NCBI RefSeq assembly: GCF_027595165.1
Contig: NZ_CP097291.1
Location: forward strand, 3,782,001 to 3,846,000
Direction: 5' to 3'
Length of the DNA: 64,000 nucleotides
From: Providencia sp. PROV188
GTDB lineage: Bacteria > Pseudomonadota > Gammaproteobacteria > Enterobacterales > Enterobacteriaceae
Both the position numbers and the translations under genes were made by a program. The notes beneath the pieces were generated by a model. That model was given only the letters and a program-made list of their open reading frames with translations. It was not told the DNA's origin and did no database searches. Below, piece by piece: positions 1 to 64,000 of the stretch (positions are counted from its first letter, which is position 1; each line of letters begins with the position of its first letter).

Positions 1-3000
1 CCATTGCATAATTTATGGGTTGATAGCTTTAACTCCCCTCATCAATGGCGCGATGGAGAGCCTCGTTCTCAATCGCAATTTGTTGAGTTACTACTTCCAA
101 GCGGCCAATCAGAGCGTCATTATGGCATGCTCATTCTTGCGGGTGATGCTAACGATCTGCAAGTAGAGCTGGCACGACATTGGCTTGAATTGACTGGTGG
201 CGGCTTACTGATTATTGAAAATGATACAACGCTTATCTCGAAGCCAGTTCAATTGCTTCTTGACGAGCTAGAATACATACAAGACTCCCCAGCATCTGAG
301 CAAGATACAACGATTTTCGCTCAATATTCTCAACCAGGGATATCCGTCACTGCCACCCCTGCATTCTATGAAGATAGCTCCGAGCAAAAATATTATGTTC
401 TAGATAATTTAACTTACTATTTCAGCGGATTACCTCAACAAATAGAGCCAACCACTTGGGTTTATGAAGGCGTTCTCACCGTGCCTAAATCTGAACGCCT
501 TATCCTCTATGTGGATACACAATATCATCCCTATAACCTCACACTGGATATTGATCAGTACACTCATCAAATTAATGCTCAAGATGAATGTGGCGAAATC
601 GCGATTAAACATACCCAAAAGGGGCAGCAAGTTCACTTTAAAATCACCACCACGACACAAGATAATGCCCCCAATATCCGCTTAGGGTGGGGGTTTTCAG
701 GGCAAGAATCAGTTCAATTTATTCCTGATGATTTCATTCATCACACTCCCTTGATTACCACAGAAAATACCTCGGTTGAGCAACCTGCCCCACATTCTTT
801 ATTCAACCCTGATGGCTACCAGCAGGCACTGTCATTACCTTCTACATCGATAAACTCGTTCGCACTCACAGAAGAGACGCGAAATAATAGCGATTATTTT
901 TCAATTCAAATAAATAGCTCACGGTTGAATACCGTTTTAAGACTGGATGATATCAGCCTATCACCACACGATTCCTGGGAGGGACTTGCAGCCGAAATCG
1001 AAGACTATGTTAATCAGCAACTCGCTGATCTTGAACTCCCTCTTATCTCCGCACATTATAAAAATAACCAGATTGTCATCACCTGTGGCGGCATGATTGT
1101 TTCCCAATTTCAGCTAAAAAATCAGCAGTTACACCCTATCCTTATTGCAGAGAATCCCCATGGTATCGCCAATCAATTTCACGTAGGTGTACTGTCTGGA
1201 AGTTTGCCATTTCATGAGGAAATTGAATATTTTCAGCTTATTGAAGAGCCATTATTTGGAGAGGTTGTATTAAACGAAATAACCGGAGAATGGCAATATA
1301 TACCTGATGGTAAACAATCTTTCCGTGGGCATGACCAGTTTGATTTTATTGCCATTATGAAAGATGGCTCTGTTTCTGCCCCTATGTCTATTCAGCTACA
1401 ATCTGAAGAAGCGCCTTATCTGTCCCTTCCAAGTAAGCGTATTTTTACGTTACCAGATCCGATTTATCATCAGCCTCAGATGCGTCATCACCCCGTGCCA
1501 AGCGATATGCAAATTCACAGTATTCAGCTAGCACAAACCCACTTACTTGAGCCTCATACTAAATACTTCAGTTTAACAGCTGACCGACCCGCATTATTAA
1601 AAATTGATATTACCAGCGCATCGGAGGCTACAGCACCCGATATTGTGGCCATTATTCGAAATAAAGAGGGTGTTGAACTAGAGAAAGTGGTTTTAACGGG
1701 TCCATCAAACCTTCCAGCCGCTCTCACCCCACCGCCTAATACGCCTAGCTTTGAAGCTAAAGATTGGCACCGTTACAGCTATACCGCGCCGATAAAGGGA
1801 AAATGGATTCAACCTGATATGGAGATACAAATTCTCGCGGGGGGTATACCAATAACTCAATATGGCATCCAAAATGTTGAAGCTGAATACGCAATGCCTG
1901 ATGAGGGTACACCATTTCCCTTCTATACCGCTGAGGGAAGTTTCTTTCCTAGAGTCAAAAAGATAAAGCCCATCACTGCACATGTCGCGCATAAAACGCT
2001 TTACCAAGATGGACACGGTACTTACCCTCATTCCCCTCTCAGTTGGGGATTAGAAGCGCTCGCCAAGTTACTCATTCACCAGCTAACCTTATATAGCTAT
2101 CCCCCTATCCCTCAGAAATCGGCTTTATATCCTTGTATCGTTCAAGATGATGTGATTTATACAGATAGAACGACGCTAGTTCATCTTTTGTATGACGCTC
2201 CAAGCAGTATCCAAGAGCCATCAATGTCACAAATTGAGAGCTCTTACTTAGAGAGCCAAAAAGCAGCGCGGAGAACAGAGCTGTATAGCGAATTTTTTTA
2301 TATCGCTATCCTGCCGCTATCTATGGAGGGGGGCACATCAGGTGTGATTGGGTTAGCAACCCATAACTTTGGTGGCGGAATATCAAAACCCAGTATTTTA
2401 TGGCATGAAATGTTTGGGCATGGTCTTGCACTCGGCCATACCACAAATGAAGGTTACCCATATCCAGCGGAAAGTCATGGTAAGAACATCGCATATGATT
2501 CATATCGCCAGCAATACACAACCTTCCGTAAAGACGAGCCAGAATATGAGATTATACCCGCAATGTATCCGAGTGATTATCCTCATTACAGTGATCAATA
2601 CGACGCATTCTTAGCGCATTCAGATTACTATATTTACTTGGCTCAACATTTTTTATCTAAAATTAACGAAAGTGAAGTCCCAGGCGAATATGTCTCCGTC
2701 TACCAACTTAATGGCATATTTCTTCCTTTACCTGATGGCTCGCAACACCCTTATAGTTACCTCGCCGTGACTCAAACTCTCGGGCAATTGATCCAACAGG
2801 ATCATTCTGATTCCTCTCATAGTTTGACGATCACCTATGTCACGCCATCCGGTCTACTCACCGAATCCCTAAAAATTTCCTTGAGGGATAACGAACTTAA
2901 TTTGAATATTCCCAATAAGGGGGAATTAGTTAGCCTCAAGATTATTAAGACGGAAAATGGCACAGATACTGAGGTCTATCACTATAAAAATCCTGAATCT

Positions 3001-3804
3001 CTAGCAAATCGCTTATTTATTTATGGTGATGGAAAAACCGTGCCGGAACAATTGCAGATAGATAACTATTGGCGTGGTAGTCGATTATCTTGGTCTGCAA
3101 CGGATAAAAATTTAATTGATATCTCAACAGGGAAAGTAAATTCTCAATATATCACTCCGCAAAGTGCGATTTGTGCCAGTTGGATAGAGAACGGGCAATT
3201 ACACCAACAATACTTCTCATTAAGTGACCCGTTTGGTCAAAATAATCAAGTTGATACAACCCATCATTTCCAACCAATTCATCATTTCGATATGCAAAAT
3301 AATGAAAATGATATATCAACCTCTCATTTAAATATTCTTTCTGATATCAGGCTACTTTCTGATGTGCATATCAACCAACAAATTGATATTAGCAAGCTAG
3401 GGATCACTGAGAAAAATAACCAATATTGGGTGACCCTACTCATTTACGATGAACAAGGTATTATCCAAGAAAAAACGCCGCAGGAACCTTGGTTTTTATC
3501 CCAGAATAAAAATATACTTTCAGTCAAAGGAACAATCGACAGCATCCCAGGCTTAAAAATCGCGGGGATTAAAATTTATATCGATCAACATTTACATGAT
3601 GATGTAGCCGCCAGATCAGTTTGGCTTAATCAAAATACTAATCAAACATTGGATGAAAATACCGAGTTTCTCAATTACGATCGCCCTGTGGAATTTAACT
3701 CGCTCGCTTCACAAATGGCAGGAATGAAAGAGGACACAATCAGCACACAACAACAAGCCACTCAATGGGTTGAGTCAGCACATTTCATACCGTTGGTCGC
3801 ATAA
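1..3804 (+). CDS. Large M66/StcE-like zinc metallopeptidase, 5' end outside window
   Basis: The reading frame is open from base 1, so the true start lies upstream and only the last 1267 codons are seen. The nearest in-frame start-like codon is TTG at 4, with no ribosome site visible. The candidate zinc site is HEMFGHGLALGH (H801, E802, H806, H812, numbered from base 4), preceded by a THNFGGG stretch. This resembles StcE/TagA-type M66 peptidases, which are secreted and cleave mucin-like glycoproteins. Here the first two histidines are five residues apart, not four as in HExxH. Residues about 400-465 look like a cadherin/VCBS-like beta domain (a 'GEWQYIPDG' segment), and beta-rich segments flank the catalytic region. 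No signal peptide can be judged because the N-terminus is missing. Family assignment is moderate; substrate is unknown. It is followed by a hairpin terminator. Confidence 0.55.
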   Translation, partial: PLHNLWVDSFNSPHQWRDGEPRSQSQFVELLLPSGQSERHYGMLILAGDANDLQVELARHWLELTGGGLLIIENDTTLISKPVQLLLDELEYIQDSPASEQDTTIFAQYSQPGISVTATPAFYEDSSEQKYYVLDNLTYYFSGLPQQIEPTTWVYEGVLTVPKSERLILYVDTQYHPYNLTLDIDQYTHQINAQDECGEIAIKHTQKGQQVHFKITTTTQDNAPNIRLGWGFSGQESVQFIPDDFIHHTPLITTENTSVEQPAPHSLFNPDGYQQALSLPSTSINSFALTEETRNNSDYFSIQINSSRLNTVLRLDDISLSPHDSWEGLAAEIEDYVNQQLADLELPLISAHYKNNQIVITCGGMIVSQFQLKNQQLHPILIAENPHGIANQFHVGVLSGSLPFHEEIEYFQLIEEPLFGEVVLNEITGEWQYIPDGKQSFRGHDQFDFIAIMKDGSVSAPMSIQLQSEEAPYLSLPSKRIFTLPDPIYHQPQMRHHPVPSDMQIHSIQLAQTHLLEPHTKYFSLTADRPALLKIDITSASEATAPDIVAIIRNKEGVELEKVVLTGPSNLPAALTPPPNTPSFEAKDWHRYSYTAPIKGKWIQPDMEIQILAGGIPITQYGIQNVEAEYAMPDEGTPFPFYTAEGSFFPRVKKIKPITAHVAHKTLYQDGHGTYPHSPLSWGLEALAKLLIHQLTLYSYPPIPQKSALYPCIVQDDVIYTDRTTLVHLLYDAPSSIQEPSMSQIESSYLESQKAARRTELYSEFFYIAILPLSMEGGTSGVIGLATHNFGGGISKPSILWHEMFGHGLALGHTTNEGYPYPAESHGKNIAYDSYRQQYTTFRKDEPEYEIIPAMYPSDYPHYSDQYDAFLAHSDYYIYLAQHFLSKINESEVPGEYVSVYQLNGIFLPLPDGSQHPYSYLAVTQTLGQLIQQDHSDSSHSLTITYVTPSGLLTESLKISLRDNELNLNIPNKGELVSLKIIKTENGTDTEVYHYKNPESLANRLFIYGDGKTVPEQLQIDNYWRGSRLSWSATDKNLIDISTGKVNSQYITPQSAICASWIENGQLHQQYFSLSDPFGQNNQVDTTHHFQPIHHFDMQNNENDISTSHLNILSDIRLLSDVHINQQIDISKLGITEKNNQYWVTLLIYDEQGIIQEKTPQEPWFLSQNKNILSVKGTIDSIPGLKIAGIKIYIDQHLHDDVAARSVWLNQNTNQTLDENTEFLNYDRPVEFNSLASQMAGMKEDTISTQQQATQWVESAHFIPLVA

Positions 3805-3810
3805 TAAATC

Positions 3811-3830
3811 AGGGGGCTTATTTGCCCCCT
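3811..3830. terminator. Hairpin between convergent genes
   Basis: AGGGGGC / GCCCCCT stem of 7 bp with a 6-nt loop (TTATTT), 6 bases after the metallopeptidase stop and 28 before the emrD stop on the other strand. The flanks are AT-rich with only a weak T-run, so it may serve both convergent genes. Confidence 0.6.
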
Positions 3831-3858
3831 TAACATAAAACTTAATCAGTATTCTAAA

Positions 3859-5058
3859 TTAAACCATACGCTCGGTATGACTCATACGACGCGCTAATGG
3901 TAACCAGCACAACACGACCAGCATCGACATCAAGAACATCAGTAAGCCAAGGCTAAACTGGCCATTTTGTGGCATTAACGCAGACACCCACGTTGCAACA
4001 CCAGAACCCACGTTCTGTAAACCACCCACTAATGCTCCTGCTGCACCGGCTAAATATGGGAATGGCTCCATCGCACCAGTAGTCGCCAACGGGAATAACA
4101 TCCCAGCGCCAAAGAAGAAAATGGCGGCAGGTACCAACAGTGTCCATGTATTCATGATGCCAAACCAACCTGGTACCCACATCATGATGCCCGCAGCTAA
4201 ACAAATCAGTACAGACTGCCACATCAAGGTGGAGAAATTCTTACCTTCACGCCCCGCGTACCAAGCACCAAAGAACGCCGCAGGAATAGGCAAAATAAAC
4301 AGAATACTGACGGTAATACTGCTTAGCCCTAAGACACCACCCATCAATACACCGCTACAAGCTTCAAAAACAGCGATCCCCGCCAGAGCACCAATCAACA
4401 TCGTCAAATACGAAAGAAACGAACCGTTAGATAATAATTCACGGTATGACGCCACTAAATTATGTTTTTCAGGTGAAATAGGACGAGTCTCCGGCATCCA
4501 GCGATACATACTGAACAACACTCCGCCACCCAACAGGAATAAGAAAATATAACAGGCGTGCCAACCAAAGAAATGCGCCAGTATCCCACCAAACATAGGG
4601 GCTAACAGTGGGCTCACTAACACCCCCATATTGAGCAAACTATTGGCGTAACGTAGTGCAGTGCCTTTATACAGGTCACGCGGCATGGTTCTCACCATTA
4701 CTCCAGCAACCCCTGTACCTAAACCTTGTAAACCACTCGCGACCGTCAATACCGTCAGCGTTGGGGCAAAAATAGCGACAATCGTTGAAATTAAGAAGAT
4801 AGATAACCCAGCTAAAATCACCGGACGGCGACCAATTTGGTCAGATAACGGACCATACAGTAGCTGGGAAAAACCGTAAGAAAACAGATACGCCGCCATA
4901 ACGCGCTGTACAGCACCCGAAGGTTCACCGAAATACACCGCAATTTCAGCAATCACGGGGACATAAACAGTTTGAGTCATTTGCCCAACCGCAGCGAGGG
5001 CAATCAACATTAGCAACAGATTAAAATTTTCAAGCTTTCTCATTTTGCTCTCAGACAT
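3859..5058 (-). CDS. emrD: EmrD-type multidrug efflux MFS transporter
   Basis: A 399-residue inner-membrane protein with about 12 hydrophobic segments and the MFS loop 2-3 motif 'GPLSDQIGRRPV'. It resembles E. coli EmrD almost end to end (for example 'NLLLMLIALAAVGQMTQT' near the start, 'RDLYKGTALRYANSLLNMG' mid-protein, 'ILPIPAAFFGAWYAGR' later). EmrD is a proton-driven exporter of amphipathic compounds and uncouplers. Two starts are possible: ATG at 5058 behind AGGAA (spacing about 6) and an in-frame ATG at 5043 behind GAGAG, which matches the E. coli N-terminus better. It is monocistronic, convergent with the metallopeptidase and separated from fpr by about 430 bp. Confidence 0.9.
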   Translation of the reverse strand: MSESKMRKLENFNLLLMLIALAAVGQMTQTVYVPVIAEIAVYFGEPSGAVQRVMAAYLFSYGFSQLLYGPLSDQIGRRPVILAGLSIFLISTIVAIFAPTLTVLTVASGLQGLGTGVAGVMVRTMPRDLYKGTALRYANSLLNMGVLVSPLLAPMFGGILAHFFGWHACYIFLFLLGGGVLFSMYRWMPETRPISPEKHNLVASYRELLSNGSFLSYLTMLIGALAGIAVFEACSGVLMGGVLGLSSITVSILFILPIPAAFFGAWYAGREGKNFSTLMWQSVLICLAAGIMMWVPGWFGIMNTWTLLVPAAIFFFGAGMLFPLATTGAMEPFPYLAGAAGALVGGLQNVGSGVATWVSALMPQNGQFSLGLLMFLMSMLVVLCWLPLARRMSHTERMV

Positions 5059-5485
5059 TCACAATTCCTGAGCACACAATAGCGCCGCATTATTAAAGTT
5101 TAATAACACGAACAGTTGCACTCAGGATTAAATAATAGATTTTTATTCGTTGTTTTGCCCATTACATTGGAATTATATAACTAGCAAACAATTGATGTTG
5201 TTCTTGTGTGATAAAGATAACAAAATTTATGAATTTTTCGAGGTAGGACACCATTTTAATTTACTTCACGTTGGCAGTAATATTCGCCACCTCTGTCAAC
5301 TTAACTGTACATTAAAATTACCAAACTCCTCATTTGCAGAACAATCTACTAAAACACTTTATCGATAAGCATAAACAATGAACTGATCTAGTATGAAATC
5401 CTATTAAGTTCAGCAATGTATATCTTAAATAATTCACACTGTTGAATACTTTCTCTGAGGCTTTTTCGATAAGAGGGACAAATTT
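5059..5485. other. Intergenic region between divergent emrD and fpr
   Basis: 427 bp of AT-rich sequence between two divergent genes, expected to hold both promoters. No convincing -35/-10 pair, operator palindrome or RNA gene could be picked by eye. A 72-codon ORF at 5150-5368 has no ribosome site and no recognisable content. Confidence 0.4.
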
Positions 5486-6232
5486 ATGGCGAATTGGGTA
5501 ACAGGTCGGGTGGTTGAAGCCAAATATTGGACAGAAACCTTGTTTAGTTTAGTGGTGGATGCGCCTATTCAACCGTTTATTGCAGGACAATTTGCTAAAC
5601 TCGCCCTTGAAGTTAATGGGGAACGCGTTGCCCGCGCCTACTCGTATGTGAATGCCCCCAGTGACAACCGCCTTGAATTCTATTTCGTCATTGTTCCCAA
5701 TGGAAAACTGAGCCCGAAGCTAGCTGAGCTACAAATCGGCGATACACTGCAAATCACCGATGAGGCCTCTGGCTTCTTTGTGCTAGATGAAATCCCAGAA
5801 TGTAAACATCTTTGGATGCTTTCAACAGGTACGGCTATTGGTCCATTTCTCTCTATTTTACAAGAGAATAAAGGGCTAGAACGCTTTGAAAAAATCGTCT
5901 TACTGCATGCCGTGCGTTACCAAAAAGATCTGAGTTACCTGCCGCTCATGCAGCAATTAGAGCAGCAATTCCAAGGAAAACTACGCATTGTCACTGTTGT
6001 GAGCCGTGAACACGCCCCCGGCTCACTATATGGACGGGTTCCCGCATTAATTGAAGATCATCAATTGGAAGAGTTTGTTGGGTTGCCGATTGACGCAGAT
6101 AAATGCCACATCATGCTGTGTGGCAACCCAGAAATGGTGCGAGATACACGGGATAAACTCAAAGAAACCCACGGGTTAGTTAAACATTTACGCCGTAAAC
6201 CGGGACATATTACTAGCGAACAGTACTGGTAA
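5486..6232 (+). CDS. fpr: Ferredoxin/flavodoxin--NADP+ reductase
   Basis: 248 residues, the normal length for enterobacterial Fpr. It is a soluble FAD enzyme that passes electrons from NADPH to flavodoxin or ferredoxin, supporting Fe-S and radical enzymes and oxidative-stress recovery. The FAD-binding motif RAYSYVNAP, the NADP-binding 'STGTAIGPFLSIL' segment and the C-terminal tryptophan (EQYW) are all present. The start ATG follows an AGAGGGA ribosome site about 8 bases upstream. In E. coli fpr lies in the same neighbourhood, near yiiR, yiiQ and tpiA. Confidence 0.95.
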   Translation: MANWVTGRVVEAKYWTETLFSLVVDAPIQPFIAGQFAKLALEVNGERVARAYSYVNAPSDNRLEFYFVIVPNGKLSPKLAELQIGDTLQITDEASGFFVLDEIPECKHLWMLSTGTAIGPFLSILQENKGLERFEKIVLLHAVRYQKDLSYLPLMQQLEQQFQGKLRIVTVVSREHAPGSLYGRVPALIEDHQLEEFVGLPIDADKCHIMLCGNPEMVRDTRDKLKETHGLVKHLRRKPGHITSEQYW

Positions 6233-6243
6233 TAGCCTAACTG

Positions 6244-6666
6244 CTAAGACAGATAATCGACCTTATCTGTCTTTTCTCCATACGGATTTTCACCTTCCAT
6301 TCCTACAAAAACGCCACAATCAATCAGCATCATCATCGTAATCAGCAATGGAAGAAAGCGCCCAATACCCCATTGCCAAATTTCGGCCAATTGGCTGACA
6401 TCGAAGGAAAAAAGAGCAAAAGCTAACACGACTAAAGCAAACCATCCTCCCGGCTTACCTCTATCGTGAAGACGCTTGGTGAAAATTGCGGCAAGGGGAT
6501 ATAGTAATAAAATAAACAACACCACCACAACAACATCCGGTAATGAAAACGCGTTTTGAAAGAGAGAGATCAGGGTCATCAAAATAAAACAGCCTGCAAC
6601 TCCTGCCCAAAATGGTCGCCGTCCTATTCTACCTTTAAAGGAAAAAGCCCATTGTAGTAATGTCAT
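6244..6666 (-). CDS. yiiR: YiiR-like DUF805 inner-membrane protein
   Basis: 140 residues with the DUF805 opening 'FSFKGRIGRRPFWAG', then three or four hydrophobic helices separated by a 'KRLHDRGKPGGWF' loop typical of the family. The molecular function of DUF805 proteins is unknown. It is convergent with fpr (11 bp between stops) and divergent from yiiQ, as in E. coli. The gene symbol rests on synteny plus the domain. Confidence 0.8.
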   Translation of the reverse strand: MTLLQWAFSFKGRIGRRPFWAGVAGCFILMTLISLFQNAFSLPDVVVVVLFILLLYPLAAIFTKRLHDRGKPGGWFALVVLAFALFSFDVSQLAEIWQWGIGRFLPLLITMMMLIDCGVFVGMEGENPYGEKTDKVDYLS

Positions 6667-6718
6667 TGTCTGTAATCCTGATACAATATTAATCTCTGAA
6701 GAATAAGTGGCAGAAAAA

Positions 6719-7345
6719 ATGGCTCAACCAATATTCCGTTCCATGTCCATCATCATAACCGCTTTTGTGTGCTATTTTCCACAAATGGCACTCTCCCAAA
6801 AGGTACCGACGTTACCTGATACCAACTTAAGCGTTGCGTATTTAGCCCCCGATGCGCCAACCTTTAATCTCACGATCCCAGAGCTACGTAGTCAATTTAA
6901 TCAAACCTATAAAGATTTGTATCTTCACGAATACAAAGTGATTGCTAGCCAAGATATATCCGTACCCTACATTCGCGCCGCATCACGTATTAATCAACAA
7001 ATATACTCATCTGCTGTCCTCGAACGGGGTAGTGAGAAAATTAAAAGCTTACAAATCACATTATTACCTACTGACAATGAAGCTGACGCCCAAGAAAGTC
7101 GCCAATTAATTGAGCGCTATATCATCGCTATTATTCATCAATTTGACCCTAATGTTTCTTTGGATAAAGCCCCTGAGCTGACCGCAGCGCTGAACAAATT
7201 TATGGCCAATAAAGCCCCAACCCGCGCAGAAGAAGCGAGATTAGGCGCATTGCGATATATTTTGGTAAAAAGTGACAATAATGTGCTTACTTTTGCTGTT
7301 GAACCGATTAAGCTAGAACAACAAGCAAGCGAAAGCAGTAAATAA
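6719..7345 (+). CDS. yiiQ: YiiQ-like DUF1454 periplasmic protein
   Basis: About 208 residues with an N-terminal signal-peptide-like segment (hydrophobic 'SIIITAFVCYF', then an ALSQ cleavage region). The body resembles E. coli YiiQ: conserved pieces include 'TRAASRINQQ'-like 'IRAASRINQQ', 'ALRYILV' and the C-terminal 'LTFAVEPIKL'. Function is unknown; it is a presumed periplasmic protein. A GTG start at 6707 behind GAAGA is also possible, but ATG 6719 gives a cleaner signal peptide. It sits directly upstream of tpiA, as in E. coli. Confidence 0.8.
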   Translation: MAQPIFRSMSIIITAFVCYFPQMALSQKVPTLPDTNLSVAYLAPDAPTFNLTIPELRSQFNQTYKDLYLHEYKVIASQDISVPYIRAASRINQQIYSSAVLERGSEKIKSLQITLLPTDNEADAQESRQLIERYIIAIIHQFDPNVSLDKAPELTAALNKFMANKAPTRAEEARLGALRYILVKSDNNVLTFAVEPIKLEQQASESSK

Positions 7346-7541
7346 TTGAGAGCAACAAACACGCGAAATGGATGATGATCACGCTCTGGCAATAAGCATG
7401 ATGAAAAGCAAAGCTATTATTATCCATTGTTCCTATAATGCAGGAACAGCGACAGAAACGTCTCGTTGCGCGTAATACCTTGATCGCGTGATGAAAAACT
7501 AATCGATAAATCATTCAAACTTTTTGGTTGGAGGAAATAAC

Positions 7542-8312
7542 ATGCGACATCCATTGGTAATGGGTAACTGGAAACTGAACGGCAGTACCCAGATGGTCAA
7601 TGAACTGATTGCTGGCCTGCGTAACGAACTGAGCAGCGTTGATGGCTGTGACGTAGCAATTGCACCACCAGCAATGTACTTAACTCAGGCTAAACACGCT
7701 ATCGCTGGCAGCCGCATTGCATTAGGCGCACAAAACGTTGACGTCAATCTGTCTGGCGCATTCACTGGCGAAATTTCTGCTGAAATGCTGAAAGATGTCG
7801 GTGCAAAATACATCATCATCGGTCACTCAGAGCGCCGTACTTATCACAAAGAAAGCGATGAGTTCGTTGCAAAACAATTTGCAGTACTGAAAGAACAAGG
7901 TTTAATCCCAGTTCTGTGTATCGGTGAAAGCGAAGCTGAAAACGAAGCTGGTAAAACAGAAGAAGTTTGTGCTCGCCAAATCGATGCAGTCCTGAACACA
8001 TTAGGTGCAGAAGCATTCCAAGGTGCTGTTATCGCTTATGAGCCAATCTGGGCAATCGGAACCGGTAAATCAGCAACTCCAGCGCAGGCACAAGCCGTAC
8101 ATAAATTTATTCGTAGCCACATTGCGAAAAAAGATGCAGCTGTCGCTGAGCAAGTAATCATTCAATACGGCGGTTCTGTTAACGCAGGCAACGCTGCTGA
8201 GTTATTCACTCAACCAGATATCGATGGTGCTTTAGTGGGCGGTGCGTCCTTAAAAGCGGACGCTTTTGCGGTGATTGTTAAAGCTGCAGCTGAAGCCAAA
8301 AAAGCTAAGTAA
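7542..8312 (+). CDS. tpiA: Triosephosphate isomerase
   Basis: 256 residues, a standard TIM-barrel enzyme interconverting dihydroxyacetone phosphate and glyceraldehyde-3-phosphate in glycolysis and gluconeogenesis. Catalytic residues are visible: lysine in GNWKLNGS, histidine in IIGHSERR and glutamate in [11 protein letters not shown], with the phosphate-binding YGGSVN loop near the end. ATG at 7542 was chosen because a strong GGAGGA lies 6 bases before it; an in-frame TTG at 7524 would swallow that site. Codon use is typical of a highly expressed housekeeping gene. A clear terminator follows. Confidence 0.97.
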
Positions 8313-8340
8313 TTAAATTCTGTATTTAATCACTTCATTT

Positions 8341-8383
8341 AACCGTCTATTTTAATTTAACGTTAAATAGACGGTTTTATTTT
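8341..8383 (+). terminator. Rho-independent terminator of tpiA
   Basis: A 12-bp stem AACCGTCTATTT / AAATAGACGGTT (8341-8352 and 8365-8376) followed by TTATTTT, starting 28 bases after the tpiA stop. Confidence 0.85.
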
Positions 8384-8851
8384 CCATTCAATCAAATAAA
8401 AATAATAAAAAAAGAATTTAAAAAATCATTAATTAAAAACATAAACCATTACTTTACATTTAAAAAATTACTGTAAAATAAAAAAATATAAGTATCAGAC
8501 AAACTTCAATTTCATTTAAAATATAAATAAAAATCGAACAAACACAATCTACTAGGTAATGAAAAGTTAGCTAACACACTAATTTAAATACCTATACCAT
8601 CAAAAATTAACCATAGACAACCTCAAGATAATTCATTTAGATTGCTTGCGTCGGCTCGCCGACTTTTCATTATTAATGTTTTTTATTCTGCTCTCTTTAA
8701 ATTAGTAACATAATAAAAATCAATGGCTCATTATTAATTATAGTGGCGTCACTCTTCAAAGAGTTCGACAGACTCTTGCTTATTATAATTAATCTGTGAG
8801 TCCATCGATTTTCAATCATTAAATAATTAAAGCATTCTATAAAGGATGAAT
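8384..8851 (+). other. Long AT-rich leader upstream of the OmpG-type porin
   Basis: 468 bp without an ORF of substance. It contains a small GC-rich palindrome GTCGGC-TC-GCCGAC at 8650-8663 followed by TTTTCATT, which looks like a mini terminator or attenuator standing out from AT-rich surroundings. It could end an unrecognised small RNA or act in the porin leader; neither is shown. No promoter could be assigned with confidence. Confidence 0.4.
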
Positions 8852-9811
8852 ATGAAGTTTATAACGAGTTTAATTCTTAATACTGCAATTCTTAGCACAG
8901 CAATCATTTTCCCTATCGCCAGTTATTCTCAATCCAGTGATAATCATTGGCACGTTAAAACCAATGTGTATGTCGAGCTCGAAGAGTATCAAGGTCAGCG
9001 GGATTCACAGAATAACAAAGTGTATGACAAAGCCAGTATGATAGGTAAGTTATCACTGAGTAATCCGGCATCCACTTGGTCGTTTGATCTCGAACACCGA
9101 GAAACCTTAAGAAATCACGGAAAAAACTTTGCCAATTCCCGAGATTCCTACATTCGTAATCGAACCCAAATCGGTGTAACCAAACAGTTCATTAAAGATA
9201 AAATTTCCAACCTCGATGTCAATTTCACCTACCGCAAAGAATCTAATGATGGAACGCCAGGCTCTAAGGCCCGCTCATCCAACAGCCTCTATTGGGTTAT
9301 GCCTTCCGGTTCAATTAACCTTGATGAACGATGGACATTTAATTATTGGGGTGCACTTTACTACTACAGTAATTTCTATGAGGCCAATAGCTACGAATTT
9401 GAATCTGAAGTGGGTGTGAGTTATAAACTCACCGATAGCATTAAAGCCAAAGTCAGCTATTACAGTGATAAAGCGTGGGATAATGAGTTCACCACCCAAT
9501 CCTTACAACGCCAAATTCGCCTTGGCTTACCCGTGACTATTAACCAAGATTGGAGCATTTCCCCTTATTTCCGTTATCTCATTAATGATAATGAGTACAA
9601 CAGTAGAGGCTCGCTCACTCAGCAACTACGCAGTGGCTACCGTATCGGAACTCAAGTGGAATACAAAATGACACCGAAGTTAGCATTATGGGGCGGCGTT
9701 GCCTATGAACCCACTAAATGGAAATACCCGAAAGGCAGTGAAAAAACATCAGGAAACAGTAATAAACAAACGATGTATCTCGGTCAGCTAGGCGTGAAAT
9801 ATAGCTGGTAG
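8852..9811 (+). CDS. ompG: OmpG-family outer-membrane porin
   Basis: 319 residues. An N-terminal signal peptide ends near ASYSQ and alternating beta-strand patterns run throughout, with an aromatic C-terminal residue (KYSW), as in outer-membrane barrels. The middle resembles E. coli OmpG, a monomeric porin for oligosaccharides: compare 'LDERWTFNYWGALYYYSN', 'FESEVGVSYKLTDSIKAKVS' and 'ITINQDWSISPYFRYL'-like stretches. ATG at 8852 was chosen because AAAGGA sits 5-6 bases upstream; the ATG at 8846 overlaps that site. It is monocistronic after a long leader. It could instead be another KdgM/OmpG-superfamily sugar porin; the substrate is not visible. Confidence 0.75.
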   Translation: MKFITSLILNTAILSTAIIFPIASYSQSSDNHWHVKTNVYVELEEYQGQRDSQNNKVYDKASMIGKLSLSNPASTWSFDLEHRETLRNHGKNFANSRDSYIRNRTQIGVTKQFIKDKISNLDVNFTYRKESNDGTPGSKARSSNSLYWVMPSGSINLDERWTFNYWGALYYYSNFYEANSYEFESEVGVSYKLTDSIKAKVSYYSDKAWDNEFTTQSLQRQIRLGLPVTINQDWSISPYFRYLINDNEYNSRGSLTQQLRSGYRIGTQVEYKMTPKLALWGGVAYEPTKWKYPKGSEKTSGNSNKQTMYLGQLGVKYSW

Positions 9812-9836
9812 CGATAAACATTCAGCAATCATAAAT

Positions 9837-9872
9837 TCCTAGCCGTTCCGCCATGATAGCGGACGGTTAGGA
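9837..9872. terminator. Imperfect hairpin between ompG and sbp
   Basis: TCCTAGCCGTTCCGC pairs imperfectly with GCGGACGGTTAGGA around a short loop, between two convergent genes. It probably terminates the porin transcript and perhaps also sbp from the other side. Confidence 0.6.
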
Positions 9873-9901
9873 GCTTAATTTGGTCTTTAAATCGTTAGCG
9901 A

Positions 9902-10918
9902 TTAGCGGCGAATGATTTCATCAAAGATCCCACCATTAGCAAAATGCGTTTTCTGCGCTTGTTGCCAACCACCAAAATTCTCATCCACGGTGAGCAATTT
10001 CAATTGTGGAAACTGGTTTTGATATTCTTTGGCTACTTGAGCATCTCGTGGACGATAATAGTTTTTTGCGGCAATTTCTTGCCCTTTAGGTGAATACAAA
10101 AACTCTAGATAGGCTTGTGCCACTTCACGGTGATCTCGCTTATCCACCGTTTTATCGACAACAGCAACGGTTGGTTCTGCCAAAATGGAAATACTCGGGG
10201 TAACAATTTCAAAATCCCCCTTCGCGCCTAACTCATTAATGGCTAACAACGCTTCATTTTCCCACGCAATCAGTACATCGCCGATTCCACGCTCTACAAA
10301 GCTGTTGGTTGCCCCTCTCGCCCCAGAGTCTAGCACTTCAACATTTTGATAAAGCTGCTTCACAAACTGTTTTGCCTTCTCTGGATCATTATGATTTTTT
10401 TCTAATCCATATCCCCATGCAGCCAAATAATTCCAGCGTGCGCCACCCGATGTTTTCGGATTAGGCGTCACAACCGAAACGTCTTTTCGGATCAAATCAT
10501 CCCAATCATGGATATTTTTCGGGTTATCTTTACGCACTAAAAAGACAATGGTTGAAGTATAGGGTGCAGAGTTATCGGGCAGTTTTTTCAGCCAGCCTGG
10601 ATTAATTTTGCCACTTTGTGCAATCGCATCCACATCGTATGCCAAAGCTAGCGTCACTACATCTGCCTCTAACCCATTAATCACCGAAGTAGCTTGTTTG
10701 CCGGAACCGCCATGAGACTGGCGCACCGTCACTGTATCCCCCGTTTTTGCTTTCCAATAATCACCAAACTCTTGATTATATTGGCGATAAAATTCGCGAG
10801 TCGGGTCATAAGAGACATTTAAAATTTGGATATCTTTCGCCCATGCTCCCGCAGTTAATAACAATAAAGAAAATGCCGCTATTGGATAGCGTGAACTTTG
10901 CCAGAAACGTACCATCAT
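9902..10918 (-). CDS. sbp: Periplasmic sulfate-binding protein
   Basis: About 338 residues: a Sec signal peptide ending near AWA-KDI, then a mature protein closely resembling E. coli Sbp ('[16 protein letters not shown]', '[18 protein letters not shown]', '[10 protein letters not shown]', '[14 protein letters not shown]'). It captures sulfate (and thiosulfate) for the CysUWA ABC transporter. The frame extends to ATG 10930, but GGAG lies 6 bases before the ATG at 10918 and nothing ribosome-like precedes 10930, so 10918 is preferred. Its neighbours tpiA and pfkA match E. coli order. Confidence 0.92.
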
Positions 10919-11098
10919 CCTTTTCTCCATTAATTGAATACGGAATCAGGCTGACAGATACCCACGGCAACGGGAAATACCGAAAAGGTAAATCTTATAA
11001 ATAAGAAGAATATCGAGGGGAACAAGGGCAATCTTCGCCGATATGGTCAGTATAAGGCCAACCATACCGGTGAGATTTGCAATAATAGAGGTGAGAAA

Positions 11099-12076
11099 TT
11101 AGTACAGTTTTTTCGCTGTTTCCAGCCAATCTTTCTTGAAGACGCGTTTCATGTTCATGACCGCATCAACAATATCATGGTGAACTAATTTTTCATTTTG
11201 GATCCCTACACAACGCCCGCCGTAGCCTTCAAGCAGCAGTTGGATTGAGTATGCACCCATGCGAGAAGCCAAAATACGGTCATAAGCCACTGGAGAACCA
11301 CCGCGCTGAATGTGACCTAATACAGTTGCACGAGTTTCATGATGAGTTTCTGCTTCAATGTATTTTGCTAACTCATCCACATCGCAAACGTGCTCGGTGA
11401 TAGCAACAATTGCATGGCGCTTGCCTTTTTCAATCCCACGTTTGATTTCCAACAATAACTCTTCGCGGTTAAATGGCATTTCTTGTTCTGGCAGAACTAA
11501 AAACTCACAGCCACCTGCAATGGCCGCAGAGAGGGTCAGATCGCCACAATAACGCCCCATCACTTCAACGATAGAGATACGTTTGTGAGAAGTCGATGTA
11601 TCACGTAAGCGGTCAATCGCTTCAACCACAGTTTCTAACGCAGTAAAATAACCGATGGTGTAGTCTGTACCAGCAACGTCGTTATCAATTGTGCCCGGTA
11701 AACCAATGCATGGGAAACCTAATTCAGTTAGGCATTTAGCACCAAGATAAGAACCGTCACCACCAATAACAACCAATGCATCGATGTGGTTTTTCTTCAG
11801 GTTTTCAACCGCTACCGCGCGGACTTTTTCATCACGGAATTGAGGGAAGCGAGCAGAGCCTAAGAATGTACCGCCACGGTTGATCATATCCGAAACGCTA
11901 TAACGGTCTAATTGCTTCATGCGGTTTTCATAAAGGCCGAGGTACCCATCAAAAATACCCATTACTTCTAAACCTTCTGCGAGAGCTGCACGTACTACGC
12001 CGCGGATCGCTGCGTTCATACCCGGTGCATCTCCACCGCTCGTTAACACTCCAATTCTTTTAATCTGCTTGACCAT
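11099..12076 (-). CDS. pfkA: ATP-dependent 6-phosphofructokinase I
   Basis: 325 residues, close to the 320 of E. coli PfkA. It phosphorylates fructose-6-phosphate to fructose-1,6-bisphosphate, the committed step of glycolysis. The N-terminal '[18 protein letters not shown]' ATP-binding loop, 'GGDGSYLGA' and the catalytic 'PGTIDNDV' are all present. A good AGAGG ribosome site lies 5-6 bases before the ATG. A palindrome upstream (12191-12206) resembles a Cra operator, fitting the known Cra control of pfkA in E. coli. Confidence 0.97.
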
Positions 12077-12190
12077 GATGACCTCTGATTAATGAACATA
12101 AATTGCAAATCTACGAAAAAACCACCGCACTGCACTGATATTCACTGCGACTCACTGACGGATTAACCGCAAAACTCAGCCAATAATTTT

Positions 12191-12206
12191 GCTGAATTGA
12201 TTCAAC
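12191..12206. promoter_or_regulatory. Candidate Cra (FruR) operator upstream of pfkA
   Basis: GCTGAATTGATTCAAC contains the palindrome TGAAT-TG-ATTCA about 115 bp upstream of the pfkA start. It is a near match to the Cra consensus, and Cra represses pfkA in E. coli. No promoter elements were assigned, so the position relative to the transcription start is unknown. Confidence 0.45.
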
Positions 12207-12414
12207 AAGCGAAATAATACGACAAAGCAAGGATTATGCATGGGTTTTCTCGCCAACTTTTATGTTTTCTTGTGATCTCGATTACATAATTTTAGCTCAA
12301 ATGACGAAAACCAATCCACTCAACGCAATCATCTTACTTCGAAGTACAAATTAAGTCTCGATGATAGCATGTTAATCTCAGCACGACCCCATCATTGCAA
12401 GATGCGGAGCATTT

Positions 12415-12443
12415 TCCTATAAAAAAAGCACCCTAAGGTGCTT
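12415..12443 (-). terminator. Terminator of the acyltransferase/cdsA-like operon
   Basis: Read on the minus strand, AAGCACC-TTAG-GGTGCTT is followed by a run of Ts. The stem is 7 bp and lies about 44 bases after the stop of the cdsA-like gene. Confidence 0.85.
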
Positions 12444-12486
12444 CTGCAGTTGATGAAAAATAGAAGAATCTAGGGATAACAGCTAA

Positions 12487-13431
12487 TTAGGTATAAAAAT
12501 AACGCGTTAGGTGGAAGAAAATTGGTGCAGCAAAACAGAGAGAATCAATTCTATCTAACATTCCGCCATGCCCTTCAATGATGGCACCAAAGTCTTTGAT
12601 CCCGCTGTCGCGTTTAATTGCAGACATACACAGACCACCGACAAAGCCCATTAAGGTAATCGCCAATGACATTAACCCTGCAGCCCACCAACTAAATGGC
12701 GTCACCCAATACAAACAGATACCAATTAACACTGAAGTTAATATTCCGCCAATAAATCCTTCGACGGTTTTATTTGGGCTAAGCTTAGGTACAATAGGGT
12801 GTTTGCCCAGTAACTTACCAAAGACATATTGCAGTACATCAGAGATTTGCGTGACCACAATTAAGAACAGCAGCAGCTTAACGTTTTCCCCTTGGTAACC
12901 TTCAATATTCAGCATCAATAATGCCGGTACGTGGCTCAAGCAGAATACCGTGACCAACATACCCCATTGTATTTTCGCCGTACGTTCGAGGAAGTGGTAA
13001 GTATCCCCCGCCAACGCGATTCGCGTCGGTAAAAACAAGAAGACAAACACGGGCACAAAAATCGAGAACATCCCATACCACTCAATCCCAACCAGCACAT
13101 ATTGCAGAGGAAGGAAGACGAAAAAACACCAAAATAGCGCTTCATGGTCGCTACGGCGTGTCGGCGCTAGCGTAATAAATTCCCTTAATGCAAAGAAAGA
13201 GATCAACGCAAACAGGATCACGACCCCGATATTCCCAAGTACCACAGCCAAAACGCAGACGATGCACATCACCCACCAAGCACGAATACGAGCATTTAAG
13301 TTATCAATGGTTGGGTTACTTTTTTCCCCTGAATAACGGTATGCCAGAATACCGCCTATTACGCTGGCAACCATCAAAATACCGAAGACACCGGATAACA
13401 GCAGTGCTAATTCACGATCCCAAAGACTCAT
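12487..13431 (-). CDS. CdsA-like phosphatidate cytidylyltransferase (YnbB type)
   Basis: 314 residues with about eight hydrophobic segments and the CDP-diglyceride synthetase signature near the C-terminus (SAIKRDSGIKDFGAII, then EGHGGMLDRID). Family members convert phosphatidate plus CTP to CDP-diacylglycerol in the inner membrane. This is the YnbB-like second type rather than the main CdsA, which is normally next to bamA. Its ATG overlaps the stop of the upstream acyltransferase by four bases (ATGA), so the two are translationally coupled. The pair could form an accessory route from lysophosphatidate to CDP-diglyceride; that role is inference. Confidence 0.8.
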   Translation of the reverse strand: MSLWDRELALLLSGVFGILMVASVIGGILAYRYSGEKSNPTIDNLNARIRAWWVMCIVCVLAVVLGNIGVVILFALISFFALREFITLAPTRRSDHEALFWCFFVFLPLQYVLVGIEWYGMFSIFVPVFVFLFLPTRIALAGDTYHFLERTAKIQWGMLVTVFCLSHVPALLMLNIEGYQGENVKLLLFLIVVTQISDVLQYVFGKLLGKHPIVPKLSPNKTVEGFIGGILTSVLIGICLYWVTPFSWWAAGLMSLAITLMGFVGGLCMSAIKRDSGIKDFGAIIEGHGGMLDRIDSLCFAAPIFFHLTRYFYT

Positions 13432-14069
13432 GGCATCATCTCCTCAAGTGCAACTTTCGCTCTTTGCAAAAAATCCGCCTTATTTTCATCTTCAGCCAGT
13501 GGGGATAGTGGCTTCCCAACCGTTGCTGAACAGATAACTGGAACCACGAGCTTTGTTCCTTTCGGTAGCACGCGATTTAAATTTTCCAAATACACCGGGA
13601 CGACTTCAACATTGGGATATTTTTTTGCTAAATGATAAATTCCGCTTTTGAAGCTACCCAGTTCCTCGCCATCTCCTCGAGTTCCCTCTGGAAATAAAAT
13701 TAATGAATGGTTTGCAGCAAGCACCGCTTCTAGTGGCCCAAGGACAGACTCTTTTGCAGGTTTGTCCCCTTTTCTATCAACCAATACAGCTCGAAACACT
13801 TTATTGACGAGGTATCGGCGAAATGGCGTGCCATCCCAATAATCTTTGGCGGCAACAGGGTGAACAAAATGGCGCATTAAGGGAGGCAGCCCTGACCAGA
13901 TAACCAACCCGTCGAGGTGGCTTGAGTGGTTAGCATAGTAGATGCGGGGGGTAATAGCCGGTTGGCATCCGACCCAACGTGTACGGACACCCGTTAATAA
14001 ACGACAAGTACCGGACAACAGCATTCCCATTCCTTTCGCCAGTAGAGAAACTCGCTGTGTTTTTTCCAT
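13428..14069 (-). CDS. PlsC-like 1-acylglycerol-3-phosphate acyltransferase
   Basis: 213 residues with the acyltransferase motifs NHSSHLD (HX4D catalytic box) and FPEGTRGDGE. Members add an acyl chain to lysophosphatidate or related acceptors at the inner membrane. ATG at 14069 was chosen because AAGGA lies about 6 bases before it; the longer frame to 14207 has no ribosome site and runs through an AT-rich leader. It is coupled to the downstream cdsA-like gene by an ATGA overlap. The housekeeping plsC normally lies elsewhere, so this is probably a second, specialised acyltransferase. Confidence 0.8.
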   Translation of the reverse strand: MEKTQRVSLLAKGMGMLLSGTCRLLTGVRTRWVGCQPAITPRIYYANHSSHLDGLVIWSGLPPLMRHFVHPVAAKDYWDGTPFRRYLVNKVFRAVLVDRKGDKPAKESVLGPLEAVLAANHSLILFPEGTRGDGEELGSFKSGIYHLAKKYPNVEVVPVYLENLNRVLPKGTKLVVPVICSATVGKPLSPLAEDENKADFLQRAKVALEEMMP

Positions 14070-14254
14070 CTTTTTTCCTTGCTCTCTTATCGAGCACAAA
14101 TAAAACAATGATAAAAAAATTCTTAATCGTATTTGCTTAATAAGATATGCAGCGTCGAACAAGAGCACAACTGGATAAGTTCTGATTTGTGACTTTATTT
14201 TCACCACCAGAATTAAGATAAAGTGCAGGTTATATATAAAACTCAGATGTTAGA

Positions 14255-14284
14255 TAAAAAATGGGGAAGCCTTAGCTTCCCCAT
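14255..14284 (-). terminator. Terminator of loiP
   Basis: A perfect 10-bp stem ATGGGGAAGC / GCTTCCCCAT with a 4-nt loop, followed on the minus strand by TTTTTTATC, about 22 bases after the loiP stop. Confidence 0.9.
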
Positions 14285-14305
14285 TAATATCATTCAAGAT
14301 AAAAA

Positions 14306-15061
14306 TTATTTTTTATCTGCCGCGATACGGTCACGGATATGTTGTGCACGCTCATCTGACGGTGGGTGAGAATCAAACATGCTAGTTTCTTTGCTGCCCA
14401 GTTTTGCTAATTTGTCAAAACCAGTCACTAAACCTTTAGTATCTACACCACGTTTTTTCAGCAGATCATAAGAGAAATCATCTGCTTGGCTTTCTTGATG
14501 TTGAGAGAACTGAGAGTTAACCAGTTTTTGACCCAGCTCACCTAACTGTGAAGAGCTTAATTGAGTCGCAACATCGTTACCTGTTGCCGCTGCAGCAGTA
14601 CGTGCTGCAACTGCTGCATAAGCAACTTGCATTGCTTTACGGGTATGACCTAAAGCAACGTGACCCATCTCGTGACCCAGAACGCCTTCAACTTCGTTGT
14701 CGTTCATGATGTCCATCAGACCGCTGTATACACGTACACAGCCATTTGCCATTGCCCATGCGTTCACATCTTTGGTCATATAAACTTTATAGTTAACCGG
14801 AGTACCGTCAACTTCGTTACCCAGTGCTTTAGCAATTTTGTTTAAGCGTTGAGTATATTTGCTTGAAGCTGGAGCAATTTTGTTTTCTGCATCCATCTCT
14901 TTACAAGCGTCATCACTGAATTTTTTAACATCTGCATCAGATAATGTTGCAGCTTGGAATAATTGCATTCCAGAGTTGGTCATCAGCCCAGTGTCCATAC
15001 TCTTACAGCCAGTCATAATGACCGCAGAAACTGCGACCGCAACAAGCGCCTTCATTTTCAT
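14306..15061 (-). CDS. loiP: LoiP/YggG-type outer-membrane M48 metalloprotease lipoprotein
   Basis: 251 residues. A lipoprotein signal ends in MTGC (acylated Cys about 19). The M48 zinc motif HEMGH is followed by ALGHT, and the third ligand region is ESQADDFSYDLL. It closely matches E. coli LoiP (YggG), a protease on the periplasmic face of the outer membrane linked to low-osmolarity response and envelope quality control. 'SHPPSDERAQHIRDRI' near the C-terminus is also typical. A ribosome site (AAGGAAAAAAAA) precedes the start. It is monocistronic with its own terminator. Confidence 0.92.
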   Translation of the reverse strand: MKMKALVAVAVSAVIMTGCKSMDTGLMTNSGMQLFQAATLSDADVKKFSDDACKEMDAENKIAPASSKYTQRLNKIAKALGNEVDGTPVNYKVYMTKDVNAWAMANGCVRVYSGLMDIMNDNEVEGVLGHEMGHVALGHTRKAMQVAYAAVAARTAAAATGNDVATQLSSSQLGELGQKLVNSQFSQHQESQADDFSYDLLKKRGVDTKGLVTGFDKLAKLGSKETSMFDSHPPSDERAQHIRDRIAADKK

Positions 15062-15315
15062 CTTCTTTTTTTTCCTTGCTACAAAAATTATATTACTGTT
15101 TTTAATAAACCATTCTCGTTCTAATAACGATTAGGAGATATAGCCTAAAGATTCTGTTTAAAATCACAATAAGAATAAAGCCATTAAATAAGCAATCTAT
15201 GAATTTGATAACAATTTTGTCCAAAGAGTGAAATTATCAGAATTATCCGCTAACTAAATAGTCGCGATTTGACTGAGTTAAATCACTCTAAAATGACTTA
15301 AATGGCTTTGTAGCG

Positions 15316-15897
15316 TTATCTTTCGAATAACTCAATCACACAAAAGTCCCCATGACGCTCAGGAGAAGCAATATATTGCGTAGGAGTACCTGATTTTTCG
15401 ACCAATAGGGTTTCAAAATCATTTAAGACTGAGTGCTGCCCATCTACCTGCAACTCTAGCTTGCCCTGTAAGTTAAAAATCAGCACACAGTTTCCATTAC
15501 TGATCCACGAGTTTGCTGACTCACAAGATACCCACTGCAGCCGAGCTGAATACTTTTCAGGGTTGTAAATCAAATTAAAATCGCGGATGGCGTCATTAAT
15601 TAATTCGGCATACACATCACTTTCACCATTAAAGGCGTAAAATTGCTTTTGTAATAAAGAAACTGATGGGTTTTTATCTATCTGCAGCACAATCCCGGAG
15701 CCTTCCAATACGCCAATAATGCGCTGTTTATTTGGGAAGAAAGAGAATGAGCCAGCGGATTTTACGTCTGCAATCGACACTCGCCAGTCAAAATTTTCTA
15801 GTCCTTCGCCGTGGCTTCTTGCGAGTTCTAACGTAAATCCTTGCCCATTTTTCCAAGGCATTTTTTTATAATCGTGAGCAGTAAGTTTCTGGATCAT
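15316..15897 (-). CDS. HutD/Ves family cupin-like protein
   Basis: 193 residues, the usual length for HutD/Ves proteins. The opening 'MPWKNGQGFTLELA', then 'FDWRVSIADVKSAGSFSFFP' and 'RIIGVLEGSGIVLQI', are characteristic of this bicupin fold family. E. coli Ves has been linked to cold response and HutD to histidine use, but no biochemical activity is firmly established. No hut genes are nearby. A GAGG sequence lies about 12 bases before the ATG, so the ribosome site is not ideal. Confidence 0.8.
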   Translation of the reverse strand: MIQKLTAHDYKKMPWKNGQGFTLELARSHGEGLENFDWRVSIADVKSAGSFSFFPNKQRIIGVLEGSGIVLQIDKNPSVSLLQKQFYAFNGESDVYAELINDAIRDFNLIYNPEKYSARLQWVSCESANSWISNGNCVLIFNLQGKLELQVDGQHSVLNDFETLLVEKSGTPTQYIASPERHGDFCVIELFER

Positions 15898-16051
15898 GGC
15901 GCAATATGACCTCTTTGGATGTGTGAAAATCTATTTTGCAAGTGTTCAGAATAATCGTTGGAAATAAAGATAGTACGTGGAAAGTGAATGTATAGACAAC
16001 ATATCAGTAATAAAAATATTACTGATAGTAATAGAAGAGTAAAAAAGAGGG

Positions 16052-16339
16052 TTATCTTGCGCTCTTAAATTGCAACTTTAGTCCTAGTGAATGAACTATC
16101 TTCAAGATAGTGGTAAATGCAGGGTTACCTTCACCAGATAGTGCCTTATATAGCCCTTCTCGGCTCATTCCTACTTCCTTTGCTAATTGGGTCATATTTC
16201 TCGCTCTCGCAATATCGCCTAATGCCGCAAGAATGAGTGCCGTATCGCCTTCTTCTAATATTTCATTAAGATACAGCTGAATTTCTTCTTCGTTCGTTAA
16301 GTGCTCAGCAATGTCATACTCTTTTATTTTAATATTCAT
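16052..16339 (-). CDS. HTH antitoxin of a RelE/HigB-type addiction module
   Basis: 95 residues of the addiction-module antidote family (HigA-like, COG3636 type). It has an N-terminal 'YDIAEHLTNEEEIQLYLNE' segment, then a helix-turn-helix 'MTQLAKEVGMSREGLYKALS' and 'NPAFTTILKIVHSLGLKLQF'. It should bind its own promoter and neutralise the partner toxin. It is the second gene of a toxin-first operon, and its ATG overlaps the original toxin stop codon. The partner toxin is disrupted by two stop codons, so this antitoxin now appears to stand alone. Confidence 0.85.
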   Translation of the reverse strand: MNIKIKEYDIAEHLTNEEEIQLYLNEILEEGDTALILAALGDIARARNMTQLAKEVGMSREGLYKALSGEGNPAFTTILKIVHSLGLKLQFKSAR

Positions 16340-16638
16340 AGATCACCTTCAATTTCACGAAAAATTTGTTTGGCTTTGTCGATATCTTTTTGCTACGTCG
16401 ATTTATCACCACCGCTGATTAACAATACGATTGTATTATCAATCTTTCTTAAATAAACGCGATATCCTTTCCCTTCATGTATTTTTAATTCAGAAAAACC
16501 ATCACCTATTGATTCAACATCACCAAAATTGCCTTGCTTCAAACGCCGAATTCTTATCTGTATTTTTGTTTTTGCTCGAATATCTTTCAGGTCATGCATT
16601 CATCTATTAAAAATATCTGTCGTTAGTACGGTCAACAT
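16336..16638 (-). pseudogene. RelE/HigB-type toxin broken by two in-frame nonsense codons
   Basis: The original 100-codon frame starts at ATG 16638, behind a strong GGGAGG site, and ends at TGA 16336-16338, overlapping the antitoxin start. Codon 13 is TGA where the family has tryptophan (FNR-stop-MHDLKDIRAK), and codon 82 is TAG where glutamine is expected (GGDKST-stop-QKDIDKAK). The rest of the frame is undamaged and matches the family closely ('RIRRLKQGNFGDVESIGDG', 'GKGYRVYLRK'). Only internal restarts could give a 68-residue fragment from ATG 16599. Both lesions are single-base transitions (TGG to TGA, CAG to TAG). Loss of toxin with an intact antitoxin is the simplest reading. Confidence 0.85.
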
Positions 16639-16662
16639 AGAGCCTCCCTTCTCGCTATCTGT

Positions 16663-16703
16663 TAACTATAGTTATCACACCCACATTGTCAACTATAGTT
16701 AAC
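16663..16703. promoter_or_regulatory. Paired operator palindromes upstream of the toxin-antitoxin operon
   Basis: AACTATAGTT occurs twice (16664-16673 and 16691-16700), 27 bp apart, within longer near-palindromes GTTAACTATAGTTATC and GTCAACTATAGTTAAC. They lie 25-65 bp upstream of the toxin start, where an antitoxin autorepressor normally binds. Confidence 0.65.
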
Positions 16704-16720
16704 ATAGTTCCATTTAACAC

Positions 16721-16746
16721 AAAAAAAAGCCCCTTAAAAAGGGGCT
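16721..16746 (-). terminator. Terminator downstream of cpxP
   Basis: AGCCCCTT / AAGGGGCT stem of 8 bp with a 3-nt loop, followed on the minus strand by eight Ts. It lies about 140 bp after the cpxP stop and just upstream of the toxin-antitoxin promoter. Confidence 0.8.
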
Positions 16747-16886
16747 ATAAAGACAGGGATGGTGTCTATGGCAAGGAAAAACTTCAGTTATTGCTACTTC
16801 ACTACTTACTTCGAAACTCAACGATACAGCTTAGAAACTCAACTACAGGCTTTAAAAAACTCAACTACACTCACTACTAGGAATCT

Positions 16887-17447
16887 CTACTGCATAACTT
16901 GATATTCAGCGAACTTATGCTGATTAATTTGCTCAAGCTGCGCCTTTTGCTCTGGCGTCAGTAACTGGTAAAGCTCGTGATGGATGCGAGCCATCTCAAC
17001 GCGTTCATCCAATTCTTTTTGCAATTGTTTCTCAAGTTGCGCTCGGACAGCTTTATCATCAAAGCGATCCGCTATAATAAGTTTGTGTAATGACTCACGT
17101 TCTTGTATTGAAGCAACATTTTCACCATGACGGTGGCGCTGGGTAGCCATCAAGTCACGAAGCTGTTGGCGCTGTTTCTCACTCAACGTGATACCATTAA
17201 ACATAAATTCACTGGCACGTTCGTCGCTATTTAATGATTCAGGGATCTGAAACTGAATAGCAATATGTGTGGTTTGTAGTGGCTGGTCCGGTTGCATTTG
17301 AAGCACTAATGATGGTTCATCATTAACACTACTTTCAGATGCTTCACCAAACGCAGCGACTGGCCCGAAAACAAATGCAGAAGCTAAAACGTATGCGGCT
17401 GTTTTATGTACTGAACTGTGTTTTGTTCTGTGTACTATTCTTTGCAT
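16887..17447 (-). CDS. cpxP: Periplasmic chaperone/adaptor CpxP
   Basis: 186 residues: a signal peptide, then a helical hooked-hairpin protein carrying two LTxxQ-like motifs (ITLSEKQ around residue 92 and LLTPEQ near 168). CpxP inhibits the CpxA sensor in the periplasm and delivers misfolded proteins to DegP. It is divergent from cpxRA with a CpxR box between them, the same arrangement as in E. coli. The start is preceded by AAGG with 7 bases of spacing. Confidence 0.9.
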   Translation of the reverse strand: MQRIVHRTKHSSVHKTAAYVLASAFVFGPVAAFGEASESSVNDEPSLVLQMQPDQPLQTTHIAIQFQIPESLNSDERASEFMFNGITLSEKQRQQLRDLMATQRHRHGENVASIQERESLHKLIIADRFDDKAVRAQLEKQLQKELDERVEMARIHHELYQLLTPEQKAQLEQINQHKFAEYQVMQ

Positions 17448-17529
17448 TTAGATACCTTGTCTCCGAACGATGCTCGTGATTCAATGGAGTTAAATATACG
17501 CGGTCGGCTGCAAACTAGCGTCAGAGCAT

Positions 17530-17544
17530 GTAAAAGAACGTAAA
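17530..17544. promoter_or_regulatory. CpxR box between cpxP and cpxRA
   Basis: GTAAA-AGAAC-GTAAA matches the CpxR consensus GTAAA-N5-GTAAA exactly. It lies 55 bp upstream of cpxR and about 83 bp upstream of cpxP, so it can serve autoregulation of both divergent units. Confidence 0.9.
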
Positions 17545-17598
17545 GTCATGGAAACGTGAAGATTGTTATCGTATTTTGGCAGTTGGAGGACTTAATTA

Positions 17599-18297
17599 AT
17601 GCATAAAATCCTATTAGTTGATGACGACCGTGAACTCACGTCGCTTTTAAAAGAACTGCTGGAAATGGAAGGTTTCAATGTTGTCATCGCTTATGACGGT
17701 GAGCAAGCATTACAGCAAATCGATTCATCCATTGACCTATTATTACTCGACGTCATGATGCCGAAGAAAAACGGTATTGAGACATTAAAAGAGTTACGCC
17801 AAATTCACCAAACGCCAGTCATTATGTTAACGGCGCGTGGCAGTGAATTAGATAAAGTGCTGGGCTTAGAGCTCGGTGCCGATGACTATTTACCAAAACC
17901 ATTTAACGATAGGGAGTTAGTAGCGCGGATTCGTGCGTTACTGCGCCGCTCAAACTGGAGCGAGCAAACTCAAGGGGACAACAGCAACACCCCAACCTTA
18001 CAAGTAGATAAATTACAGCTCAATCCGGGTCGTCAAGAAGCCAGCTTCGATAACGAAATCCTTGATTTAACCGGCACCGAGTTTACTTTGCTCTATCTAT
18101 TAGCCCAGCATTTAGGGCAAGTGGTTTCAAGAGAGCATTTAAGCCAAGAAGTTTTGGGTAAGCGCCTCACGCCATTTGACCGTGCGATTGATATGCATAT
18201 TTCAAACTTGCGCCGCAAACTTCCAGAACGCACCGATGGTCAACCTTGGTTTAAAACCTTGCGTGGACGCGGTTACTTGATGGTTTCTGCCACATGA
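17599..18297 (+). CDS. cpxR: Cpx envelope-stress response regulator
   Basis: 232 residues, an OmpR-family regulator. The receiver domain has acidic residues DDD at 8-10, phosphoacceptor Asp51 (LLLLDVMMP) and the conserved lysine in LPKPF. A winged-helix DNA-binding domain follows, from about residue 130 ('LTGTEFTLLYLLAQ', 'FKTLRGRGYLM'). Phosphorylated CpxR activates envelope folding and degradation genes. The start is preceded by GGAGG. It overlaps cpxA by four bases (ATGA). Confidence 0.97.
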   Translation: MHKILLVDDDRELTSLLKELLEMEGFNVVIAYDGEQALQQIDSSIDLLLLDVMMPKKNGIETLKELRQIHQTPVIMLTARGSELDKVLGLELGADDYLPKPFNDRELVARIRALLRRSNWSEQTQGDNSNTPTLQVDKLQLNPGRQEASFDNEILDLTGTEFTLLYLLAQHLGQVVSREHLSQEVLGKRLTPFDRAIDMHISNLRRKLPERTDGQPWFKTLRGRGYLMVSAT

Positions 18298-19664
18298 TCA
18301 ACAGCTTAACAGCTCGAATATTTGCGATTTTCTGGTTTACCCTCGCACTAGTATTAATGCTAGTGCTGATGGTGCCTAAGCTCGACTCTCGGCAGCTCAC
18401 CGTCCTGATGGAAAGTGAGCAACGCCAAGGGGAGATGCTTGAGCAACACATCGAAGCCGAACTCGCGCAAGCTCCAATGAACGACCTACTTTGGTGGCGA
18501 CGGATTTCCAACGCCATCAAAAAATGGGCGCCCCCAGGGCAACGGCTGATTATCGTGACCAGTGAAGGCCGCGTGATTGGTGCGATGCCGAGTGAAATGC
18601 AGGTGATCCGCAACTTTATTGGTCAATCAGATAATGCCGACCATCCGAAGAAGAAAAAGTACGGACGCGCAGAAATTTTGGGCCCATTTTCTATTCGAGA
18701 CGGTGAAGATCATTACCAACTCTATTTAGTTCGCCCTGCAAGCAGCCCGCAATCAGACTTTATTAACCTCTTGTTTGACAGACCATTTTTACTCTTGATT
18801 GCCACAATGTTAATCAGCGCACCGTTGCTATTATGGCTATCATGGAGCTTGGCTCGCCCTGCCCGTAAATTAAAAATGGCGGCGGACGATGTGGCAAAAG
18901 GTAACTTGCGCCCACACCCAGAGCTAGAATCGGGTCCACAAGAATTCTTATCGACGGGTAACAGTTTTAACCAGATGATCAGTGCATTAGATGGCATGGT
19001 CACTGCCCAGCAGCGATTGATTTCTGACATATCTCACGAGTTGCGCACCCCACTCACACGATTACAGCTAGCGACGGCATTATTACGTCGCCGCCATGGT
19101 GAGAGTAAAGAGCTGGAGCGCATCGAAACAGAAACTCACCGTTTAGATAGCATGATCAATGACTTGCTGGTTCTCTCTCGCAGCCAGCATAAAAATGAAA
19201 TTCTTCGCGAACACATCAAAGCCGATGAGTTATGGGGAGATATTCTGGATGATGCAAGCTTCGAAGCGGAGCAGATGAACAAGACGCTGGATGTCACGTC
19301 GCACCCTGGCTCATGGCCGTTATATTGCAATCCATCCGCCATTGGCAGTGCGTTTGAAAACATAGTGCGTAACGCACTGCGCTACTCAAACACCCATATT
19401 GCGGTTGATTTCAAAGAAGAAAATAACGGTATTTTGATTACTGTCGACGATGATGGCCCAGGTGTTAGCCCTGCTGACCGCGAGCATATCTTCCGACCTT
19501 TCTATCGCACCGATGAAGCTCGCGACAGAGAAACCGGTGGTACAGGGCTTGGCTTAGCGATTGTTGAAACTGCAATTTCCCAACATAAAGGCTGGGTAAA
19601 AGCTGACGACAGCCCGCTAGGTGGATTACGCCTACAGATTTGGCTGCCAGAACACGGACGCTAA
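18294..19664 (+). CDS. cpxA: Cpx sensor histidine kinase
   Basis: 456 residues: N-terminal transmembrane helix, periplasmic sensor domain, second helix around residues 160-185, HAMP linker, then DISHELRTPLTRL with phosphoacceptor His248. The HATPase domain carries NIVRNALRYS (N box), DDDGPGV and GGTGLGLAIV (G boxes). It phosphorylates CpxR on envelope protein misfolding and is inhibited by CpxP. It is translationally coupled to cpxR. A strong terminator follows, after which the O-antigen leader begins. Confidence 0.97.
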   Translation: MINSLTARIFAIFWFTLALVLMLVLMVPKLDSRQLTVLMESEQRQGEMLEQHIEAELAQAPMNDLLWWRRISNAIKKWAPPGQRLIIVTSEGRVIGAMPSEMQVIRNFIGQSDNADHPKKKKYGRAEILGPFSIRDGEDHYQLYLVRPASSPQSDFINLLFDRPFLLLIATMLISAPLLLWLSWSLARPARKLKMAADDVAKGNLRPHPELESGPQEFLSTGNSFNQMISALDGMVTAQQRLISDISHELRTPLTRLQLATALLRRRHGESKELERIETETHRLDSMINDLLVLSRSQHKNEILREHIKADELWGDILDDASFEAEQMNKTLDVTSHPGSWPLYCNPSAIGSAFENIVRNALRYSNTHIAVDFKEENNGILITVDDDGPGVSPADREHIFRPFYRTDEARDRETGGTGLGLAIVETAISQHKGWVKADDSPLGGLRLQIWLPEHGR

Positions 19665-19676
19665 TCTTACATTATG

Positions 19677-19715
19677 AAGGTCTTTGGTGCTTATATGCCA
19701 AAGACCTTTTTATAT
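19677..19715 (+). terminator. Terminator of cpxRA, at the border of the duplicated leader
   Basis: AAGGTCTTTGG / CCAAAGACCTT, an 11-bp stem, followed by TTTTTATATA. The right arm (from 19698) is also the left boundary of the 750-bp leader repeat, which recurs at 29839. Confidence 0.9.
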
Positions 19716-20315
19716 ATCAGCCATATATTCCTATCTTATTTCGCCGAATATTCCCTACCAAACTCAACCTGCCTGATAATTAACTTATTCATATTCACAA
19801 ACAGTGATGAAATTAGTGTCTCAAACATTTAATGATATTTGCCTATACGCGTTTACCACATATACTTGTAAGTAAGAAATAGCTCAGACAATTCTTATAA
19901 ATATTATATTTCATTGATTATATCGTTATTCGAGTAATTACTTTTTCCTACACCACACGGGCGTGATCTATTTATATATTAATAACATACATCAAGTTAC
20001 AGCTGTGATTATCATTATTTTTTATACTATCTAGCCGTATACATGCTTTTTCTTGACTATCAGATTAGCCCCTAAGTATAGATACCACTCAAACCAATAT
20101 GCCACCCAATGTGAAATTAACAATTTTTGATAGAACTATATATTAATAACTCACTTAATGGTTTCAAAAAGGTGATCAGAAGATTACAAGCAAAGTAGTG
20201 ATTTTTAGGCGTCTCACACCGATAGTCACTCCGATACTTTAGTGCTATTATTAAGGGCTTTTGATTGATTGTGCTTACGGCACGGGTCAACCTATATGGG
20301 AAGGCTATCATAAGC

Positions 20316-20373
20316 AGTGTTTATTAATTGAGTAATCATGCAAAAAATGCAGTATTTTCAATTAATAAACACT
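20316..20373 (+). promoter_or_regulatory. 16-bp perfect inverted repeat in leader A
   Basis: AGTGTTTATTAATTGA and TCAATTAATAAACACT flank a 26-nt loop, 17 bp before the JUMPstart. The arms are identical in copy B, although the loop has changed length. A role as an RNA stem-loop or a protein site is possible. Confidence 0.6.
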
Positions 20374-20390
20374 AAATTCTGAAATTCAAT

Positions 20391-20428
20391 GGCGCTCTGG
20401 GACCCGATAACCCAGTGCGGTAGCTATG
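20391..20428 (+). promoter_or_regulatory. JUMPstart with ops element, copy A
   Basis: GGCGCTCTGGGACCCGATAA leads into CCCAGTGCGGTAGCTATG, matching the JUMPstart layout. The GCGGTAGC core (in 20415-20428) is the ops signal by which RfaH joins RNA polymerase. It lies about 110 bp before ddhD, so the downstream cluster is probably RfaH-antiterminated. Confidence 0.8.
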
Positions 20429-20536
20429 CAATTTATACATTATCAACCTTTCCACATTCATACCAAGCATTACTGTTTAAGTTACCTTAAAGAAAGTAAC
20501 CACAAAATTCTTAATTAAACATTTATAAGCTTTTAT

Positions 20537-21496
20537 ATGCGATATCAAATAACAATTGAACCAGCAGGTGTTACCTATACCAGTGAAAATAATTTATTGG
20601 ATGATGCTTTAAGTCAAGCGGTTCCTATAGAATATAGCTGTAAGACTGGTGATTGTAGAACTTGTCAAGCTGAGATAATTTCAGGCACAGTTAAAAATGA
20701 ACATGATGAAATTGTATGTAATGGAAGCATTTTAACTTGCCAGTCTAAAGCACAATCTCATTTAACCCTTAAAGTTAATTATTATCCAGAATTAAAGGAT
20801 ATTAAAGTTCAAACTTTACCTTGTAAAATTTCTTCCATTAAATATGCAACAGATGATGTTATTATTTTAAAACTTCGCTTACCTCCTACTAGTAATTTTA
20901 TATATCTCCCAGGCCAATATATAGATTTAATTTATAAAAACATAAAGCGTAGCTATTCAATTTCAAATATAAACTCTAAAGAATTAGAATTGCATATTCG
21001 CTATGTACCTACAGGTGTAATGTCCGACTATATTTTCAAGCAATTTAGTGAAAATCAGCTAATGCGGATAGAAGGTCCCAAAGGGACTTTCTTTGTGAGG
21101 CAAAATTCTAAACCTCTCATATTAATAGCAACAGGTACTGGGATAGCTCCAATAAAAGCTATTTTAGAACAACTGTTAGCAATAAATGATCCTAGGCATG
21201 TATACATATATTGGGGTATGCAATATAAAAATGAATTGTATTGTACGGAAATAGAACAATACGCAAAAAAATTTCCTCATATACACTTTAACCCTGTACT
21301 TTCTAAAGAATCAGATTGGAAAGGTCATCAGGGATATGTACAAAATGCCGTCATAAAAGACTTTGATTCTTTAGCCACAATGGAAGTCTATGCTTGTGGC
21401 TCACTTAACATGATCCAAGAAGCCCAAGATCTGTTTTTTCAATACGGGCTTCCCTCTGATGCATTTCACTCAGATGCATTCACCCCTGCGAAATAA
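20537..21496 (+). CDS. ddhD: CDP-6-deoxy-delta-3,4-glucoseen reductase (E3)
   Basis: 319 residues. The N-terminal plant-type [2Fe-2S] domain has cysteines C35, C40, C43 and C68. An FAD domain follows (RSYSISN) and then an NAD(P)H domain (ATGTGIAPIKAIL). This is the reductase partner of DdhC in making CDP-3,6-dideoxyhexoses (AscD/RfbI family). It is the first gene after the JUMPstart and starts the ddhD-A-B-C order known from Yersinia pseudotuberculosis O-antigen loci. The ribosome site is weak. Base composition is AT-rich compared with cpxA. Confidence 0.88.
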   Translation: MRYQITIEPAGVTYTSENNLLDDALSQAVPIEYSCKTGDCRTCQAEIISGTVKNEHDEIVCNGSILTCQSKAQSHLTLKVNYYPELKDIKVQTLPCKISSIKYATDDVIILKLRLPPTSNFIYLPGQYIDLIYKNIKRSYSISNINSKELELHIRYVPTGVMSDYIFKQFSENQLMRIEGPKGTFFVRQNSKPLILIATGTGIAPIKAILEQLLAINDPRHVYIYWGMQYKNELYCTEIEQYAKKFPHIHFNPVLSKESDWKGHQGYVQNAVIKDFDSLATMEVYACGSLNMIQEAQDLFFQYGLPSDAFHSDAFTPAK

Positions 21497-21517
21497 TTTA
21501 ATTAGCTGGAGATATTA

Positions 21518-22291
21518 ATGAAAGCAGTAATCCTTGCGGGTGGTTTTGGCACTCGTTTAAGCGAAGAAACATCAGTTAAACCCAAGCCAATGGTTGAAAT
21601 TGGGGGAAGACCCATTCTATGGCATATTCTGAAACAATACTCAGCTCATGGTATTAATGATTTTATCATCTGCTGTGGCTATAAAGGTTATATCATAAAA
21701 GAGTATTTTGCTAATTACTTCCTACATATGTCAGACGTAACTTTCGATATGAAAAATAACCTAATGGAAGTTCATCGAAAACGAGCCGAGCCATGGACTG
21801 TCACCTTAGTTGATACTGGCGAAAACTCAATGACAGGGGGAAGGTTAAAACGTGTAGCTGATTATCTAAAAGATGAAGAAGCTTTCTGTTTCACATATGG
21901 AGATGGCGTAGCCAATATAGATATTTCCAAGAGTATTGAGTTTCATAAACAGCACGGAAAAAAAGCAACACTTACAGCGACTTTTCCTCCAGGTAGATTT
22001 GGTGCATTAGATATTAAAAATAGCCAAGTTAATAACTTTAAAGAAAAACCCAAAGGCGATGGCGCGATGATCAATGGCGGCTTTTTTGTATTGTCTCCCC
22101 AAGTGTTAAACTATATTGATGGGGATAGCTGTGTTTGGGAGCAATATCCTCTAAATCAATTAGCACTAGATGGCGAACTGATGGCCTATGAGCACCAAGG
22201 TTTTTGGCAACCAATGGACACATTACGTGACAAAATTTACTTAGAAGAATTATGGCAATCAGGCAAAGCACCTTGGAAAATTTGGGAGTAA
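21518..22291 (+). CDS. ddhA: Glucose-1-phosphate cytidylyltransferase
   Basis: 257 residues, the family's usual length. The nucleotidyltransferase signature '[20 protein letters not shown]' is at the N-terminus, followed by '[10 protein letters not shown]' and '[17 protein letters not shown]'. It makes CDP-glucose from CTP and glucose-1-phosphate, the entry step to CDP-dideoxyhexoses (RfbF). It lies 21 bp after ddhD with a GGAG ribosome site and is followed three bases later by ddhB. Confidence 0.93.
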
Positions 22292-22294
22292 TTT

Positions 22295-23377
22295 ATGAAT
22301 CCAAATTTTTGGCTTAATAAAAAAGTATTTATAACAGGTCATACCGGCTTTAAAGGATCTTGGCTGTCTCTTTGGCTAATAGAAATGGGCGCTATCGTTA
22401 AAGGGTATTCTTTAGCTCCACCAACAACACCTAGTTTATTTGAAGAAATGCAACTATGGGCAAGAATGGAATCTATAGAAGGTGATATTCGCGATTTCAT
22501 GCACTTGCGTCAAGAAATACATGAATTTAAGCCTGATATTGTTTTCCATATGGCAGCCCAGCCACTCGTTCGCCTCTCATATGATGAACCTATAGAAACA
22601 TATTCTACTAATGTAATGGGCACTGTTTATTTACTTGAAGCTGTAAAGCAGGTGGGTGGAATTAAGGCTGTTGTAAATATAACTTCTGATAAGTGCTATG
22701 AAAATAAAGAATGGGTTTGGGGATATCGTGAAAATGAGCCTATGGGTGGCTATGATCCATATAGTAACAGTAAGGGCTGTGCAGAACTTGTAGCATCATC
22801 TTATCGTCAGTCCTTTTTTAATAAAAACAAGTACCATGAGCATGGCTGTGCAATAGCATCTGTTCGCGCAGGAAATGTTATAGGTGGGGGGGATTGGGCA
22901 TTAGATAGACTGATTCCTGATATGCTAAAAGCCTTCTCATCTAATGAAAAAGTTGAAATACGCAATCCTCATTCTATTCGACCTTGGCAACACGTTTTAG
23001 AACCTCTTTCAGGTTATATTACCGTCGCAGAGCACCTCTATAACGATGGTTGTGAATATGCAGAGGGCTGGAATTTTGGTCCTAAAGATGAAGATGCTAA
23101 GTCTGTTGAGTGGATTGCAAATCAATTAAGTAATCTTTGGGGAAATAATGCTGAATGGTTCATCAGTGCTGGTGAACATCCACATGAAGCACACTATCTT
23201 AAATTAGATTGCTCCAAGGCTAAAATGCGCTTGGACTGGCAAGCTGTCTGGGATTTACAGCAAACATTAGAGAAAATTGTAAATTGGCAAAAAGCATGGC
23301 TAAACAAAGAAGATATGCATCAATATACAATTAATGAAATTAAAGAATACATGATTGCAAGAGCAGGTAATAAATAA
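22295..23377 (+). CDS. ddhB: CDP-glucose 4,6-dehydratase
   Basis: 360 residues, an extended SDR. NAD-binding '[14 protein letters not shown]' is at the N-terminus, with the catalytic YSNSK motif mid-protein and '[19 protein letters not shown]' typical of RfbG. It converts CDP-glucose to CDP-4-keto-6-deoxyglucose. It starts three bases after ddhA and its TAA overlaps the ddhC ATG by one base, indicating tight translational coupling. Confidence 0.93.
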
Positions 23378-24690
23378 TGTCAAAAGAACAAATAAGAAAG
23401 CAAATAGCAGAACTTGTACAACAATATGCAAATCTAGAATATGCTCCAAAGGAGTTCATTGGTGGTAAAAGTGTAGTACCACCTTCAGGAAAAGTTCTCG
23501 GTGCGAAAGAGTTACAACTGATGGTAGAGGCTTCTTTAGATGGTTGGCTTACAACAGGTCGCTTTAATGATGCTTTTGAAAAAAAACTTGCAGAATACCT
23601 TGGAGTACCATACCTATTAACTACAACTTCAGGTTCTTCTGCTAATTTACTCGCACTTACGGCATTAACATCACCTAAACTCGGCTCAAGACAACTTAAG
23701 CCTGGTGATGAAGTCATTACGGTTGCTGCTGGCTTTCCGACAACAGTTAATCCAACAATTCAAAATGGCTTGATTCCTGTTTTTGTTGATGTCGATATTC
23801 CAACATATCAAATTAAATCTGAAATGATAGAAGCTGCCGTCTCTGACAAAACAAAAGCTATCATGGTTGCTCATACCTTAGGCAACACATTTGATTTAAC
23901 CGAAGCGCGCCGCATCGCTGACAAATATAATCTCTGGCTAATAGAAGATTGCTGTGATGCATTAGGTTCCACCTATAATGGACAAATGGTTGGAACTTTT
24001 GGAGATATTGCTACAGTAAGTTTTTACCCTGCCCATCATATAACTATGGGGGAAGGTGGAGCTGTATTTACCAAAAGTAAAGAACTACGCACTTTAATTG
24101 AGTCATTTAGAGATTGGGGGCGTGATTGCTATTGTGCACCAGGTTGCGATAATACCTGCGGTAAACGTTTTGACCAAAAATTAGGGTCATTACCTGAAGG
24201 TTATGACCACAAATATACGTACTCACATCTAGGCTACAATTTAAAAATTACTGATATGCAAGCCGCTTGTGGCTTAGCCCAAATGGAATCAGTAGAGACA
24301 TTTGTCCAAGCCCGTAAAGATAACTTTGAATATTTAAAAGCTGGGCTAGTGAATTGCGAAGAGTTTATCATTTTGCCAGAAGCAACTGAAAATTCAGATC
24401 CTTCTTGGTTTGGTTTCCCAATAACTATAAAAGAAGAAAGCGGAATTGCTCGTGTAGATTTACTTAAATTTATGGATCAGTACAAAATTGGTACTCGCCT
24501 ATTATTCGCAGGTAACTTAACGCGTCAACCTTACTTTGAAAATGTTAAATATCGAATTGTTGGCGAGTTAACCAATACAGATATTATTATGAATAATACT
24601 TTCTGGATCGGTGTCTACCCTGGCTTAACTAAAGAGCATTTAGATTTCGTTATTGAGAAATTTGAAGAGTTTTTCGGTGTAAACTTTTAA
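23377..24690 (+). CDS. ddhC: CDP-4-keto-6-deoxy-D-glucose 3-dehydrase (E1)
   Basis: 437 residues. It belongs to the aspartate-aminotransferase fold but carries His at the position of the PLP lysine ([15 protein letters not shown]220), the hallmark of the E1 dehydrase (RfbH/AscC). The cluster [14 protein letters not shown] supplies cysteines for the [2Fe-2S] centre. With DdhD it removes the C3 hydroxyl to give CDP-3,6-dideoxy-4-keto-hexose. It overlaps ddhB by one base. A perfect inverted repeat follows its stop. Confidence 0.94.
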
Positions 24691-24698
24691 ATCAGAAA

Positions 24699-24728
24699 AA
24701 GCCAATTTTTTAAATTGGCTTTAATATA
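24699..24728 (+). terminator. Terminator-like hairpin inside the ddh operon
   Basis: AAGCCAATTT / AAATTGGCTT, a perfect 10-bp stem with a 3-nt TTT loop, 8 bp after the ddhC stop and followed by TAATAT. The T-run is short, so it may be a partial terminator that RfaH-modified polymerase would read through. Confidence 0.55.
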
Positions 24729-24733
24729 CCATT

Positions 24734-25273
24734 ATGCAAATTAAAGAATTGAACATCTCAGGATGTTTCCTAGTTAATCTCCCCTCATTCAAAGATGAGA
24801 GAGGGGGATTTGTAAAAACATTTAATATTGATACTCTCACTGGTAGCCCTCTAGAGTATTTTAATTTGAAAGAAGAGTTTTACTCTACTTCAAAAAAAAA
24901 TGTCTTACGTGGGTTACATTTTCAAAAGCCTCCCTCCGCACATAATAAAATCGTAACTTGCACTGATGGAAAAGTTTTAGATTTTTTCGTTGATTTGAGA
25001 AAAACCTCCAATACGTATGGAAAACATATAGCCCTTACATTAGACAGTGAGAATCCTCAATTATTATATTTACCTAAAGGGTTAGCACATGGTTTTTTAA
25101 CTCTCAGTGAAAATGCAACTTTGTTGTATAAAACAGATTTTGTATATTCACCAAAAGATGATCAAGGAATACTTTGGTCAAGTATCGGATTAGAACTCCC
25201 AAATAATGAGTTCATAATCTCAGAGAGAGATAATAACTTTTCTCCCTTAGCTGACTATAAAAGCCCATTCTAA
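24734..25273 (+). CDS. RmlC-family epimerase, AscE-like
   Basis: 179 residues of the dTDP-4-dehydrorhamnose 3,5-epimerase family: 'DERGGFVKTF' at the N-terminus, 'NVLRGLHFQ' with the catalytic His, 'GKVLDFFVDLR' and 'LPKGLAHGFLTLSE'. No dTDP-rhamnose genes are nearby. Placed directly after ddhDABC, it most likely acts as the C5 epimerase AscE, turning CDP-3,6-dideoxy-D-hexulose into the L-form on the way to CDP-ascarylose. That assignment is from context; sequence alone only gives the epimerase family. Its stop is immediately followed by the next ATG. Confidence 0.7.
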   Translation: MQIKELNISGCFLVNLPSFKDERGGFVKTFNIDTLTGSPLEYFNLKEEFYSTSKKNVLRGLHFQKPPSAHNKIVTCTDGKVLDFFVDLRKTSNTYGKHIALTLDSENPQLLYLPKGLAHGFLTLSENATLLYKTDFVYSPKDDQGILWSSIGLELPNNEFIISERDNNFSPLADYKSPF

Positions 25274-26140
25274 ATGAAAATACTAGTAACCGGTGCATCA
25301 GGTTTTATTGGAAGCCAATTCTGTAAATATCATTCATCAGTATTTGAACCTATTGCTTTGGTTCGCAACTCTAGTTTACCTATTGAAAATACACGATACT
25401 ATGATGGAAGCTATGATTCACTTTGCCAGGCTTTAGAGGATATTGATATAGTATTACATCTAGCAACATACTATACCGCTGAACATAAACCTGATGATAT
25501 TCATAAAATTATTGATGCAAATATCAGTTTTGGTGCTCACTTATTAGAAGCAATGAAAGAAAGAAAAGTTAAAAAGCTTATAAATATTGGCACTACATGG
25601 CAATATTATATGGGTGATGACCATCGGTATGCTAATTTATATGCTGCATCTAAGCAGGCATTTCAAGAATTTGTAAACTGGTATGTAGACTCGCAAGGCT
25701 TCAGTGTAATTAATTTGCATCTAAATGACACATATGGCGAAGAAGATACACGAAAAAAATTGCTCCAATTATTGATTGAATGTGCTGTGACTGGGCGTGC
25801 ACTAGATATGAGTCCAGGAGAGCAACAATTTGAAACCTGCTATATACGTGATGTTATACAAGGTATAGAAATAGCCTTAGAAATAATTAATGATAGCCCA
25901 TCCCACTATAATGAGACATATTCCTTGTTATCCGGAAATAATCATACATTAAAGAAATTGGTATCAATAGTTGAATCAATAACAAATGAAAAAATCTCTA
26001 TTCATTGGGGAGCTAGGCCCTATAGAAATAGAGAAGTTATGGAGATACCTTATAACTGCTATAAAATTTTACCGGGATGGCAGCCGAAAATATCAATATA
26101 CGACGGCATTGAAATTTTATTTAAAAAATATAAGGTATAA
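25274..26140 (+). CDS. SDR reductase, AscF-like (CDP-3,6-dideoxyhexulose reductase)
   Basis: 288 residues, an extended SDR with 'TGASGFIGSQFCKYH' at the N-terminus, a 'GTTWQYY' active-site strand and YAASK as the catalytic YxxxK. The end ('LPGWQPKISIYDGIEIL') resembles abequose, paratose and ascarylose synthases. Following ddhDABC plus an epimerase, it should reduce C4 of the CDP-hexulose to yield the final CDP-3,6-dideoxyhexose; with an AscE partner the expected product is CDP-L-ascarylose. An abequose-type product cannot be excluded by eye. It starts at the base after the epimerase stop. Confidence 0.65.
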   Translation: MKILVTGASGFIGSQFCKYHSSVFEPIALVRNSSLPIENTRYYDGSYDSLCQALEDIDIVLHLATYYTAEHKPDDIHKIIDANISFGAHLLEAMKERKVKKLINIGTTWQYYMGDDHRYANLYAASKQAFQEFVNWYVDSQGFSVINLHLNDTYGEEDTRKKLLQLLIECAVTGRALDMSPGEQQFETCYIRDVIQGIEIALEIINDSPSHYNETYSLLSGNNHTLKKLVSIVESITNEKISIHWGARPYRNREVMEIPYNCYKILPGWQPKISIYDGIEILFKKYKV

Positions 26141-26142
26141 AA

Positions 26143-27240
26143 ATGATTTTTGTTTCTGGAAATGTTAATAGCTCATATAGAGCACAAAATATTATCAAGC
26201 TAATCACTGATAATAACATTGAGTTTTCACATATTCCGTTTTTTTTAACAATAGGTAAAAATTATTTCATAAAAAGAGCGTTTGCTATTATTTCTATGTT
26301 TTTTCTCATTCCCGCAAGAGTTTTGCTTTTAGTTATGAGTAAAAAAATAGTTATATTACCAATGAATCATACTGTTTTTTCTCTATTTGATACTATCATT
26401 GGTAAGATATTCAACAAAGAAATAATTCTTGAGTTTTATATCAGTACATATGATACAGCTGTCAATGACCGCGGTGAAATAGCTCCGAAATCTAAAAAAG
26501 CCAAAAGGTTATTGTTCATAGAAAAAAAATTAACTCAATATGCAACAAATATAGTATGTCTTAATGAAGCAGAGAAAAATTATTATTTAAAATTTATGCA
26601 CTCATCTGCAAAGAGTAAAGTAATATCAGTACCTTTAGTTATTGATAGAATAAAATCAAGAAATCAAATAAAAATGAGCGCAAAAAAATTTCAATTATGC
26701 TGGTGGGGTAATTATATACCATTACATGGTTTAGAAAAAATAATAAAGGCAATCAAACTTATCGATGGATATGACATAACTTTTTACATCTTTGGTAACA
26801 ATGAGGAAAAATCCAAACCTTACCAAGATTTAGCAAATGAGCTAGAAATAAATAATAAAATTATATTTAACAATGATTTCACATTTAAAAATGGCAAACT
26901 TCCTGAATTTTTAATTAATAACTGTGATTTAGCACTTGGTAATTTTGGATCAAGTGAGAAAGCAACAACAGTTCTAGTGAATAAAGTCGTTGATGCAATC
27001 GCTTTAAACCTCCCATGTCTGACGATGCAAACAAAAGCTTGCGATGAGTTTTTTATTGCAAATGAAAATATTTTCCTTACCAAGGAAAATCCGACACCTG
27101 AAGATATAGCGAATGCTATAATCGAAATTATAGATAATAAAGATAATTTATTTGAAATAAGTAAAAATGGACATGATATCTATAATCATTATTTTAGCCC
27201 TGAAGCTTTCTCTAAAAAATACTTACCCTTAATTAAATAA
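26143..27240 (+). CDS. GT-B fold glycosyltransferase (GT4-like)
   Basis: 365 residues. The C-terminal half carries 'WWGNYIPLHGLEKIIKAIKL', typical of GT4 donor-binding domains, and a 'FGSSEKATTVLVNKVVDAIA' segment in place of a classic EX7E. There is a hydrophobic stretch near residues 45-65. It is the only glycosyltransferase in the first half of the O-antigen locus, so it may transfer the dideoxyhexose, though that is inference. It starts 3 bp after the reductase stop and overlaps wzx by one base (TAATG). Confidence 0.7.
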   Translation: MIFVSGNVNSSYRAQNIIKLITDNNIEFSHIPFFLTIGKNYFIKRAFAIISMFFLIPARVLLLVMSKKIVILPMNHTVFSLFDTIIGKIFNKEIILEFYISTYDTAVNDRGEIAPKSKKAKRLLFIEKKLTQYATNIVCLNEAEKNYYLKFMHSSAKSKVISVPLVIDRIKSRNQIKMSAKKFQLCWWGNYIPLHGLEKIIKAIKLIDGYDITFYIFGNNEEKSKPYQDLANELEINNKIIFNNDFTFKNGKLPEFLINNCDLALGNFGSSEKATTVLVNKVVDAIALNLPCLTMQTKACDEFFIANENIFLTKENPTPEDIANAIIEIIDNKDNLFEISKNGHDIYNHYFSPEAFSKKYLPLIK

Positions 27241-28670
27241 TGTCTAATCCTTTATATTCAGCAATAAAACGAAGTATCACGGGTAAATTGCTAACATACT
27301 TGATTCAGTTCTTTGCACTTGCTATTTATGCTCGTATATTTACCCCTGAACAATTTGGTATTATCGCATCCATTCAAGTTTTTGTGATTTTTTTTCAATT
27401 ACTTGCCGATATAGGTATTGGCCCTGCCATTATTAACGAAGATACATTCACAAAAAATCAACGTAATGGAATATTTACAACAACATTGATACTTGGCATT
27501 ATTCTTGCAATCTTATTCTATTGTTTTTCCTACTTTCTGACATATTTTTATGATGGCTATGACTATCAAAATATAGCCATCATTGTAAGCATTGGAATTA
27601 TATTTAACTCATTAAATATAATTCCATTAACAGCATTAAATAAAGATGCCAATTTTATAAAAATAGCAAAAATAGATTGCGTAACAGAATTAATTAGTTT
27701 ATCCATCGTATACTACTTTAGTCTTTTAGAATTTGGTGCTATTGCACTAGCAACAAGGTCACTATCTCAAGGGGTAATAAAGTTTATTTTAACTTGGTTT
27801 TCATCAGCTAAAACCTCATTAGGACGACCATATTTTGGCTCTGAACTATACCATATAAAAAAAATTGTTGGCTTTGCATCCTATCAATTCTCATTTAATT
27901 TAATTAACTACTTCTCACGAAATTTAGATAAAATTCTCATCGGAAAATATATTGGAACTTCAGCATTAGGTGTCTATGAAAAGTCCTATCAACTAATGCA
28001 ATATCCTCTTATGCTGACTACCTTCGCCATGACACCAGCAATCCAGCCAGTTTTAACAAAATTACGGTCTAATGTTGATCTAATTGTTGAAGAGCATAAT
28101 AAATTAGCTTCTAGACTATTATTTATATCGATATTAATTAGCTTTTTTATTTATATAAATAGTGAGAACATTGTAATTTTTATATTTGGTAACCAATGGG
28201 AAAGAGTAATTCCTTTAATAAAATTATTTTCATTTATGATTCCAATTCAATCAATATTATCAACTTCAGGTTCATTCTATCAAGTAATGAACAAGCCTCA
28301 GTTGCTTTTTATTTCTGGGCTTTTATCTGCAACACTAAATATCATTGCAATTTGTTTTGGCGTTTATTTTAACGAGTTAAGATTTATAGCCATTGGATTA
28401 ATAATATCTTTCTCCGCTAATTTCCTCCAATGTTACTTTATTATGTTTAAGTATTGTTTCAAAAGAAACATTTATTTATTCTATAAGAAATTAATGAAAG
28501 CTATTTTCATTGCATCAATGATGTGTGCTTTATATATGGTATTGTTCATTATTATGAAAAGTTACCTTTCCACAGAGATAGTGATCAATATATTACAAAA
28601 TTTATTACTAACTGCTCCAAGTTTTGGAATTTTCTACATATTAAATAGAAAACTTAATTTCGATATTTAG
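27240..28670 (+). CDS. wzx: O-unit flippase Wzx
   Basis: 476 residues with about 12 hydrophobic helices. It belongs to the polysaccharide flippase (MOP/RfbX) superfamily: an N-terminal 'YARIFTPEQFGIIASIQVF' segment and 'NYFSRNLDKILIGKYIGTSALGVYEKSYQL' are typical. It moves undecaprenol-linked O-units across the inner membrane. It is the only Wzx-like protein in the window, while the only Wzy lies in the second half of the locus. It is strongly AT-rich. It ends 22 bp before the ugd remnant. Confidence 0.88.
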   Translation: MSNPLYSAIKRSITGKLLTYLIQFFALAIYARIFTPEQFGIIASIQVFVIFFQLLADIGIGPAIINEDTFTKNQRNGIFTTTLILGIILAILFYCFSYFLTYFYDGYDYQNIAIIVSIGIIFNSLNIIPLTALNKDANFIKIAKIDCVTELISLSIVYYFSLLEFGAIALATRSLSQGVIKFILTWFSSAKTSLGRPYFGSELYHIKKIVGFASYQFSFNLINYFSRNLDKILIGKYIGTSALGVYEKSYQLMQYPLMLTTFAMTPAIQPVLTKLRSNVDLIVEEHNKLASRLLFISILISFFIYINSENIVIFIFGNQWERVIPLIKLFSFMIPIQSILSTSGSFYQVMNKPQLLFISGLLSATLNIIAICFGVYFNELRFIAIGLIISFSANFLQCYFIMFKYCFKRNIYLFYKKLMKAIFIASMMCALYMVLFIIMKSYLSTEIVINILQNLLLTAPSFGIFYILNRKLNFDI

Positions 28671-28691
28671 TTAATTATAAAGAGACCTGCC

Positions 28692-28967
28692 ATGAAAATA
28701 GCAATCGCAGGTACCGGCTATGTCGGTCTATCTAACGCCATGTTACTGCCCCCAAACCATGAAGTGGTGGCGATCGATATCAATCCTGAAAAAGTGGCGA
28801 TGCTTAACAATAAGCAATCCCCGATTATTGATACTGAAATCGAACAGTTTCTAACGGAAAAACAACTTAATTTCCGGCACCCCTAGATAAAGTCGAAGCC
28901 TATTTTGTCATTGTAGTGACTCGAACAGACTACGCCTCAAAAAGCAACTACTTCAACACCAATTCTG
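28692..28967 (+). pseudogene. ugd: 5' fragment of ugd (UDP-glucose 6-dehydrogenase)
   Basis: The first about 180 bases closely match the start of intact ugd at 35759 (same '[19 protein letters not shown]' opening). The frame is then broken after 'EKQLNF', a short deletion removes the region corresponding to 'YTGAQYV', and similarity stops at 28967 ('AACTACTTCAACACCAATTC'). About 880 bases of the gene are missing. It marks an old right-hand border of an O-antigen block, since intact ugd borders the second block in the same way. Confidence 0.9.
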
Positions 28968-29012
28968 AAGTAACCCTCAATAGTTGAACAACCAGTTAAT
29001 GGGGGTCTTTTT

Positions 29013-29480
29013 ATGTCAAAACACAGTCGTAATTCAAAAATCATTATTGCGAATCAATGTTTGTCTGGGGAATCTTCTCGCTCTCTTTCAGCAAAATATT
29101 CAATATCTCACCAGCAAATTCAATATTGGTCTAAAGTCATTGCCATTCATGACAATAATGCTTTCTTACCTACGCCACATTTACGCTGCGTTACAGCCAG
29201 ATTTCAAGCGTTAAAACTTATATGGACAAATGGCTGGTCTATCACTCACACTAGCTCTGTACTGAATTTAATCTACCCTGGAACCCTATTTGTTTGGCTT
29301 AATCGATATAATGAGAAGGGATTTTCAGGACTTGAGTGTGAACCAAGGAAGACTACCAATGAAACACTCATGCATAACACCAATTCGCTCGGATGATGAA
29401 AAAACACTTGAAGAACTCAAAGAAGAGGTGGCTTATTTACGTGCGGAAAATGCCGTTCTAAAAAGTTGGAAGCGCTGAAA
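29013..29480 (+). pseudogene. IS3-family OrfA remnant
   Basis: A helix-turn-helix protein: 'SGESSRSLSAKYSISHQQIQYW' and a second HTH-like unit 'WSITHTSSVLNLIYPGTLFVWL' leading to 'YNEKGFSGL', as in IS150-group OrfA. The frame ends at 29396, but the expected leucine-zipper tail 'EELKEEVAYLRAENAVLK' continues in another frame to 29478. A frameshift near 29385 therefore broke it. Confidence 0.7.
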
Positions 29481-29489
29481 CAGATGAAT

Positions 29490-29838
29490 AAATAAGCAAA
29501 GAAAAAACATTCGCTGTTTTAGCTCTCAAAAATAAATTTTCCTTAAAGTGTTTACTTCATGTACTAAATCTGGCAAAAAACGTTTTTATTATCACGTTAG
29601 GATTATTAAAAAGCCGGAAATCAACGAGAAAGAGTTGGCGCGAATTGAGACTATTTATCATGAACATAAACGTCGCTATGGTTACTGGCGTATTTATTTA
29701 ACATTGAAAAATATGGGGGGTAATACTCAATAACAAGACAGTTCAGCGGTTAATGAAGCAGCTTAATTGAAAATCGACAGTCAGATTGAAAAGGTATCGC
29801 TCATATCGTGGTTATATCGGCAGAACAGTGCCCATGTA
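29490..29838 (+). pseudogene. IS3-family OrfB (transposase) remnant, truncated
   Basis: Pieces in successive frames resemble an IS3 OrfB N-terminus: 'KTFAVLALKNKFSLKCLL', then 'KKRFYYHVRIIKKPEINEKE' and 'IETIYHEHKRRYGYWRI', then 'NNKTVQRLMKQLN' and 'KRYRSYRG'. At least two frameshifts and one stop are present. The sequence ends at the leader repeat before any DDE catalytic residues. Confidence 0.75.
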
Positions 29839-30455
29839 CCAAAGGCCTTTTTATATATCAGCCATATATTCCTATCTTATTTCGCCCAATATTCCTACCA
29901 AATTCAATCTGACTGATAATTAACTTATTCATATTCAAAAATAGTGATGAAATTAGTGTCTCAAAAATTAGCCGATATTTTCCTATACGGGTTTACCACA
30001 TATACTTGTAAGTAAGAAACAGCTAAGACAATTCTTATAAATATTACATTTCATTGATTACACCGTTATTCGAGTAATTACCTATTCCTACGCTACACAT
30101 GCGGATTCTATTTATATATTAATAACATACATCAAGTTACTACTGTGATCATCATTATTTTTTATACTATCTAGTCGTATTTATGTTTTTTCTTGACTAT
30201 CAAGTTACCCACTAAGTATAGATATCACCCAAACCAATATGCTATACAATGTTAAATTAACAATTTTCGATAGAACTATACACGAAGAAGTCATTTGATG
30301 ATTTCAAGAAAGTGAGCAGAAGATTACAGGCAAAGTAGTGATTTTTAGGCGCCTCACACTGATAGTCACCCTTATACTTTAGTGCTATTATTAAGGGCTT
30401 TTGATTGATTGTGCTTACGGCATGATTCAACCGATAAGGGAAGACCATCATAAGC

Positions 30456-30504
30456 AGTGTTTATTAATTGAGCAAAAATGCAGTATTTTCAATTAATAAA
30501 CACT
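30456..30504 (+). promoter_or_regulatory. 16-bp perfect inverted repeat in leader B
   Basis: The same arms as in leader A (AGTGTTTATTAATTGA and TCAATTAATAAACACT), but with a 17-nt loop. Arm identity across diverged copies suggests selection on the paired structure. Confidence 0.6.
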
Positions 30505-30521
30505 AAATTCTGAAATTCAAT

Positions 30522-30559
30522 GGCGCTCTGGGACCTGATAACCCAGTGCGGTAGCTATG
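30522..30559 (+). promoter_or_regulatory. JUMPstart with ops element, copy B
   Basis: GGCGCTCTGGGACCTGATAA leads into CCCAGTGCGGTAGCTATG, differing from copy A by one base. The ops core is within 30546-30559, about 45 bp before the acyltransferase gene. It should let RfaH act on the second block independently. Confidence 0.8.
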
Positions 30560-30603
30560 GGTGCGACTAAATATGACATTATCAATCGACATTGTGGTCA
30601 TCA

Positions 30604-31176
30604 ATGGATTTTATTAACATGAAAAAAATTCTATTAAAAATAAAAAAATCACTTTTATTAAAGCTATCAATTATAGTCAATATAAAAAAAATAAATAATA
30701 AGATCAAAAAAGAAATTTATTTTCTTGATAAAAAAATATTAGAGTATAAAAATGTTTTTATTGGCCATGACACTATCATTTATGACTCTTCGTTCTCATA
30801 TAGTTCTAAAGGTGACTTCTTTTATATTGGAAATAATTGTACGATTACTGGTGCAACCTTACTCGGACACGATGCATCTCCAACAATATTCATGAACGAA
30901 CTAAGAATTAAAAAAAACATATGGGAGCATGGTTCAAGATGCTCTTATCGGAAACCTATTAATATCGGAAATAATGTATTTATTGGTGTAGGAGCTATTA
31001 TCTTGCCCGGAATAAATATTGGAGACAATGTAATTATTGCAGCTGGTAGCATTGTAACTCGAAATATTGAAAGCAATGGAGTTTATGCAGGCAATCCGGC
31101 AAAGAAAATAAAATCAATTGATGATTACATTGAGAAGTATAAGGCACTATATAAATATGAGCGTGAAAATTTCTAG
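30604..31176 (+). CDS. Left-handed beta-helix acetyltransferase
   Basis: About 190 residues with hexapeptide repeats (for example 'IGNNCTITGATLLG', 'INIGNNVFIGVGAIILPG', 'INIGDNVIIAAGSIVTRNI') and the C-terminal 'GVYAGNPAKKIK' hallmark of WbbJ/NodL-type O-acetyltransferases. It probably acetylates a sugar of the O-unit or of a nucleotide sugar. The start is uncertain: ATG 30604, ATG 30619 and a TTG at 30592 are all possible and none has a strong ribosome site. It is the first gene after JUMPstart B and overlaps wzy by 20 bases. Confidence 0.78.
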   Translation: MDFINMKKILLKIKKSLLLKLSIIVNIKKINNKIKKEIYFLDKKILEYKNVFIGHDTIIYDSSFSYSSKGDFFYIGNNCTITGATLLGHDASPTIFMNELRIKKNIWEHGSRCSYRKPINIGNNVFIGVGAIILPGINIGDNVIIAAGSIVTRNIESNGVYAGNPAKKIKSIDDYIEKYKALYKYERENF

Positions 31177-32401
31177 TTTCAATATTATAATATATTTTTT
31201 CGCATTAACTGGTCCATTATCAACAACCCCCTTAGATATATATAATTTAGGTATAACTGCGTTTCTATTCTTAATACTCACCATTGCCTTAATAAAAAAT
31301 AATGGTGAGATAAAGATTAATTCCATATCAGCAACTTTTATCTTATCTTATTTTTCATTCATTATATTAAGTATATTTAGCCTCTGTACATCGGTTACAG
31401 AAATCACATCCACATTTTATTTAACTACTTTTTTTTCTCGTTTAGCAACAGCGTCTCTGTGCTTGGTTATCTTAATTGAGATTTCCTCGTGGATAAATAC
31501 TCAACATGGAGATAACATATCGACCTATCTAAAATTATGTTTCTTTAGCACTTTAGTTTTCCTACTTTTCTCTCTATATCAAATGATCGCCTTTGAGTAT
31601 AATCTCCCTTTCATTGAAACGCGTTCTAACGTTTACGGAGCATCTTATGAAACAAAAAAAGAACTTGGATTTCGCCTTACATCTATAGCTAGAGAACCTA
31701 ATTTTTACGCCCCATTATTAATAGAATCGATATTATTATCACTTGCATTAACTAGGAAAAAATTTTTATTTTTATTTATTCCGGTAACTCTTTTTTTAAT
31801 ACATAAAACGCATTCTACTGGAGCTTACCTACATTTATTTTTGATATTAACAGCATTTATCTTAATTAATAGAAAGTCGACTATTACAATACCCTTTTTA
31901 ATATTAATATCATTAGTTATGGTGTTTTTACTCAGCTATGATTTAAATAACTCATTCTTCATTGAAAAACTGAAAGACGAAATTAGTGGAAATTCAAGTC
32001 GAAGCTACATATATCTAACTATACTATCTGAATTCTTTAAATCAGACACTCTGCACTTATTATTTGGTTACGGAATAAATACGCTTCAGCTATTCAATGA
32101 ACTATCTCAACAAAAAAGCCATCTAGATTTTTCTGTTTCCAATAATTTTTATATTGATATTTTATGGGACTCTGGAATAGTAGGATTTATTTTATTTGTA
32201 AGTTATCTTATTTTTATTTTCATAAAGCTAAAAAAAATCTCAAAAAAAAATAGACATGGATTACTCGCATTTTTATTTTTCATTAACATAATTATAACTT
32301 CATTATATCGTTCTGAATATACCACAACACACTTTGTGTGGACTTCTATTATTATGCTGGCTTTATATAAATTATCATTAATTCATGGTGATGAAAAATG
32401 A
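31157..32401 (+). CDS. wzy: O-antigen polymerase Wzy
   Basis: About 414 residues with 10-12 hydrophobic segments and a large periplasmic loop mid-protein ('IETRSNVYGASYETKKELGFRLTS' region, then 'REPNFYAPLL'). The later 'LFGYGINTLQLFNE...' and 'SNNFYIDILWDSGIVGFILF' stretches are typical of Wzy/O-antigen ligase superfamily proteins. Its place inside the O-antigen block favours Wzy; the WaaL-like ligase is at 61.8 kb. ATG 31157 was chosen since the longer frame (31118) runs deep into the upstream gene. It overlaps the next gene by ATGA. Confidence 0.82.
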   Translation: MSVKISSFNIIIYFFALTGPLSTTPLDIYNLGITAFLFLILTIALIKNNGEIKINSISATFILSYFSFIILSIFSLCTSVTEITSTFYLTTFFSRLATASLCLVILIEISSWINTQHGDNISTYLKLCFFSTLVFLLFSLYQMIAFEYNLPFIETRSNVYGASYETKKELGFRLTSIAREPNFYAPLLIESILLSLALTRKKFLFLFIPVTLFLIHKTHSTGAYLHLFLILTAFILINRKSTITIPFLILISLVMVFLLSYDLNNSFFIEKLKDEISGNSSRSYIYLTILSEFFKSDTLHLLFGYGINTLQLFNELSQQKSHLDFSVSNNFYIDILWDSGIVGFILFVSYLIFIFIKLKKISKKNRHGLLAFLFFINIIITSLYRSEYTTTHFVWTSIIMLALYKLSLIHGDEK

Positions 32402-33201
32402 AATTAAGCATGTTATATGCAACTTTAGATGATCGCATTATTTCATTAATAGAGAATTTACCGAGTAAACATTCCTGTACTGAAATAATAATAATCCACC
32501 AAGCCAAAAGTATCGATAAATACAATAGTAACCTCGAGAAAATAGCAAAAAGAAATGATATTTACTATTATCATTCTAATAATAATGGAGTAGCCAGAAG
32601 TAGAAACCTTGCAATTGAAAAAGCCACCGGAGATATAATATTATTTTGTGATGATGACATTACTTATATGGAAGGATTCCAAGATAAAGTCATTCAAAGT
32701 TTTTCAGATCATAATAATACTGAGTTTATTACATTTGCATATAAAAACACTGTTAATGGTCCATGGCTAAAACGATTCAAACTATCAACATATAGGCATA
32801 CTAATAGAACAATTTTAGGTGTAGGAACCATTCAAGTAGCATGTCGCCGAGAAACAGTAATACAATATAATATAAAATTTCCTGAAGATATGGGGGCAGG
32901 AACTACATATTTTCTATGTGATGAGCCAGTTTTTCTTTCTAAATTTTTGAAACATGATCTACCCGGAATATATATACCTTATGTTTTATGCTTTCATCCC
33001 GAAGAGTCTAGCGGCTCAACATTCAATCACATAAATGCATTTAATTCAAGGATACTATGTTTTACTCGAATTTTTGGCGATCTTAAGGGTAGAATATACT
33101 ACCTTGCTTATATACTAAAAAATATCAGAAAATACAATTCAAGTAATCTTTTTTTTGAATCTATAAAACTAGCATTTACCAACCCATCAAAAGATAAATA
33201 A
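32398..33201 (+). CDS. Family 2-like glycosyltransferase (GT-A)
   Basis: 267 residues. 'NNNGVARSRNLAIEKATGDIIL' leads into 'FCDDDI', the acidic metal/nucleotide-binding motif of GT2 enzymes. A 'CDEPVFLSKFLK' segment further on probably carries the acceptor-side acid. It should add one sugar to the undecaprenol-linked unit at the cytoplasmic face. It is translationally coupled to wzy (ATGA overlap) and followed without a gap by the next transferase. Linkage and donor are not predictable here. Confidence 0.75.
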   Translation: MKLSMLYATLDDRIISLIENLPSKHSCTEIIIIHQAKSIDKYNSNLEKIAKRNDIYYYHSNNNGVARSRNLAIEKATGDIILFCDDDITYMEGFQDKVIQSFSDHNNTEFITFAYKNTVNGPWLKRFKLSTYRHTNRTILGVGTIQVACRRETVIQYNIKFPEDMGAGTTYFLCDEPVFLSKFLKHDLPGIYIPYVLCFHPEESSGSTFNHINAFNSRILCFTRIFGDLKGRIYYLAYILKNIRKYNSSNLFFESIKLAFTNPSKDK

Positions 33202-34329
33202 ATGAAAATATTATTATTAAATACATCATTTTATCCTCAAATAGGTGGGGTTGAAAATTCATTAAGAAGTATTAGCGATGTTCTATCAAAAGAAGGTCAT
33301 TCAATTACAATTATTTCTAGTGACAGCGGAGATCACTCGCTCCCTGATAAAGAATACCTATATGGTGCTACACTATTCCGCTACCGCCATAGTGGCTTTA
33401 TCCGTGGTTTCTTTAATCTACTGAAAAAGTTAAAGAATATAAGAAAGAATGATTATGATATTATTATTAGTAGAAATATGCTTACAACCTTAGCACTTAT
33501 ACTACTAAGATTTAAACAATTTCATTATATTGTTCCTGGAATTCATAAATATCAAAATAATATTTCAAATAAAAAAAATCAATTTAGATTTAAATTAGAA
33601 TGTATGATTGATAGATTTTGTCTAACTTTCAGCCCTAATGTTTATGTTTTTAGTAGGAATATGGAAACACAAGTTTTTAACCTTACAAAACGAAATGATA
33701 TAAAAAATATAGTTCCTGGCATTGATACGATTCGATTTAATCCAGCAAATTTAATAGAAAAAAATAAATTAAGAGATGCGTATGGGCTACCAAAGAACAA
33801 AACAATAATTTTAGGATTAGGCCGTTTTTCGTGTGTAAAAAACTACTCAACTCTAATAGAATGCATGCCTCATGTAGGAAATGAATATATTTTATTATTA
33901 GTTGGAGATGGTGATGAAAAGAAAAACTATGAAGTAATGATAGAAAAATTAAAAATATCAAACCGTGTATTTATTTTTAATAAAACATTAGAACCAGAAA
34001 TTTTCTATAAACTGAGTGATTTATTTTGTCTTTCATCAACTTATGAACCTTTTGGTCAAGTTCTATTAGAAGCTATTTCTTGTAATTTACATTTAGTTGC
34101 ATTAAACAATACATCCCCAAATATAAATACTGCCACAAATGAAATTTTTAATAAATACCCTGGGCTTGTAAATTATGTTTCTGAGAATACACCTCGTGCT
34201 TTTGCACATACTATCAATTCGTTAAAGTTGGATAATACTGCTGCACACCAAATTGAGCGTGAAAATTTCTTGAAAAATCATTCATGGCTTCAACTGATTA
34301 ACGAAATTAGAAATAACAGTAAAAGGTAA
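33202..34329 (+). CDS. Family 4 glycosyltransferase (GT-B)
   Basis: 375 residues. The N-terminal 'FYPQIGGVENSLRSISDVL' is the standard GT4 acceptor-domain start. The C-terminal half has 'LGLGRFSCVKNYSTLIECM' and 'STYEPFGQVLLEAISC', which contains the EPFGQVLLE form of the EX7E motif. A retaining transferase acting on the O-unit is likely. It begins at the base after the upstream stop codon. Confidence 0.85.
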   Translation: MKILLLNTSFYPQIGGVENSLRSISDVLSKEGHSITIISSDSGDHSLPDKEYLYGATLFRYRHSGFIRGFFNLLKKLKNIRKNDYDIIISRNMLTTLALILLRFKQFHYIVPGIHKYQNNISNKKNQFRFKLECMIDRFCLTFSPNVYVFSRNMETQVFNLTKRNDIKNIVPGIDTIRFNPANLIEKNKLRDAYGLPKNKTIILGLGRFSCVKNYSTLIECMPHVGNEYILLLVGDGDEKKNYEVMIEKLKISNRVFIFNKTLEPEIFYKLSDLFCLSSTYEPFGQVLLEAISCNLHLVALNNTSPNINTATNEIFNKYPGLVNYVSENTPRAFAHTINSLKLDNTAAHQIERENFLKNHSWLQLINEIRNNSKR

Positions 34330-34339
34330 TGAATCAAAG

Positions 34340-35071
34340 ATGTTAGATTTAAAATTCAACATTAAATTTTTAACTATCCATGATAAATGGCTATACAAAA
34401 AATCAAGCTTTTGTGACTTATTTAAATTCGTAGCTTATAAAGGTGGTAATTTAAATAAGAGACCGTTCCTGTTTATTACGAGAAAGAAGAGAAGCGTGAG
34501 AAATGACTTAAGTTTAAGTAATGAATCGCTATGGCTCAACCTACGTAAAAACACTCGTTACGATATTAATAAGGCTAAAGAACTTGATACTAAATTTAAT
34601 TTAATTAACTGCATTGACAGTAAGGAAAACAATAATAGTGAAATTGTAAACTTCATATCTGATTATAATTTTTTCGTGAAAAATAAAGAATTACCCATTC
34701 CATTATTAACAGACAAAAGAATACTAAAATACAGAAAAAATCTAGTTATAAGCAAAATAAATCATAATAATACCTGGCTAGCCCAGCATGCATATCTGGT
34801 CATTGATAACTACGCTGAATTGTTATACTCCATAGTCAATAGTCAAGAAGATAACAAATTAACTGGATTAGCAAATAAGCATCTACATTGGAATGACTTT
34901 CTTTCACTAAAAAATATAGGTATAAGTTTATATGACTGGGGGGGTATTACTATTGATGGTTCATTAGCCGGAATTAGAAACTTCAAACTATCATTTGGCG
35001 GCGATGATGTAACTTATAACATATATAACTCACCACTATATCAACTGGCTCTTAATATTAAAAAAAGTTAA
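34340..35071 (+). CDS. FemAB-like GNAT-fold transferase
   Basis: 243 residues. 'WLNLRKNTRYDINKAKE' and the later 'YDWGGI' and 'GIRNFKLSFGGD' pieces are the conserved marks of FemAB/MurM-related GNAT proteins, which often transfer amino acids or acyl groups. In an O-antigen block it may add an amino acid or acyl group to a sugar; Providencia and Proteus O-antigens are known to carry amino-acid amides of uronic acids, and ugd lies nearby. The substrate is inference. Confidence 0.65.
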   Translation: MLDLKFNIKFLTIHDKWLYKKSSFCDLFKFVAYKGGNLNKRPFLFITRKKRSVRNDLSLSNESLWLNLRKNTRYDINKAKELDTKFNLINCIDSKENNNSEIVNFISDYNFFVKNKELPIPLLTDKRILKYRKNLVISKINHNNTWLAQHAYLVIDNYAELLYSIVNSQEDNKLTGLANKHLHWNDFLSLKNIGISLYDWGGITIDGSLAGIRNFKLSFGGDDVTYNIYNSPLYQLALNIKKS

Positions 35072-35075
35072 CTCT

Positions 35076-35753
35076 ATGTTTATTATAAATGCTGATGATT
35101 ATGGTCATTCTGAACGAGTCAACAATGCTATTATCCACTGTTTTAATAAAAGATTGATTGACTCTGCGACACTGATGGCTAATATGCCCGGAACTGAGCA
35201 TGCTATTAAGAATAATGATAATTTCAGTTTGGGATGCCATCTGAATTTAATGGAAGGAAAACCTTTAAATTCAAACTGTTTAAACTATCGTGAATTAACC
35301 GATAGTAATGGAGAATTGAATTTAAACTTATCAAGAAACTCATTTTTTGCAAATAAATGTATAATTAATCAAATTAAGATAGAACTTGATCATCAAATAA
35401 GTTTTCTATTCGATCATAAAATTAAACTAACACATCTTGACTCCCATCATCACACACATACAATACCTATTATTTACAGAATAGTTCACGAACTAGCTTT
35501 AAAATACAAGCTAAGAATAAGACTACCAAGATATACTGGGTCACATAAATTACATAAAGTTCTTTATAAAAAAATATTATGTATTTATATGAAAAAAAAC
35601 GGATTAAACTTCACTGATAAATTTATTAATTATAATGAAATGGATTCATTTAAAAACAATAAAGAAATGATTGAAGTTATGGTTCACCCAGATCTAAAAG
35701 ATAATAACACTATATATTGTAATACTACTAATTTAATTATCGATAGGCTTTAA
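35076..35753 (+). CDS. YdjC/ChbG-like carbohydrate deacetylase
   Basis: 225 residues. '[17 protein letters not shown]' at the N-terminus contains the Asp-Asp metal/catalytic pair, '[12 protein letters not shown]' follows, and '[10 protein letters not shown]' supplies the histidines of this metal-dependent deacetylase fold. ChbG removes an acetyl group from chitooligosaccharides. Here a role in de-N-acetylating an O-unit sugar is plausible but unproven. It is shorter than typical ChbG (about 250). It lies 4 bp after the FemAB-like gene and 5 bp before ugd. Confidence 0.75.
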
Positions 35754-35758
35754 AATTC

Positions 35759-36925
35759 ATGAAAATAGCAATCGCAGGTACCGGCTACGTCGGTCTGTCT
35801 AACGCCATGTTACTGTCCCAACACCACGAAGTGGTCGCGGTCGATATCATTCCTGAAAAAGTGGCGATGCTTAATAATAAGCAATCCCCGATTATCGATA
35901 CCGAAATCGAGCAGTTTCTAACGGAAAAACAACTCAATTTCCGTGCAACCGAAGATAAAGTCGAAGCCTATACGGGCGCGCAATACGTGATTGTGGCGAC
36001 CCCGACAGACTACGACCCAAAAACCAACTACTTCAACACTAATTCTGTGGAATCCGTTATTCACGATGTGAACAAACTGAACCCGGAAGCGACCATTATC
36101 GTCAAGTCCACCATTCCTGTGGGCTTTACGGAGCGTCTGCGTGAAGAGTTTGGTTACACCAACGTGATTTTCTCCCCAGAATTCTTACGTGAAGGTCGCG
36201 CGCTGTGGGATAACCTGTACCCGTCCCGTATTGTGGTGGGTGAGCGCTCTGAACGCGCACAAATTTTCGCTGACTTGTTGTTAGAAGGCGCGATTAAGAA
36301 AGATGTGCCAGTGCTGTTTACTGACGGTACTGAAGCGGAAGCGGTTAAATTATTCGCCAACACCTTCTTAGCGATGCGTGTCGCATACTTCAATGAATTA
36401 GACACTTACGCAGAAAGCCGTGGCTTGAATGCGCGTCAAATCATCGAAGGGGTTTCTTTAGACCCACGAATCGGCAGCCACTACAATAACCCATCATTCG
36501 GTTATGGCGGCTACTGCTTACCGAAAGACACCAAGCAGTTGCTGGCGAACTACGACGATGTGCCAAATAACCTGATTAACGCGATTGTGGAATCTAACCG
36601 CACGCGTAAAGACTTTATCTCTGATGCGATTATCGCTAAAGCACCACGTAAAGTCGGTGTGTATCGCTTAGTGATGAAAGCGGGCTCCGATAACTTCCGT
36701 GCCTCAGCCGTTCAAGGCGTAATGAAGCGTATCAAAGCCAAAGGGATTGAAGTGGTGGTTTACGAACCCGTACTGAAAGAAGATGAATTCTTCCGCTCAA
36801 AAGTTATCCGTGATTTAGAAACATTCAAAGCAGAAAGCGACATTATTCTGGCAAACCGAATGGTGCTTGAGCTGGATGATGTAGCGGATAAAGTTTATAC
36901 CCGTGACCTGTTTGGTAATGATTGA
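35759..36925 (+). CDS. ugd: UDP-glucose 6-dehydrogenase
   Basis: 388 residues, the full enterobacterial length. '[14 protein letters not shown]' is the NAD-binding loop, 'FSPEFLREG' is conserved, and '[16 protein letters not shown]' has the catalytic cysteine. It oxidises UDP-glucose to UDP-glucuronate, a precursor for O-antigen uronic acids. Base composition rises sharply here towards the housekeeping level. A decayed copy of its 5' end sits at 28692, marking the border of the first O-antigen block. Confidence 0.97.
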
Positions 36926-37673
36926 TATGCCTGACCCTATAAAAAAAGAATTAGTTTCGGTAATTATGCCCTGCTATAACTCTGCAGAGTATATTTATGA
37001 GTCTATTAATTCAGTTCTAAGCCAAACTTATCAGAATTTAGAATTAATTATTATTGATGATGCCTCAACTGATGAATCAGTTAATATAATTAAGTCGGTA
37101 ATTGACTCACGAATAAAACTCATTCAATTGTCATCAAACAGCGGTGCGGGAGTTTCTCGTAATAGAGGGATTGAAGAAGCGACGGGACGTTTCATTGCTT
37201 TTCTTGATAGTGATGATCTTTGGCTACCAAACAAGTTAGAGGTCCAAATTAAAGATATGCAAGAAAACAATCATGTCTTGTCATATACCCACTATCAAAA
37301 ATTTTCTAAGGAAGGAAAAGGAAAAGTTGTCACATCGCCAGCTACCGTAACATACAATGAATTACTCTACTGTAATGTTATTGGCTGCTTAACTGCTGTA
37401 TATGATGCGCAGACATTAGGCAAACAATTTATGCCTCTCATTCGAAAACGACAAGATATGGGGCTATGGTTAAAAATTCTATTGATATGCAATAAAGCTC
37501 ATTGTTGCCCTCAAGTCCTTGCAGAATATAGAACTGACTCAGGCATGACCCAAAACAAGGTTAATGCAGCAAAGCATCAATGGAAATTCTATCGTGAAGA
37601 ACTAAATTTCAACTCTTTCAAATCACTCCAATATTTTATTGGTTATGCCATTAAAGGCGTCATCAGAAAGTAA
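36918..37673 (+). CDS. Family 2 glycosyltransferase
   Basis: About 251 residues. '[20 protein letters not shown]', '[12 protein letters not shown]' and '[19 protein letters not shown]' are classic GT2 motifs, and '[13 protein letters not shown]' provides the QD acceptor region. An inverting transferase for one O-unit sugar is expected. ATG 36918 overlaps ugd by 8 bases; ATG 36927, just after the ugd stop, is equally possible, and neither has a strong ribosome site. AT content rises again relative to ugd. Confidence 0.82.
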
Positions 37674-37688
37674 AAATTAGGACTAATC

Positions 37689-38636
37689 ATGCTAACTATC
37701 ATCGGTGGTTCCGGCTTTATCGGAACACGTCTGTCAAACCAATTAAAATCTAAAAATATCGATTTCAAAATCGTTGATATTGAAAAAAGTGAAGCCCATC
37801 CTGAAAAATGGGAATTTGGTGATGTCACCAAACCTGAAACGCTTATCGAGCCACTGAAAGGTAGTGACGTTATTATTAACCTATCGGCAAAACACAAAGA
37901 TAACGTTCACCCTATTAGCCTTTACTATGAAGTGAACGTTGATGGTGCCAAAAACGTCTGTGATGTCGCTGAACAATTGGGTATCAAACATATTGTTTTC
38001 ACCTCATCGGTTGCTGTTTATGGCTTTGTTGAAAAAGAAACCGGGGAAGATGGCGAATATCATCCATTTAACCACTATGGTAAATCTAAGTTAGAAGCTG
38101 AATACGTTTACGATGCATGGCAGGCAAAATCGGCGGATAACATCTTAGTCACTATTCGCCCAACCGTTGTCTTTGGTGAAAATAACCGTGGTAACGTTTA
38201 TAACTTATTCCGCCAAATTGCGTCTGGTCGATTCTTAATGATCGGTTCTGGTAATAACCAAAAATCAATGGCCTATGTAGAAAATATTGCGGCGTTTATT
38301 ACGTTCGCAACCACCTTCACTGAAGGAAAGCATGTATTCAATTACATTGATAAGCCTGATTTTACAATGAACGAATTAACAACAGTCATTTGTGGCGCTC
38401 TTAATAAGCCTAAATCTAACATCCGCATTCCATACCCTGTTGGAATTTTAGGTGGCTACTGTTTTGATGTGCTTTCTAAACTAACGGGGAAAGAATTCCC
38501 AGTTAGTAGCATTCGCGTGAAAAAATTCTGTGCTCGCACACAATTTAAATCCAATTACATTGGAAATACCTCTTTTGTTCCACCTGTTACTTTGGAACAA
38601 GGTATCGCCAATACTGTGCAATATGAGTTTAAATAA
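37689..38636 (+). CDS. gnu: GlcNAc-PP-undecaprenol 4-epimerase
   Basis: 315 residues, an extended SDR with 'IGGSGFIGTRLSNQL', 'TSSVAVYGFVEKET' and 'FNHYGKSKLEAE' (YxxxK). It resembles E. coli O157 Gnu (Z3206) along its length ('RPTVVFGENNRGNVYNL', 'PYPVGILGGYCFDVLSKLTG', 'SSIRVKKFCARTQF'). Gnu converts undecaprenyl-PP-GlcNAc to undecaprenyl-PP-GalNAc after WecA initiation. This suggests the O-unit starts with GalNAc. A clear AGGA ribosome site precedes the ATG. Confidence 0.85.
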   Translation: MLTIIGGSGFIGTRLSNQLKSKNIDFKIVDIEKSEAHPEKWEFGDVTKPETLIEPLKGSDVIINLSAKHKDNVHPISLYYEVNVDGAKNVCDVAEQLGIKHIVFTSSVAVYGFVEKETGEDGEYHPFNHYGKSKLEAEYVYDAWQAKSADNILVTIRPTVVFGENNRGNVYNLFRQIASGRFLMIGSGNNQKSMAYVENIAAFITFATTFTEGKHVFNYIDKPDFTMNELTTVICGALNKPKSNIRIPYPVGILGGYCFDVLSKLTGKEFPVSSIRVKKFCARTQFKSNYIGNTSFVPPVTLEQGIANTVQYEFK

Positions 38637-38686
38637 AACCCATTTTTCATAATTTCAATTTTGGAATATATAGACAGGGTACGACC

Positions 38687-39712
38687 ATGAGCAGTTCTTG
38701 CGTATTAGTCACCGGCGGTCTTGGCTATATCGGCAGCCATACCTGTGTACAAATGATCCAACAAGGTATTCAGCCGATTATTTTAGATAATCTTCATAAT
38801 GCTAACCTTGAGGTGCTTAATCGCATTGAAACCATCACGGGAACTAAACCGATGTTTTATCAGGGTGATGTGCGTGACAAAAGCATTTTGGACACCATTT
38901 TTGCTCAGCATTCAATTAGCTCAGTAATCCACTTTGCTGGTTTAAAAGCAGTCGGTGAATCTGTTAAAAAGCCTATTGAATACTATGATGTGAATGTGAA
39001 TGGTACTTTAGTTTTAGTGCAAAGCATGCGTCAGGCGGGTGTTAAAAGCTTAATTTTTAGCTCCTCTGCGACTGTGTATGGTGAACCTGAACATACCCCG
39101 TTAACTGAAGAATCCTCTGTCGGAAATACCAATAGCCCATATGGTACGAGTAAATATATGGTTGAGCGTATTTTAACTGACCTCAGTATCTCAGATAACG
39201 AATGGTCAATTTCCTTACTACGTTACTTCAACCCGGTTGGTGCACATAATTCGGGCTTGATCGGTGAAGACCCTAATGGGATCCCAAATAACCTGACCCC
39301 ATTTATTGCGCAAGTAGCTGTCGGTCGCCGTAAAGAACTTGCTGTATTCGGCGGGGATTATGCCACCAAAGACGGCACTGGCGTCCGCGATTATATCCAT
39401 GTGATGGATTTAGCTGATGGACATATTGCTGCGTTAAACTATATGAATAAAGATTCAGGGCTTTATATCTATAATCTGGGTACCGGTACAGGAACCAGCG
39501 TGCTGGAAGTGATCGCTGCTTTTGAAAAAGCTGTCGGTAAACCAATCCCTTATAAAATTGCCGAACGTCGTGCAGGAGATATTGCTGAATATTGGTCAAC
39601 TCCAGCAAAAGCAGAGCGCGAGCTTGGTTGGAAAGCCAAATATACCATTCAGGATATGGCTGATGATGTATGGCGCTGGCAATCTATGAACCCCAACGGT
39701 TATCAAAGCTAA
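38687..39712 (+). CDS. galE: UDP-glucose 4-epimerase
   Basis: 341 residues with 'VTGGLGYIGSHTCVQMI', 'FSSSATVYGEPEHTPLTE', the catalytic 'YGTSKYMVE' and 'GTGTGTSVLEVI'. It interconverts UDP-glucose and UDP-galactose (often also the N-acetyl forms), supplying galactose for LPS. It is the last gene of the sugar block and is followed by a strong terminator, so wza probably has its own promoter. Confidence 0.95.
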   Translation: MSSSCVLVTGGLGYIGSHTCVQMIQQGIQPIILDNLHNANLEVLNRIETITGTKPMFYQGDVRDKSILDTIFAQHSISSVIHFAGLKAVGESVKKPIEYYDVNVNGTLVLVQSMRQAGVKSLIFSSSATVYGEPEHTPLTEESSVGNTNSPYGTSKYMVERILTDLSISDNEWSISLLRYFNPVGAHNSGLIGEDPNGIPNNLTPFIAQVAVGRRKELAVFGGDYATKDGTGVRDYIHVMDLADGHIAALNYMNKDSGLYIYNLGTGTGTSVLEVIAAFEKAVGKPIPYKIAERRAGDIAEYWSTPAKAERELGWKAKYTIQDMADDVWRWQSMNPNGYQS

Positions 39713-39736
39713 ATCATCCTTGATATAGCATCAATT

Positions 39737-39767
39737 AGGCGAGCCTCTAGCTCGCCTTTTTATTTTT
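39737..39767 (+). terminator. Terminator of the O-antigen operon after galE
   Basis: AGGCGAGC / GCTCGCCT, an 8-bp GC-rich stem with a 5-nt loop, followed by TTTTATTTTTT. Confidence 0.9.
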
Positions 39768-40035
39768 TACGCCCTCAAACTCTATCTTCACCACACAGTT
39801 AACCTACTCACTCCCTAGTTCGCTTCTAGTCTATTCCTCAAACCACCCTTCACTCACAAAACATTTCCTGCATCAATATCATTTTTTGTTTTATTATATT
39901 TTTATATAACATCGATTTTTGGATGAATTATTTGGTTTTTTGTTTAAAACTGAACTATTATCCCGAGCTGACTTTGTGTCGTGTAACTTCGATTGCTAAA
40001 AATTACCATTATCCATCCTGATTAGGGCTATTATC
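39768..40035 (+). other. wza upstream region
   Basis: About 270 bp (323 bp from the galE stop) of AT-rich non-coding sequence between the galE terminator and wza. It presumably contains the promoter for wza-wzb-wzc; no operator or JUMPstart is evident in it. Confidence 0.4.
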
Positions 40036-41184
40036 ATGTTCAGTAAATTTCTCATGGCTATCACAATGAGCATCCTAATTTCTGGGTGTCATCTCGTCCC
40101 GGGAACCTATATTTCCACATCAGGAAAAAGGACTATTGATACTGGTAAGCAAGATATCAACCAACTTGTGGATATTTACCCTATCTCCCCTAAGCTGCTA
40201 AGCGAAATGCAAATTGCCCCTGTGATTGCCAAATCTAATCCTCAGCTTGAAGAGCAGCTAGCCAGTTATGACTATCGTGTTGGCGTGGGGGATGTGCTGG
40301 CAATTACCGTATGGAATCACCCTGAGCTCACTATCCCCGCTGGCTCCTATCGCAGCGCTGCGGATTCAGGGAATTGGGTTCACGCAGATGGCACCATTTA
40401 TTATCCCTATATTGGAAAAGTCTCCGTTCTTGGTAAAACAATCAGTGAAATCAGGAAATTAGTCAGCACCCGACTTGCTGCTTACCTTGAAGCGCCACAA
40501 ATCGATGTCAGCATTGCCGCCTTTCGTTCGCAAAAAATTTATGTGTCTGGCGAAGTGACTAAGCCGGGTTCCTTGCCCATCACCAATGTCCCTCTTACTA
40601 TTTTGGAAGCCTTTAATACCGCAGGTGGGTTAACCGAAAAAGCGGACTGGGACAATGTGATCCTCACCCGTGAAGGCAAAGAGATAAAAATCTCGCTGCA
40701 ATCGTTAATTCAATACGGCGATTTAACCCAAAACTACTTAATGCTATCCGGCGATGTTCTCTATGTTCCCCGTAATGATGCGCAAAAGGTCTTTGTGATG
40801 GGAGAAGTGGGGAAACCATCAACATTGACTATCGACCGGGCAGGAATGAGCATCACTGAAGCGCTAAGTAAAGCCAATGGACTCAGCCAAACTACCGCAA
40901 GTGCAACAGGGATTTTTGTCATTCGGTCAACGCATAAACCCGCACCAATAACAGATTCTGAAGACGAGAACCCCTTTTCTAAAATGGCAGAAATTTATCA
41001 ACTCGACCTCTCCGATGCGACATCACTCGTGATGGGAACTGAATTTAAATTACAACCTTATGACCTTGTTTATGTGACAGCGGCACCTGTTGTTCGGTGG
41101 AACCGTTTAATCACCCAATTACTGCCAACCATCGCCTCATACAACCAGCTTGCCGAAGGAACTAAGCGTATTTATGCATGGTAA
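40036..41184 (+). CDS. wza: Outer-membrane polysaccharide export lipoprotein Wza
   Basis: 382 residues, about the size of E. coli Wza. A lipoprotein signal ends in LISGC (Cys18). The export domain 'YRVGVGDVLAITVWNHPEL' and SLBB-type repeats ('KIYVSGEVTKPGSLPIT', 'KVFVMGEVGKPSTLTID') follow, with a C-terminal helix containing 'VRWNRLITQLLPT'. Wza octamers form the outer-membrane channel for capsule or high-molecular-weight polysaccharide. It starts the wza-wzb-wzc set. Confidence 0.93.
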   Translation: MFSKFLMAITMSILISGCHLVPGTYISTSGKRTIDTGKQDINQLVDIYPISPKLLSEMQIAPVIAKSNPQLEEQLASYDYRVGVGDVLAITVWNHPELTIPAGSYRSAADSGNWVHADGTIYYPYIGKVSVLGKTISEIRKLVSTRLAAYLEAPQIDVSIAAFRSQKIYVSGEVTKPGSLPITNVPLTILEAFNTAGGLTEKADWDNVILTREGKEIKISLQSLIQYGDLTQNYLMLSGDVLYVPRNDAQKVFVMGEVGKPSTLTIDRAGMSITEALSKANGLSQTTASATGIFVIRSTHKPAPITDSEDENPFSKMAEIYQLDLSDATSLVMGTEFKLQPYDLVYVTAAPVVRWNRLITQLLPTIASYNQLAEGTKRIYAW

Positions 41185-41206
41185 TCTTATTTTTAATCAA
41201 ATACTT

Positions 41207-41635
41207 ATGTTCAATAACATTATTATCGTGTGCATGGGGAACATTTGCCGGTCACCCACTGCGGAGCGTTTAATGCAGGGGCTTTTCCCCCAAAAAAAGA
41301 TCCACTCCGCAGGGCTGATTGCGCGGGAAAATCAACCTGCTGATGCTCAAGCTCGCCATATAGCAAAAAACCATCACCTCTCTTTGGAGGAGAATCGTTC
41401 TCGTCGTTTGACCGGGCATTTATGCCAGATGGCAGATTTGATCCTCGTAATGGAAAACACTCATACCCAAAAACTTTATCGGCAATTTCCGCAAACCCGA
41501 GGCAAAGTCATGCTATTTGGTGAATGGCTGAATAAAACCGAAATCCCAGATCCTTATAAACATAGCCAGGAGATGTTTGAGCATGTTTATCAGCTTATGG
41601 AAAAAGCAGCCGAGTCGTGGCAAGGAAAGATTTAG
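41207..41635 (+). CDS. wzb: Low-molecular-weight protein tyrosine phosphatase Wzb
   Basis: 142 residues. The phosphatase loop CMGNICRS (Cys9 nucleophile, Arg15) is at the N-terminus and the general acid in EIPDPYKHS near the C-terminus. It dephosphorylates Wzc, which is needed for cyclic export. ATG 41207 matches the E. coli Wzb start (MFNN); the longer frames overlap the end of wza. It lies 22 bp after wza. Confidence 0.93.
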   Translation: MFNNIIIVCMGNICRSPTAERLMQGLFPQKKIHSAGLIARENQPADAQARHIAKNHHLSLEENRSRRLTGHLCQMADLILVMENTHTQKLYRQFPQTRGKVMLFGEWLNKTEIPDPYKHSQEMFEHVYQLMEKAAESWQGKI

Positions 41636-41667
41636 ACTCTATTTAAACTTATTTAAAAACTAACTCT

Positions 41668-43749
41668 ATGAACAATACAGAAAAAAAGCATGTGCCGAAC
41701 ACCGATGAAATCGACTTACTCGCCATACTAAAAACACTGAAATCTAACACGCTAACGATAGCGACGTTTACTATTGCCGCCATTTTAAGTGCCGGAGTGT
41801 ATTGCTGGCTCGCTTCTCCTATTTACCAAGCGAATGCTACATTACAGTACGATAAAGTAAACCAAGCCTCACTATTAGAAAAAATGAACGATGGAATGCT
41901 TTTTGGCGGCAATAACGGGCAAATCGATTCAGAAATTGAAGTCATTAAATCCAGAATGGTGTTAGGCAAAACGGTGTCAGATTTGAATCTAGATATTCAG
42001 ATTTTGCCTTCAAAGATATTCTCCAAATTTCTGAGTGATGCGGCTATTGTTCATATTGCAGAGTATCAACTCCCCCCAGATTTAATCGGTCAACCCGCCA
42101 CTTTAACCTTTGTAGATGATCGCCAATATACGCTAGAACTTGCAGGCCAAACTTATCATGGGCAAATTGGCATCCCTTTAAAGCAAGGTGAAATTCACTT
42201 ATTGATTGATTCATGTACCGCTCAAGGTGGGGAAAAACTGACCTTAATAAAAAATGATCGTTATTCCGCTATCGAAAATTTACGACGCCGTCTCAGTATG
42301 AATGAAGCCAGTAAAGGCTCTGGTATCATTAACTTAACAATTAAAGGGACAAATCAACGAGAAAATATCAAGATTTTGGATAATGTCATTCAAAATTATA
42401 TTAACCAGAATAGAGAGCATAGAAAACAAGCCACAAACAATACGTTGATTTTTCTAGATAACTACATCCCAAAAGTAAAAGATAAGCTCGACCATTATGA
42501 AAATCAGTTAAATACGTTTCGTAAACAAAATGAGTCCATTGACCTAACGCTAGAGGCCAAATCCGCGCTTGAGAGTGCATTGCATGTAGAAGAAAGGTTA
42601 AATGAGCTTACTTTTAAAGAAGTGGAGCTTCAACAACGATATACCCGCAGCCACCCGGCTTATCAAGCCTTACTTGATACACGCCAAAAATTGCTACTCG
42701 AGAAAGAAAAAGCCAGCAAAAATATTCAACAGCTGCCAAATACCCAGCAGCAAATTATTCGTTTAACTCGTGATGTTGAATCCGAGCAAGCTATTTATAA
42801 TCAGTTGGTGACCAAGCAACGCGAACTCAGTGTGCTGAATTCAGGGATCACTGCCGATGTGCGAATTATTGACTCTGCGGAGTCTTACCCCATGGCCATC
42901 GCTCCCAAGAAAAGCTTAATCATGGTTTTGGCCTCCTTATTGGGCCTCGTGATGGGCTGCGCCTTTGTGATCGGAAAAGAGATTCTCAATAATAAAATTA
43001 AGAACACGGAAGAACTCGAGGCGCTAGGCCTTCGTGTTTATGCCACCGTTCCATTCTCGTTGGATGAAAAAAAATCACGGTATCGCGAAAGTAAAAAGCC
43101 CCTATCCATTGAAAATCCAGCAGATATGGCAATAGAATCCATTCGTTCATTAAGAACAAGTGTCTATTTCTCTGTGATGAATCAAGACAATAATATTGTG
43201 ATGGTGACAAGTGCATCCCCAAATGTAGGAAAAAGTTTTATTACTGCGAATATGGCTGTCGTCCTCGCCAATGCAGGTAAAAAAATTCTGCTTATTGATA
43301 CTGATTTACGCAAAGGACATATTCATAAAACATTTGGGTTAGAAAATAAATCTGGGCTTTCAGAATTCTTATCTCAACACGGCGGGAATTCCATCTCAAA
43401 ACATCAACAAGTTATTGAGAATTTGGATATTATCAGTCGAGGAAAAAGCACCACGCACTCTTCAGAACTGCTTATGAGCGAGCAATTTAAGCATTTATTG
43501 GACTCAGTTAAGCATCAATATGACATGGTTTTGTTGGATACTGCACCCATTCTTGCGATTACAGATCCCGCAATCATCGGAAAATATGCTGGTACATCAC
43601 TCTTAGTGGCCTATTATAGCGTGAATACCGTTAAAGAAATTGAACGCGCACTTAAACATTTCAAACAAAATAATATCGAAATTACTGGCACCATCCTTAA
43701 TGGCATTGATGAAAAATCTGACGATTATCATTATGTCTACCAGTATTAA
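41668..43749 (+). CDS. wzc: Polysaccharide co-polymerase / BY-kinase Wzc
   Basis: 693 residues. A Wzz-type N-terminal domain with transmembrane helix (about 30-52) is followed by a long periplasmic coiled-coil region, a second helix around 415-435, then the cytoplasmic tyrosine kinase with Walker A (SASPNVGKSF), Walker A' (ILLIDTDLRKG) and Walker B (VLLDTAP). The C-terminal tyrosine cluster is short (DDYHYVYQY). It controls chain length and export with Wza and Wzb. A weak hairpin follows. Confidence 0.93.
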   Translation: MNNTEKKHVPNTDEIDLLAILKTLKSNTLTIATFTIAAILSAGVYCWLASPIYQANATLQYDKVNQASLLEKMNDGMLFGGNNGQIDSEIEVIKSRMVLGKTVSDLNLDIQILPSKIFSKFLSDAAIVHIAEYQLPPDLIGQPATLTFVDDRQYTLELAGQTYHGQIGIPLKQGEIHLLIDSCTAQGGEKLTLIKNDRYSAIENLRRRLSMNEASKGSGIINLTIKGTNQRENIKILDNVIQNYINQNREHRKQATNNTLIFLDNYIPKVKDKLDHYENQLNTFRKQNESIDLTLEAKSALESALHVEERLNELTFKEVELQQRYTRSHPAYQALLDTRQKLLLEKEKASKNIQQLPNTQQQIIRLTRDVESEQAIYNQLVTKQRELSVLNSGITADVRIIDSAESYPMAIAPKKSLIMVLASLLGLVMGCAFVIGKEILNNKIKNTEELEALGLRVYATVPFSLDEKKSRYRESKKPLSIENPADMAIESIRSLRTSVYFSVMNQDNNIVMVTSASPNVGKSFITANMAVVLANAGKKILLIDTDLRKGHIHKTFGLENKSGLSEFLSQHGGNSISKHQQVIENLDIISRGKSTTHSSELLMSEQFKHLLDSVKHQYDMVLLDTAPILAITDPAIIGKYAGTSLLVAYYSVNTVKEIERALKHFKQNNIEITGTILNGIDEKSDDYHYVYQY

Positions 43750-43755
43750 TAGAAT

Positions 43756-43777
43756 GGCGAGCCACCTCTCGCCTTTC
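43756..43777 (+). terminator. Weak hairpin after wzc
   Basis: GGCGAG / CTCGCC, a 6-bp stem with a 6-nt loop, followed by TTTCGCT, just after the wzc stop. The T-run is poor. Confidence 0.45.
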
Positions 43778-43868
43778 GCTCTCATACCGACACAACTAAT
43801 GCATCTTTCCAAATTTGCGCGTAAACTCTGCATCATCTTTTTCATCCCGACCAATAGCCGTTAACGTT

Positions 43869-44372
43869 ATGCCACATATTGTTTTATTCGAACCTGAAAT
43901 CCCACCAAATACTGGGAATATCATCCGCTTATGCGCCAATACAGGCTTTAGTCTGCACCTGATCCATCCCCTCGGTTTTACTTGGGATGACAAACGCTTA
44001 CGCCGTGCAGGGCTAGATTACAGCGAATTTGCGGATATCAAACATCATCATGACTATTACGCATTCTTAGAAAGTGAAGGGTTAAATCCTGATAATAATC
44101 AGTCTCCAACGGGCGCCCGTGTGTTTGCGTTAACCACCAAAGGTAAGCCAAGCCACAGCAATGTAAGCTATCGGGAAGATGATTATTTGATGTTTGGACC
44201 AGAAACCCGCGGCTTACCGCCGTATGTTCTCGACAATATGCCGATCGAGCAGAAAATTCGTATTCCGATGCTGGCTGAAAGCCGCAGTATGAATCTTTCT
44301 AACTCGGTCGCCGTTGTGGTATTCGAAGCTTGGCGCCAGCTTGGGTATCCGGGTGCACTGCTGAAAGACTAA
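43869..44372 (+). CDS. trmL: tRNA (cytidine/uridine-2'-O-)-methyltransferase TrmL
   Basis: 167 residues, a SPOUT methyltransferase. '[19 protein letters not shown]' at the N-terminus, '[11 protein letters not shown]' (AdoMet knot) and '[22 protein letters not shown]' at the C-terminus are the family signatures. It methylates the wobble nucleotide of leucine tRNAs. The ATG at 43869 matches the conserved start (MPHIVLFEP). Formerly yibK, it is the known right-hand flank of Providencia O-antigen loci. Confidence 0.95.
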
Positions 44373-44441
44373 TTTAGTTTGCTTATGCCGTTTGCTAGAT
44401 TTAGAACAAATCTTGAACATCATTTAAGTTGCTGCTAGACT

Positions 44442-44463
44442 TGTACAATAAATAGTACAAGAT
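44442..44463. promoter_or_regulatory. YefM operator palindrome
   Basis: CTTGTAC-N8-GTACAAG, a perfect 7-bp inverted repeat 13 bp upstream of yefM. It contains the TGTAC core of known YefM-YoeB operators and should mediate autoregulation. Confidence 0.7.
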
Positions 44464-44475
44464 AGGTATCATACA

Positions 44476-44730
44476 ATGAAAACCATTTCCTTTAGTGATG
44501 CTAGAAGCAATTTGAAAGCAGTGCTTGATAGAGTTGTTGATGATATGGATACGACGATTATAACCCGCCGTGATTCTGAAGCGGCTGTAGTTATGTCCTT
44601 GGAATACTACAATAGTTTAATGGAAACCATCTACCTATTGCGCTCTCCTGCAAATGCAGAGCATCTCAACAAATCCATCGAGCAATTTAAAGCGGGTAAG
44701 ATTTCAGAGAGAAAGCTAATCAATGAGTAG
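44476..44730 (+). CDS. yefM: YefM/Phd-family antitoxin
   Basis: 84 residues. It has the Phd/YefM DNA-binding N-terminus 'MKTISFSDARSNLKAVLDRV' with 'TIITRRDSEAAVVMSLEYYN' and a C-terminal toxin-neutralising tail. It binds the upstream palindrome and inhibits YoeB. It overlaps yoeB by eight bases. The pair is inserted between trmL and cysE, which are adjacent in E. coli, suggesting mobile acquisition. Confidence 0.92.
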   Translation: MKTISFSDARSNLKAVLDRVVDDMDTTIITRRDSEAAVVMSLEYYNSLMETIYLLRSPANAEHLNKSIEQFKAGKISERKLINE

Positions 44731-44983
44731 ACTTCTAACATGGACGGATCAAGCTTGGGAAGATTATCTATACTGGCAAAGCCAAGATAAAAAGACATTA
44801 AAGCGGATCAATAAACTCATTGAAGACACAAAAAGAACGCCATTCAGCGGTATAGGTAAACCAGAGCCACTAAAAGAAAACTTAGCTGGCTTCTGGTCTC
44901 GTAGAATAGATGAAACTAATAGGCTAGTTTATGCAATCGAAAATACCGCACTAATCATCATTGCCTGTCGCTATCATTACTAG
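44723..44983 (+). CDS. yoeB: YoeB-type mRNA interferase toxin
   Basis: 86 residues of the RelE superfamily, YoeB branch: 'LLTWTDQAWEDYLYWQSQDK', 'GKPEPLKENLAGFWSRRI' and the catalytic C-terminus 'CRYHY'. YoeB cleaves mRNA in the ribosome A site. All expected conserved residues seem present and the frame is intact, unlike the toxin at 16.4 kb. It ends 6 bp before the convergent cysE stop. Confidence 0.92.
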   Translation: MSRLLTWTDQAWEDYLYWQSQDKKTLKRINKLIEDTKRTPFSGIGKPEPLKENLAGFWSRRIDETNRLVYAIENTALIIIACRYHY

Positions 44984-44989
44984 CTTTAT

Positions 44990-45811
44990 TTAAATCCCAT
45001 CCCCGCCTTCAAAACCATCAACGTTACCATTAAAGTTTTGATCCATCTCCAGCGATGGCTTATCGCTTGTTGGCTTACCGACAATACGCGCAGGAACTCC
45101 CGCCACTGTGGTATGAGGAGGAACTGGGTGCAGCACTACAGAGCCAGCGCCAATTTTTGCGCCGCGACCAATTTCAATATTGCCCAGAATTTTAGCGCCA
45201 GCGCCAATCATCACCCCTTCACGTACTTTAGGATGACGGTCGCCACAGGTTTTACCGGTACCGCCTAGCGTAACAGACTGAAGAATAGACACATCATTTT
45301 CGACAATCGCCGTCTCACCAATCACGATCCCCGTCGCGTGGTCGAGCATGATCCCACAGCCAATACGGGCAGCTGGATGGATATCGACCCCAAAAGAGAC
45401 CGAAATTTGGTTTTGCAGATAAACGGCCAACGCTTTACGCCCTTCACCCCATAGCCAATGCCCAATACGATAGGCTTGTAGGGCGTGAAAACCTTTCAAA
45501 TACAGCAGTGGCGTAGAATATTTATCAACCGCAGGGTCTCGTAAACGAACAGCAGAGAGATCCATCGCCGCAGAAAAAATCATCTGCTCGTCATTACGAT
45601 ATGCTTCTTCCACAATTTCGCGGACTTCCATTGCGGGCATAATCGGTGAGCTCAACTTGTTCGCCAACATATAGCTAAGCGCACTACCGAGGTTGTCATG
45701 CTTCAGTAATGTCGCGTTAAAAAAACTGGCAAGTAAAGGCTCACAGTCAGCAAGCGCCTTGGCTTCTTCCTTAATGTAACCCCAAATTCTATCCAGTTCT
45801 TCACGCGACAT
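44990..45811 (-). CDS. cysE: Serine O-acetyltransferase
   Basis: 273 residues, matching E. coli CysE in length and throughout ('DCEPLLASFFNATLLKH', 'RDPAVDKYSTPLLYLKGFH'). Left-handed beta-helix repeats start at 'FGVDIHPAARIGCGIMLDHA', and the catalytic His is in 'GDRHPKVREGVMIG'. It makes O-acetylserine from serine and acetyl-CoA, the first step of cysteine synthesis. It is the last gene of the minus-strand yibN-secB-gpsA-cysE operon, 23 bp after gpsA. Confidence 0.97.
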   Translation of the reverse strand: MSREELDRIWGYIKEEAKALADCEPLLASFFNATLLKHDNLGSALSYMLANKLSSPIMPAMEVREIVEEAYRNDEQMIFSAAMDLSAVRLRDPAVDKYSTPLLYLKGFHALQAYRIGHWLWGEGRKALAVYLQNQISVSFGVDIHPAARIGCGIMLDHATGIVIGETAIVENDVSILQSVTLGGTGKTCGDRHPKVREGVMIGAGAKILGNIEIGRGAKIGAGSVVLHPVPPHTTVAGVPARIVGKPTSDKPSLEMDQNFNGNVDGFEGGDGI

Positions 45812-45834
45812 AATGGCTCTCTTCTATATTATTA

Positions 45835-46863
45835 TTAGCTTGGTAACTTAGGCATGTCTGCAATTTCATCTTTAGTTGCACGCCCGAGTAATGCTTGGGA
45901 GGCTTCTAACACATTTTTATTGCAGTAGAGAATTTGATAAATCTGTTCCGTGATTGGCATTTCAACACCAGCACGCTCCGCAAGGGCTTTCACCTCTTTG
46001 GTATTACGATAGCCTTCAACCACTTGCCCAATCTCTTTTTCCGCCTCTTCCACACTGACACCATTGCCTAGCATCATGCCGAAACGGCGGTTACGAGATT
46101 GGTTGTCGGTGCAGGTTAACACTAGGTCGCCAAGTCCTGCCATACCCATAAATGTGGATGGATCAGCACCCAGTGATACACCTAAGCGGCTCATTTCGGC
46201 TAAGCCTCGTGTGATCAATGCCGTACGTGCGTTTGCGCCGAAGCCCATACCATCAGAGATCCCAGCGCCAATCGCGATAACGTTTTTCACTGCGCCACCA
46301 AGTTGCACACCAATCATGTCAGGGTTTTTATAGACGCGGAAACTTTTGCCACAATGGAATAATTTTTGTAAATCATCACCAAATTGGCTATCGGATGCAG
46401 CGACTGAAATAGCCGTAGGGAGACCGGCTGCAAGCTCTTTTGCAAAAGTGGGGCCAGAAAGTACCGCCAGAGGAATTTCGTTTCCTAATACCTCACGCGC
46501 TACATCTTGCAACAAACGCCCGGTATCTCTCTCTAGCCCTTTGGTTGCCCAAATAATGCGGGAGCCCGCTTTTAGATACGGTTTGATTTGCTTGAGCACA
46601 TCACCAAATACATGGCTAGGTACCACAATCAAGATATTCAGGCTCGCTTCAACGGCGCTTTTTAAGTCCGTTTCGAGAGATAAACTATCAGGGAAAGAAA
46701 CACCAGGTAAAAACGCTTGATTGCTACGTTCTTGGTTTAATTTACGGATGTGTGCTGGGTCATGCCCCCACAACACCACCTGATGACCATTACGTGCAAG
46801 AGTAATGGCTAAAGCGGTGCCGTACGAGCCGGCACCGATCACTGTCATTGAAGCAGTATTCAT
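45835..46863 (-). CDS. gpsA: Glycerol-3-phosphate dehydrogenase [NAD(P)+]
   Basis: 342 residues. '[20 protein letters not shown]' is the NAD-binding loop, with '[17 protein letters not shown]' and '[19 protein letters not shown]' as the catalytic and substrate region. It reduces dihydroxyacetone phosphate to sn-glycerol-3-phosphate for phospholipid synthesis. It lies 9 bp after secB in the same operon, as in E. coli. Confidence 0.97.
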
Positions 46864-46872
46864 TAAGCGACC

Positions 46873-47340
46873 TTATTGAACTTCAGGGTTCTGCGCTTGT
46901 TCACCTTGTTGCTGCTGTAAGTAATTCATGAACAGTGCATCAAAGTTAACTGGCGCTAAGTTCAATTGTGGGAAAGTACCACGACCCACCATGTTCGTGA
47001 TAGTTTCACGCGCATATGGGAACAGGATATTTGGGCAGTATGCACCTAAGCAATGTGCCATTTGAGTGCCTTCGATACCATCAATGGAGAACACACCCGC
47101 TTGCTGAACTTCACACAGAAATGCAGTTTCTTCGCCCAGAGTAGCGGTAGTTGTCACACGCAGAACAACCTCATATACGCCTTCAGCTAGCTGAGTTGAA
47201 GAAGTATCTAAATCTAATTTGATCTCTGGCTGCCACTCTTTTTGAAAGATTTGAGGTGCATTAGGTGCTTCAAATGAAACGTCTTTTGCGTAGATACGTT
47301 GAATTTGAAATACCATTTCTGAGTTGTTTTGTTCTGACAT
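46873..47340 (-). CDS. secB: Protein-export chaperone SecB
   Basis: 155 residues, the normal length. '[19 protein letters not shown]' and '[20 protein letters not shown]' are diagnostic. SecB tetramers keep preproteins unfolded and pass them to SecA. A 73-bp gap with a hairpin separates it from yibN; the grxC gene that lies between them in E. coli is absent. Confidence 0.97.
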
Positions 47341-47387
47341 AATAATTACCTTACTTCCATATTAGAGTTTCGAGATATATTCAGTTG

Positions 47388-47409
47388 CCGGCACATTTTA
47401 CAGTGCCGG
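47388..47409 (-). other. Stem-loop between yibN and secB
   Basis: CCGGCAC / GTGCCGG, a 7-bp stem with an 8-nt loop, between the two genes where grxC would be in E. coli. There is no T-run on either side, so it is more likely an attenuating or mRNA-processing hairpin than a full terminator. Confidence 0.4.
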
Positions 47410-47413
47410 ATAA

Positions 47414-47851
47414 TTACTTCTTACCACGAGCCAGTGGTAGGTTTTCACCCGCCCAACCAGCGATCCCTTCTTTCAGGACAAAGACTTTTTCAAAGCCATG
47501 ATGAGCAAGCTGTTCAGCAGGTTTAGTTGCTTCCATTCCACTTGCAGAAACCATAATCACAGATTTCTGTTTATGTTTTTCCAGCTCACCCAAATTATTA
47601 TCTTTAATTTCAGATGGTGTTAAGTTAATAGAATCAATAATATGCCCTTTGCGGAACTCTTCGCGAGTACGTAAGTCCACAACAACTGCTTCTTCTTTAT
47701 TGATCATTGTAATCGCTTGAGTGCGCGCAATGACTTTAGTTTTAGAGAATAGGCTTCTGAAGGTCATCACGACCACGGCAACAAATAACACTATCCAAGT
47801 CAGACTAACAAACGTGTTACGACCGACAAATTGCATGATTTCTTGGATCAT
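47414..47851 (-). CDS. yibN: Rhodanese-domain membrane protein YibN
   Basis: 145 residues. One N-terminal transmembrane helix ('[15 protein letters not shown]') precedes a rhodanese domain ('[20 protein letters not shown]', '[18 protein letters not shown]'). The usual active-site cysteine appears to be absent: the loop reads [11 protein letters not shown] 47851 matches the E. coli start; a TTG at 47860 is the alternative. It is the first gene of the minus-strand operon with secB, gpsA and cysE. Confidence 0.9.
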
Positions 47852-48266
47852 GGGGGGCAATTACTCCCGTTAGTTAAAAACGAATATCAAAGGGTTCAGA
47901 GTATACCTTTGTGCCGAGCTAATTACAGCCAGTTAGCGCAAACTAGAATGTCTTTTTTGCGAAAACACTCGCAGAGTTAACACCTTTTTACTGAAAAAAG
48001 AATTTTTTTCTCAAAGCTGTACGCAGGCATTTTAACATAAACATGCTCCGACTAGACTTTGACGCTAAATTAATTCCCATCTAAATAGAGTATATACAGT
48101 AAAATTCAGTGATAATACGCCTATGATTTGACTTAGTATCAAATGGTATAATAGCAATATTCTTAATTTTTAAGCGTTTTTATGACTATTTTTAAGAGAA
48201 CACTGGAAAGCACGACTTGCAGATGAAATAATCAGTTATTGCATTTAATTGAGGTGATCTATCACA
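47852..48266. other. Divergent intergenic region between yibN and envC
   Basis: 415 bp with no ORF of note. In E. coli the phosphoglycerate mutase gene gpmI lies between these neighbours; here nothing resembling it is left. The region should hold the promoters of both divergent operons, but none was assigned with confidence. Confidence 0.45.
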
Positions 48267-49559
48267 ATGGCCCATACATCCCATCGAATAAAGACGTTTT
48301 TTGTTCGTCAGGCAATGATCCCCGCCCTGCTTGGTTTGGGGTTATTCACTTTGGCGCCTTCTCACGTCGCGCTCGCGAATCAGATCACCGAAAATAAAGG
48401 TCAATTAAATGACCTGCTAAAAAGCATTGCTGAAAAAGAAAAAAGCGTTAAAGAACAGCAAACTAAAAAAAGTAATCTCCTTCAGCAACTTAAAGAGCAA
48501 GAACAAAGTATTTCAGCAGCAAGCCGTGATTTGCATCTAACACAAAACCAATTAAAACAGCTAGATAAAGAAATATCCGCCTTATCTAGCAATATCAGTC
48601 GGCTGCAAAAGAAAAAAAATGAGCAAGAAAAACTACTTGCTGAGCAGTTAGATGCTGCATTCCGACTTGGTAAACACCAAGGTTTATCACTACTCTTAAA
48701 GGGTGAAGAAGGTCAACGGGAAGAGCGAATTCTTGCGTATTATGGTTACCTCAACCAAGCTCGTGAAAAAAATATTCTTGATCTAGAAGAAACCACCAAA
48801 GAGCTGCACGAACAGAAACAATTAGAGCAAAAAAAGCAAGCTGAGCAGAAAACAACGCTCACACGCCAGCAGCAAGAAAAACAAAAGCTCGATAATGCGC
48901 AAGCTTCACGGCAAAAAACCTTAACCGTATTAGAAAGCTCATTAAAAGAAGATCAAAAAAATCTCGCGGTCTTAAAGCAGAACGAAGCCAGACTACGCGA
49001 CAAAATTGCTAAAGCAGAACGCGAAGCCAAAGCACGCGCTGAGCGTGAAGCTCGTGAAGCCGCGCGAATTCGTGCTCAAGTGGCTGAAAAGGAAAGAAAA
49101 GCCAAACAGAAAGGCGCCACGTATAAGCCATCTGAAAGTGAGCAATCACTTATGTCTCGAACAGGCGGTTTAGGTCGTCCTGCTGGTCAAGCTATCTGGC
49201 CGGTACGCGGTTCCACCCTACATAATTATGGGGATGTGATCTCCAGCGAATTACGTTGGAAAGGTATGGTGATCGCCGCAAATGAAGGCACCCAAGTTAA
49301 GGCTATTGCGGATGGTCGTGTACTACTCGCTGACTGGCTTCAAGGTTATGGTTTGGTTGTTGTCGTTGAGCATGGTAAAGGGGATATGAGCCTATATGGC
49401 TATAACCAAAGTGCGCTGGTAAATGTGGGACAAGAAGTCCGCGCAGGTCAGCCAATTGCGTTAGTGGGAAGTAGTGGCGGTCAAGAACGCCCTGCACTTT
49501 ACTTTGAAATTCGCCGACAAGGTAAAACCGTCAACCCTCGCCCATGGCTAGGAAGGTAG
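48267..49559 (+). CDS. envC: Murein hydrolase activator EnvC
   Basis: 430 residues. A signal peptide ends near ALA-NQ, then a long coiled coil (about 40-270, rich in K, E and Q) is followed by a charged Arg/Ala/Glu stretch and a C-terminal LytM (M23) domain. The domain lacks the full set of zinc ligands, as in E. coli EnvC ('ADGRVLLADWLQGYGLVVVV', 'GDMSLYGYNQSALVNVG'). It is recruited by FtsEX and activates AmiA and AmiB at the division septum. It is followed 60 bp later by yibQ. Confidence 0.95.
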   Translation: MAHTSHRIKTFFVRQAMIPALLGLGLFTLAPSHVALANQITENKGQLNDLLKSIAEKEKSVKEQQTKKSNLLQQLKEQEQSISAASRDLHLTQNQLKQLDKEISALSSNISRLQKKKNEQEKLLAEQLDAAFRLGKHQGLSLLLKGEEGQREERILAYYGYLNQAREKNILDLEETTKELHEQKQLEQKKQAEQKTTLTRQQQEKQKLDNAQASRQKTLTVLESSLKEDQKNLAVLKQNEARLRDKIAKAEREAKARAEREAREAARIRAQVAEKERKAKQKGATYKPSESEQSLMSRTGGLGRPAGQAIWPVRGSTLHNYGDVISSELRWKGMVIAANEGTQVKAIADGRVLLADWLQGYGLVVVVEHGKGDMSLYGYNQSALVNVGQEVRAGQPIALVGSSGGQERPALYFEIRRQGKTVNPRPWLGR

Positions 49560-49619
49560 CACAACCACCTTTCACATTACCTATAAAATGCTAGGCTATA
49601 AAAAGTTAGGAAAATAATT

Positions 49620-50702
49620 ATGTTAAGACACTCGCCGATGAAATTACTGATTAGCCTGCTCCTTATCATGGTCAGCTCTCAGGCGAGTGCCGCCAAACTC
49701 GCTATTGTCATCGATGATTTCGGTTACCGAGCCAAAGAAGATAATCAAATCCTAGCGTTACCGGCCGCCATCAGTATTGCTATTTTACCTAACTCACCTC
49801 ATGGTGCTGAAGTCGCGGCAACCGCCTATCAGCAAGGGCGGGATATTTTAATCCATATGCCCATGAAACCATTGAGTAAACAACCTCTCGAAAAAGACAC
49901 TTTGGCACCCTCGATGAGTGCTGAAGAGGTTGACCGCATCATCAAAAATGCCATTAGCCGAGTTCCTCACGCTAAAGGAATGAATAACCATATGGGTAGC
50001 GAGATGACCTCCAGCCTTTCTGGGATGCGCAATGTGATGCGCTCGCTGTCGCAATCGAACCTCTTTTTCTTGGATAGCGTCACGATTGGTAATACGCAAG
50101 CATTGAATGCTGCTAAAGAATTTGGCGTTCCCTCTACGAAGCGCAATATTTTTATTGATAATCACCAATCTGAAGAAGAAACCCGTACACAGTTGAATAA
50201 AGCCATTGCTTACGCGCGTAAACATGGCAGCGCGGTGGCTATTGGTCACCCGCATCCATCAACCGTGCGCGCCTTACAAAAATTTATTCCACTGGTTCCC
50301 TCTGATATTGAGCTTGTGCCTGTCAGTTCACTGGTCGGCTATCAGCCAGCAACTGGCGAACCACGTAAAACGCTCAGAATGCAACCTGAAGGTGTTAATC
50401 CAACTCTGCCAGTGACAAAGCCAGAGACAAAAATGCCATTCAAATCAGAGGCAAAACCTCATGAAGCGGCTAAAACAACGGTAGATTCTGATGATGCTAC
50501 ACCAACTCTTGCGGAGCCAGAACTGACCAACGATGCTGCGGAGCAACCTGAAAAATCAGTCAATCCCGCAGAGTTAGGTGTATGCGATATCGAACTCCCA
50601 TCAACCCGCCTACAAGGCATTGAGCTACTCATGTTTGTGGTCGAGGCCATTTATCAAGATAAAACCCTACAGCCCTTGATTGCAGAAAAGAAAATACCAT
50701 AA
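49620..50702 (+). CDS. yibQ: YibQ divergent polysaccharide deacetylase family protein
   Basis: 360 residues. A signal peptide (hydrophobic core 'LLISLLLIMVSS', cleavage near ASA) is followed by the divergent deacetylase domain: 'KLAIVIDDFGYRAKED', 'DILIHMPMKP' and 'MNNHMGSEMTS', with conserved Asp and His residues. After about residue 245 there is a low-complexity segment rich in P, E, T and K, then a Cys-containing tail. Function is unknown. It is in an operon with envC, as in E. coli, so a role in cell-envelope or division-related glycans is plausible. Confidence 0.85.
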   Translation: MLRHSPMKLLISLLLIMVSSQASAAKLAIVIDDFGYRAKEDNQILALPAAISIAILPNSPHGAEVAATAYQQGRDILIHMPMKPLSKQPLEKDTLAPSMSAEEVDRIIKNAISRVPHAKGMNNHMGSEMTSSLSGMRNVMRSLSQSNLFFLDSVTIGNTQALNAAKEFGVPSTKRNIFIDNHQSEEETRTQLNKAIAYARKHGSAVAIGHPHPSTVRALQKFIPLVPSDIELVPVSSLVGYQPATGEPRKTLRMQPEGVNPTLPVTKPETKMPFKSEAKPHEAAKTTVDSDDATPTLAEPELTNDAAEQPEKSVNPAELGVCDIELPSTRLQGIELLMFVVEAIYQDKTLQPLIAEKKIP

Positions 50703-50722
50703 CGGGTAAGACTAAACATAAA

Positions 50723-50760
50723 AAAGGGTTTAAAGGCCTTCGCCAATAAACCCTTTAAAC
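50723..50760. terminator. Bidirectional terminator between yibQ and tdh
   Basis: AAAGGGTTTA / TAAACCCTTT, a 10-bp stem enclosing an inner AAGGCCTT palindrome, between convergent genes, with A/T runs on both sides. Confidence 0.75.
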
Positions 50761-50778
50761 TCATAAGCTAATTCTGCA

Positions 50779-51804
50779 TTAATCCCAGTTTAAAATCACT
50801 TTTCCTGACTGCCCTGAGCACATCACATCAAAGCCTTTTTGGAAATCATCAATAGAAAACTCATGAGTTATGATTGGTGATAAATCGAGGCCTGATTGCA
50901 CGAGTGTCGCCATCTTATACCAAGTTTCAAACATTTCACGCCCATAAATTCCCTTGATAAACAGACCTTTAAATATAACTTGGCTCCAGTCTGTTGCCAT
51001 CGATGATGGAGGAATACCTAATAGCGCAATTCTGCCACCATGATTCATGGTATCTAGCATAGTTTGGAAAGCAGCGGGCGCCCCTGAAACTTCTAGCGCC
51101 ACATCAAAGCCTTCTTTCATGCCCAGTTCATTCATGACGTCTTTAAGATTTTCACGGCTCACATTCACCGCGCGGGAGACACCCATTTTTTTCGCTAATT
51201 CAAGGCGATAATCATTCACGTCAGTGATCACCACATGGCGAGCACCAACATGTCGGCAAACTGCTGCCGCCATAATACCAATAGGACCTGCGCCCGAAAC
51301 CAGCACATCTTCCCCCACTAAATCAAACGATAGTGCCGTATGTACCGCATTACCAAATGGGTCAAAAATTGCTGCAATTTCATCGGGAATATTGTCTGGA
51401 ATTTTAAAGGCGTTAAACGCTGGGATCACCAAATACTCAGCAAAACATCCTGGGCGATTTACACCGACGCCAATGGTATTACGGCATAAGTGGGTACGCC
51501 CACCTCGGCAATTACGGCAATGACCGCAGGTAATATGCCCTTCGCCAGAAACACGGTCACCAATTTTAAACCCTTTAACTTCCTGCCCAATCTCAACAAT
51601 TTCCCCTATATATTCATGACCCACCACCATCGGAACTGGAATCGTTTTTTGCGACCATTCATCCCAGTTGTAGATATGAACATCCGTACCGCAAATAGCG
51701 GTTTTACGGATTTTAATCATCACATCATTGTGTCCCAGTTCCGGTTTCGGAACATCTGTCATCCATATACCTGGTTCTGCTTTTAATTTGGACAGTGCTT
51801 TCAT
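50779..51804 (-). CDS. tdh: L-threonine 3-dehydrogenase
   Basis: 341 residues, a zinc-dependent medium-chain dehydrogenase. Catalytic-zinc Cys is in '[15 protein letters not shown]', and structural-zinc cysteines are in '[15 protein letters not shown]'. '[18 protein letters not shown]' binds NAD. It oxidises threonine to 2-amino-3-ketobutyrate, the substrate of Kbl encoded just upstream. It lies 88 bp after kbl in the same direction. Confidence 0.97.
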
Positions 51805-51892
51805 AGGCGACCTTTTATTTATGATTACATTAATTTAATGACCACTTTAATTTCACAACTGCATTAATTTCATAAGAAAATCAAATTTATAA

Positions 51893-53086
51893 CTAAATTA
51901 GTTGAAGCTTTTTGCCAATACGGGTGAATGCATCAACAGCGTGTAAAATATCCTCTTCGCTGTGTGCAGCAGACATTTGCGTGCGAATTCGCGCTTGTCC
52001 TTGCGGAACTACCGGATAGAAAAATCCAGTGACATAAATACCTTCTTTTAATAGTTCTGAGGCAAATTGCTGAGCAATTTTGGCATCACCCAACATCACA
52101 GGAATGATGGCATGATCGGCGCCTGCTAATGTAAATCCTGCAGCCGTCATTTTTTCTCTAAATAACACCGCATTACGCCACAATTTCTCACGGCGCTCTT
52201 GCCCTTCGGTCATCATATCGATCACCTTAATGGACGCAGCAACAATAGCGGGTGCCAAAGAGTTAGAGAATAAATACGGACGAGAGCGTTGACGTAACCA
52301 CTCGACAACCTCTTTTTTGGCGGCAGTATAACCACCCGATGCACCACCTAATGCTTTTCCGAGTGTGCCAGTAATAATGTCTACTCGCCCCATCACTTTA
52401 CAATACTCGTGGCTACCACGACCGTTTTCACCAACAAAACCAACAGCATGAGAGTCATCTACCATGACCAATGCGTTATATTCATCTGCAAGGTCACAGA
52501 CAGTTTTCAAGTCAGCAATCACACCATCCATCGAGAAAACACCGTCAGTCGCAATCAGAATATGACGCGCACCCGCAGCTTTCGCTTCTTCAAGGCGCTG
52601 TTTTAATTCCGTCATATTGTTATTGCTGTAGCGATAGCGCTGGGCTTTACACAGGCGAACACCGTCAATAATGGATGCGTGGTTTAGTGCATCAGAAATA
52701 ATGGCGTCTTCTGGCCCCAGTAGCGTTTCGAAAAGCCCGCCATTGGCATCAAAACAAGAGGAATAGAGAATCGCATCTTCCATTCCAAGGAAATCCGCGA
52801 TTTTCTTTTCAAGAACTTTATGGCTGTCTTGGGTACCGCAAATAAAGCGAACCGATGCCATACCAAAGCCATGGCTATCCATACCTTGTTTTGCCGCTTC
52901 AATCAGCGCGGGATGATTGGCTAAGCCTAAATAGTTATTTGCACAGAAGTTAATAACGCGCTGTCCACCCTGGATTTCAATATCCGCGTCTTGAGAGGTC
53001 GTAATAATGCGTTCATGTTTAAACAAGCCTTCAGCTTCTATTTGCACCAATTGTTGTTTAATCTGCTGGTAAAATTGTTCTGACAT
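51893..53086 (-). CDS. kbl: 2-amino-3-ketobutyrate CoA ligase (glycine C-acetyltransferase)
   Basis: 397 residues, an alpha-oxoamine synthase. '[14 protein letters not shown]' and '[19 protein letters not shown]' bind substrate, and '[17 protein letters not shown]' carries the PLP lysine. It cleaves 2-amino-3-ketobutyrate with CoA to glycine and acetyl-CoA, completing threonine catabolism with Tdh. It is the first gene of the kbl-tdh operon and divergent from hldD. Confidence 0.97.
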
Positions 53087-53318
53087 GATTTGTTCCTGTA
53101 AAGAAGTTGTTTACAGAGTTTAATAATAGTCACTAGAACTAGCGATATCTGGTGAGCAAATAAGTTAAGTTTGTAGGCAAGATCACGATAATGCCCTTTA
53201 AAGAGGTATGACAACTAGGACAATTATCTGGTCGATATACTGTTGTCTGCACAAAGAGGTGTTATTATAGACCCCAATTTTGTATCTATTTATTCTTAAC
53301 CCACTTGAGGTATTCACG

Positions 53319-54257
53319 ATGATCGTAGTCACTGGCGGAGCTGGTTTTATTGGCAGCAATATTATTAAAGCCCTGAATGAAATGGGTCGCACCGATATTC
53401 TGGTGGTGGATAACCTGAAAGATGGTACTAAGTTTGCCAACCTTGTTGACCTCGATATCGCCGATTACATGGATAAAGAAGACTTTATCGTGAGCGTTAT
53501 TGCGGGTGATGATTTTGGCGATATTGACGCTGTTTTCCATGAAGGTGCTTGCTCATCCACCACTGAGTGGGATGGTAAGTATATGATGGATAATAACTAT
53601 CAATTTTCTAAAGAACTGCTGCATTACTGTTTAGAACGTGAAATTCCTTTCCTGTATGCCTCTTCCGCAGCGACATACGGCGGACGTAGCGATAATTTCA
53701 TCGAAGAACGTGAATTTGAAAAACCACTGAACGTATACGGCTACTCTAAATTCCAATTCGACCAATATGTCCGCAGCATCATGCCTGAAGCTCAGTCTCA
53801 AGTGTGTGGCTTCCGCTATTTCAACGTTTATGGACCAAATGAAAACCATAAAGGCAGCATGGCGAGCGTGGCTTACCACTTAAACAAACAAATTAATGAA
53901 GGGCAAACCCCGAAACTGTTTGAAGGAAGCGACACTTTCCGCCGTGATTTCATCTACGTTGGCGATGTGGCAGCGGTGAATTTATGGTTCTGGGAAAATA
54001 ATGTTTCTGGCATTTTCAACTGTGGTACAGGTCGCGCGGAATCATTCCAAGCCGTTGCCGATGCCGTCACTGAATTCCATAAAGATAAAAATGTGTCTAT
54101 CGAATACATTGAATTCCCTGAGAAATTAAAAGGTCGCTACCAAAGCTTCACTCAGGCGGATCTGACTAAATTACGTGCCGCAGGTTACACCGCACCGTTT
54201 AAAACCGTTGCTGAAGGCGTAACCGAATATATGCAATGGCTGAATAAAGACGCGTAA
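53319..54257 (+). CDS. hldD: ADP-L-glycero-D-manno-heptose 6-epimerase
   Basis: 312 residues. '[19 protein letters not shown]' starts the SDR domain, with catalytic 'YGYSKFQFD' and '[15 protein letters not shown]'. It makes the ADP-L,D-heptose used by WaaC and WaaF in the next genes. ATG 53319 follows GAGG with 8 bases of spacing and matches the conserved N-terminus; the longer frame from 53280 does not. The order hldD-waaF-waaC is as in E. coli. Confidence 0.97.
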
Positions 54258-54266
54258 TCGTCTTTT

Positions 54267-54311
54267 ATGAAAACAGTGCCTATGAAAACAGTACCTATGA
54301 AAATTGAGCCT
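54267..54311 (+). repeat. 15-base tandem repeat at the waaF start
   Basis: Three in-frame units of ATGAAA-N6-CCT (encoding MKTVP, MKTVP, MKIEP), followed by the conserved ATGAAA start. Each unit supplies a possible start codon. No strong ribosome site is visible for any of them. Confidence 0.85.
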
Positions 54312-55358
54312 ATGAAAATATTAGTAATTGGCCCCTCATGGGTAGGGGATATGATGATGTCTCAGAGCCTTTATCGTACGATCAAGGCGCTGCATCCTCA
54401 TGCTCAGATAGATGTGATGGCACCGGATTGGTGCCGTCCGTTATTGGCGAAAATGCCCGAAGTGTCTGAAGCGATTTCCATGCCATTAGGCCATGGAAAG
54501 CTCGAAATTGGCGAACGTCGTCAATTAGGCATCAATTTGCGGAAAAATGGGTACGATCAGGCGATTGTTTTACCTAATTCCTTGAAATCTGCTCTGGTGC
54601 CGTTCTTTGCTAAAATCGCCAAAAGAACGGGGTGGCGTGGTGAAATGCGTTATGGGCTGCTCAATGATTTACGCCCATTAGATAAACAAGCATTTCCGCT
54701 GATGGTGCAACGCTACGTAGCATTGGCGTATGACAAGCAGCTCATCAAATCTGCCAATGATATTCCCGCCCCAATTCTATGGCCTAGGTTAGTCACTGAT
54801 AAACAACAAGTTAGTGATACTATTAGTCAATTTAATATTGATTTTTCTCGCCCAATTATTGGTTTCTGCCCAGGCGCTGAATTTGGTCCTGCAAAACGTT
54901 GGCCACACTATCACTATGCAGCGTTAGCTCAAAAACTAATCAGCGAGCAAGGCTACCAAGTCCTGTTATTTGGCTCTCAAAAAGACCATGAAGCAGGCGA
55001 AGAAATCCGCCAAAGTTTGACTGACGACGCTCGTCATTACTGCCTCAATTTCGCAGGAAAAACGTCGTTAGAACAAGCCGTTAATCTTATTGACGCTTGC
55101 CAAGCCGTAGTGAGTAATGATTCTGGCTTAATGCATGTGGCTGCAGCTCTCGATAAGCCGTTAGTCGCACTATATGGCCCAAGCAGCCCTGACTTTACCC
55201 CACCACTGTCCGATAAAGCGGAAGTGATCCGGCTGATAACGGGTTACCACAAAGTACGTAAAGGTGACGGCGAAAGTGGCTATCACCAGAGCTTAATTGA
55301 TATTCAACCGCAAATGGTACTGGATGCCCTCACGCGTTTAAATATAGGTATTAAATAA
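54267..55358 (+). CDS. waaF: ADP-heptose:LPS heptosyltransferase II
   Basis: Up to 363 residues. 'MKILVIGPSWVGDMMMSQSL' is the normal WaaF N-terminus, followed by 'CPGAEFGPAKRWPHYHYA' and 'VSNDSGLMHVAAALDKPLVALYG' of GT9. It adds the second heptose to the LPS inner core. The frame carries 15 extra codons upstream of the conserved start (54312), made of three near-identical 15-base units each opening with ATG, so the real start is uncertain among 54267, 54282, 54297 and 54312. It overlaps waaC by one base. Confidence 0.95.
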   Translation: MKTVPMKTVPMKIEPMKILVIGPSWVGDMMMSQSLYRTIKALHPHAQIDVMAPDWCRPLLAKMPEVSEAISMPLGHGKLEIGERRQLGINLRKNGYDQAIVLPNSLKSALVPFFAKIAKRTGWRGEMRYGLLNDLRPLDKQAFPLMVQRYVALAYDKQLIKSANDIPAPILWPRLVTDKQQVSDTISQFNIDFSRPIIGFCPGAEFGPAKRWPHYHYAALAQKLISEQGYQVLLFGSQKDHEAGEEIRQSLTDDARHYCLNFAGKTSLEQAVNLIDACQAVVSNDSGLMHVAAALDKPLVALYGPSSPDFTPPLSDKAEVIRLITGYHKVRKGDGESGYHQSLIDIQPQMVLDALTRLNIGIK

Positions 55359-56320
55359 TGAGAGTGTTATTAGTAAAAACATCATCTATGGGAGATGTTT
55401 TGCACTCTCTGCCTGCATTAACCGATGCGCAGGCAGCAATACCGAATATTCAATTTGATTGGGTCGTCGAAGAGGGGTTTGCTCAAATCCCTACATGGCA
55501 TAGTGCGGTGAATAAAGTCATCCCTGTGGCAATCCGTCGCTGGCGAAAAAATTGGTTTGCTGCGCCAATTCGTGCTGAACGTGCGGCATTTCGTCGCCAA
55601 CTACAGGAAATCCACTACGATGCAGTGATTGATGCGCAAGGGTTACTTAAGAGTGCGTTGCTAGTCACTCGCCTTGCTCTCGGTTCTAAACATGGTTATG
55701 ACCGCCATAGTATCCGCGAGCCGATTGCTAGCTTCTTCTACGACCATCGTTATTCCATTAGTAAACAGCAACATGCGGTAGAACGTATTCGCCAATTATT
55801 TGCTAAAAGCCTCGGGTACACTTGCCCTAGAACCCAAGGCGATTACGCGATTGCTCGCCATTTCTTGCAATCTGCCGACGAAACCGAAGCGCCCTATGTG
55901 CTGTTTTTGCACTCCACAACCCGCGACGATAAGCATTGGCCTGAGTCTCATTGGCGTGAACTGATTCAGTTAATGAAGGAAACTGGGCTGAGAGTGAAGC
56001 TCCCTTGGGGTGCAGAGCATGAGCATCAACGAGCGATGAGGCTAGCTGAGGGTTTTGATTTTGTTGAAGTTTTACCAAAATTAACGCTGGCACAAGTCGC
56101 GCAACAGATTGCGGATGCAAAAGCAGTGGTTTCTGTCGATACCGGCTTAAGCCATTTAACCGCTGCGTTGGATAAACCGAATTTTACGCTGTTTGGTCCA
56201 ACAAACCCCGGTTTAATTGGTGGTTATGGAAAAGACCAAAATGAGATAAAAAGCGTAGATAATAGAATGGATAGCATTAAAGCTGATGTGGTCTTCCAAC
56301 AACTGTGCACCGAGTTATAG
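55358..56320 (+). CDS. waaC: ADP-heptose:LPS heptosyltransferase I
   Basis: 320 residues, GT9 family. 'MRVLLVKTSSMGDVLHSLPA' at the N-terminus, 'DAQGLLKSALLVTRLA' and 'AVVSVDTGLSHLTAALDKPN' near the C-terminus are diagnostic. It adds the first heptose to Kdo2-lipid A. Its ATG shares one base with the waaF stop (TAATG). A strong terminator follows. Confidence 0.97.
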   Translation: MRVLLVKTSSMGDVLHSLPALTDAQAAIPNIQFDWVVEEGFAQIPTWHSAVNKVIPVAIRRWRKNWFAAPIRAERAAFRRQLQEIHYDAVIDAQGLLKSALLVTRLALGSKHGYDRHSIREPIASFFYDHRYSISKQQHAVERIRQLFAKSLGYTCPRTQGDYAIARHFLQSADETEAPYVLFLHSTTRDDKHWPESHWRELIQLMKETGLRVKLPWGAEHEHQRAMRLAEGFDFVEVLPKLTLAQVAQQIADAKAVVSVDTGLSHLTAALDKPNFTLFGPTNPGLIGGYGKDQNEIKSVDNRMDSIKADVVFQQLCTEL

Positions 56321-56355
56321 CCCACTCAGAGTATTATCTAAAGCCTATCTCCCAT

Positions 56356-56394
56356 AATAATTAAGCGGTCATTTGACCGCTTAATTATTTTTTT
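56356..56394. terminator. Strong terminator between waaC and the GT39 gene
   Basis: AATAATTAAGCGGTCA / TGACCGCTTAATTATT, a perfect 16-bp stem with a 2-nt loop, followed by TTTTTT. It lies between convergent genes and may work in both directions. Confidence 0.92.
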
Positions 56395-56409
56395 CACTGT
56401 ATAAAAGAT

Positions 56410-57873
56410 TTATTTTTTCTCTGGGGCAATAAACCCAAAACACATGGTTTTCGGCTCAGCATCCGGTTCAGAGCGATAAATTACATCTTCTTTTTCGATC
56501 GTAAATTGTGGCCAGAATTTACGCACTTTAGCGAAATCTTCGTGGGCACAATCGTCATATTTTCGCCCTAATAAAATAGCACCGTGCTCACGAATTTCTG
56601 CTTCGGTAATCTCACGGTTATACACATTCGGCGGCATATGATTTTCTAGCGTCCAAGGCTGGATAACATGCGGTCTATCTTGGGCATAGATAATAAACCA
56701 TTGATGTAGGTTATCCTCACCGCCAACATATTTGACTGGCGTTCCGTAACGTTGATACCAGCGCTGTTCACCTTCAGCAATTAAGGTTTTCACGCCAATA
56801 AACTTCTGACCTGCTCCTCGAATATTCCCAGCTTGAACAATGAGATAGCCCGATACCATTAAGACACCAACAACGGCTAAGCCAATTAATGGTTTTTTCA
56901 GTGACTTTTTCGGCATTACAGTGATTGAGCCGACAAATAAAGGCGCACAGGCCATCATAAATGGCTGTAACCACTCAGTAATTCGCCCACCATCATGGAA
57001 CGAGAACCAACCGTAAATCACGGCTAATGGAAATAAAATAATGAAGTTTGCCATGCGGTTCGATAAGGCTTTCGGCCAACCGATTTTTCCGCCACAGCAA
57101 TATAAGATAATTGCTGCGATAATCAGCGGGTAAAACACACTTAACGCAGCTTCCGTGGTATGTAAGTTAAAACCGGGGTCAATTTGCGAATCTACCCATT
57201 TAAAGGCTGAAAAATCACTCGCCATCAACCAGAAGAAGTTTGGCAAGATCATCGAAAACCACAGTGCTATCGCTAAATAAAACACCGGATGGCGATAGCT
57301 TTGGCGCGCTTGTTTCACAAAAAGGGTGAGTAAGAAAACGGAGCCGACTAAAGCAAGCGTGGAGTATTTCCCCATTGTTGCCAGACCGGTCACTAAAGCA
57401 AAAGGTAGCCACCACAGTGGGTTATCTTCGACGGCACGCAGAAATAAGTAAATCACCCAAGGCCAGAATGTCACTAAAATATAGTTATCATTATAAGGAA
57501 TAATATCGAAATTAATGACGCCTGATAAATTCATCATCAGCATCGCAAACCATGCAAGGTCACGGCGCCCTGTTAACCGATAGGCAAGTTTCCATACCCC
57601 AAGTAACCCAAATCCAATACCGATAAAATGGCTTAAATACCAATAGAAACTATAAGAAATTCCCAAATGGATGGCAGGCCACATCATCGTACCGACAAAC
57701 CACGGATTTTTTGGGGAGCCCCACTCACCATTCATTCCCCAGTTAACGGCTTCGACCGTATCGTAAGGAACGGTCGGGTCAAAAAAGAAACTCGCAAGGA
57801 TCCAGGCAATGGCATAGCCAATGATCCAAAGATACACATACTTATTTGAAGTTGGTTGATTGGTTGTCGGCAT
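56410..57873 (-). CDS. GT39/PMT-superfamily membrane glycosyltransferase
   Basis: About 487 residues with roughly ten hydrophobic helices and a soluble C-terminal periplasmic-type domain. The first loop has 'FFFDPTVPYDTVEAVNWGMN', where the Asp-containing loop of ArnT/PMT-type transferases sits. Such enzymes move a sugar from a polyprenyl-phosphate donor onto an acceptor at the periplasmic face. Embedded among waa genes, it may modify lipid A or core; the sugar is unknown. ATG 57873 was chosen over a TTG at 57897. A 'GGEDNLHQWFIIYAQDRP' stretch and 'ILLGRKYDDCAHEDF' mark the C-terminal domain. Confidence 0.75.
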   Translation of the reverse strand: MPTTNQPTSNKYVYLWIIGYAIAWILASFFFDPTVPYDTVEAVNWGMNGEWGSPKNPWFVGTMMWPAIHLGISYSFYWYLSHFIGIGFGLLGVWKLAYRLTGRRDLAWFAMLMMNLSGVINFDIIPYNDNYILVTFWPWVIYLFLRAVEDNPLWWLPFALVTGLATMGKYSTLALVGSVFLLTLFVKQARQSYRHPVFYLAIALWFSMILPNFFWLMASDFSAFKWVDSQIDPGFNLHTTEAALSVFYPLIIAAIILYCCGGKIGWPKALSNRMANFIILFPLAVIYGWFSFHDGGRITEWLQPFMMACAPLFVGSITVMPKKSLKKPLIGLAVVGVLMVSGYLIVQAGNIRGAGQKFIGVKTLIAEGEQRWYQRYGTPVKYVGGEDNLHQWFIIYAQDRPHVIQPWTLENHMPPNVYNREITEAEIREHGAILLGRKYDDCAHEDFAKVRKFWPQFTIEKEDVIYRSEPDAEPKTMCFGFIAPEKK

Positions 57874-58079
57874 TCTTTTTTCAGCGAAATTTATCAATAA
57901 AGTTAAAGGGAAATACGCATTATTTTACGTCAAGCTTGTAGAGTGCTACCTCTCGCTCGGCTGAGTATGCAAAAACGTGACTGGGTAGTTTACTATAGTT
58001 TAAACAAAATAATCAGAAATGAGAGAAATTGTTATTACTCATTATAGTAATATTCAAGTTATCAATATTTTGCTGAATA

Positions 58080-59357
58080 TTACTGTTCTCTAGGAGGTAA
58101 ATAAGGCTGCAACAATTTAAGTAAACGCTGCAATGCACCTTGGTTTTCATGTAATACTTCTGCGGCATGTCGACCATAATACAGTCGATAATCTTCATCG
58201 GATAGCAGGCTCGTGACGGCTTGAGCCAGTGATTCGCTGTCCGTCACAGTGATCAACCCATCTGCTTGGGTTAATTTCGCGCAAATATCTTTAAAATTAA
58301 AGGTATGTGGTCCCATCAAAACAGGTAACGCATGCGCAGCTGCTTCAAGTGGATTATGACCGCCCGTTTCAACTAAGCTCCCGCCAACGAAAGCAATATC
58401 TGCAATTCCGTACAGCAACATCAATTCCCCCATCGTATCGCCAATAACCACTTGGGTTTCTAGAGATGGGATAACGCCACTACTACGACGAATGAAGCTT
58501 AGCCCTGCTTTTTGCGTCAACTCTTCCGCTTTTACGAAACGTTCTGGATGCCTTGGAACTAAAATGAGTAATAAATTGGGAAATTTTTTCAACAACTGTT
58601 GGTGAGTTTGTAAAACAATGGCTTCTTCACCTTCATGGGTGCTTGTCGCAATCCATACAGGGCGATGTGCGGCCCACTGCCTGCGTAAGGTAATCGCTTT
58701 AACAGCCAATTCAGGGGTAACGGAAATATCAAATTTTAAGCTTCCCGTCACTTCTAACTGCTTACGTCTTAACCCTAATTGAATAAAACGTTCACCATCT
58801 TCTTGATGCTGAGCTGCCACCATCGTGACATTTTGCAGCATACGCTTCACAAAGCTACCAAGCTTTTGATAACCCGCAGCAGAGCGTTCAGATAACCGAG
58901 CATTCGCGATAACTAATGGAATATTACGCTTATGCAATTGGTTGATCATATTTGGCCAGAGTTCTGTTTCCATAATAATCACCAGTTTAGGATCAACTTG
59001 ATTAAGGAAACGGCTCATTGAGCCTGGTAAATCATAAGGGAGATAAACGTGACTAATATCGTCACCAAATGCCGACTGAACACGCTCTGACCCGGTTGGC
59101 GTCATTGTTGTCACAGTGATAGGGAGTGATGGATAGTGATGGCGAAGTGCACGCACTAACGGTACTGCCGCAAGGGTTTCCCCCACAGAAACTGAGTGTA
59201 ATAAAATACCTTTAGGAACAACTTTGCCACCACAAAAACCATAGCGTTCCCCCCAGCGTTTGCGATACGCAGGGGCTTTACGGCTACGCAATAATAAGCG
59301 TATCCAAATCAATGGCTGGATGAGATAAAGAAGTACCTGATATACACGCAATAACAT
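58080..59357 (-). CDS. waaA: Kdo transferase WaaA
   Basis: About 425 residues, as in E. coli. An N-terminal membrane anchor ('YLIQPLIWIRLLLRSRKAPA') precedes 'LLHSVSVGETLAAVPLVRAL' and 'MTPTGSERVQSAFG', and the GT30 C-terminal part has 'FVGGSLVETGGHNPLEAAAH'. It adds Kdo residues to lipid IVA, the start of LPS core assembly. ATG 59357 was chosen by similarity to the E. coli start; the frame extends to 59405 without a ribosome site. It is divergent from coaD. Confidence 0.96.
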   Translation of the reverse strand: MLLRVYQVLLYLIQPLIWIRLLLRSRKAPAYRKRWGERYGFCGGKVVPKGILLHSVSVGETLAAVPLVRALRHHYPSLPITVTTMTPTGSERVQSAFGDDISHVYLPYDLPGSMSRFLNQVDPKLVIIMETELWPNMINQLHKRNIPLVIANARLSERSAAGYQKLGSFVKRMLQNVTMVAAQHQEDGERFIQLGLRRKQLEVTGSLKFDISVTPELAVKAITLRRQWAAHRPVWIATSTHEGEEAIVLQTHQQLLKKFPNLLLILVPRHPERFVKAEELTQKAGLSFIRRSSGVIPSLETQVVIGDTMGELMLLYGIADIAFVGGSLVETGGHNPLEAAAHALPVLMGPHTFNFKDICAKLTQADGLITVTDSESLAQAVTSLLSDEDYRLYYGRHAAEVLHENQGALQRLLKLLQPYLPPREQ

Positions 59358-59469
59358 TCGATCTGATTCACTTACCAAAATTGGCGGTATCTTACCATAA
59401 ACCATTACTGAAAGTGTGTAGAATCTGTGCCTAAAATGAGACTTAAAATAAATGGATGCTTACCAGTGA

Positions 59470-60057
<588 letters not shown>

Positions 60058-60060
60058 CAA

Positions 60061-60870
60061 TTACTTCTGACATTGAGGGCAATAAAAGGTTGTCCTCTGT
60101 CCTTGTTTGATGCTCTCAATCTGGGTTCCGCATAAAGAGCAAGGCTCACCTTTTTTTCCATACACAAATAACTCTTGAGCAAAGTAACCCGGTTTTCCGT
60201 CTGACTGTAAAAAGTCTTTGAGAGTGGTTCCACCTTGCTCTATTGAACGTTGCAGCACTTTTTTAATCTGCGTAACCAGTTCGGTAATTTCATTGAGTGT
60301 CAGTGTGTTAGTCAGCTTTTCTGGGGAGATTCTTGATGCAAAAAGCGCTTCATTAGCGTAGATATTCCCTACCCCAACAACGATTTTGTTGTCCATCAAC
60401 CAAGGTTTGACCGCAACCTTACGTTTAGCTGCTAAATCAAAGAGATATTTAGGATTGAATTCATCGGAGAGAGGCTCAGGACCTAAATGGGCGAGAACGG
60501 AGCTAGACGCTAAATCATCGCACCAAAGCCATGCACCAAAGCGTCGAGGGTCAGTGTAGCGCAGTACTTTACCGTCACCCAAGATAAGGTCTACATGGTC
60601 ATGTTTCCCTTCGGTTATCTCTTCCGTTAGAATTCGCACACTGCCAGACATTCCTAAATGGACAATAATCCAACCTTTGCGCAGTTCAATCAGTAGGTAT
60701 TTTGCCCGTCGTTGAACACTAATCACGGTTTCATCAGATAAACGCATGATTTGTTCACTTACCGGCCAACGTAACCGTTCATTACGCACAACGGCATAAC
60801 TAATTGTATTGCCGACTAAATGTGGTTCAATACCTCGGCGGCTGGTTTCAACTTCGGGCAGTTCTGGCAT
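60061..60870 (-). CDS. mutM: Formamidopyrimidine-DNA glycosylase (Fpg)
   Basis: 269 residues. '[15 protein letters not shown]' gives the catalytic Pro2 and Glu3, followed by '[13 protein letters not shown]' (helix-two-turn-helix). The C-terminal zinc finger has four cysteines (CSLC and CPQC flanking '[13 protein letters not shown]'). It removes 8-oxoguanine and related lesions. It is convergent with coaD (3 bp between the stops) and divergent from the GT2 gene. Confidence 0.97.
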
Positions 60871-60995
60871 AATAAATTTACCACTTAATAAGGTACAGAG
60901 TATATGTATTAATGTATAATGATACCGAAAATCAACTGTTATCTGTATAGATATATTGTTACACTAATTTACCACAACCTAAAATAGGTAATTTT

Positions 60996-61772
60996 ATGAT
61001 TTTTGATGATAAAAGTGATATGACCCTTGTTATAACTAGCTGTGGGCGATTTGAATTACTGAAAGCAACATTATTATCATTTGATAAATATAATTCATAT
61101 CCGATCAAAAAAGTCATAATTACTGAAGATTCTGGAAATACTGATGTTCATAAAGTTATTCCTGAATCATGGAAACCATATACCGATGTCATTGTTAATA
61201 AGAAAAACTTAGGTCAAATAAAATCTATTGACCTTGCATACAGTAAAATTGACACCGACTATATTTTTCATTGTGAAGATGATTGGGAATTCTATCGAAG
61301 CAATTTTATTGAAGATTCAATAACTTTATTACTACACGACCCTAAACTTTTACAAGTTTGGCTACGTGATTATTATGATGATATCAAAAAACATTATTCT
61401 TTTATTGGCAAAGATGAGCAGAAAGAATTTGAAAATATATCTTATTCCGTAATAAATAGCTCTCATTCAATGATGAGAGGATTCAGCTTCAATCCTGGAG
61501 TGAAAAGATTGTCTGATTATAAATTAATCAAAAAGTACAATATTGGAAAGAGTGCTGATCTTACCGAAGGCGTTTTATCTATCGCATATAGCATGTATGG
61601 GATGTACGTCGTTATCTTAAATAAAAGTGCAGTAAAACACTTAGGGTGGGATAATCACATTCCAACTGATAGTGAGAAATTCAAAAAAAGTAAAAAAATA
61701 AAATATACAACACTAGGTTTTTTATTTGGATTTTTGGTTTCCATGATTTTAAGTTTTTTAATTTTCAAATAA
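60996..61772 (+). CDS. GT2-like glycosyltransferase with C-terminal membrane anchor
   Basis: 258 residues. A GT-A type start ('MTLVITSCGRFELLKATLLS'), then 'IITEDSG' and 'YIFHCEDDWEFYRSNFIED', where the EDD motif takes the metal-binding role. The C-terminus has a hydrophobic helix ('LGFLFGFLVSMILSFLIFK'). Located between mutM and a WaaL-like ligase, it is probably an LPS outer-core transferase. It is AT-rich compared with mutM and ends two bases before the ligase gene. The sugar is not identifiable. Confidence 0.72.
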   Translation: MIFDDKSDMTLVITSCGRFELLKATLLSFDKYNSYPIKKVIITEDSGNTDVHKVIPESWKPYTDVIVNKKNLGQIKSIDLAYSKIDTDYIFHCEDDWEFYRSNFIEDSITLLLHDPKLLQVWLRDYYDDIKKHYSFIGKDEQKEFENISYSVINSSHSMMRGFSFNPGVKRLSDYKLIKKYNIGKSADLTEGVLSIAYSMYGMYVVILNKSAVKHLGWDNHIPTDSEKFKKSKKIKYTTLGFLFGFLVSMILSFLIFK

Positions 61773-61773
61773 T

Positions 61774-63000
61774 ATGAGCAATAGTATGTTTAACTCTATA
61801 AAAAATGGTAAATATGATAGGCTTACACTAATTAATGTATTTTCTATTGTATTTATTATTTCTATCTTTTTTATCGATGGAATAACAAGATATAAAAAAG
61901 GAATTTCAATATTAATTGTAATACTGTCCTTGATAACTTTCTTTCAATCGAAAAAAGATGAAGCATTTGCCTTATATAAAAATAAACTTTTCTTTTTTTC
62001 CTTGCTTTTTTCCCTGTTTTTACTGCTATCAGCATTGTATTCTGAAGACCGAAAAGAAACTATTAAGTATGCATTTAACAGCACACTAAATTATGGTCTT
62101 CTTTTCTTCATACTTTTCATTCCAATTTTACTTCACAAGCTAGATAAAAAAGATATTTTTCAAACGCTTACCTTTTCTTTTATATTTGGACTAACACTAA
62201 ACTGTACTATTGAGTTAACAAGATATTGTTTAGAATATATAAACAATGGTACATTACCATTTACGACTTATTCCTTTAGGGAAATTTCAAACTCTTTAGT
62301 TTTTTACTTTCCAGTACTACTTATCTTACTTTTTTCAGAGAGAACAAAATATTCTTTTTATCTCACTTTATTGTTAATTTCATTTTCCTTCATACTTCTA
62401 GGTACCTTATCCCGAGGAGCTTGGCTAGCGATATTAGTGTCATGCATAACCTTTTTCCTATTAATAAAAAATTGGAAAGTACCACTAGCAGTGCTAATCC
62501 TTATTGGAATTACACTTATCACCTTGAAAGTAATTACCAATGAGAACAATATTTTATTATTTTCTAAATTAGAGCAAACCAGTAGTTCTAACCGTTATGC
62601 TAACGGAACTCAAGGTACAGCCTTGGAAATGATTAAAGAGAAGCCAATTCTTGGATATGGTTATGGCAACAATGTTTATGATTCTGTTTATAATGAGAAA
62701 GTAAACCAACATCCAGATTGGGTTTATAAAAAATCTATAGGCCCACATAATACATTTTTATTTATCTGGTTTGGCACTGGTTTATTAGGGTTAACTTTAT
62801 TTGTTTCAATGATAATAATAGCATTTATTTCACTCTTGAAAAACTTAAAATCTGACTGTATCTATACCAAAAAAATTAGCATTATTTTAATAACCATTCT
62901 TGTTGGTTATCTACTCACTCGAGGTATGTTTGAACAGATGGATATTAAGCCTCTCGGGATAGTTCTTGGCTTCTTACTCTTAGTACAAAAGAAAACCTAA
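61774..63000 (+). CDS. waaL: O-antigen ligase WaaL
   Basis: 408 residues with about 11-12 hydrophobic segments. A periplasmic-loop region contains 'LSRGAWLA' and 'TALEMIKEKPILGYGYGNNV', followed by 'IGPHNTFLFIWFGTGLLGLT', the conserved Wzy_C/WaaL loop with catalytic Arg and His candidates. Placed among LPS core genes, it should transfer O-antigen from undecaprenyl-PP to lipid A-core. The polymerase at 31.2 kb is the O-antigen block counterpart. Confidence 0.82.
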   Translation: MSNSMFNSIKNGKYDRLTLINVFSIVFIISIFFIDGITRYKKGISILIVILSLITFFQSKKDEAFALYKNKLFFFSLLFSLFLLLSALYSEDRKETIKYAFNSTLNYGLLFFILFIPILLHKLDKKDIFQTLTFSFIFGLTLNCTIELTRYCLEYINNGTLPFTTYSFREISNSLVFYFPVLLILLFSERTKYSFYLTLLLISFSFILLGTLSRGAWLAILVSCITFFLLIKNWKVPLAVLILIGITLITLKVITNENNILLFSKLEQTSSSNRYANGTQGTALEMIKEKPILGYGYGNNVYDSVYNEKVNQHPDWVYKKSIGPHNTFLFIWFGTGLLGLTLFVSMIIIAFISLLKNLKSDCIYTKKISIILITILVGYLLTRGMFEQMDIKPLGIVLGFLLLVQKKT

Positions 63001-63031
63001 TTATCACCTATTCAAAAAATCATATTCGAGC

Positions 63032-64000
63032 CTAAAATATTTTCTTAAATAAATATTTTAGGCTTAATAGAAGACTATAAATAAACTTTCCCTGTTTAAA
63101 AAAATGCTTTGCACTATATCTCAAATGGTTACTGCTATTAGCTTTCAATAAAGGAATATCTTTCCACGGAGAAGCATTTTTAGCGTCTAAAAATGGTTTT
63201 GCAGTTGGATAATTAGCCCACTCATGCCATGGCTTCGTTGGCCCTATATAGTGGATCAAAATTGTACTAGATGTTATTGGATTCTCTTTTCGACCATCTT
63301 GGAGTTCATAATTAATACTATATTGAGTGTTATATTTTTGGTCTAAGTAAACAATTTTACCAGTTAACAACATGTTCAATATATCTTGGTCAAGATAGGA
63401 AATCTTGGCTTTAACTTCATCTTGAGATAACAGATTCATTGCCTTTAGTGATATATCATTTTCCTTCCAACTCACTAAATTTAAAATTAAGAAGCCAGCA
63501 TTAAAATACCCATTTGCAATACTAGGGATCCCCAATGCATCCGCTCTTTTTTTCCACCAATCAGAATCTCTTTCAGGAACAGCAGCTACCACTTGATTCT
63601 CTTTAAATTCAATATGTAACAAATCACTTAATGAGCCTTGGCACATGATATCCGCATCCATATAAATGATGCGCTCTAGTTGCTCAGAAAAGTAGTCTGC
63701 AATGATAAATCTAAAATACGTTGCGTAAGACCAATTTTTGGTACTTGGTAACGACTTTAACTGTTCACAATCAACTAAATATATTTTTATGCTTGTTTTA
63801 TATTGCTCAGCTAACTCACGAAAAAGAGCCTCTTGTTCCGAATCAAAATAATCGGTAAAAACATGAAAACAGAATGATATGTCCTCGTTATTTTTTAAGA
63901 GAGAGGCAATAGAAATTCCACAACCATATAAAAAATTACGGTCAATACCGTAAGAAATATGTAAACAATCATCTCTAGCAACCACATTTTTGGCTGTAAG
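63032..64000 (-). CDS. WaaI/WaaO-family LPS core glycosyltransferase (GT8), 5' end outside window
   Basis: At least 322 codons; the frame is open to base 64000, so the start lies beyond the window. A GTG at 63985 could be mistaken for the start. 'LHISYGIDRNFLYGCGISI' resembles the WaaI/WaaO N-terminal region, 'IIYMDADIMCQG' holds the DxD motif, and 'LIHYIGPTKPWHEWANYP' is the conserved GT8 C-terminal segment. It adds glucose or galactose to the LPS outer core in E. coli homologues. It is convergent with the WaaL gene, 31 bp between stops. Confidence 0.85.
   Translation of the reverse strand, partial: LTAKNVVARDDCLHISYGIDRNFLYGCGISIASLLKNNEDISFCFHVFTDYFDSEQEALFRELAEQYKTSIKIYLVDCEQLKSLPSTKNWSYATYFRFIIADYFSEQLERIIYMDADIMCQGSLSDLLHIEFKENQVVAAVPERDSDWWKKRADALGIPSIANGYFNAGFLILNLVSWKENDISLKAMNLLSQDEVKAKISYLDQDILNMLLTGKIVYLDQKYNTQYSINYELQDGRKENPITSSTILIHYIGPTKPWHEWANYPTAKPFLDAKNASPWKDIPLLKANSSNHLRYSAKHFFKQGKFIYSLLLSLKYLFKKIF

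Follow-up and report, generated by a model that had tools for sequence, protein, structure and literature searches.

A probable hybrid O-antigen locus with two leaders in Providencia sp. PROV188

The polysaccharide locus between cpxA and trmL of Providencia sp. PROV188 is most probably (at roughly 0.7) one hybrid Wzx/Wzy-dependent O-antigen locus, or a locus for a related surface polysaccharide, that appears to have been put together from parts of two clusters. Within the window, that is, the whole 64,000-nucleotide stretch that we analyzed, two blocks of glycan genes follow each other, each behind its own leader, with a flippase gene identified only in the first block and a polymerase gene only in the second one, so that neither block is complete by itself (Table 1). 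We infer that the two blocks function jointly.

Table 1 Features of the locus and its surroundings
Feature	Positions	Strand	Basis or remark
cpxA terminator hairpin	19676..19709	+	14-pair stem and T run; fold -18.8 kcal/mol, z -5.25
Leader 1	19687..20428	+	88% identity to leader 2
JUMPstart/ops element 1	20390..20427	+	RF01707 positions 1-38/38, 19.0 bits
ddhD-like Fer2/FAD/NAD reductase (E3)	20537..21496	+	Pfam; ddhD name from gene order
ddhA, glucose-1-phosphate cytidylyltransferase	21518..22291	+	TIGR02623, 483 bits (cut-off 300)
ddhB, CDP-glucose 4,6-dehydratase	22295..23377	+	TIGR02622, 526.5 bits (cut-off 278)
ddhC, CDP-4-keto-6-deoxyglucose 3-dehydrase (E1)	23377..24690	+	NF011936, 770 bits; best PDB 3bcx, 3bb8
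ascE-like epimerase, RmlC family	24734..25273	+	PF00908; best PDB 5buv, 'putative epimerase'
ascF-like 4-reductase (SDR)	25274..26140	+	PF01370 and named relatives
Glycosyltransferase, group 1	26143..27240	+	PF00534; sole glycosyltransferase of block 1
wzx flippase	27240..28670	+	PF13440, 192 bits; ~11 hydrophobic stretches
ugd remnant, 5' end only	28692..28965	+	89.5-90.9% to own and three nearest intact ugd
IS3-type remnant, left end and ~60% of element	28966..29828	+	78% to copy in G003
Leader 2	29828..30559	+	88% identity to leader 1; without left arm of cpxA terminator
JUMPstart/ops element 2	30521..30558	+	RF01707 positions 1-38/38, 22.2 bits
Hexapeptide acetyltransferase	30604..31176	+	Pfam; 53% to counterpart in L092
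wzy polymerase	31157..32401	+	PF04932, 34 bits (cut-off 31.7); ~9 hydrophobic stretches; start as in P0001
Glycosyltransferase family 2	32398..33201	+	PF00535
Glycosyltransferase group 1	33202..34329	+	PF00534
243-aa protein	34340..35071	+	no Pfam or NCBIfam match
YdjC/ChbG-like deacetylase	35076..35753	+	PF04794; NF002559 under cut-off
Intact ugd	35759..36925	+	Pfam; DNA 93.3-94.5% to ugd of G023, G003, G002
Glycosyltransferase family 2, 3' of ugd	36903..37673	+	PF00535
SDR epimerase	37689..38636	+	family match; 98% in G022
galE	38687..39712	+	family match
wza-wzb-wzc	40036..43749	+	named by sequence and order; counterparts in stretches of 18/23 relatives
WaaL/RfaL	61774-63000		PF04932 match

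Division of wzx and wzy between the two blocks

The first block is a 5' cassette of the classic type for a CDP-linked 3,6-dideoxyhexose (DDH), most likely L-ascarylose. The ddhABC genes are assigned by curated models and ddhD by its domains only (no NCBIfam model above its cut-off among the best 25 of 30 matches), whereas the epimerase and the reductase are recognized by weaker matches: the epimerase falls slightly short of TIGR01221 (147.6 bits, cut-off 155.75), and the relatives of the reductase include a CDP-3,6-dideoxy-D-glycero-L-glycero-4-hexulose-4-reductase (48%), CDP-abequose synthase (52%) and paratose synthase (41%). No wzy candidate was found in block 1 with Pfam and no wzx in block 2. 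The initial annotation had let ugd close the second block; this gene is intact, but the locus runs on through a glycosyltransferase, an epimerase, galE and wza-wzb-wzc to trmL, up to position 44372. With wza-wzb-wzc present, the polymer may instead take a capsule form; a WaaL/RfaL gene, which could serve its ligation to lipid A-core, also lies in the window.

Across the genome, the flippase families PF13440 and PF01943 each match in two places, the block 1 wzx and the WzxE of enterobacterial common antigen (ECA), and PF04932 likewise in two, the block 2 wzy and WaaL/RfaL. Thus, the description of the locus as two O-antigen clusters in tandem is not borne out, given that an essential gene is missing from each of the blocks and the models find a single non-ECA flippase and a single O-antigen-type polymerase genome-wide; wzx, wzy, glycosyltransferase and nucleotide-sugar genes come together in one locus only when the blocks are combined. 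By comparison, all five of the closest single-leader Providencia clusters encode a flippase-family match (in two cases, under the Pfam cut-off) and another multi-transmembrane protein. A second polymerase might escape detection because Wzy is diverse, the presumed Wzy of three of these five relatives having no Pfam match and a TIGR04370 search of the PROV188 genome missing the block 2 wzy itself. In Salmonella, wzy is known to lie apart from the cluster in some cases, and the same is suspected for Morganella (PMC8649690); WzxE could in principle flip the units of block 2. The proposal that each block makes a polysaccharide of its own agrees with the separate leader and JUMPstart-like element of each block; given the split between the blocks of the only non-ECA flippase and O-antigen-type polymerase found by the models used, and the single glycosyltransferase in block 1, we regard it as improbable.

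Diverged leaders and an old scar

Aligned as the initial annotation had proposed, the two leaders are direct repeats of ~740 bp, 88.0% identical over the aligned part, and the ugd remnant is 89.5% identical to the intact ugd. The likeness of the leaders is far above chance (E 1.6e-277; the longest exact common stretch is 62 bp), so that the claim of a ~750-bp leader with a JUMPstart/ops-like end occurring twice stands, whereas its boundaries have to be moved, with homology starting at 19687 and 29828, within the cpxA terminator. At the start of leader 2, no terminator was called and the fold is weak (z -1.43). There is no match to Rfam RF01707 in the window at the gathering score of 35, both JUMPstart-like elements scoring lower though being full-length; an element of this kind is common to all seven leaders that were aligned. 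The genome yields two matches to the RfaH model TIGR01955 above the cut-off.

In a survey of 23 other Providencia species, each represented by one genome, every genome has a single leader match, over the whole leader in 5 and in the conserved 3' end only in 18, as anticipated in the initial annotation. Either PROV188 leader is 86.7–90.4% identical to the leaders of the four nearest relatives, and the divergence between leaders 1 and 2 equals that between the leaders of sister species. The leader tree is star-like and does not group the two together. A recent duplication of the leader is thereby ruled out, and the suggestion of two donor lineages or an old event holds up. Private changes are fewer in the core of leader 2 (7/227) than in the ugd remnant (20/259; Fisher p 0.03) and, across the whole of leader 2, amount to 34/730 (p 0.08 against the remnant), which is only suggestive of constraint on the core.

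The ~1.9-kb piece between the blocks, consisting of the start of ugd, a truncated IS3-type element and the second leader, is an old scar, and the decayed ugd and wrecked IS3 element that had been noted there are confirmed. The ugd remnant has 1-bp and 12-bp deletions, and its 20 private changes are spread over the three codon positions as 5/8/7, compared to 0/0/3 in the intact gene. The IS3-type element, of which an apparently complete ~1,429-bp copy is present in a relative (G003), retains its left end at 28966 and breaks off at ~29828 after ~863 bp, within the second reading frame, where it is joined to the inside of the cpxA terminator with a microhomology of at most a few bases. Four plasmid records matched this element, none at 80% coverage. 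Joining at leader 2 via an IS end is ruled out, the IS being cut internally. The recombination through leader and ugd that had been invoked for the origin of the tandem is not what the surviving join records, namely, a truncated IS in a terminator; a homologous event may have preceded this join.

The scar carries 5 frameshifting gaps in 1,140 bp, counted by eye, a rate that comes from few events and in which some gaps could predate the insertion, given that, among the other four copies of the IS, two have gaps of their own. At this rate, ~35 frameshifts would be expected in the coding DNA of block 1 and 23 in that of block 2, but all 14 ORFs (8 and 6, respectively) are open, so that both blocks appear to be under selection. 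The clear decay of the scar could be taken to mean that one of the blocks is a dead relic as well, in a strain with a rough phenotype or a truncated sugar, which is very improbable in view of these open frames. An artefact of assembly is hardly credible: no sign in its favor was found, the repeats are only 88–90% identical, the contig in which they lie is 3.88 Mb long, the sequence of the scar has decayed, and the reductase of block 1 and wzy of block 2 are each listed on 5 contigs.

Relatives and assembly of the locus

Among 345 genomes of the order, wzy is found at E <= 1e-30 in PROV188 only, and wzx at E <= 1e-60 in 16 including PROV188, two at 54–56% identity and the other 13 at 35–39%. 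Within 20-kb segments that surround the two best relatives of wzx, no ddhA or ddhD match is listed, and the ddhB and ddhC matches are weak (<=30%). The search of genome contigs with wzx gave no match and that with wzy a single relative (31%), useful for gene order: this is Shewanella oncorhynchi (L092), where a single cluster reads wzx, acetyltransferase, wzy, one GT4 and two GT2 glycosyltransferases, and ugd, and block 2 resembles its 3' part. Among the listed wzx relatives, the best is 96% identical, on 12 contigs, with no 100% entry, whereas the ascF-like reductase and wzy have 5 contigs each; in P. rettgeri, the longest contigs listed are 255360 and 86902 for wzx versus 30858 and 244957 for wzy, which is weak evidence. 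Separate origins of the blocks are suggested by the leader divergence, the ugd remnant and these differing listed relatives.

Without the scar, the gene order would be conventional, that is, DDH genes, glycosyltransferase, wzx, acetyltransferase, wzy, glycosyltransferases and ugd, as expected if blocks 1 and 2 had always been one ordinary DDH-type cluster into which the piece with ugd, IS and leader was pasted later. In the piece, however, the start of ugd comes before the sequence that lies directly upstream of a leader, an arrangement expected where one unit ends and the next begins, and the P. rettgeri relatives of wzx and wzy, weak as this evidence is, are listed with different longest contigs; we consider such a history unlikely. 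For the hybrid locus, we envisage as most likely that two leader-headed units came into tandem and that an IS inserted earlier in the first ugd was involved in a deletion that ended in the terminator directly upstream of leader 2. Block 1 would make the dideoxyhexose, attach it via its single glycosyltransferase and flip the unit with a DDH-type Wzx, whereas block 2, the 3' part of another cluster, would provide the main-chain glycosyltransferases, the supply of UDP-GlcA and Wzy, with leader 2 presumably still serving as promoter and RfaH loading site.

More tentatively, and with the odds rather against it, the two-leader operon could be self-locked. The repeats would persist because recombination between the leaders (10.1 kb lost) or between the ugd copies (7.1 kb lost) would destroy polymer synthesis, wzx and wzy being split, and leader 2 would have been retained to provide another promoter and RfaH loading site, without which the untranslated ~1.1-kb ugd-IS scar would halt transcription before wzy.

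Comparison with known systems

O-antigen clusters are considered to evolve through the exchange of modules, the intermediates usually being erased. In PROV188, the join is still readable in two diverged leaders, a decayed ugd, a truncated IS, and a wzx and a wzy that lie in different halves. With this locus, it can be tested directly whether complementary loss of genes can lock a tandem in place and what role a second RfaH loading site plays within a polysaccharide operon. In the literature searched (titles and openings of abstracts, with subscription papers largely outside its scope), there is no report of a Providencia locus with two leaders; the query 'two jumpstart' retrieved only a surgical paper, and 'ascarylose' with 'Providencia' only a nematode review. 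The Providencia serotyping paper is reportedly that of Du et al. 2018. The available part of PMC1847822, consulted for a precedent with two JUMPstarts, mentions one JUMPstart site.

The 23 other Providencia genomes share the cpxA site but have one leader match each, compared to two here. According to the excerpts of PMC5560731 and PMC8649690, and from these publications alone, the cpxA-adjoining site is common to Proteus and Morganella clusters as well, with wzx and wzy present in all 60 Proteus clusters and two Morganella clusters lacking an assigned wzy.

The DDH clusters of Yersinia pseudotuberculosis are single and contiguous and are not known to have an internal leader. Block 1 has the gene order of the Salmonella and Yersinia DDH clusters, including those of Y. 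pseudotuberculosis, namely, ddhDABC, the sugar-specific genes, the DDH transferase and wzx (available part of PMC3715488), and in Yersinia, a given Wzx type accompanies the terminal DDH even where the main chains differ (PMC6436433). The closest likeness in overall build is to Salmonella enterica group D2, in which, according to PMC3715488, the DDH-pathway 5' part of one cluster adjoins the wzy-bearing 3' part of another and an H-repeat remnant marks the junction. Judged by its gene content, the PROV188 locus appears to be a D2-type hybrid: a DDH 5' part, a wzy 3' part and an IS remnant are present, and different origins are supported by the divergence of the leaders. Unlike D2, the sugar is probably ascarylose, the site is cpxA-trmL, and the join additionally keeps the decayed start of a ugd gene and a second leader with its JUMPstart.

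Composition of the locus

The locus is a real and informative mosaic that is better described as one hybrid locus keeping its seam than as two clusters. All the parts named in the initial annotation, that is, the repeated leader, the JUMPstart elements, the ugd remnant, the IS remnant and the intact ugd, are present, but its description as two clusters fits less well, given a single wzx in block 1 and a single wzy in block 2. The window spans positions 3782001-3846000 of the larger contig (3.88 Mb) of a genome comprising 2 contigs (4.02 Mb, completeness 99.9). The strain probably falls in the P. alcalifaciens group of Providencia, judging in part from the closest named relative of its wzx (96%, P. 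alcalifaciens).

Coordinates of the features discussed (window positions unless a contig is given)
Feature	Leader 1 or block 1 side	Leader 2 or block 2 side	Other
Leader repeat	19687-20428	29828-30559	
Promoter-like extended -10 site	20223-20251	30363-30391	
AT-rich stem-loop	20316-20373	30456-30503	
Block genes	20537-28670	30604-35753	
243-aa protein		34340-35071	
Intact ugd		35759-36925	
ugd remnant			28692-28965
IS3-type remnant			28966-29828
Weak terminator-like site			29674-29690
RfaH homologues			G000:C1:608773-609240; G000:C2:116406-116873

Block 1 consists, in order, of ddhD-like, ddhA, ddhB and ddhC genes, an RmlC-family epimerase, an SDR reductase, one glycosyltransferase and wzx. 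Relatives of the reductase include one (48%) named for the CDP-L-ascarylose pathway reductase, others being named paratose or abequose synthase; judging from the gene set, which fits it, CDP-L-ascarylose is the probable sugar. Block 2 encodes an acetyltransferase, Wzy, two glycosyltransferases, a family-less protein (243 aa, no Pfam or NCBIfam match) and a YdjC-type deacetylase, followed by ugd, and 3' of ugd are another glycosyltransferase, an epimerase, galE and wza-wzb-wzc.

Across the whole genome, the wzx of block 1 is the only match to the flippase families apart from WzxE, which is encoded in the ECA operon, and PF04932 matches just the block 2 wzy and WaaL. The only match of TIGR04370 is a weak one in the vicinity of wzxE and presumably represents WzyE; this model misses the block 2 wzy and is thus insensitive here. 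Two multi-TM proteins were picked from each of the five nearest single-leader clusters and then scanned: a flippase-family match was obtained in all five (under the cut-off in genomes G023 and G022) and a polymerase-family match in two (under the cut-off in G023), the presumed polymerases of the other three having no match at all. Together, the genome-wide searches and these scans indicate that the one wzx plus one wzy expected by rule are provided here only by both blocks jointly, with the caveat that Wzy proteins can escape the models.

No strong terminator was found by a scan between the blocks, where the lone weak 5-pair site compares with 1.2 expected by chance. Two RfaH homologues exceed the NCBIfam cut-off, one of them on the second, far smaller contig, which is probably a plasmid.

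The two leaders and the seam

The leader repeat starts within the hairpin of the cpxA terminator, the left arm of which is absent ahead of leader 2, and stops directly 3' of ops, beyond which all similarity between the copies is gone; in the alignment, similarity also breaks off after ops in the five relatives whose leader is full-length. Both JUMPstart (RF01707) matches are full-length, yet under the Rfam gathering score. The leader tree is star-shaped, sister species included, with 34 private changes in leader 2, 14 in leader 1, and 26 and 23 in those of genomes G002 and G003, respectively. The promoter-like sites occupy equivalent positions in both leaders, and such sites are no commoner than in shuffled sequences. 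Immediately 5' of JUMPstart, both leaders carry an AT-rich stem-loop of 15-20 bp that matches no Rfam family at the gathering score and whose arms are mostly retained in 7 of 7 aligned Providencia leaders; fold z-scores of the stretches containing it together with the JUMPstart hairpin are -4.9 and -3.7.

The longest exact shared stretches reach 62 bp between the leaders and 30 bp between the ugd copies. Recombination between the leaders would delete 10,141 bp including wzx, and that between the ugd copies 7,067 bp including wzy; either loss would break the hybrid, which may be why the repeats persist.

In the seam, the left end of the IS3-type remnant lies within ugd, and the element is cut after ~863 of ~1,429 bp, where leader 2 begins, with a possible microhomology of a few bases at most. 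The window's genome yielded no second copy of the element; apparently near-complete copies of about 1.4 kb are present in genomes G003, G011 and G010 (stretches L077, L079 and L080).

The ugd remnant carries private changes at 20 of 259 sites that are identical in four intact copies (5, 8 and 7 by codon position; 0, 0 and 3 in the window's intact ugd). Given a dS of 0.25-0.33 between the window genome and the sister species (cpxA, galE, ugd), this 7.7% of neutral change corresponds roughly to half of the time since the species split. By eye, the 1,140 bp of the scar contain 5 frameshifting gaps (one within ugd, the other four within the IS), an approximate rate because the IS copies L079 and L080 carry gaps of their own, with ugd alone (1 in 277 bp) giving a similar figure. 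At this rate, the coding DNA of block 1 would be expected to contain ~35 frameshifts and that of block 2 some 23; as none is observed, both blocks look to be maintained by selection.

Distribution among relatives

Leader 1 was searched in 24 genomes of the genus, one per species, and matched in all of them, with two full-length copies and one short inverted match in the window's genome. The prediction that most strains would carry one leader is supported, at the level of one genome per species, by a single match in each of the 23 other genomes: leader-spanning in 5, and in 18 confined to the last 115-222 bases, so that a strongly diverged second copy could escape the search there. The cpxA-trmL stretches of these 23 relatives were read, some partly (6.3 kb in G007, 8 kb in G016, several ending before trmL), and within what was read, tblastn (best match per place, 1e-5) detected no relatives of the block 1 wzx, ddhD or the block 2 wzy. 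Genes of wza-wzb-wzc (wza at least) were matched in 18 of the 23; no match was found in the interval of G022 (L032/L033) or G014 (L040/L041), and the stretches of G007, G009 and G016 end too early to judge.

In the protein collection, the wzy of block 2 and the reductase of block 1 occur on 5 contigs apiece, the longest being the window's own. Among the wzx relatives listed there, no entry reaches 100%, the top one (96%, 12 contigs) being from P. alcalifaciens. The P. rettgeri relatives of wzx (66%) and the reductase (81%) agree in the length of their longest contig (86,902), and therefore a block-1-like set is probably present in that P. rettgeri.

Comparison with known clusters

A single cluster of Shewanella oncorhynchi (L092) carries counterparts of block 2 in the order wzx (named from sequence and place), acetyltransferase (53%), wzy (31%), GT4 (34%), GT2 (41%), GT2 (38%) and ugd (72%). 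By this comparison, block 2 looks like the 3' part of a cluster whose wzx-bearing 5' part is absent. Block 1 follows the cassette order that passages of PMC3715488 give as common to Salmonella and Yersinia: ddhDABC, sugar-specific genes, dideoxyhexose (DDH) transferase, wzx. According to passages of PMC6436433, Yersinia Wzx types track the terminal DDH over differing main chains, and Wzx is reportedly inefficient without it; such dependence would explain why the DDH genes and their own wzx moved together here and rendered another wzx dispensable. For Salmonella D2, PMC3715488 describes the fusion of a DDH 5' part with a 3' part carrying wzy, and the remnant of an H-repeat where the two join.
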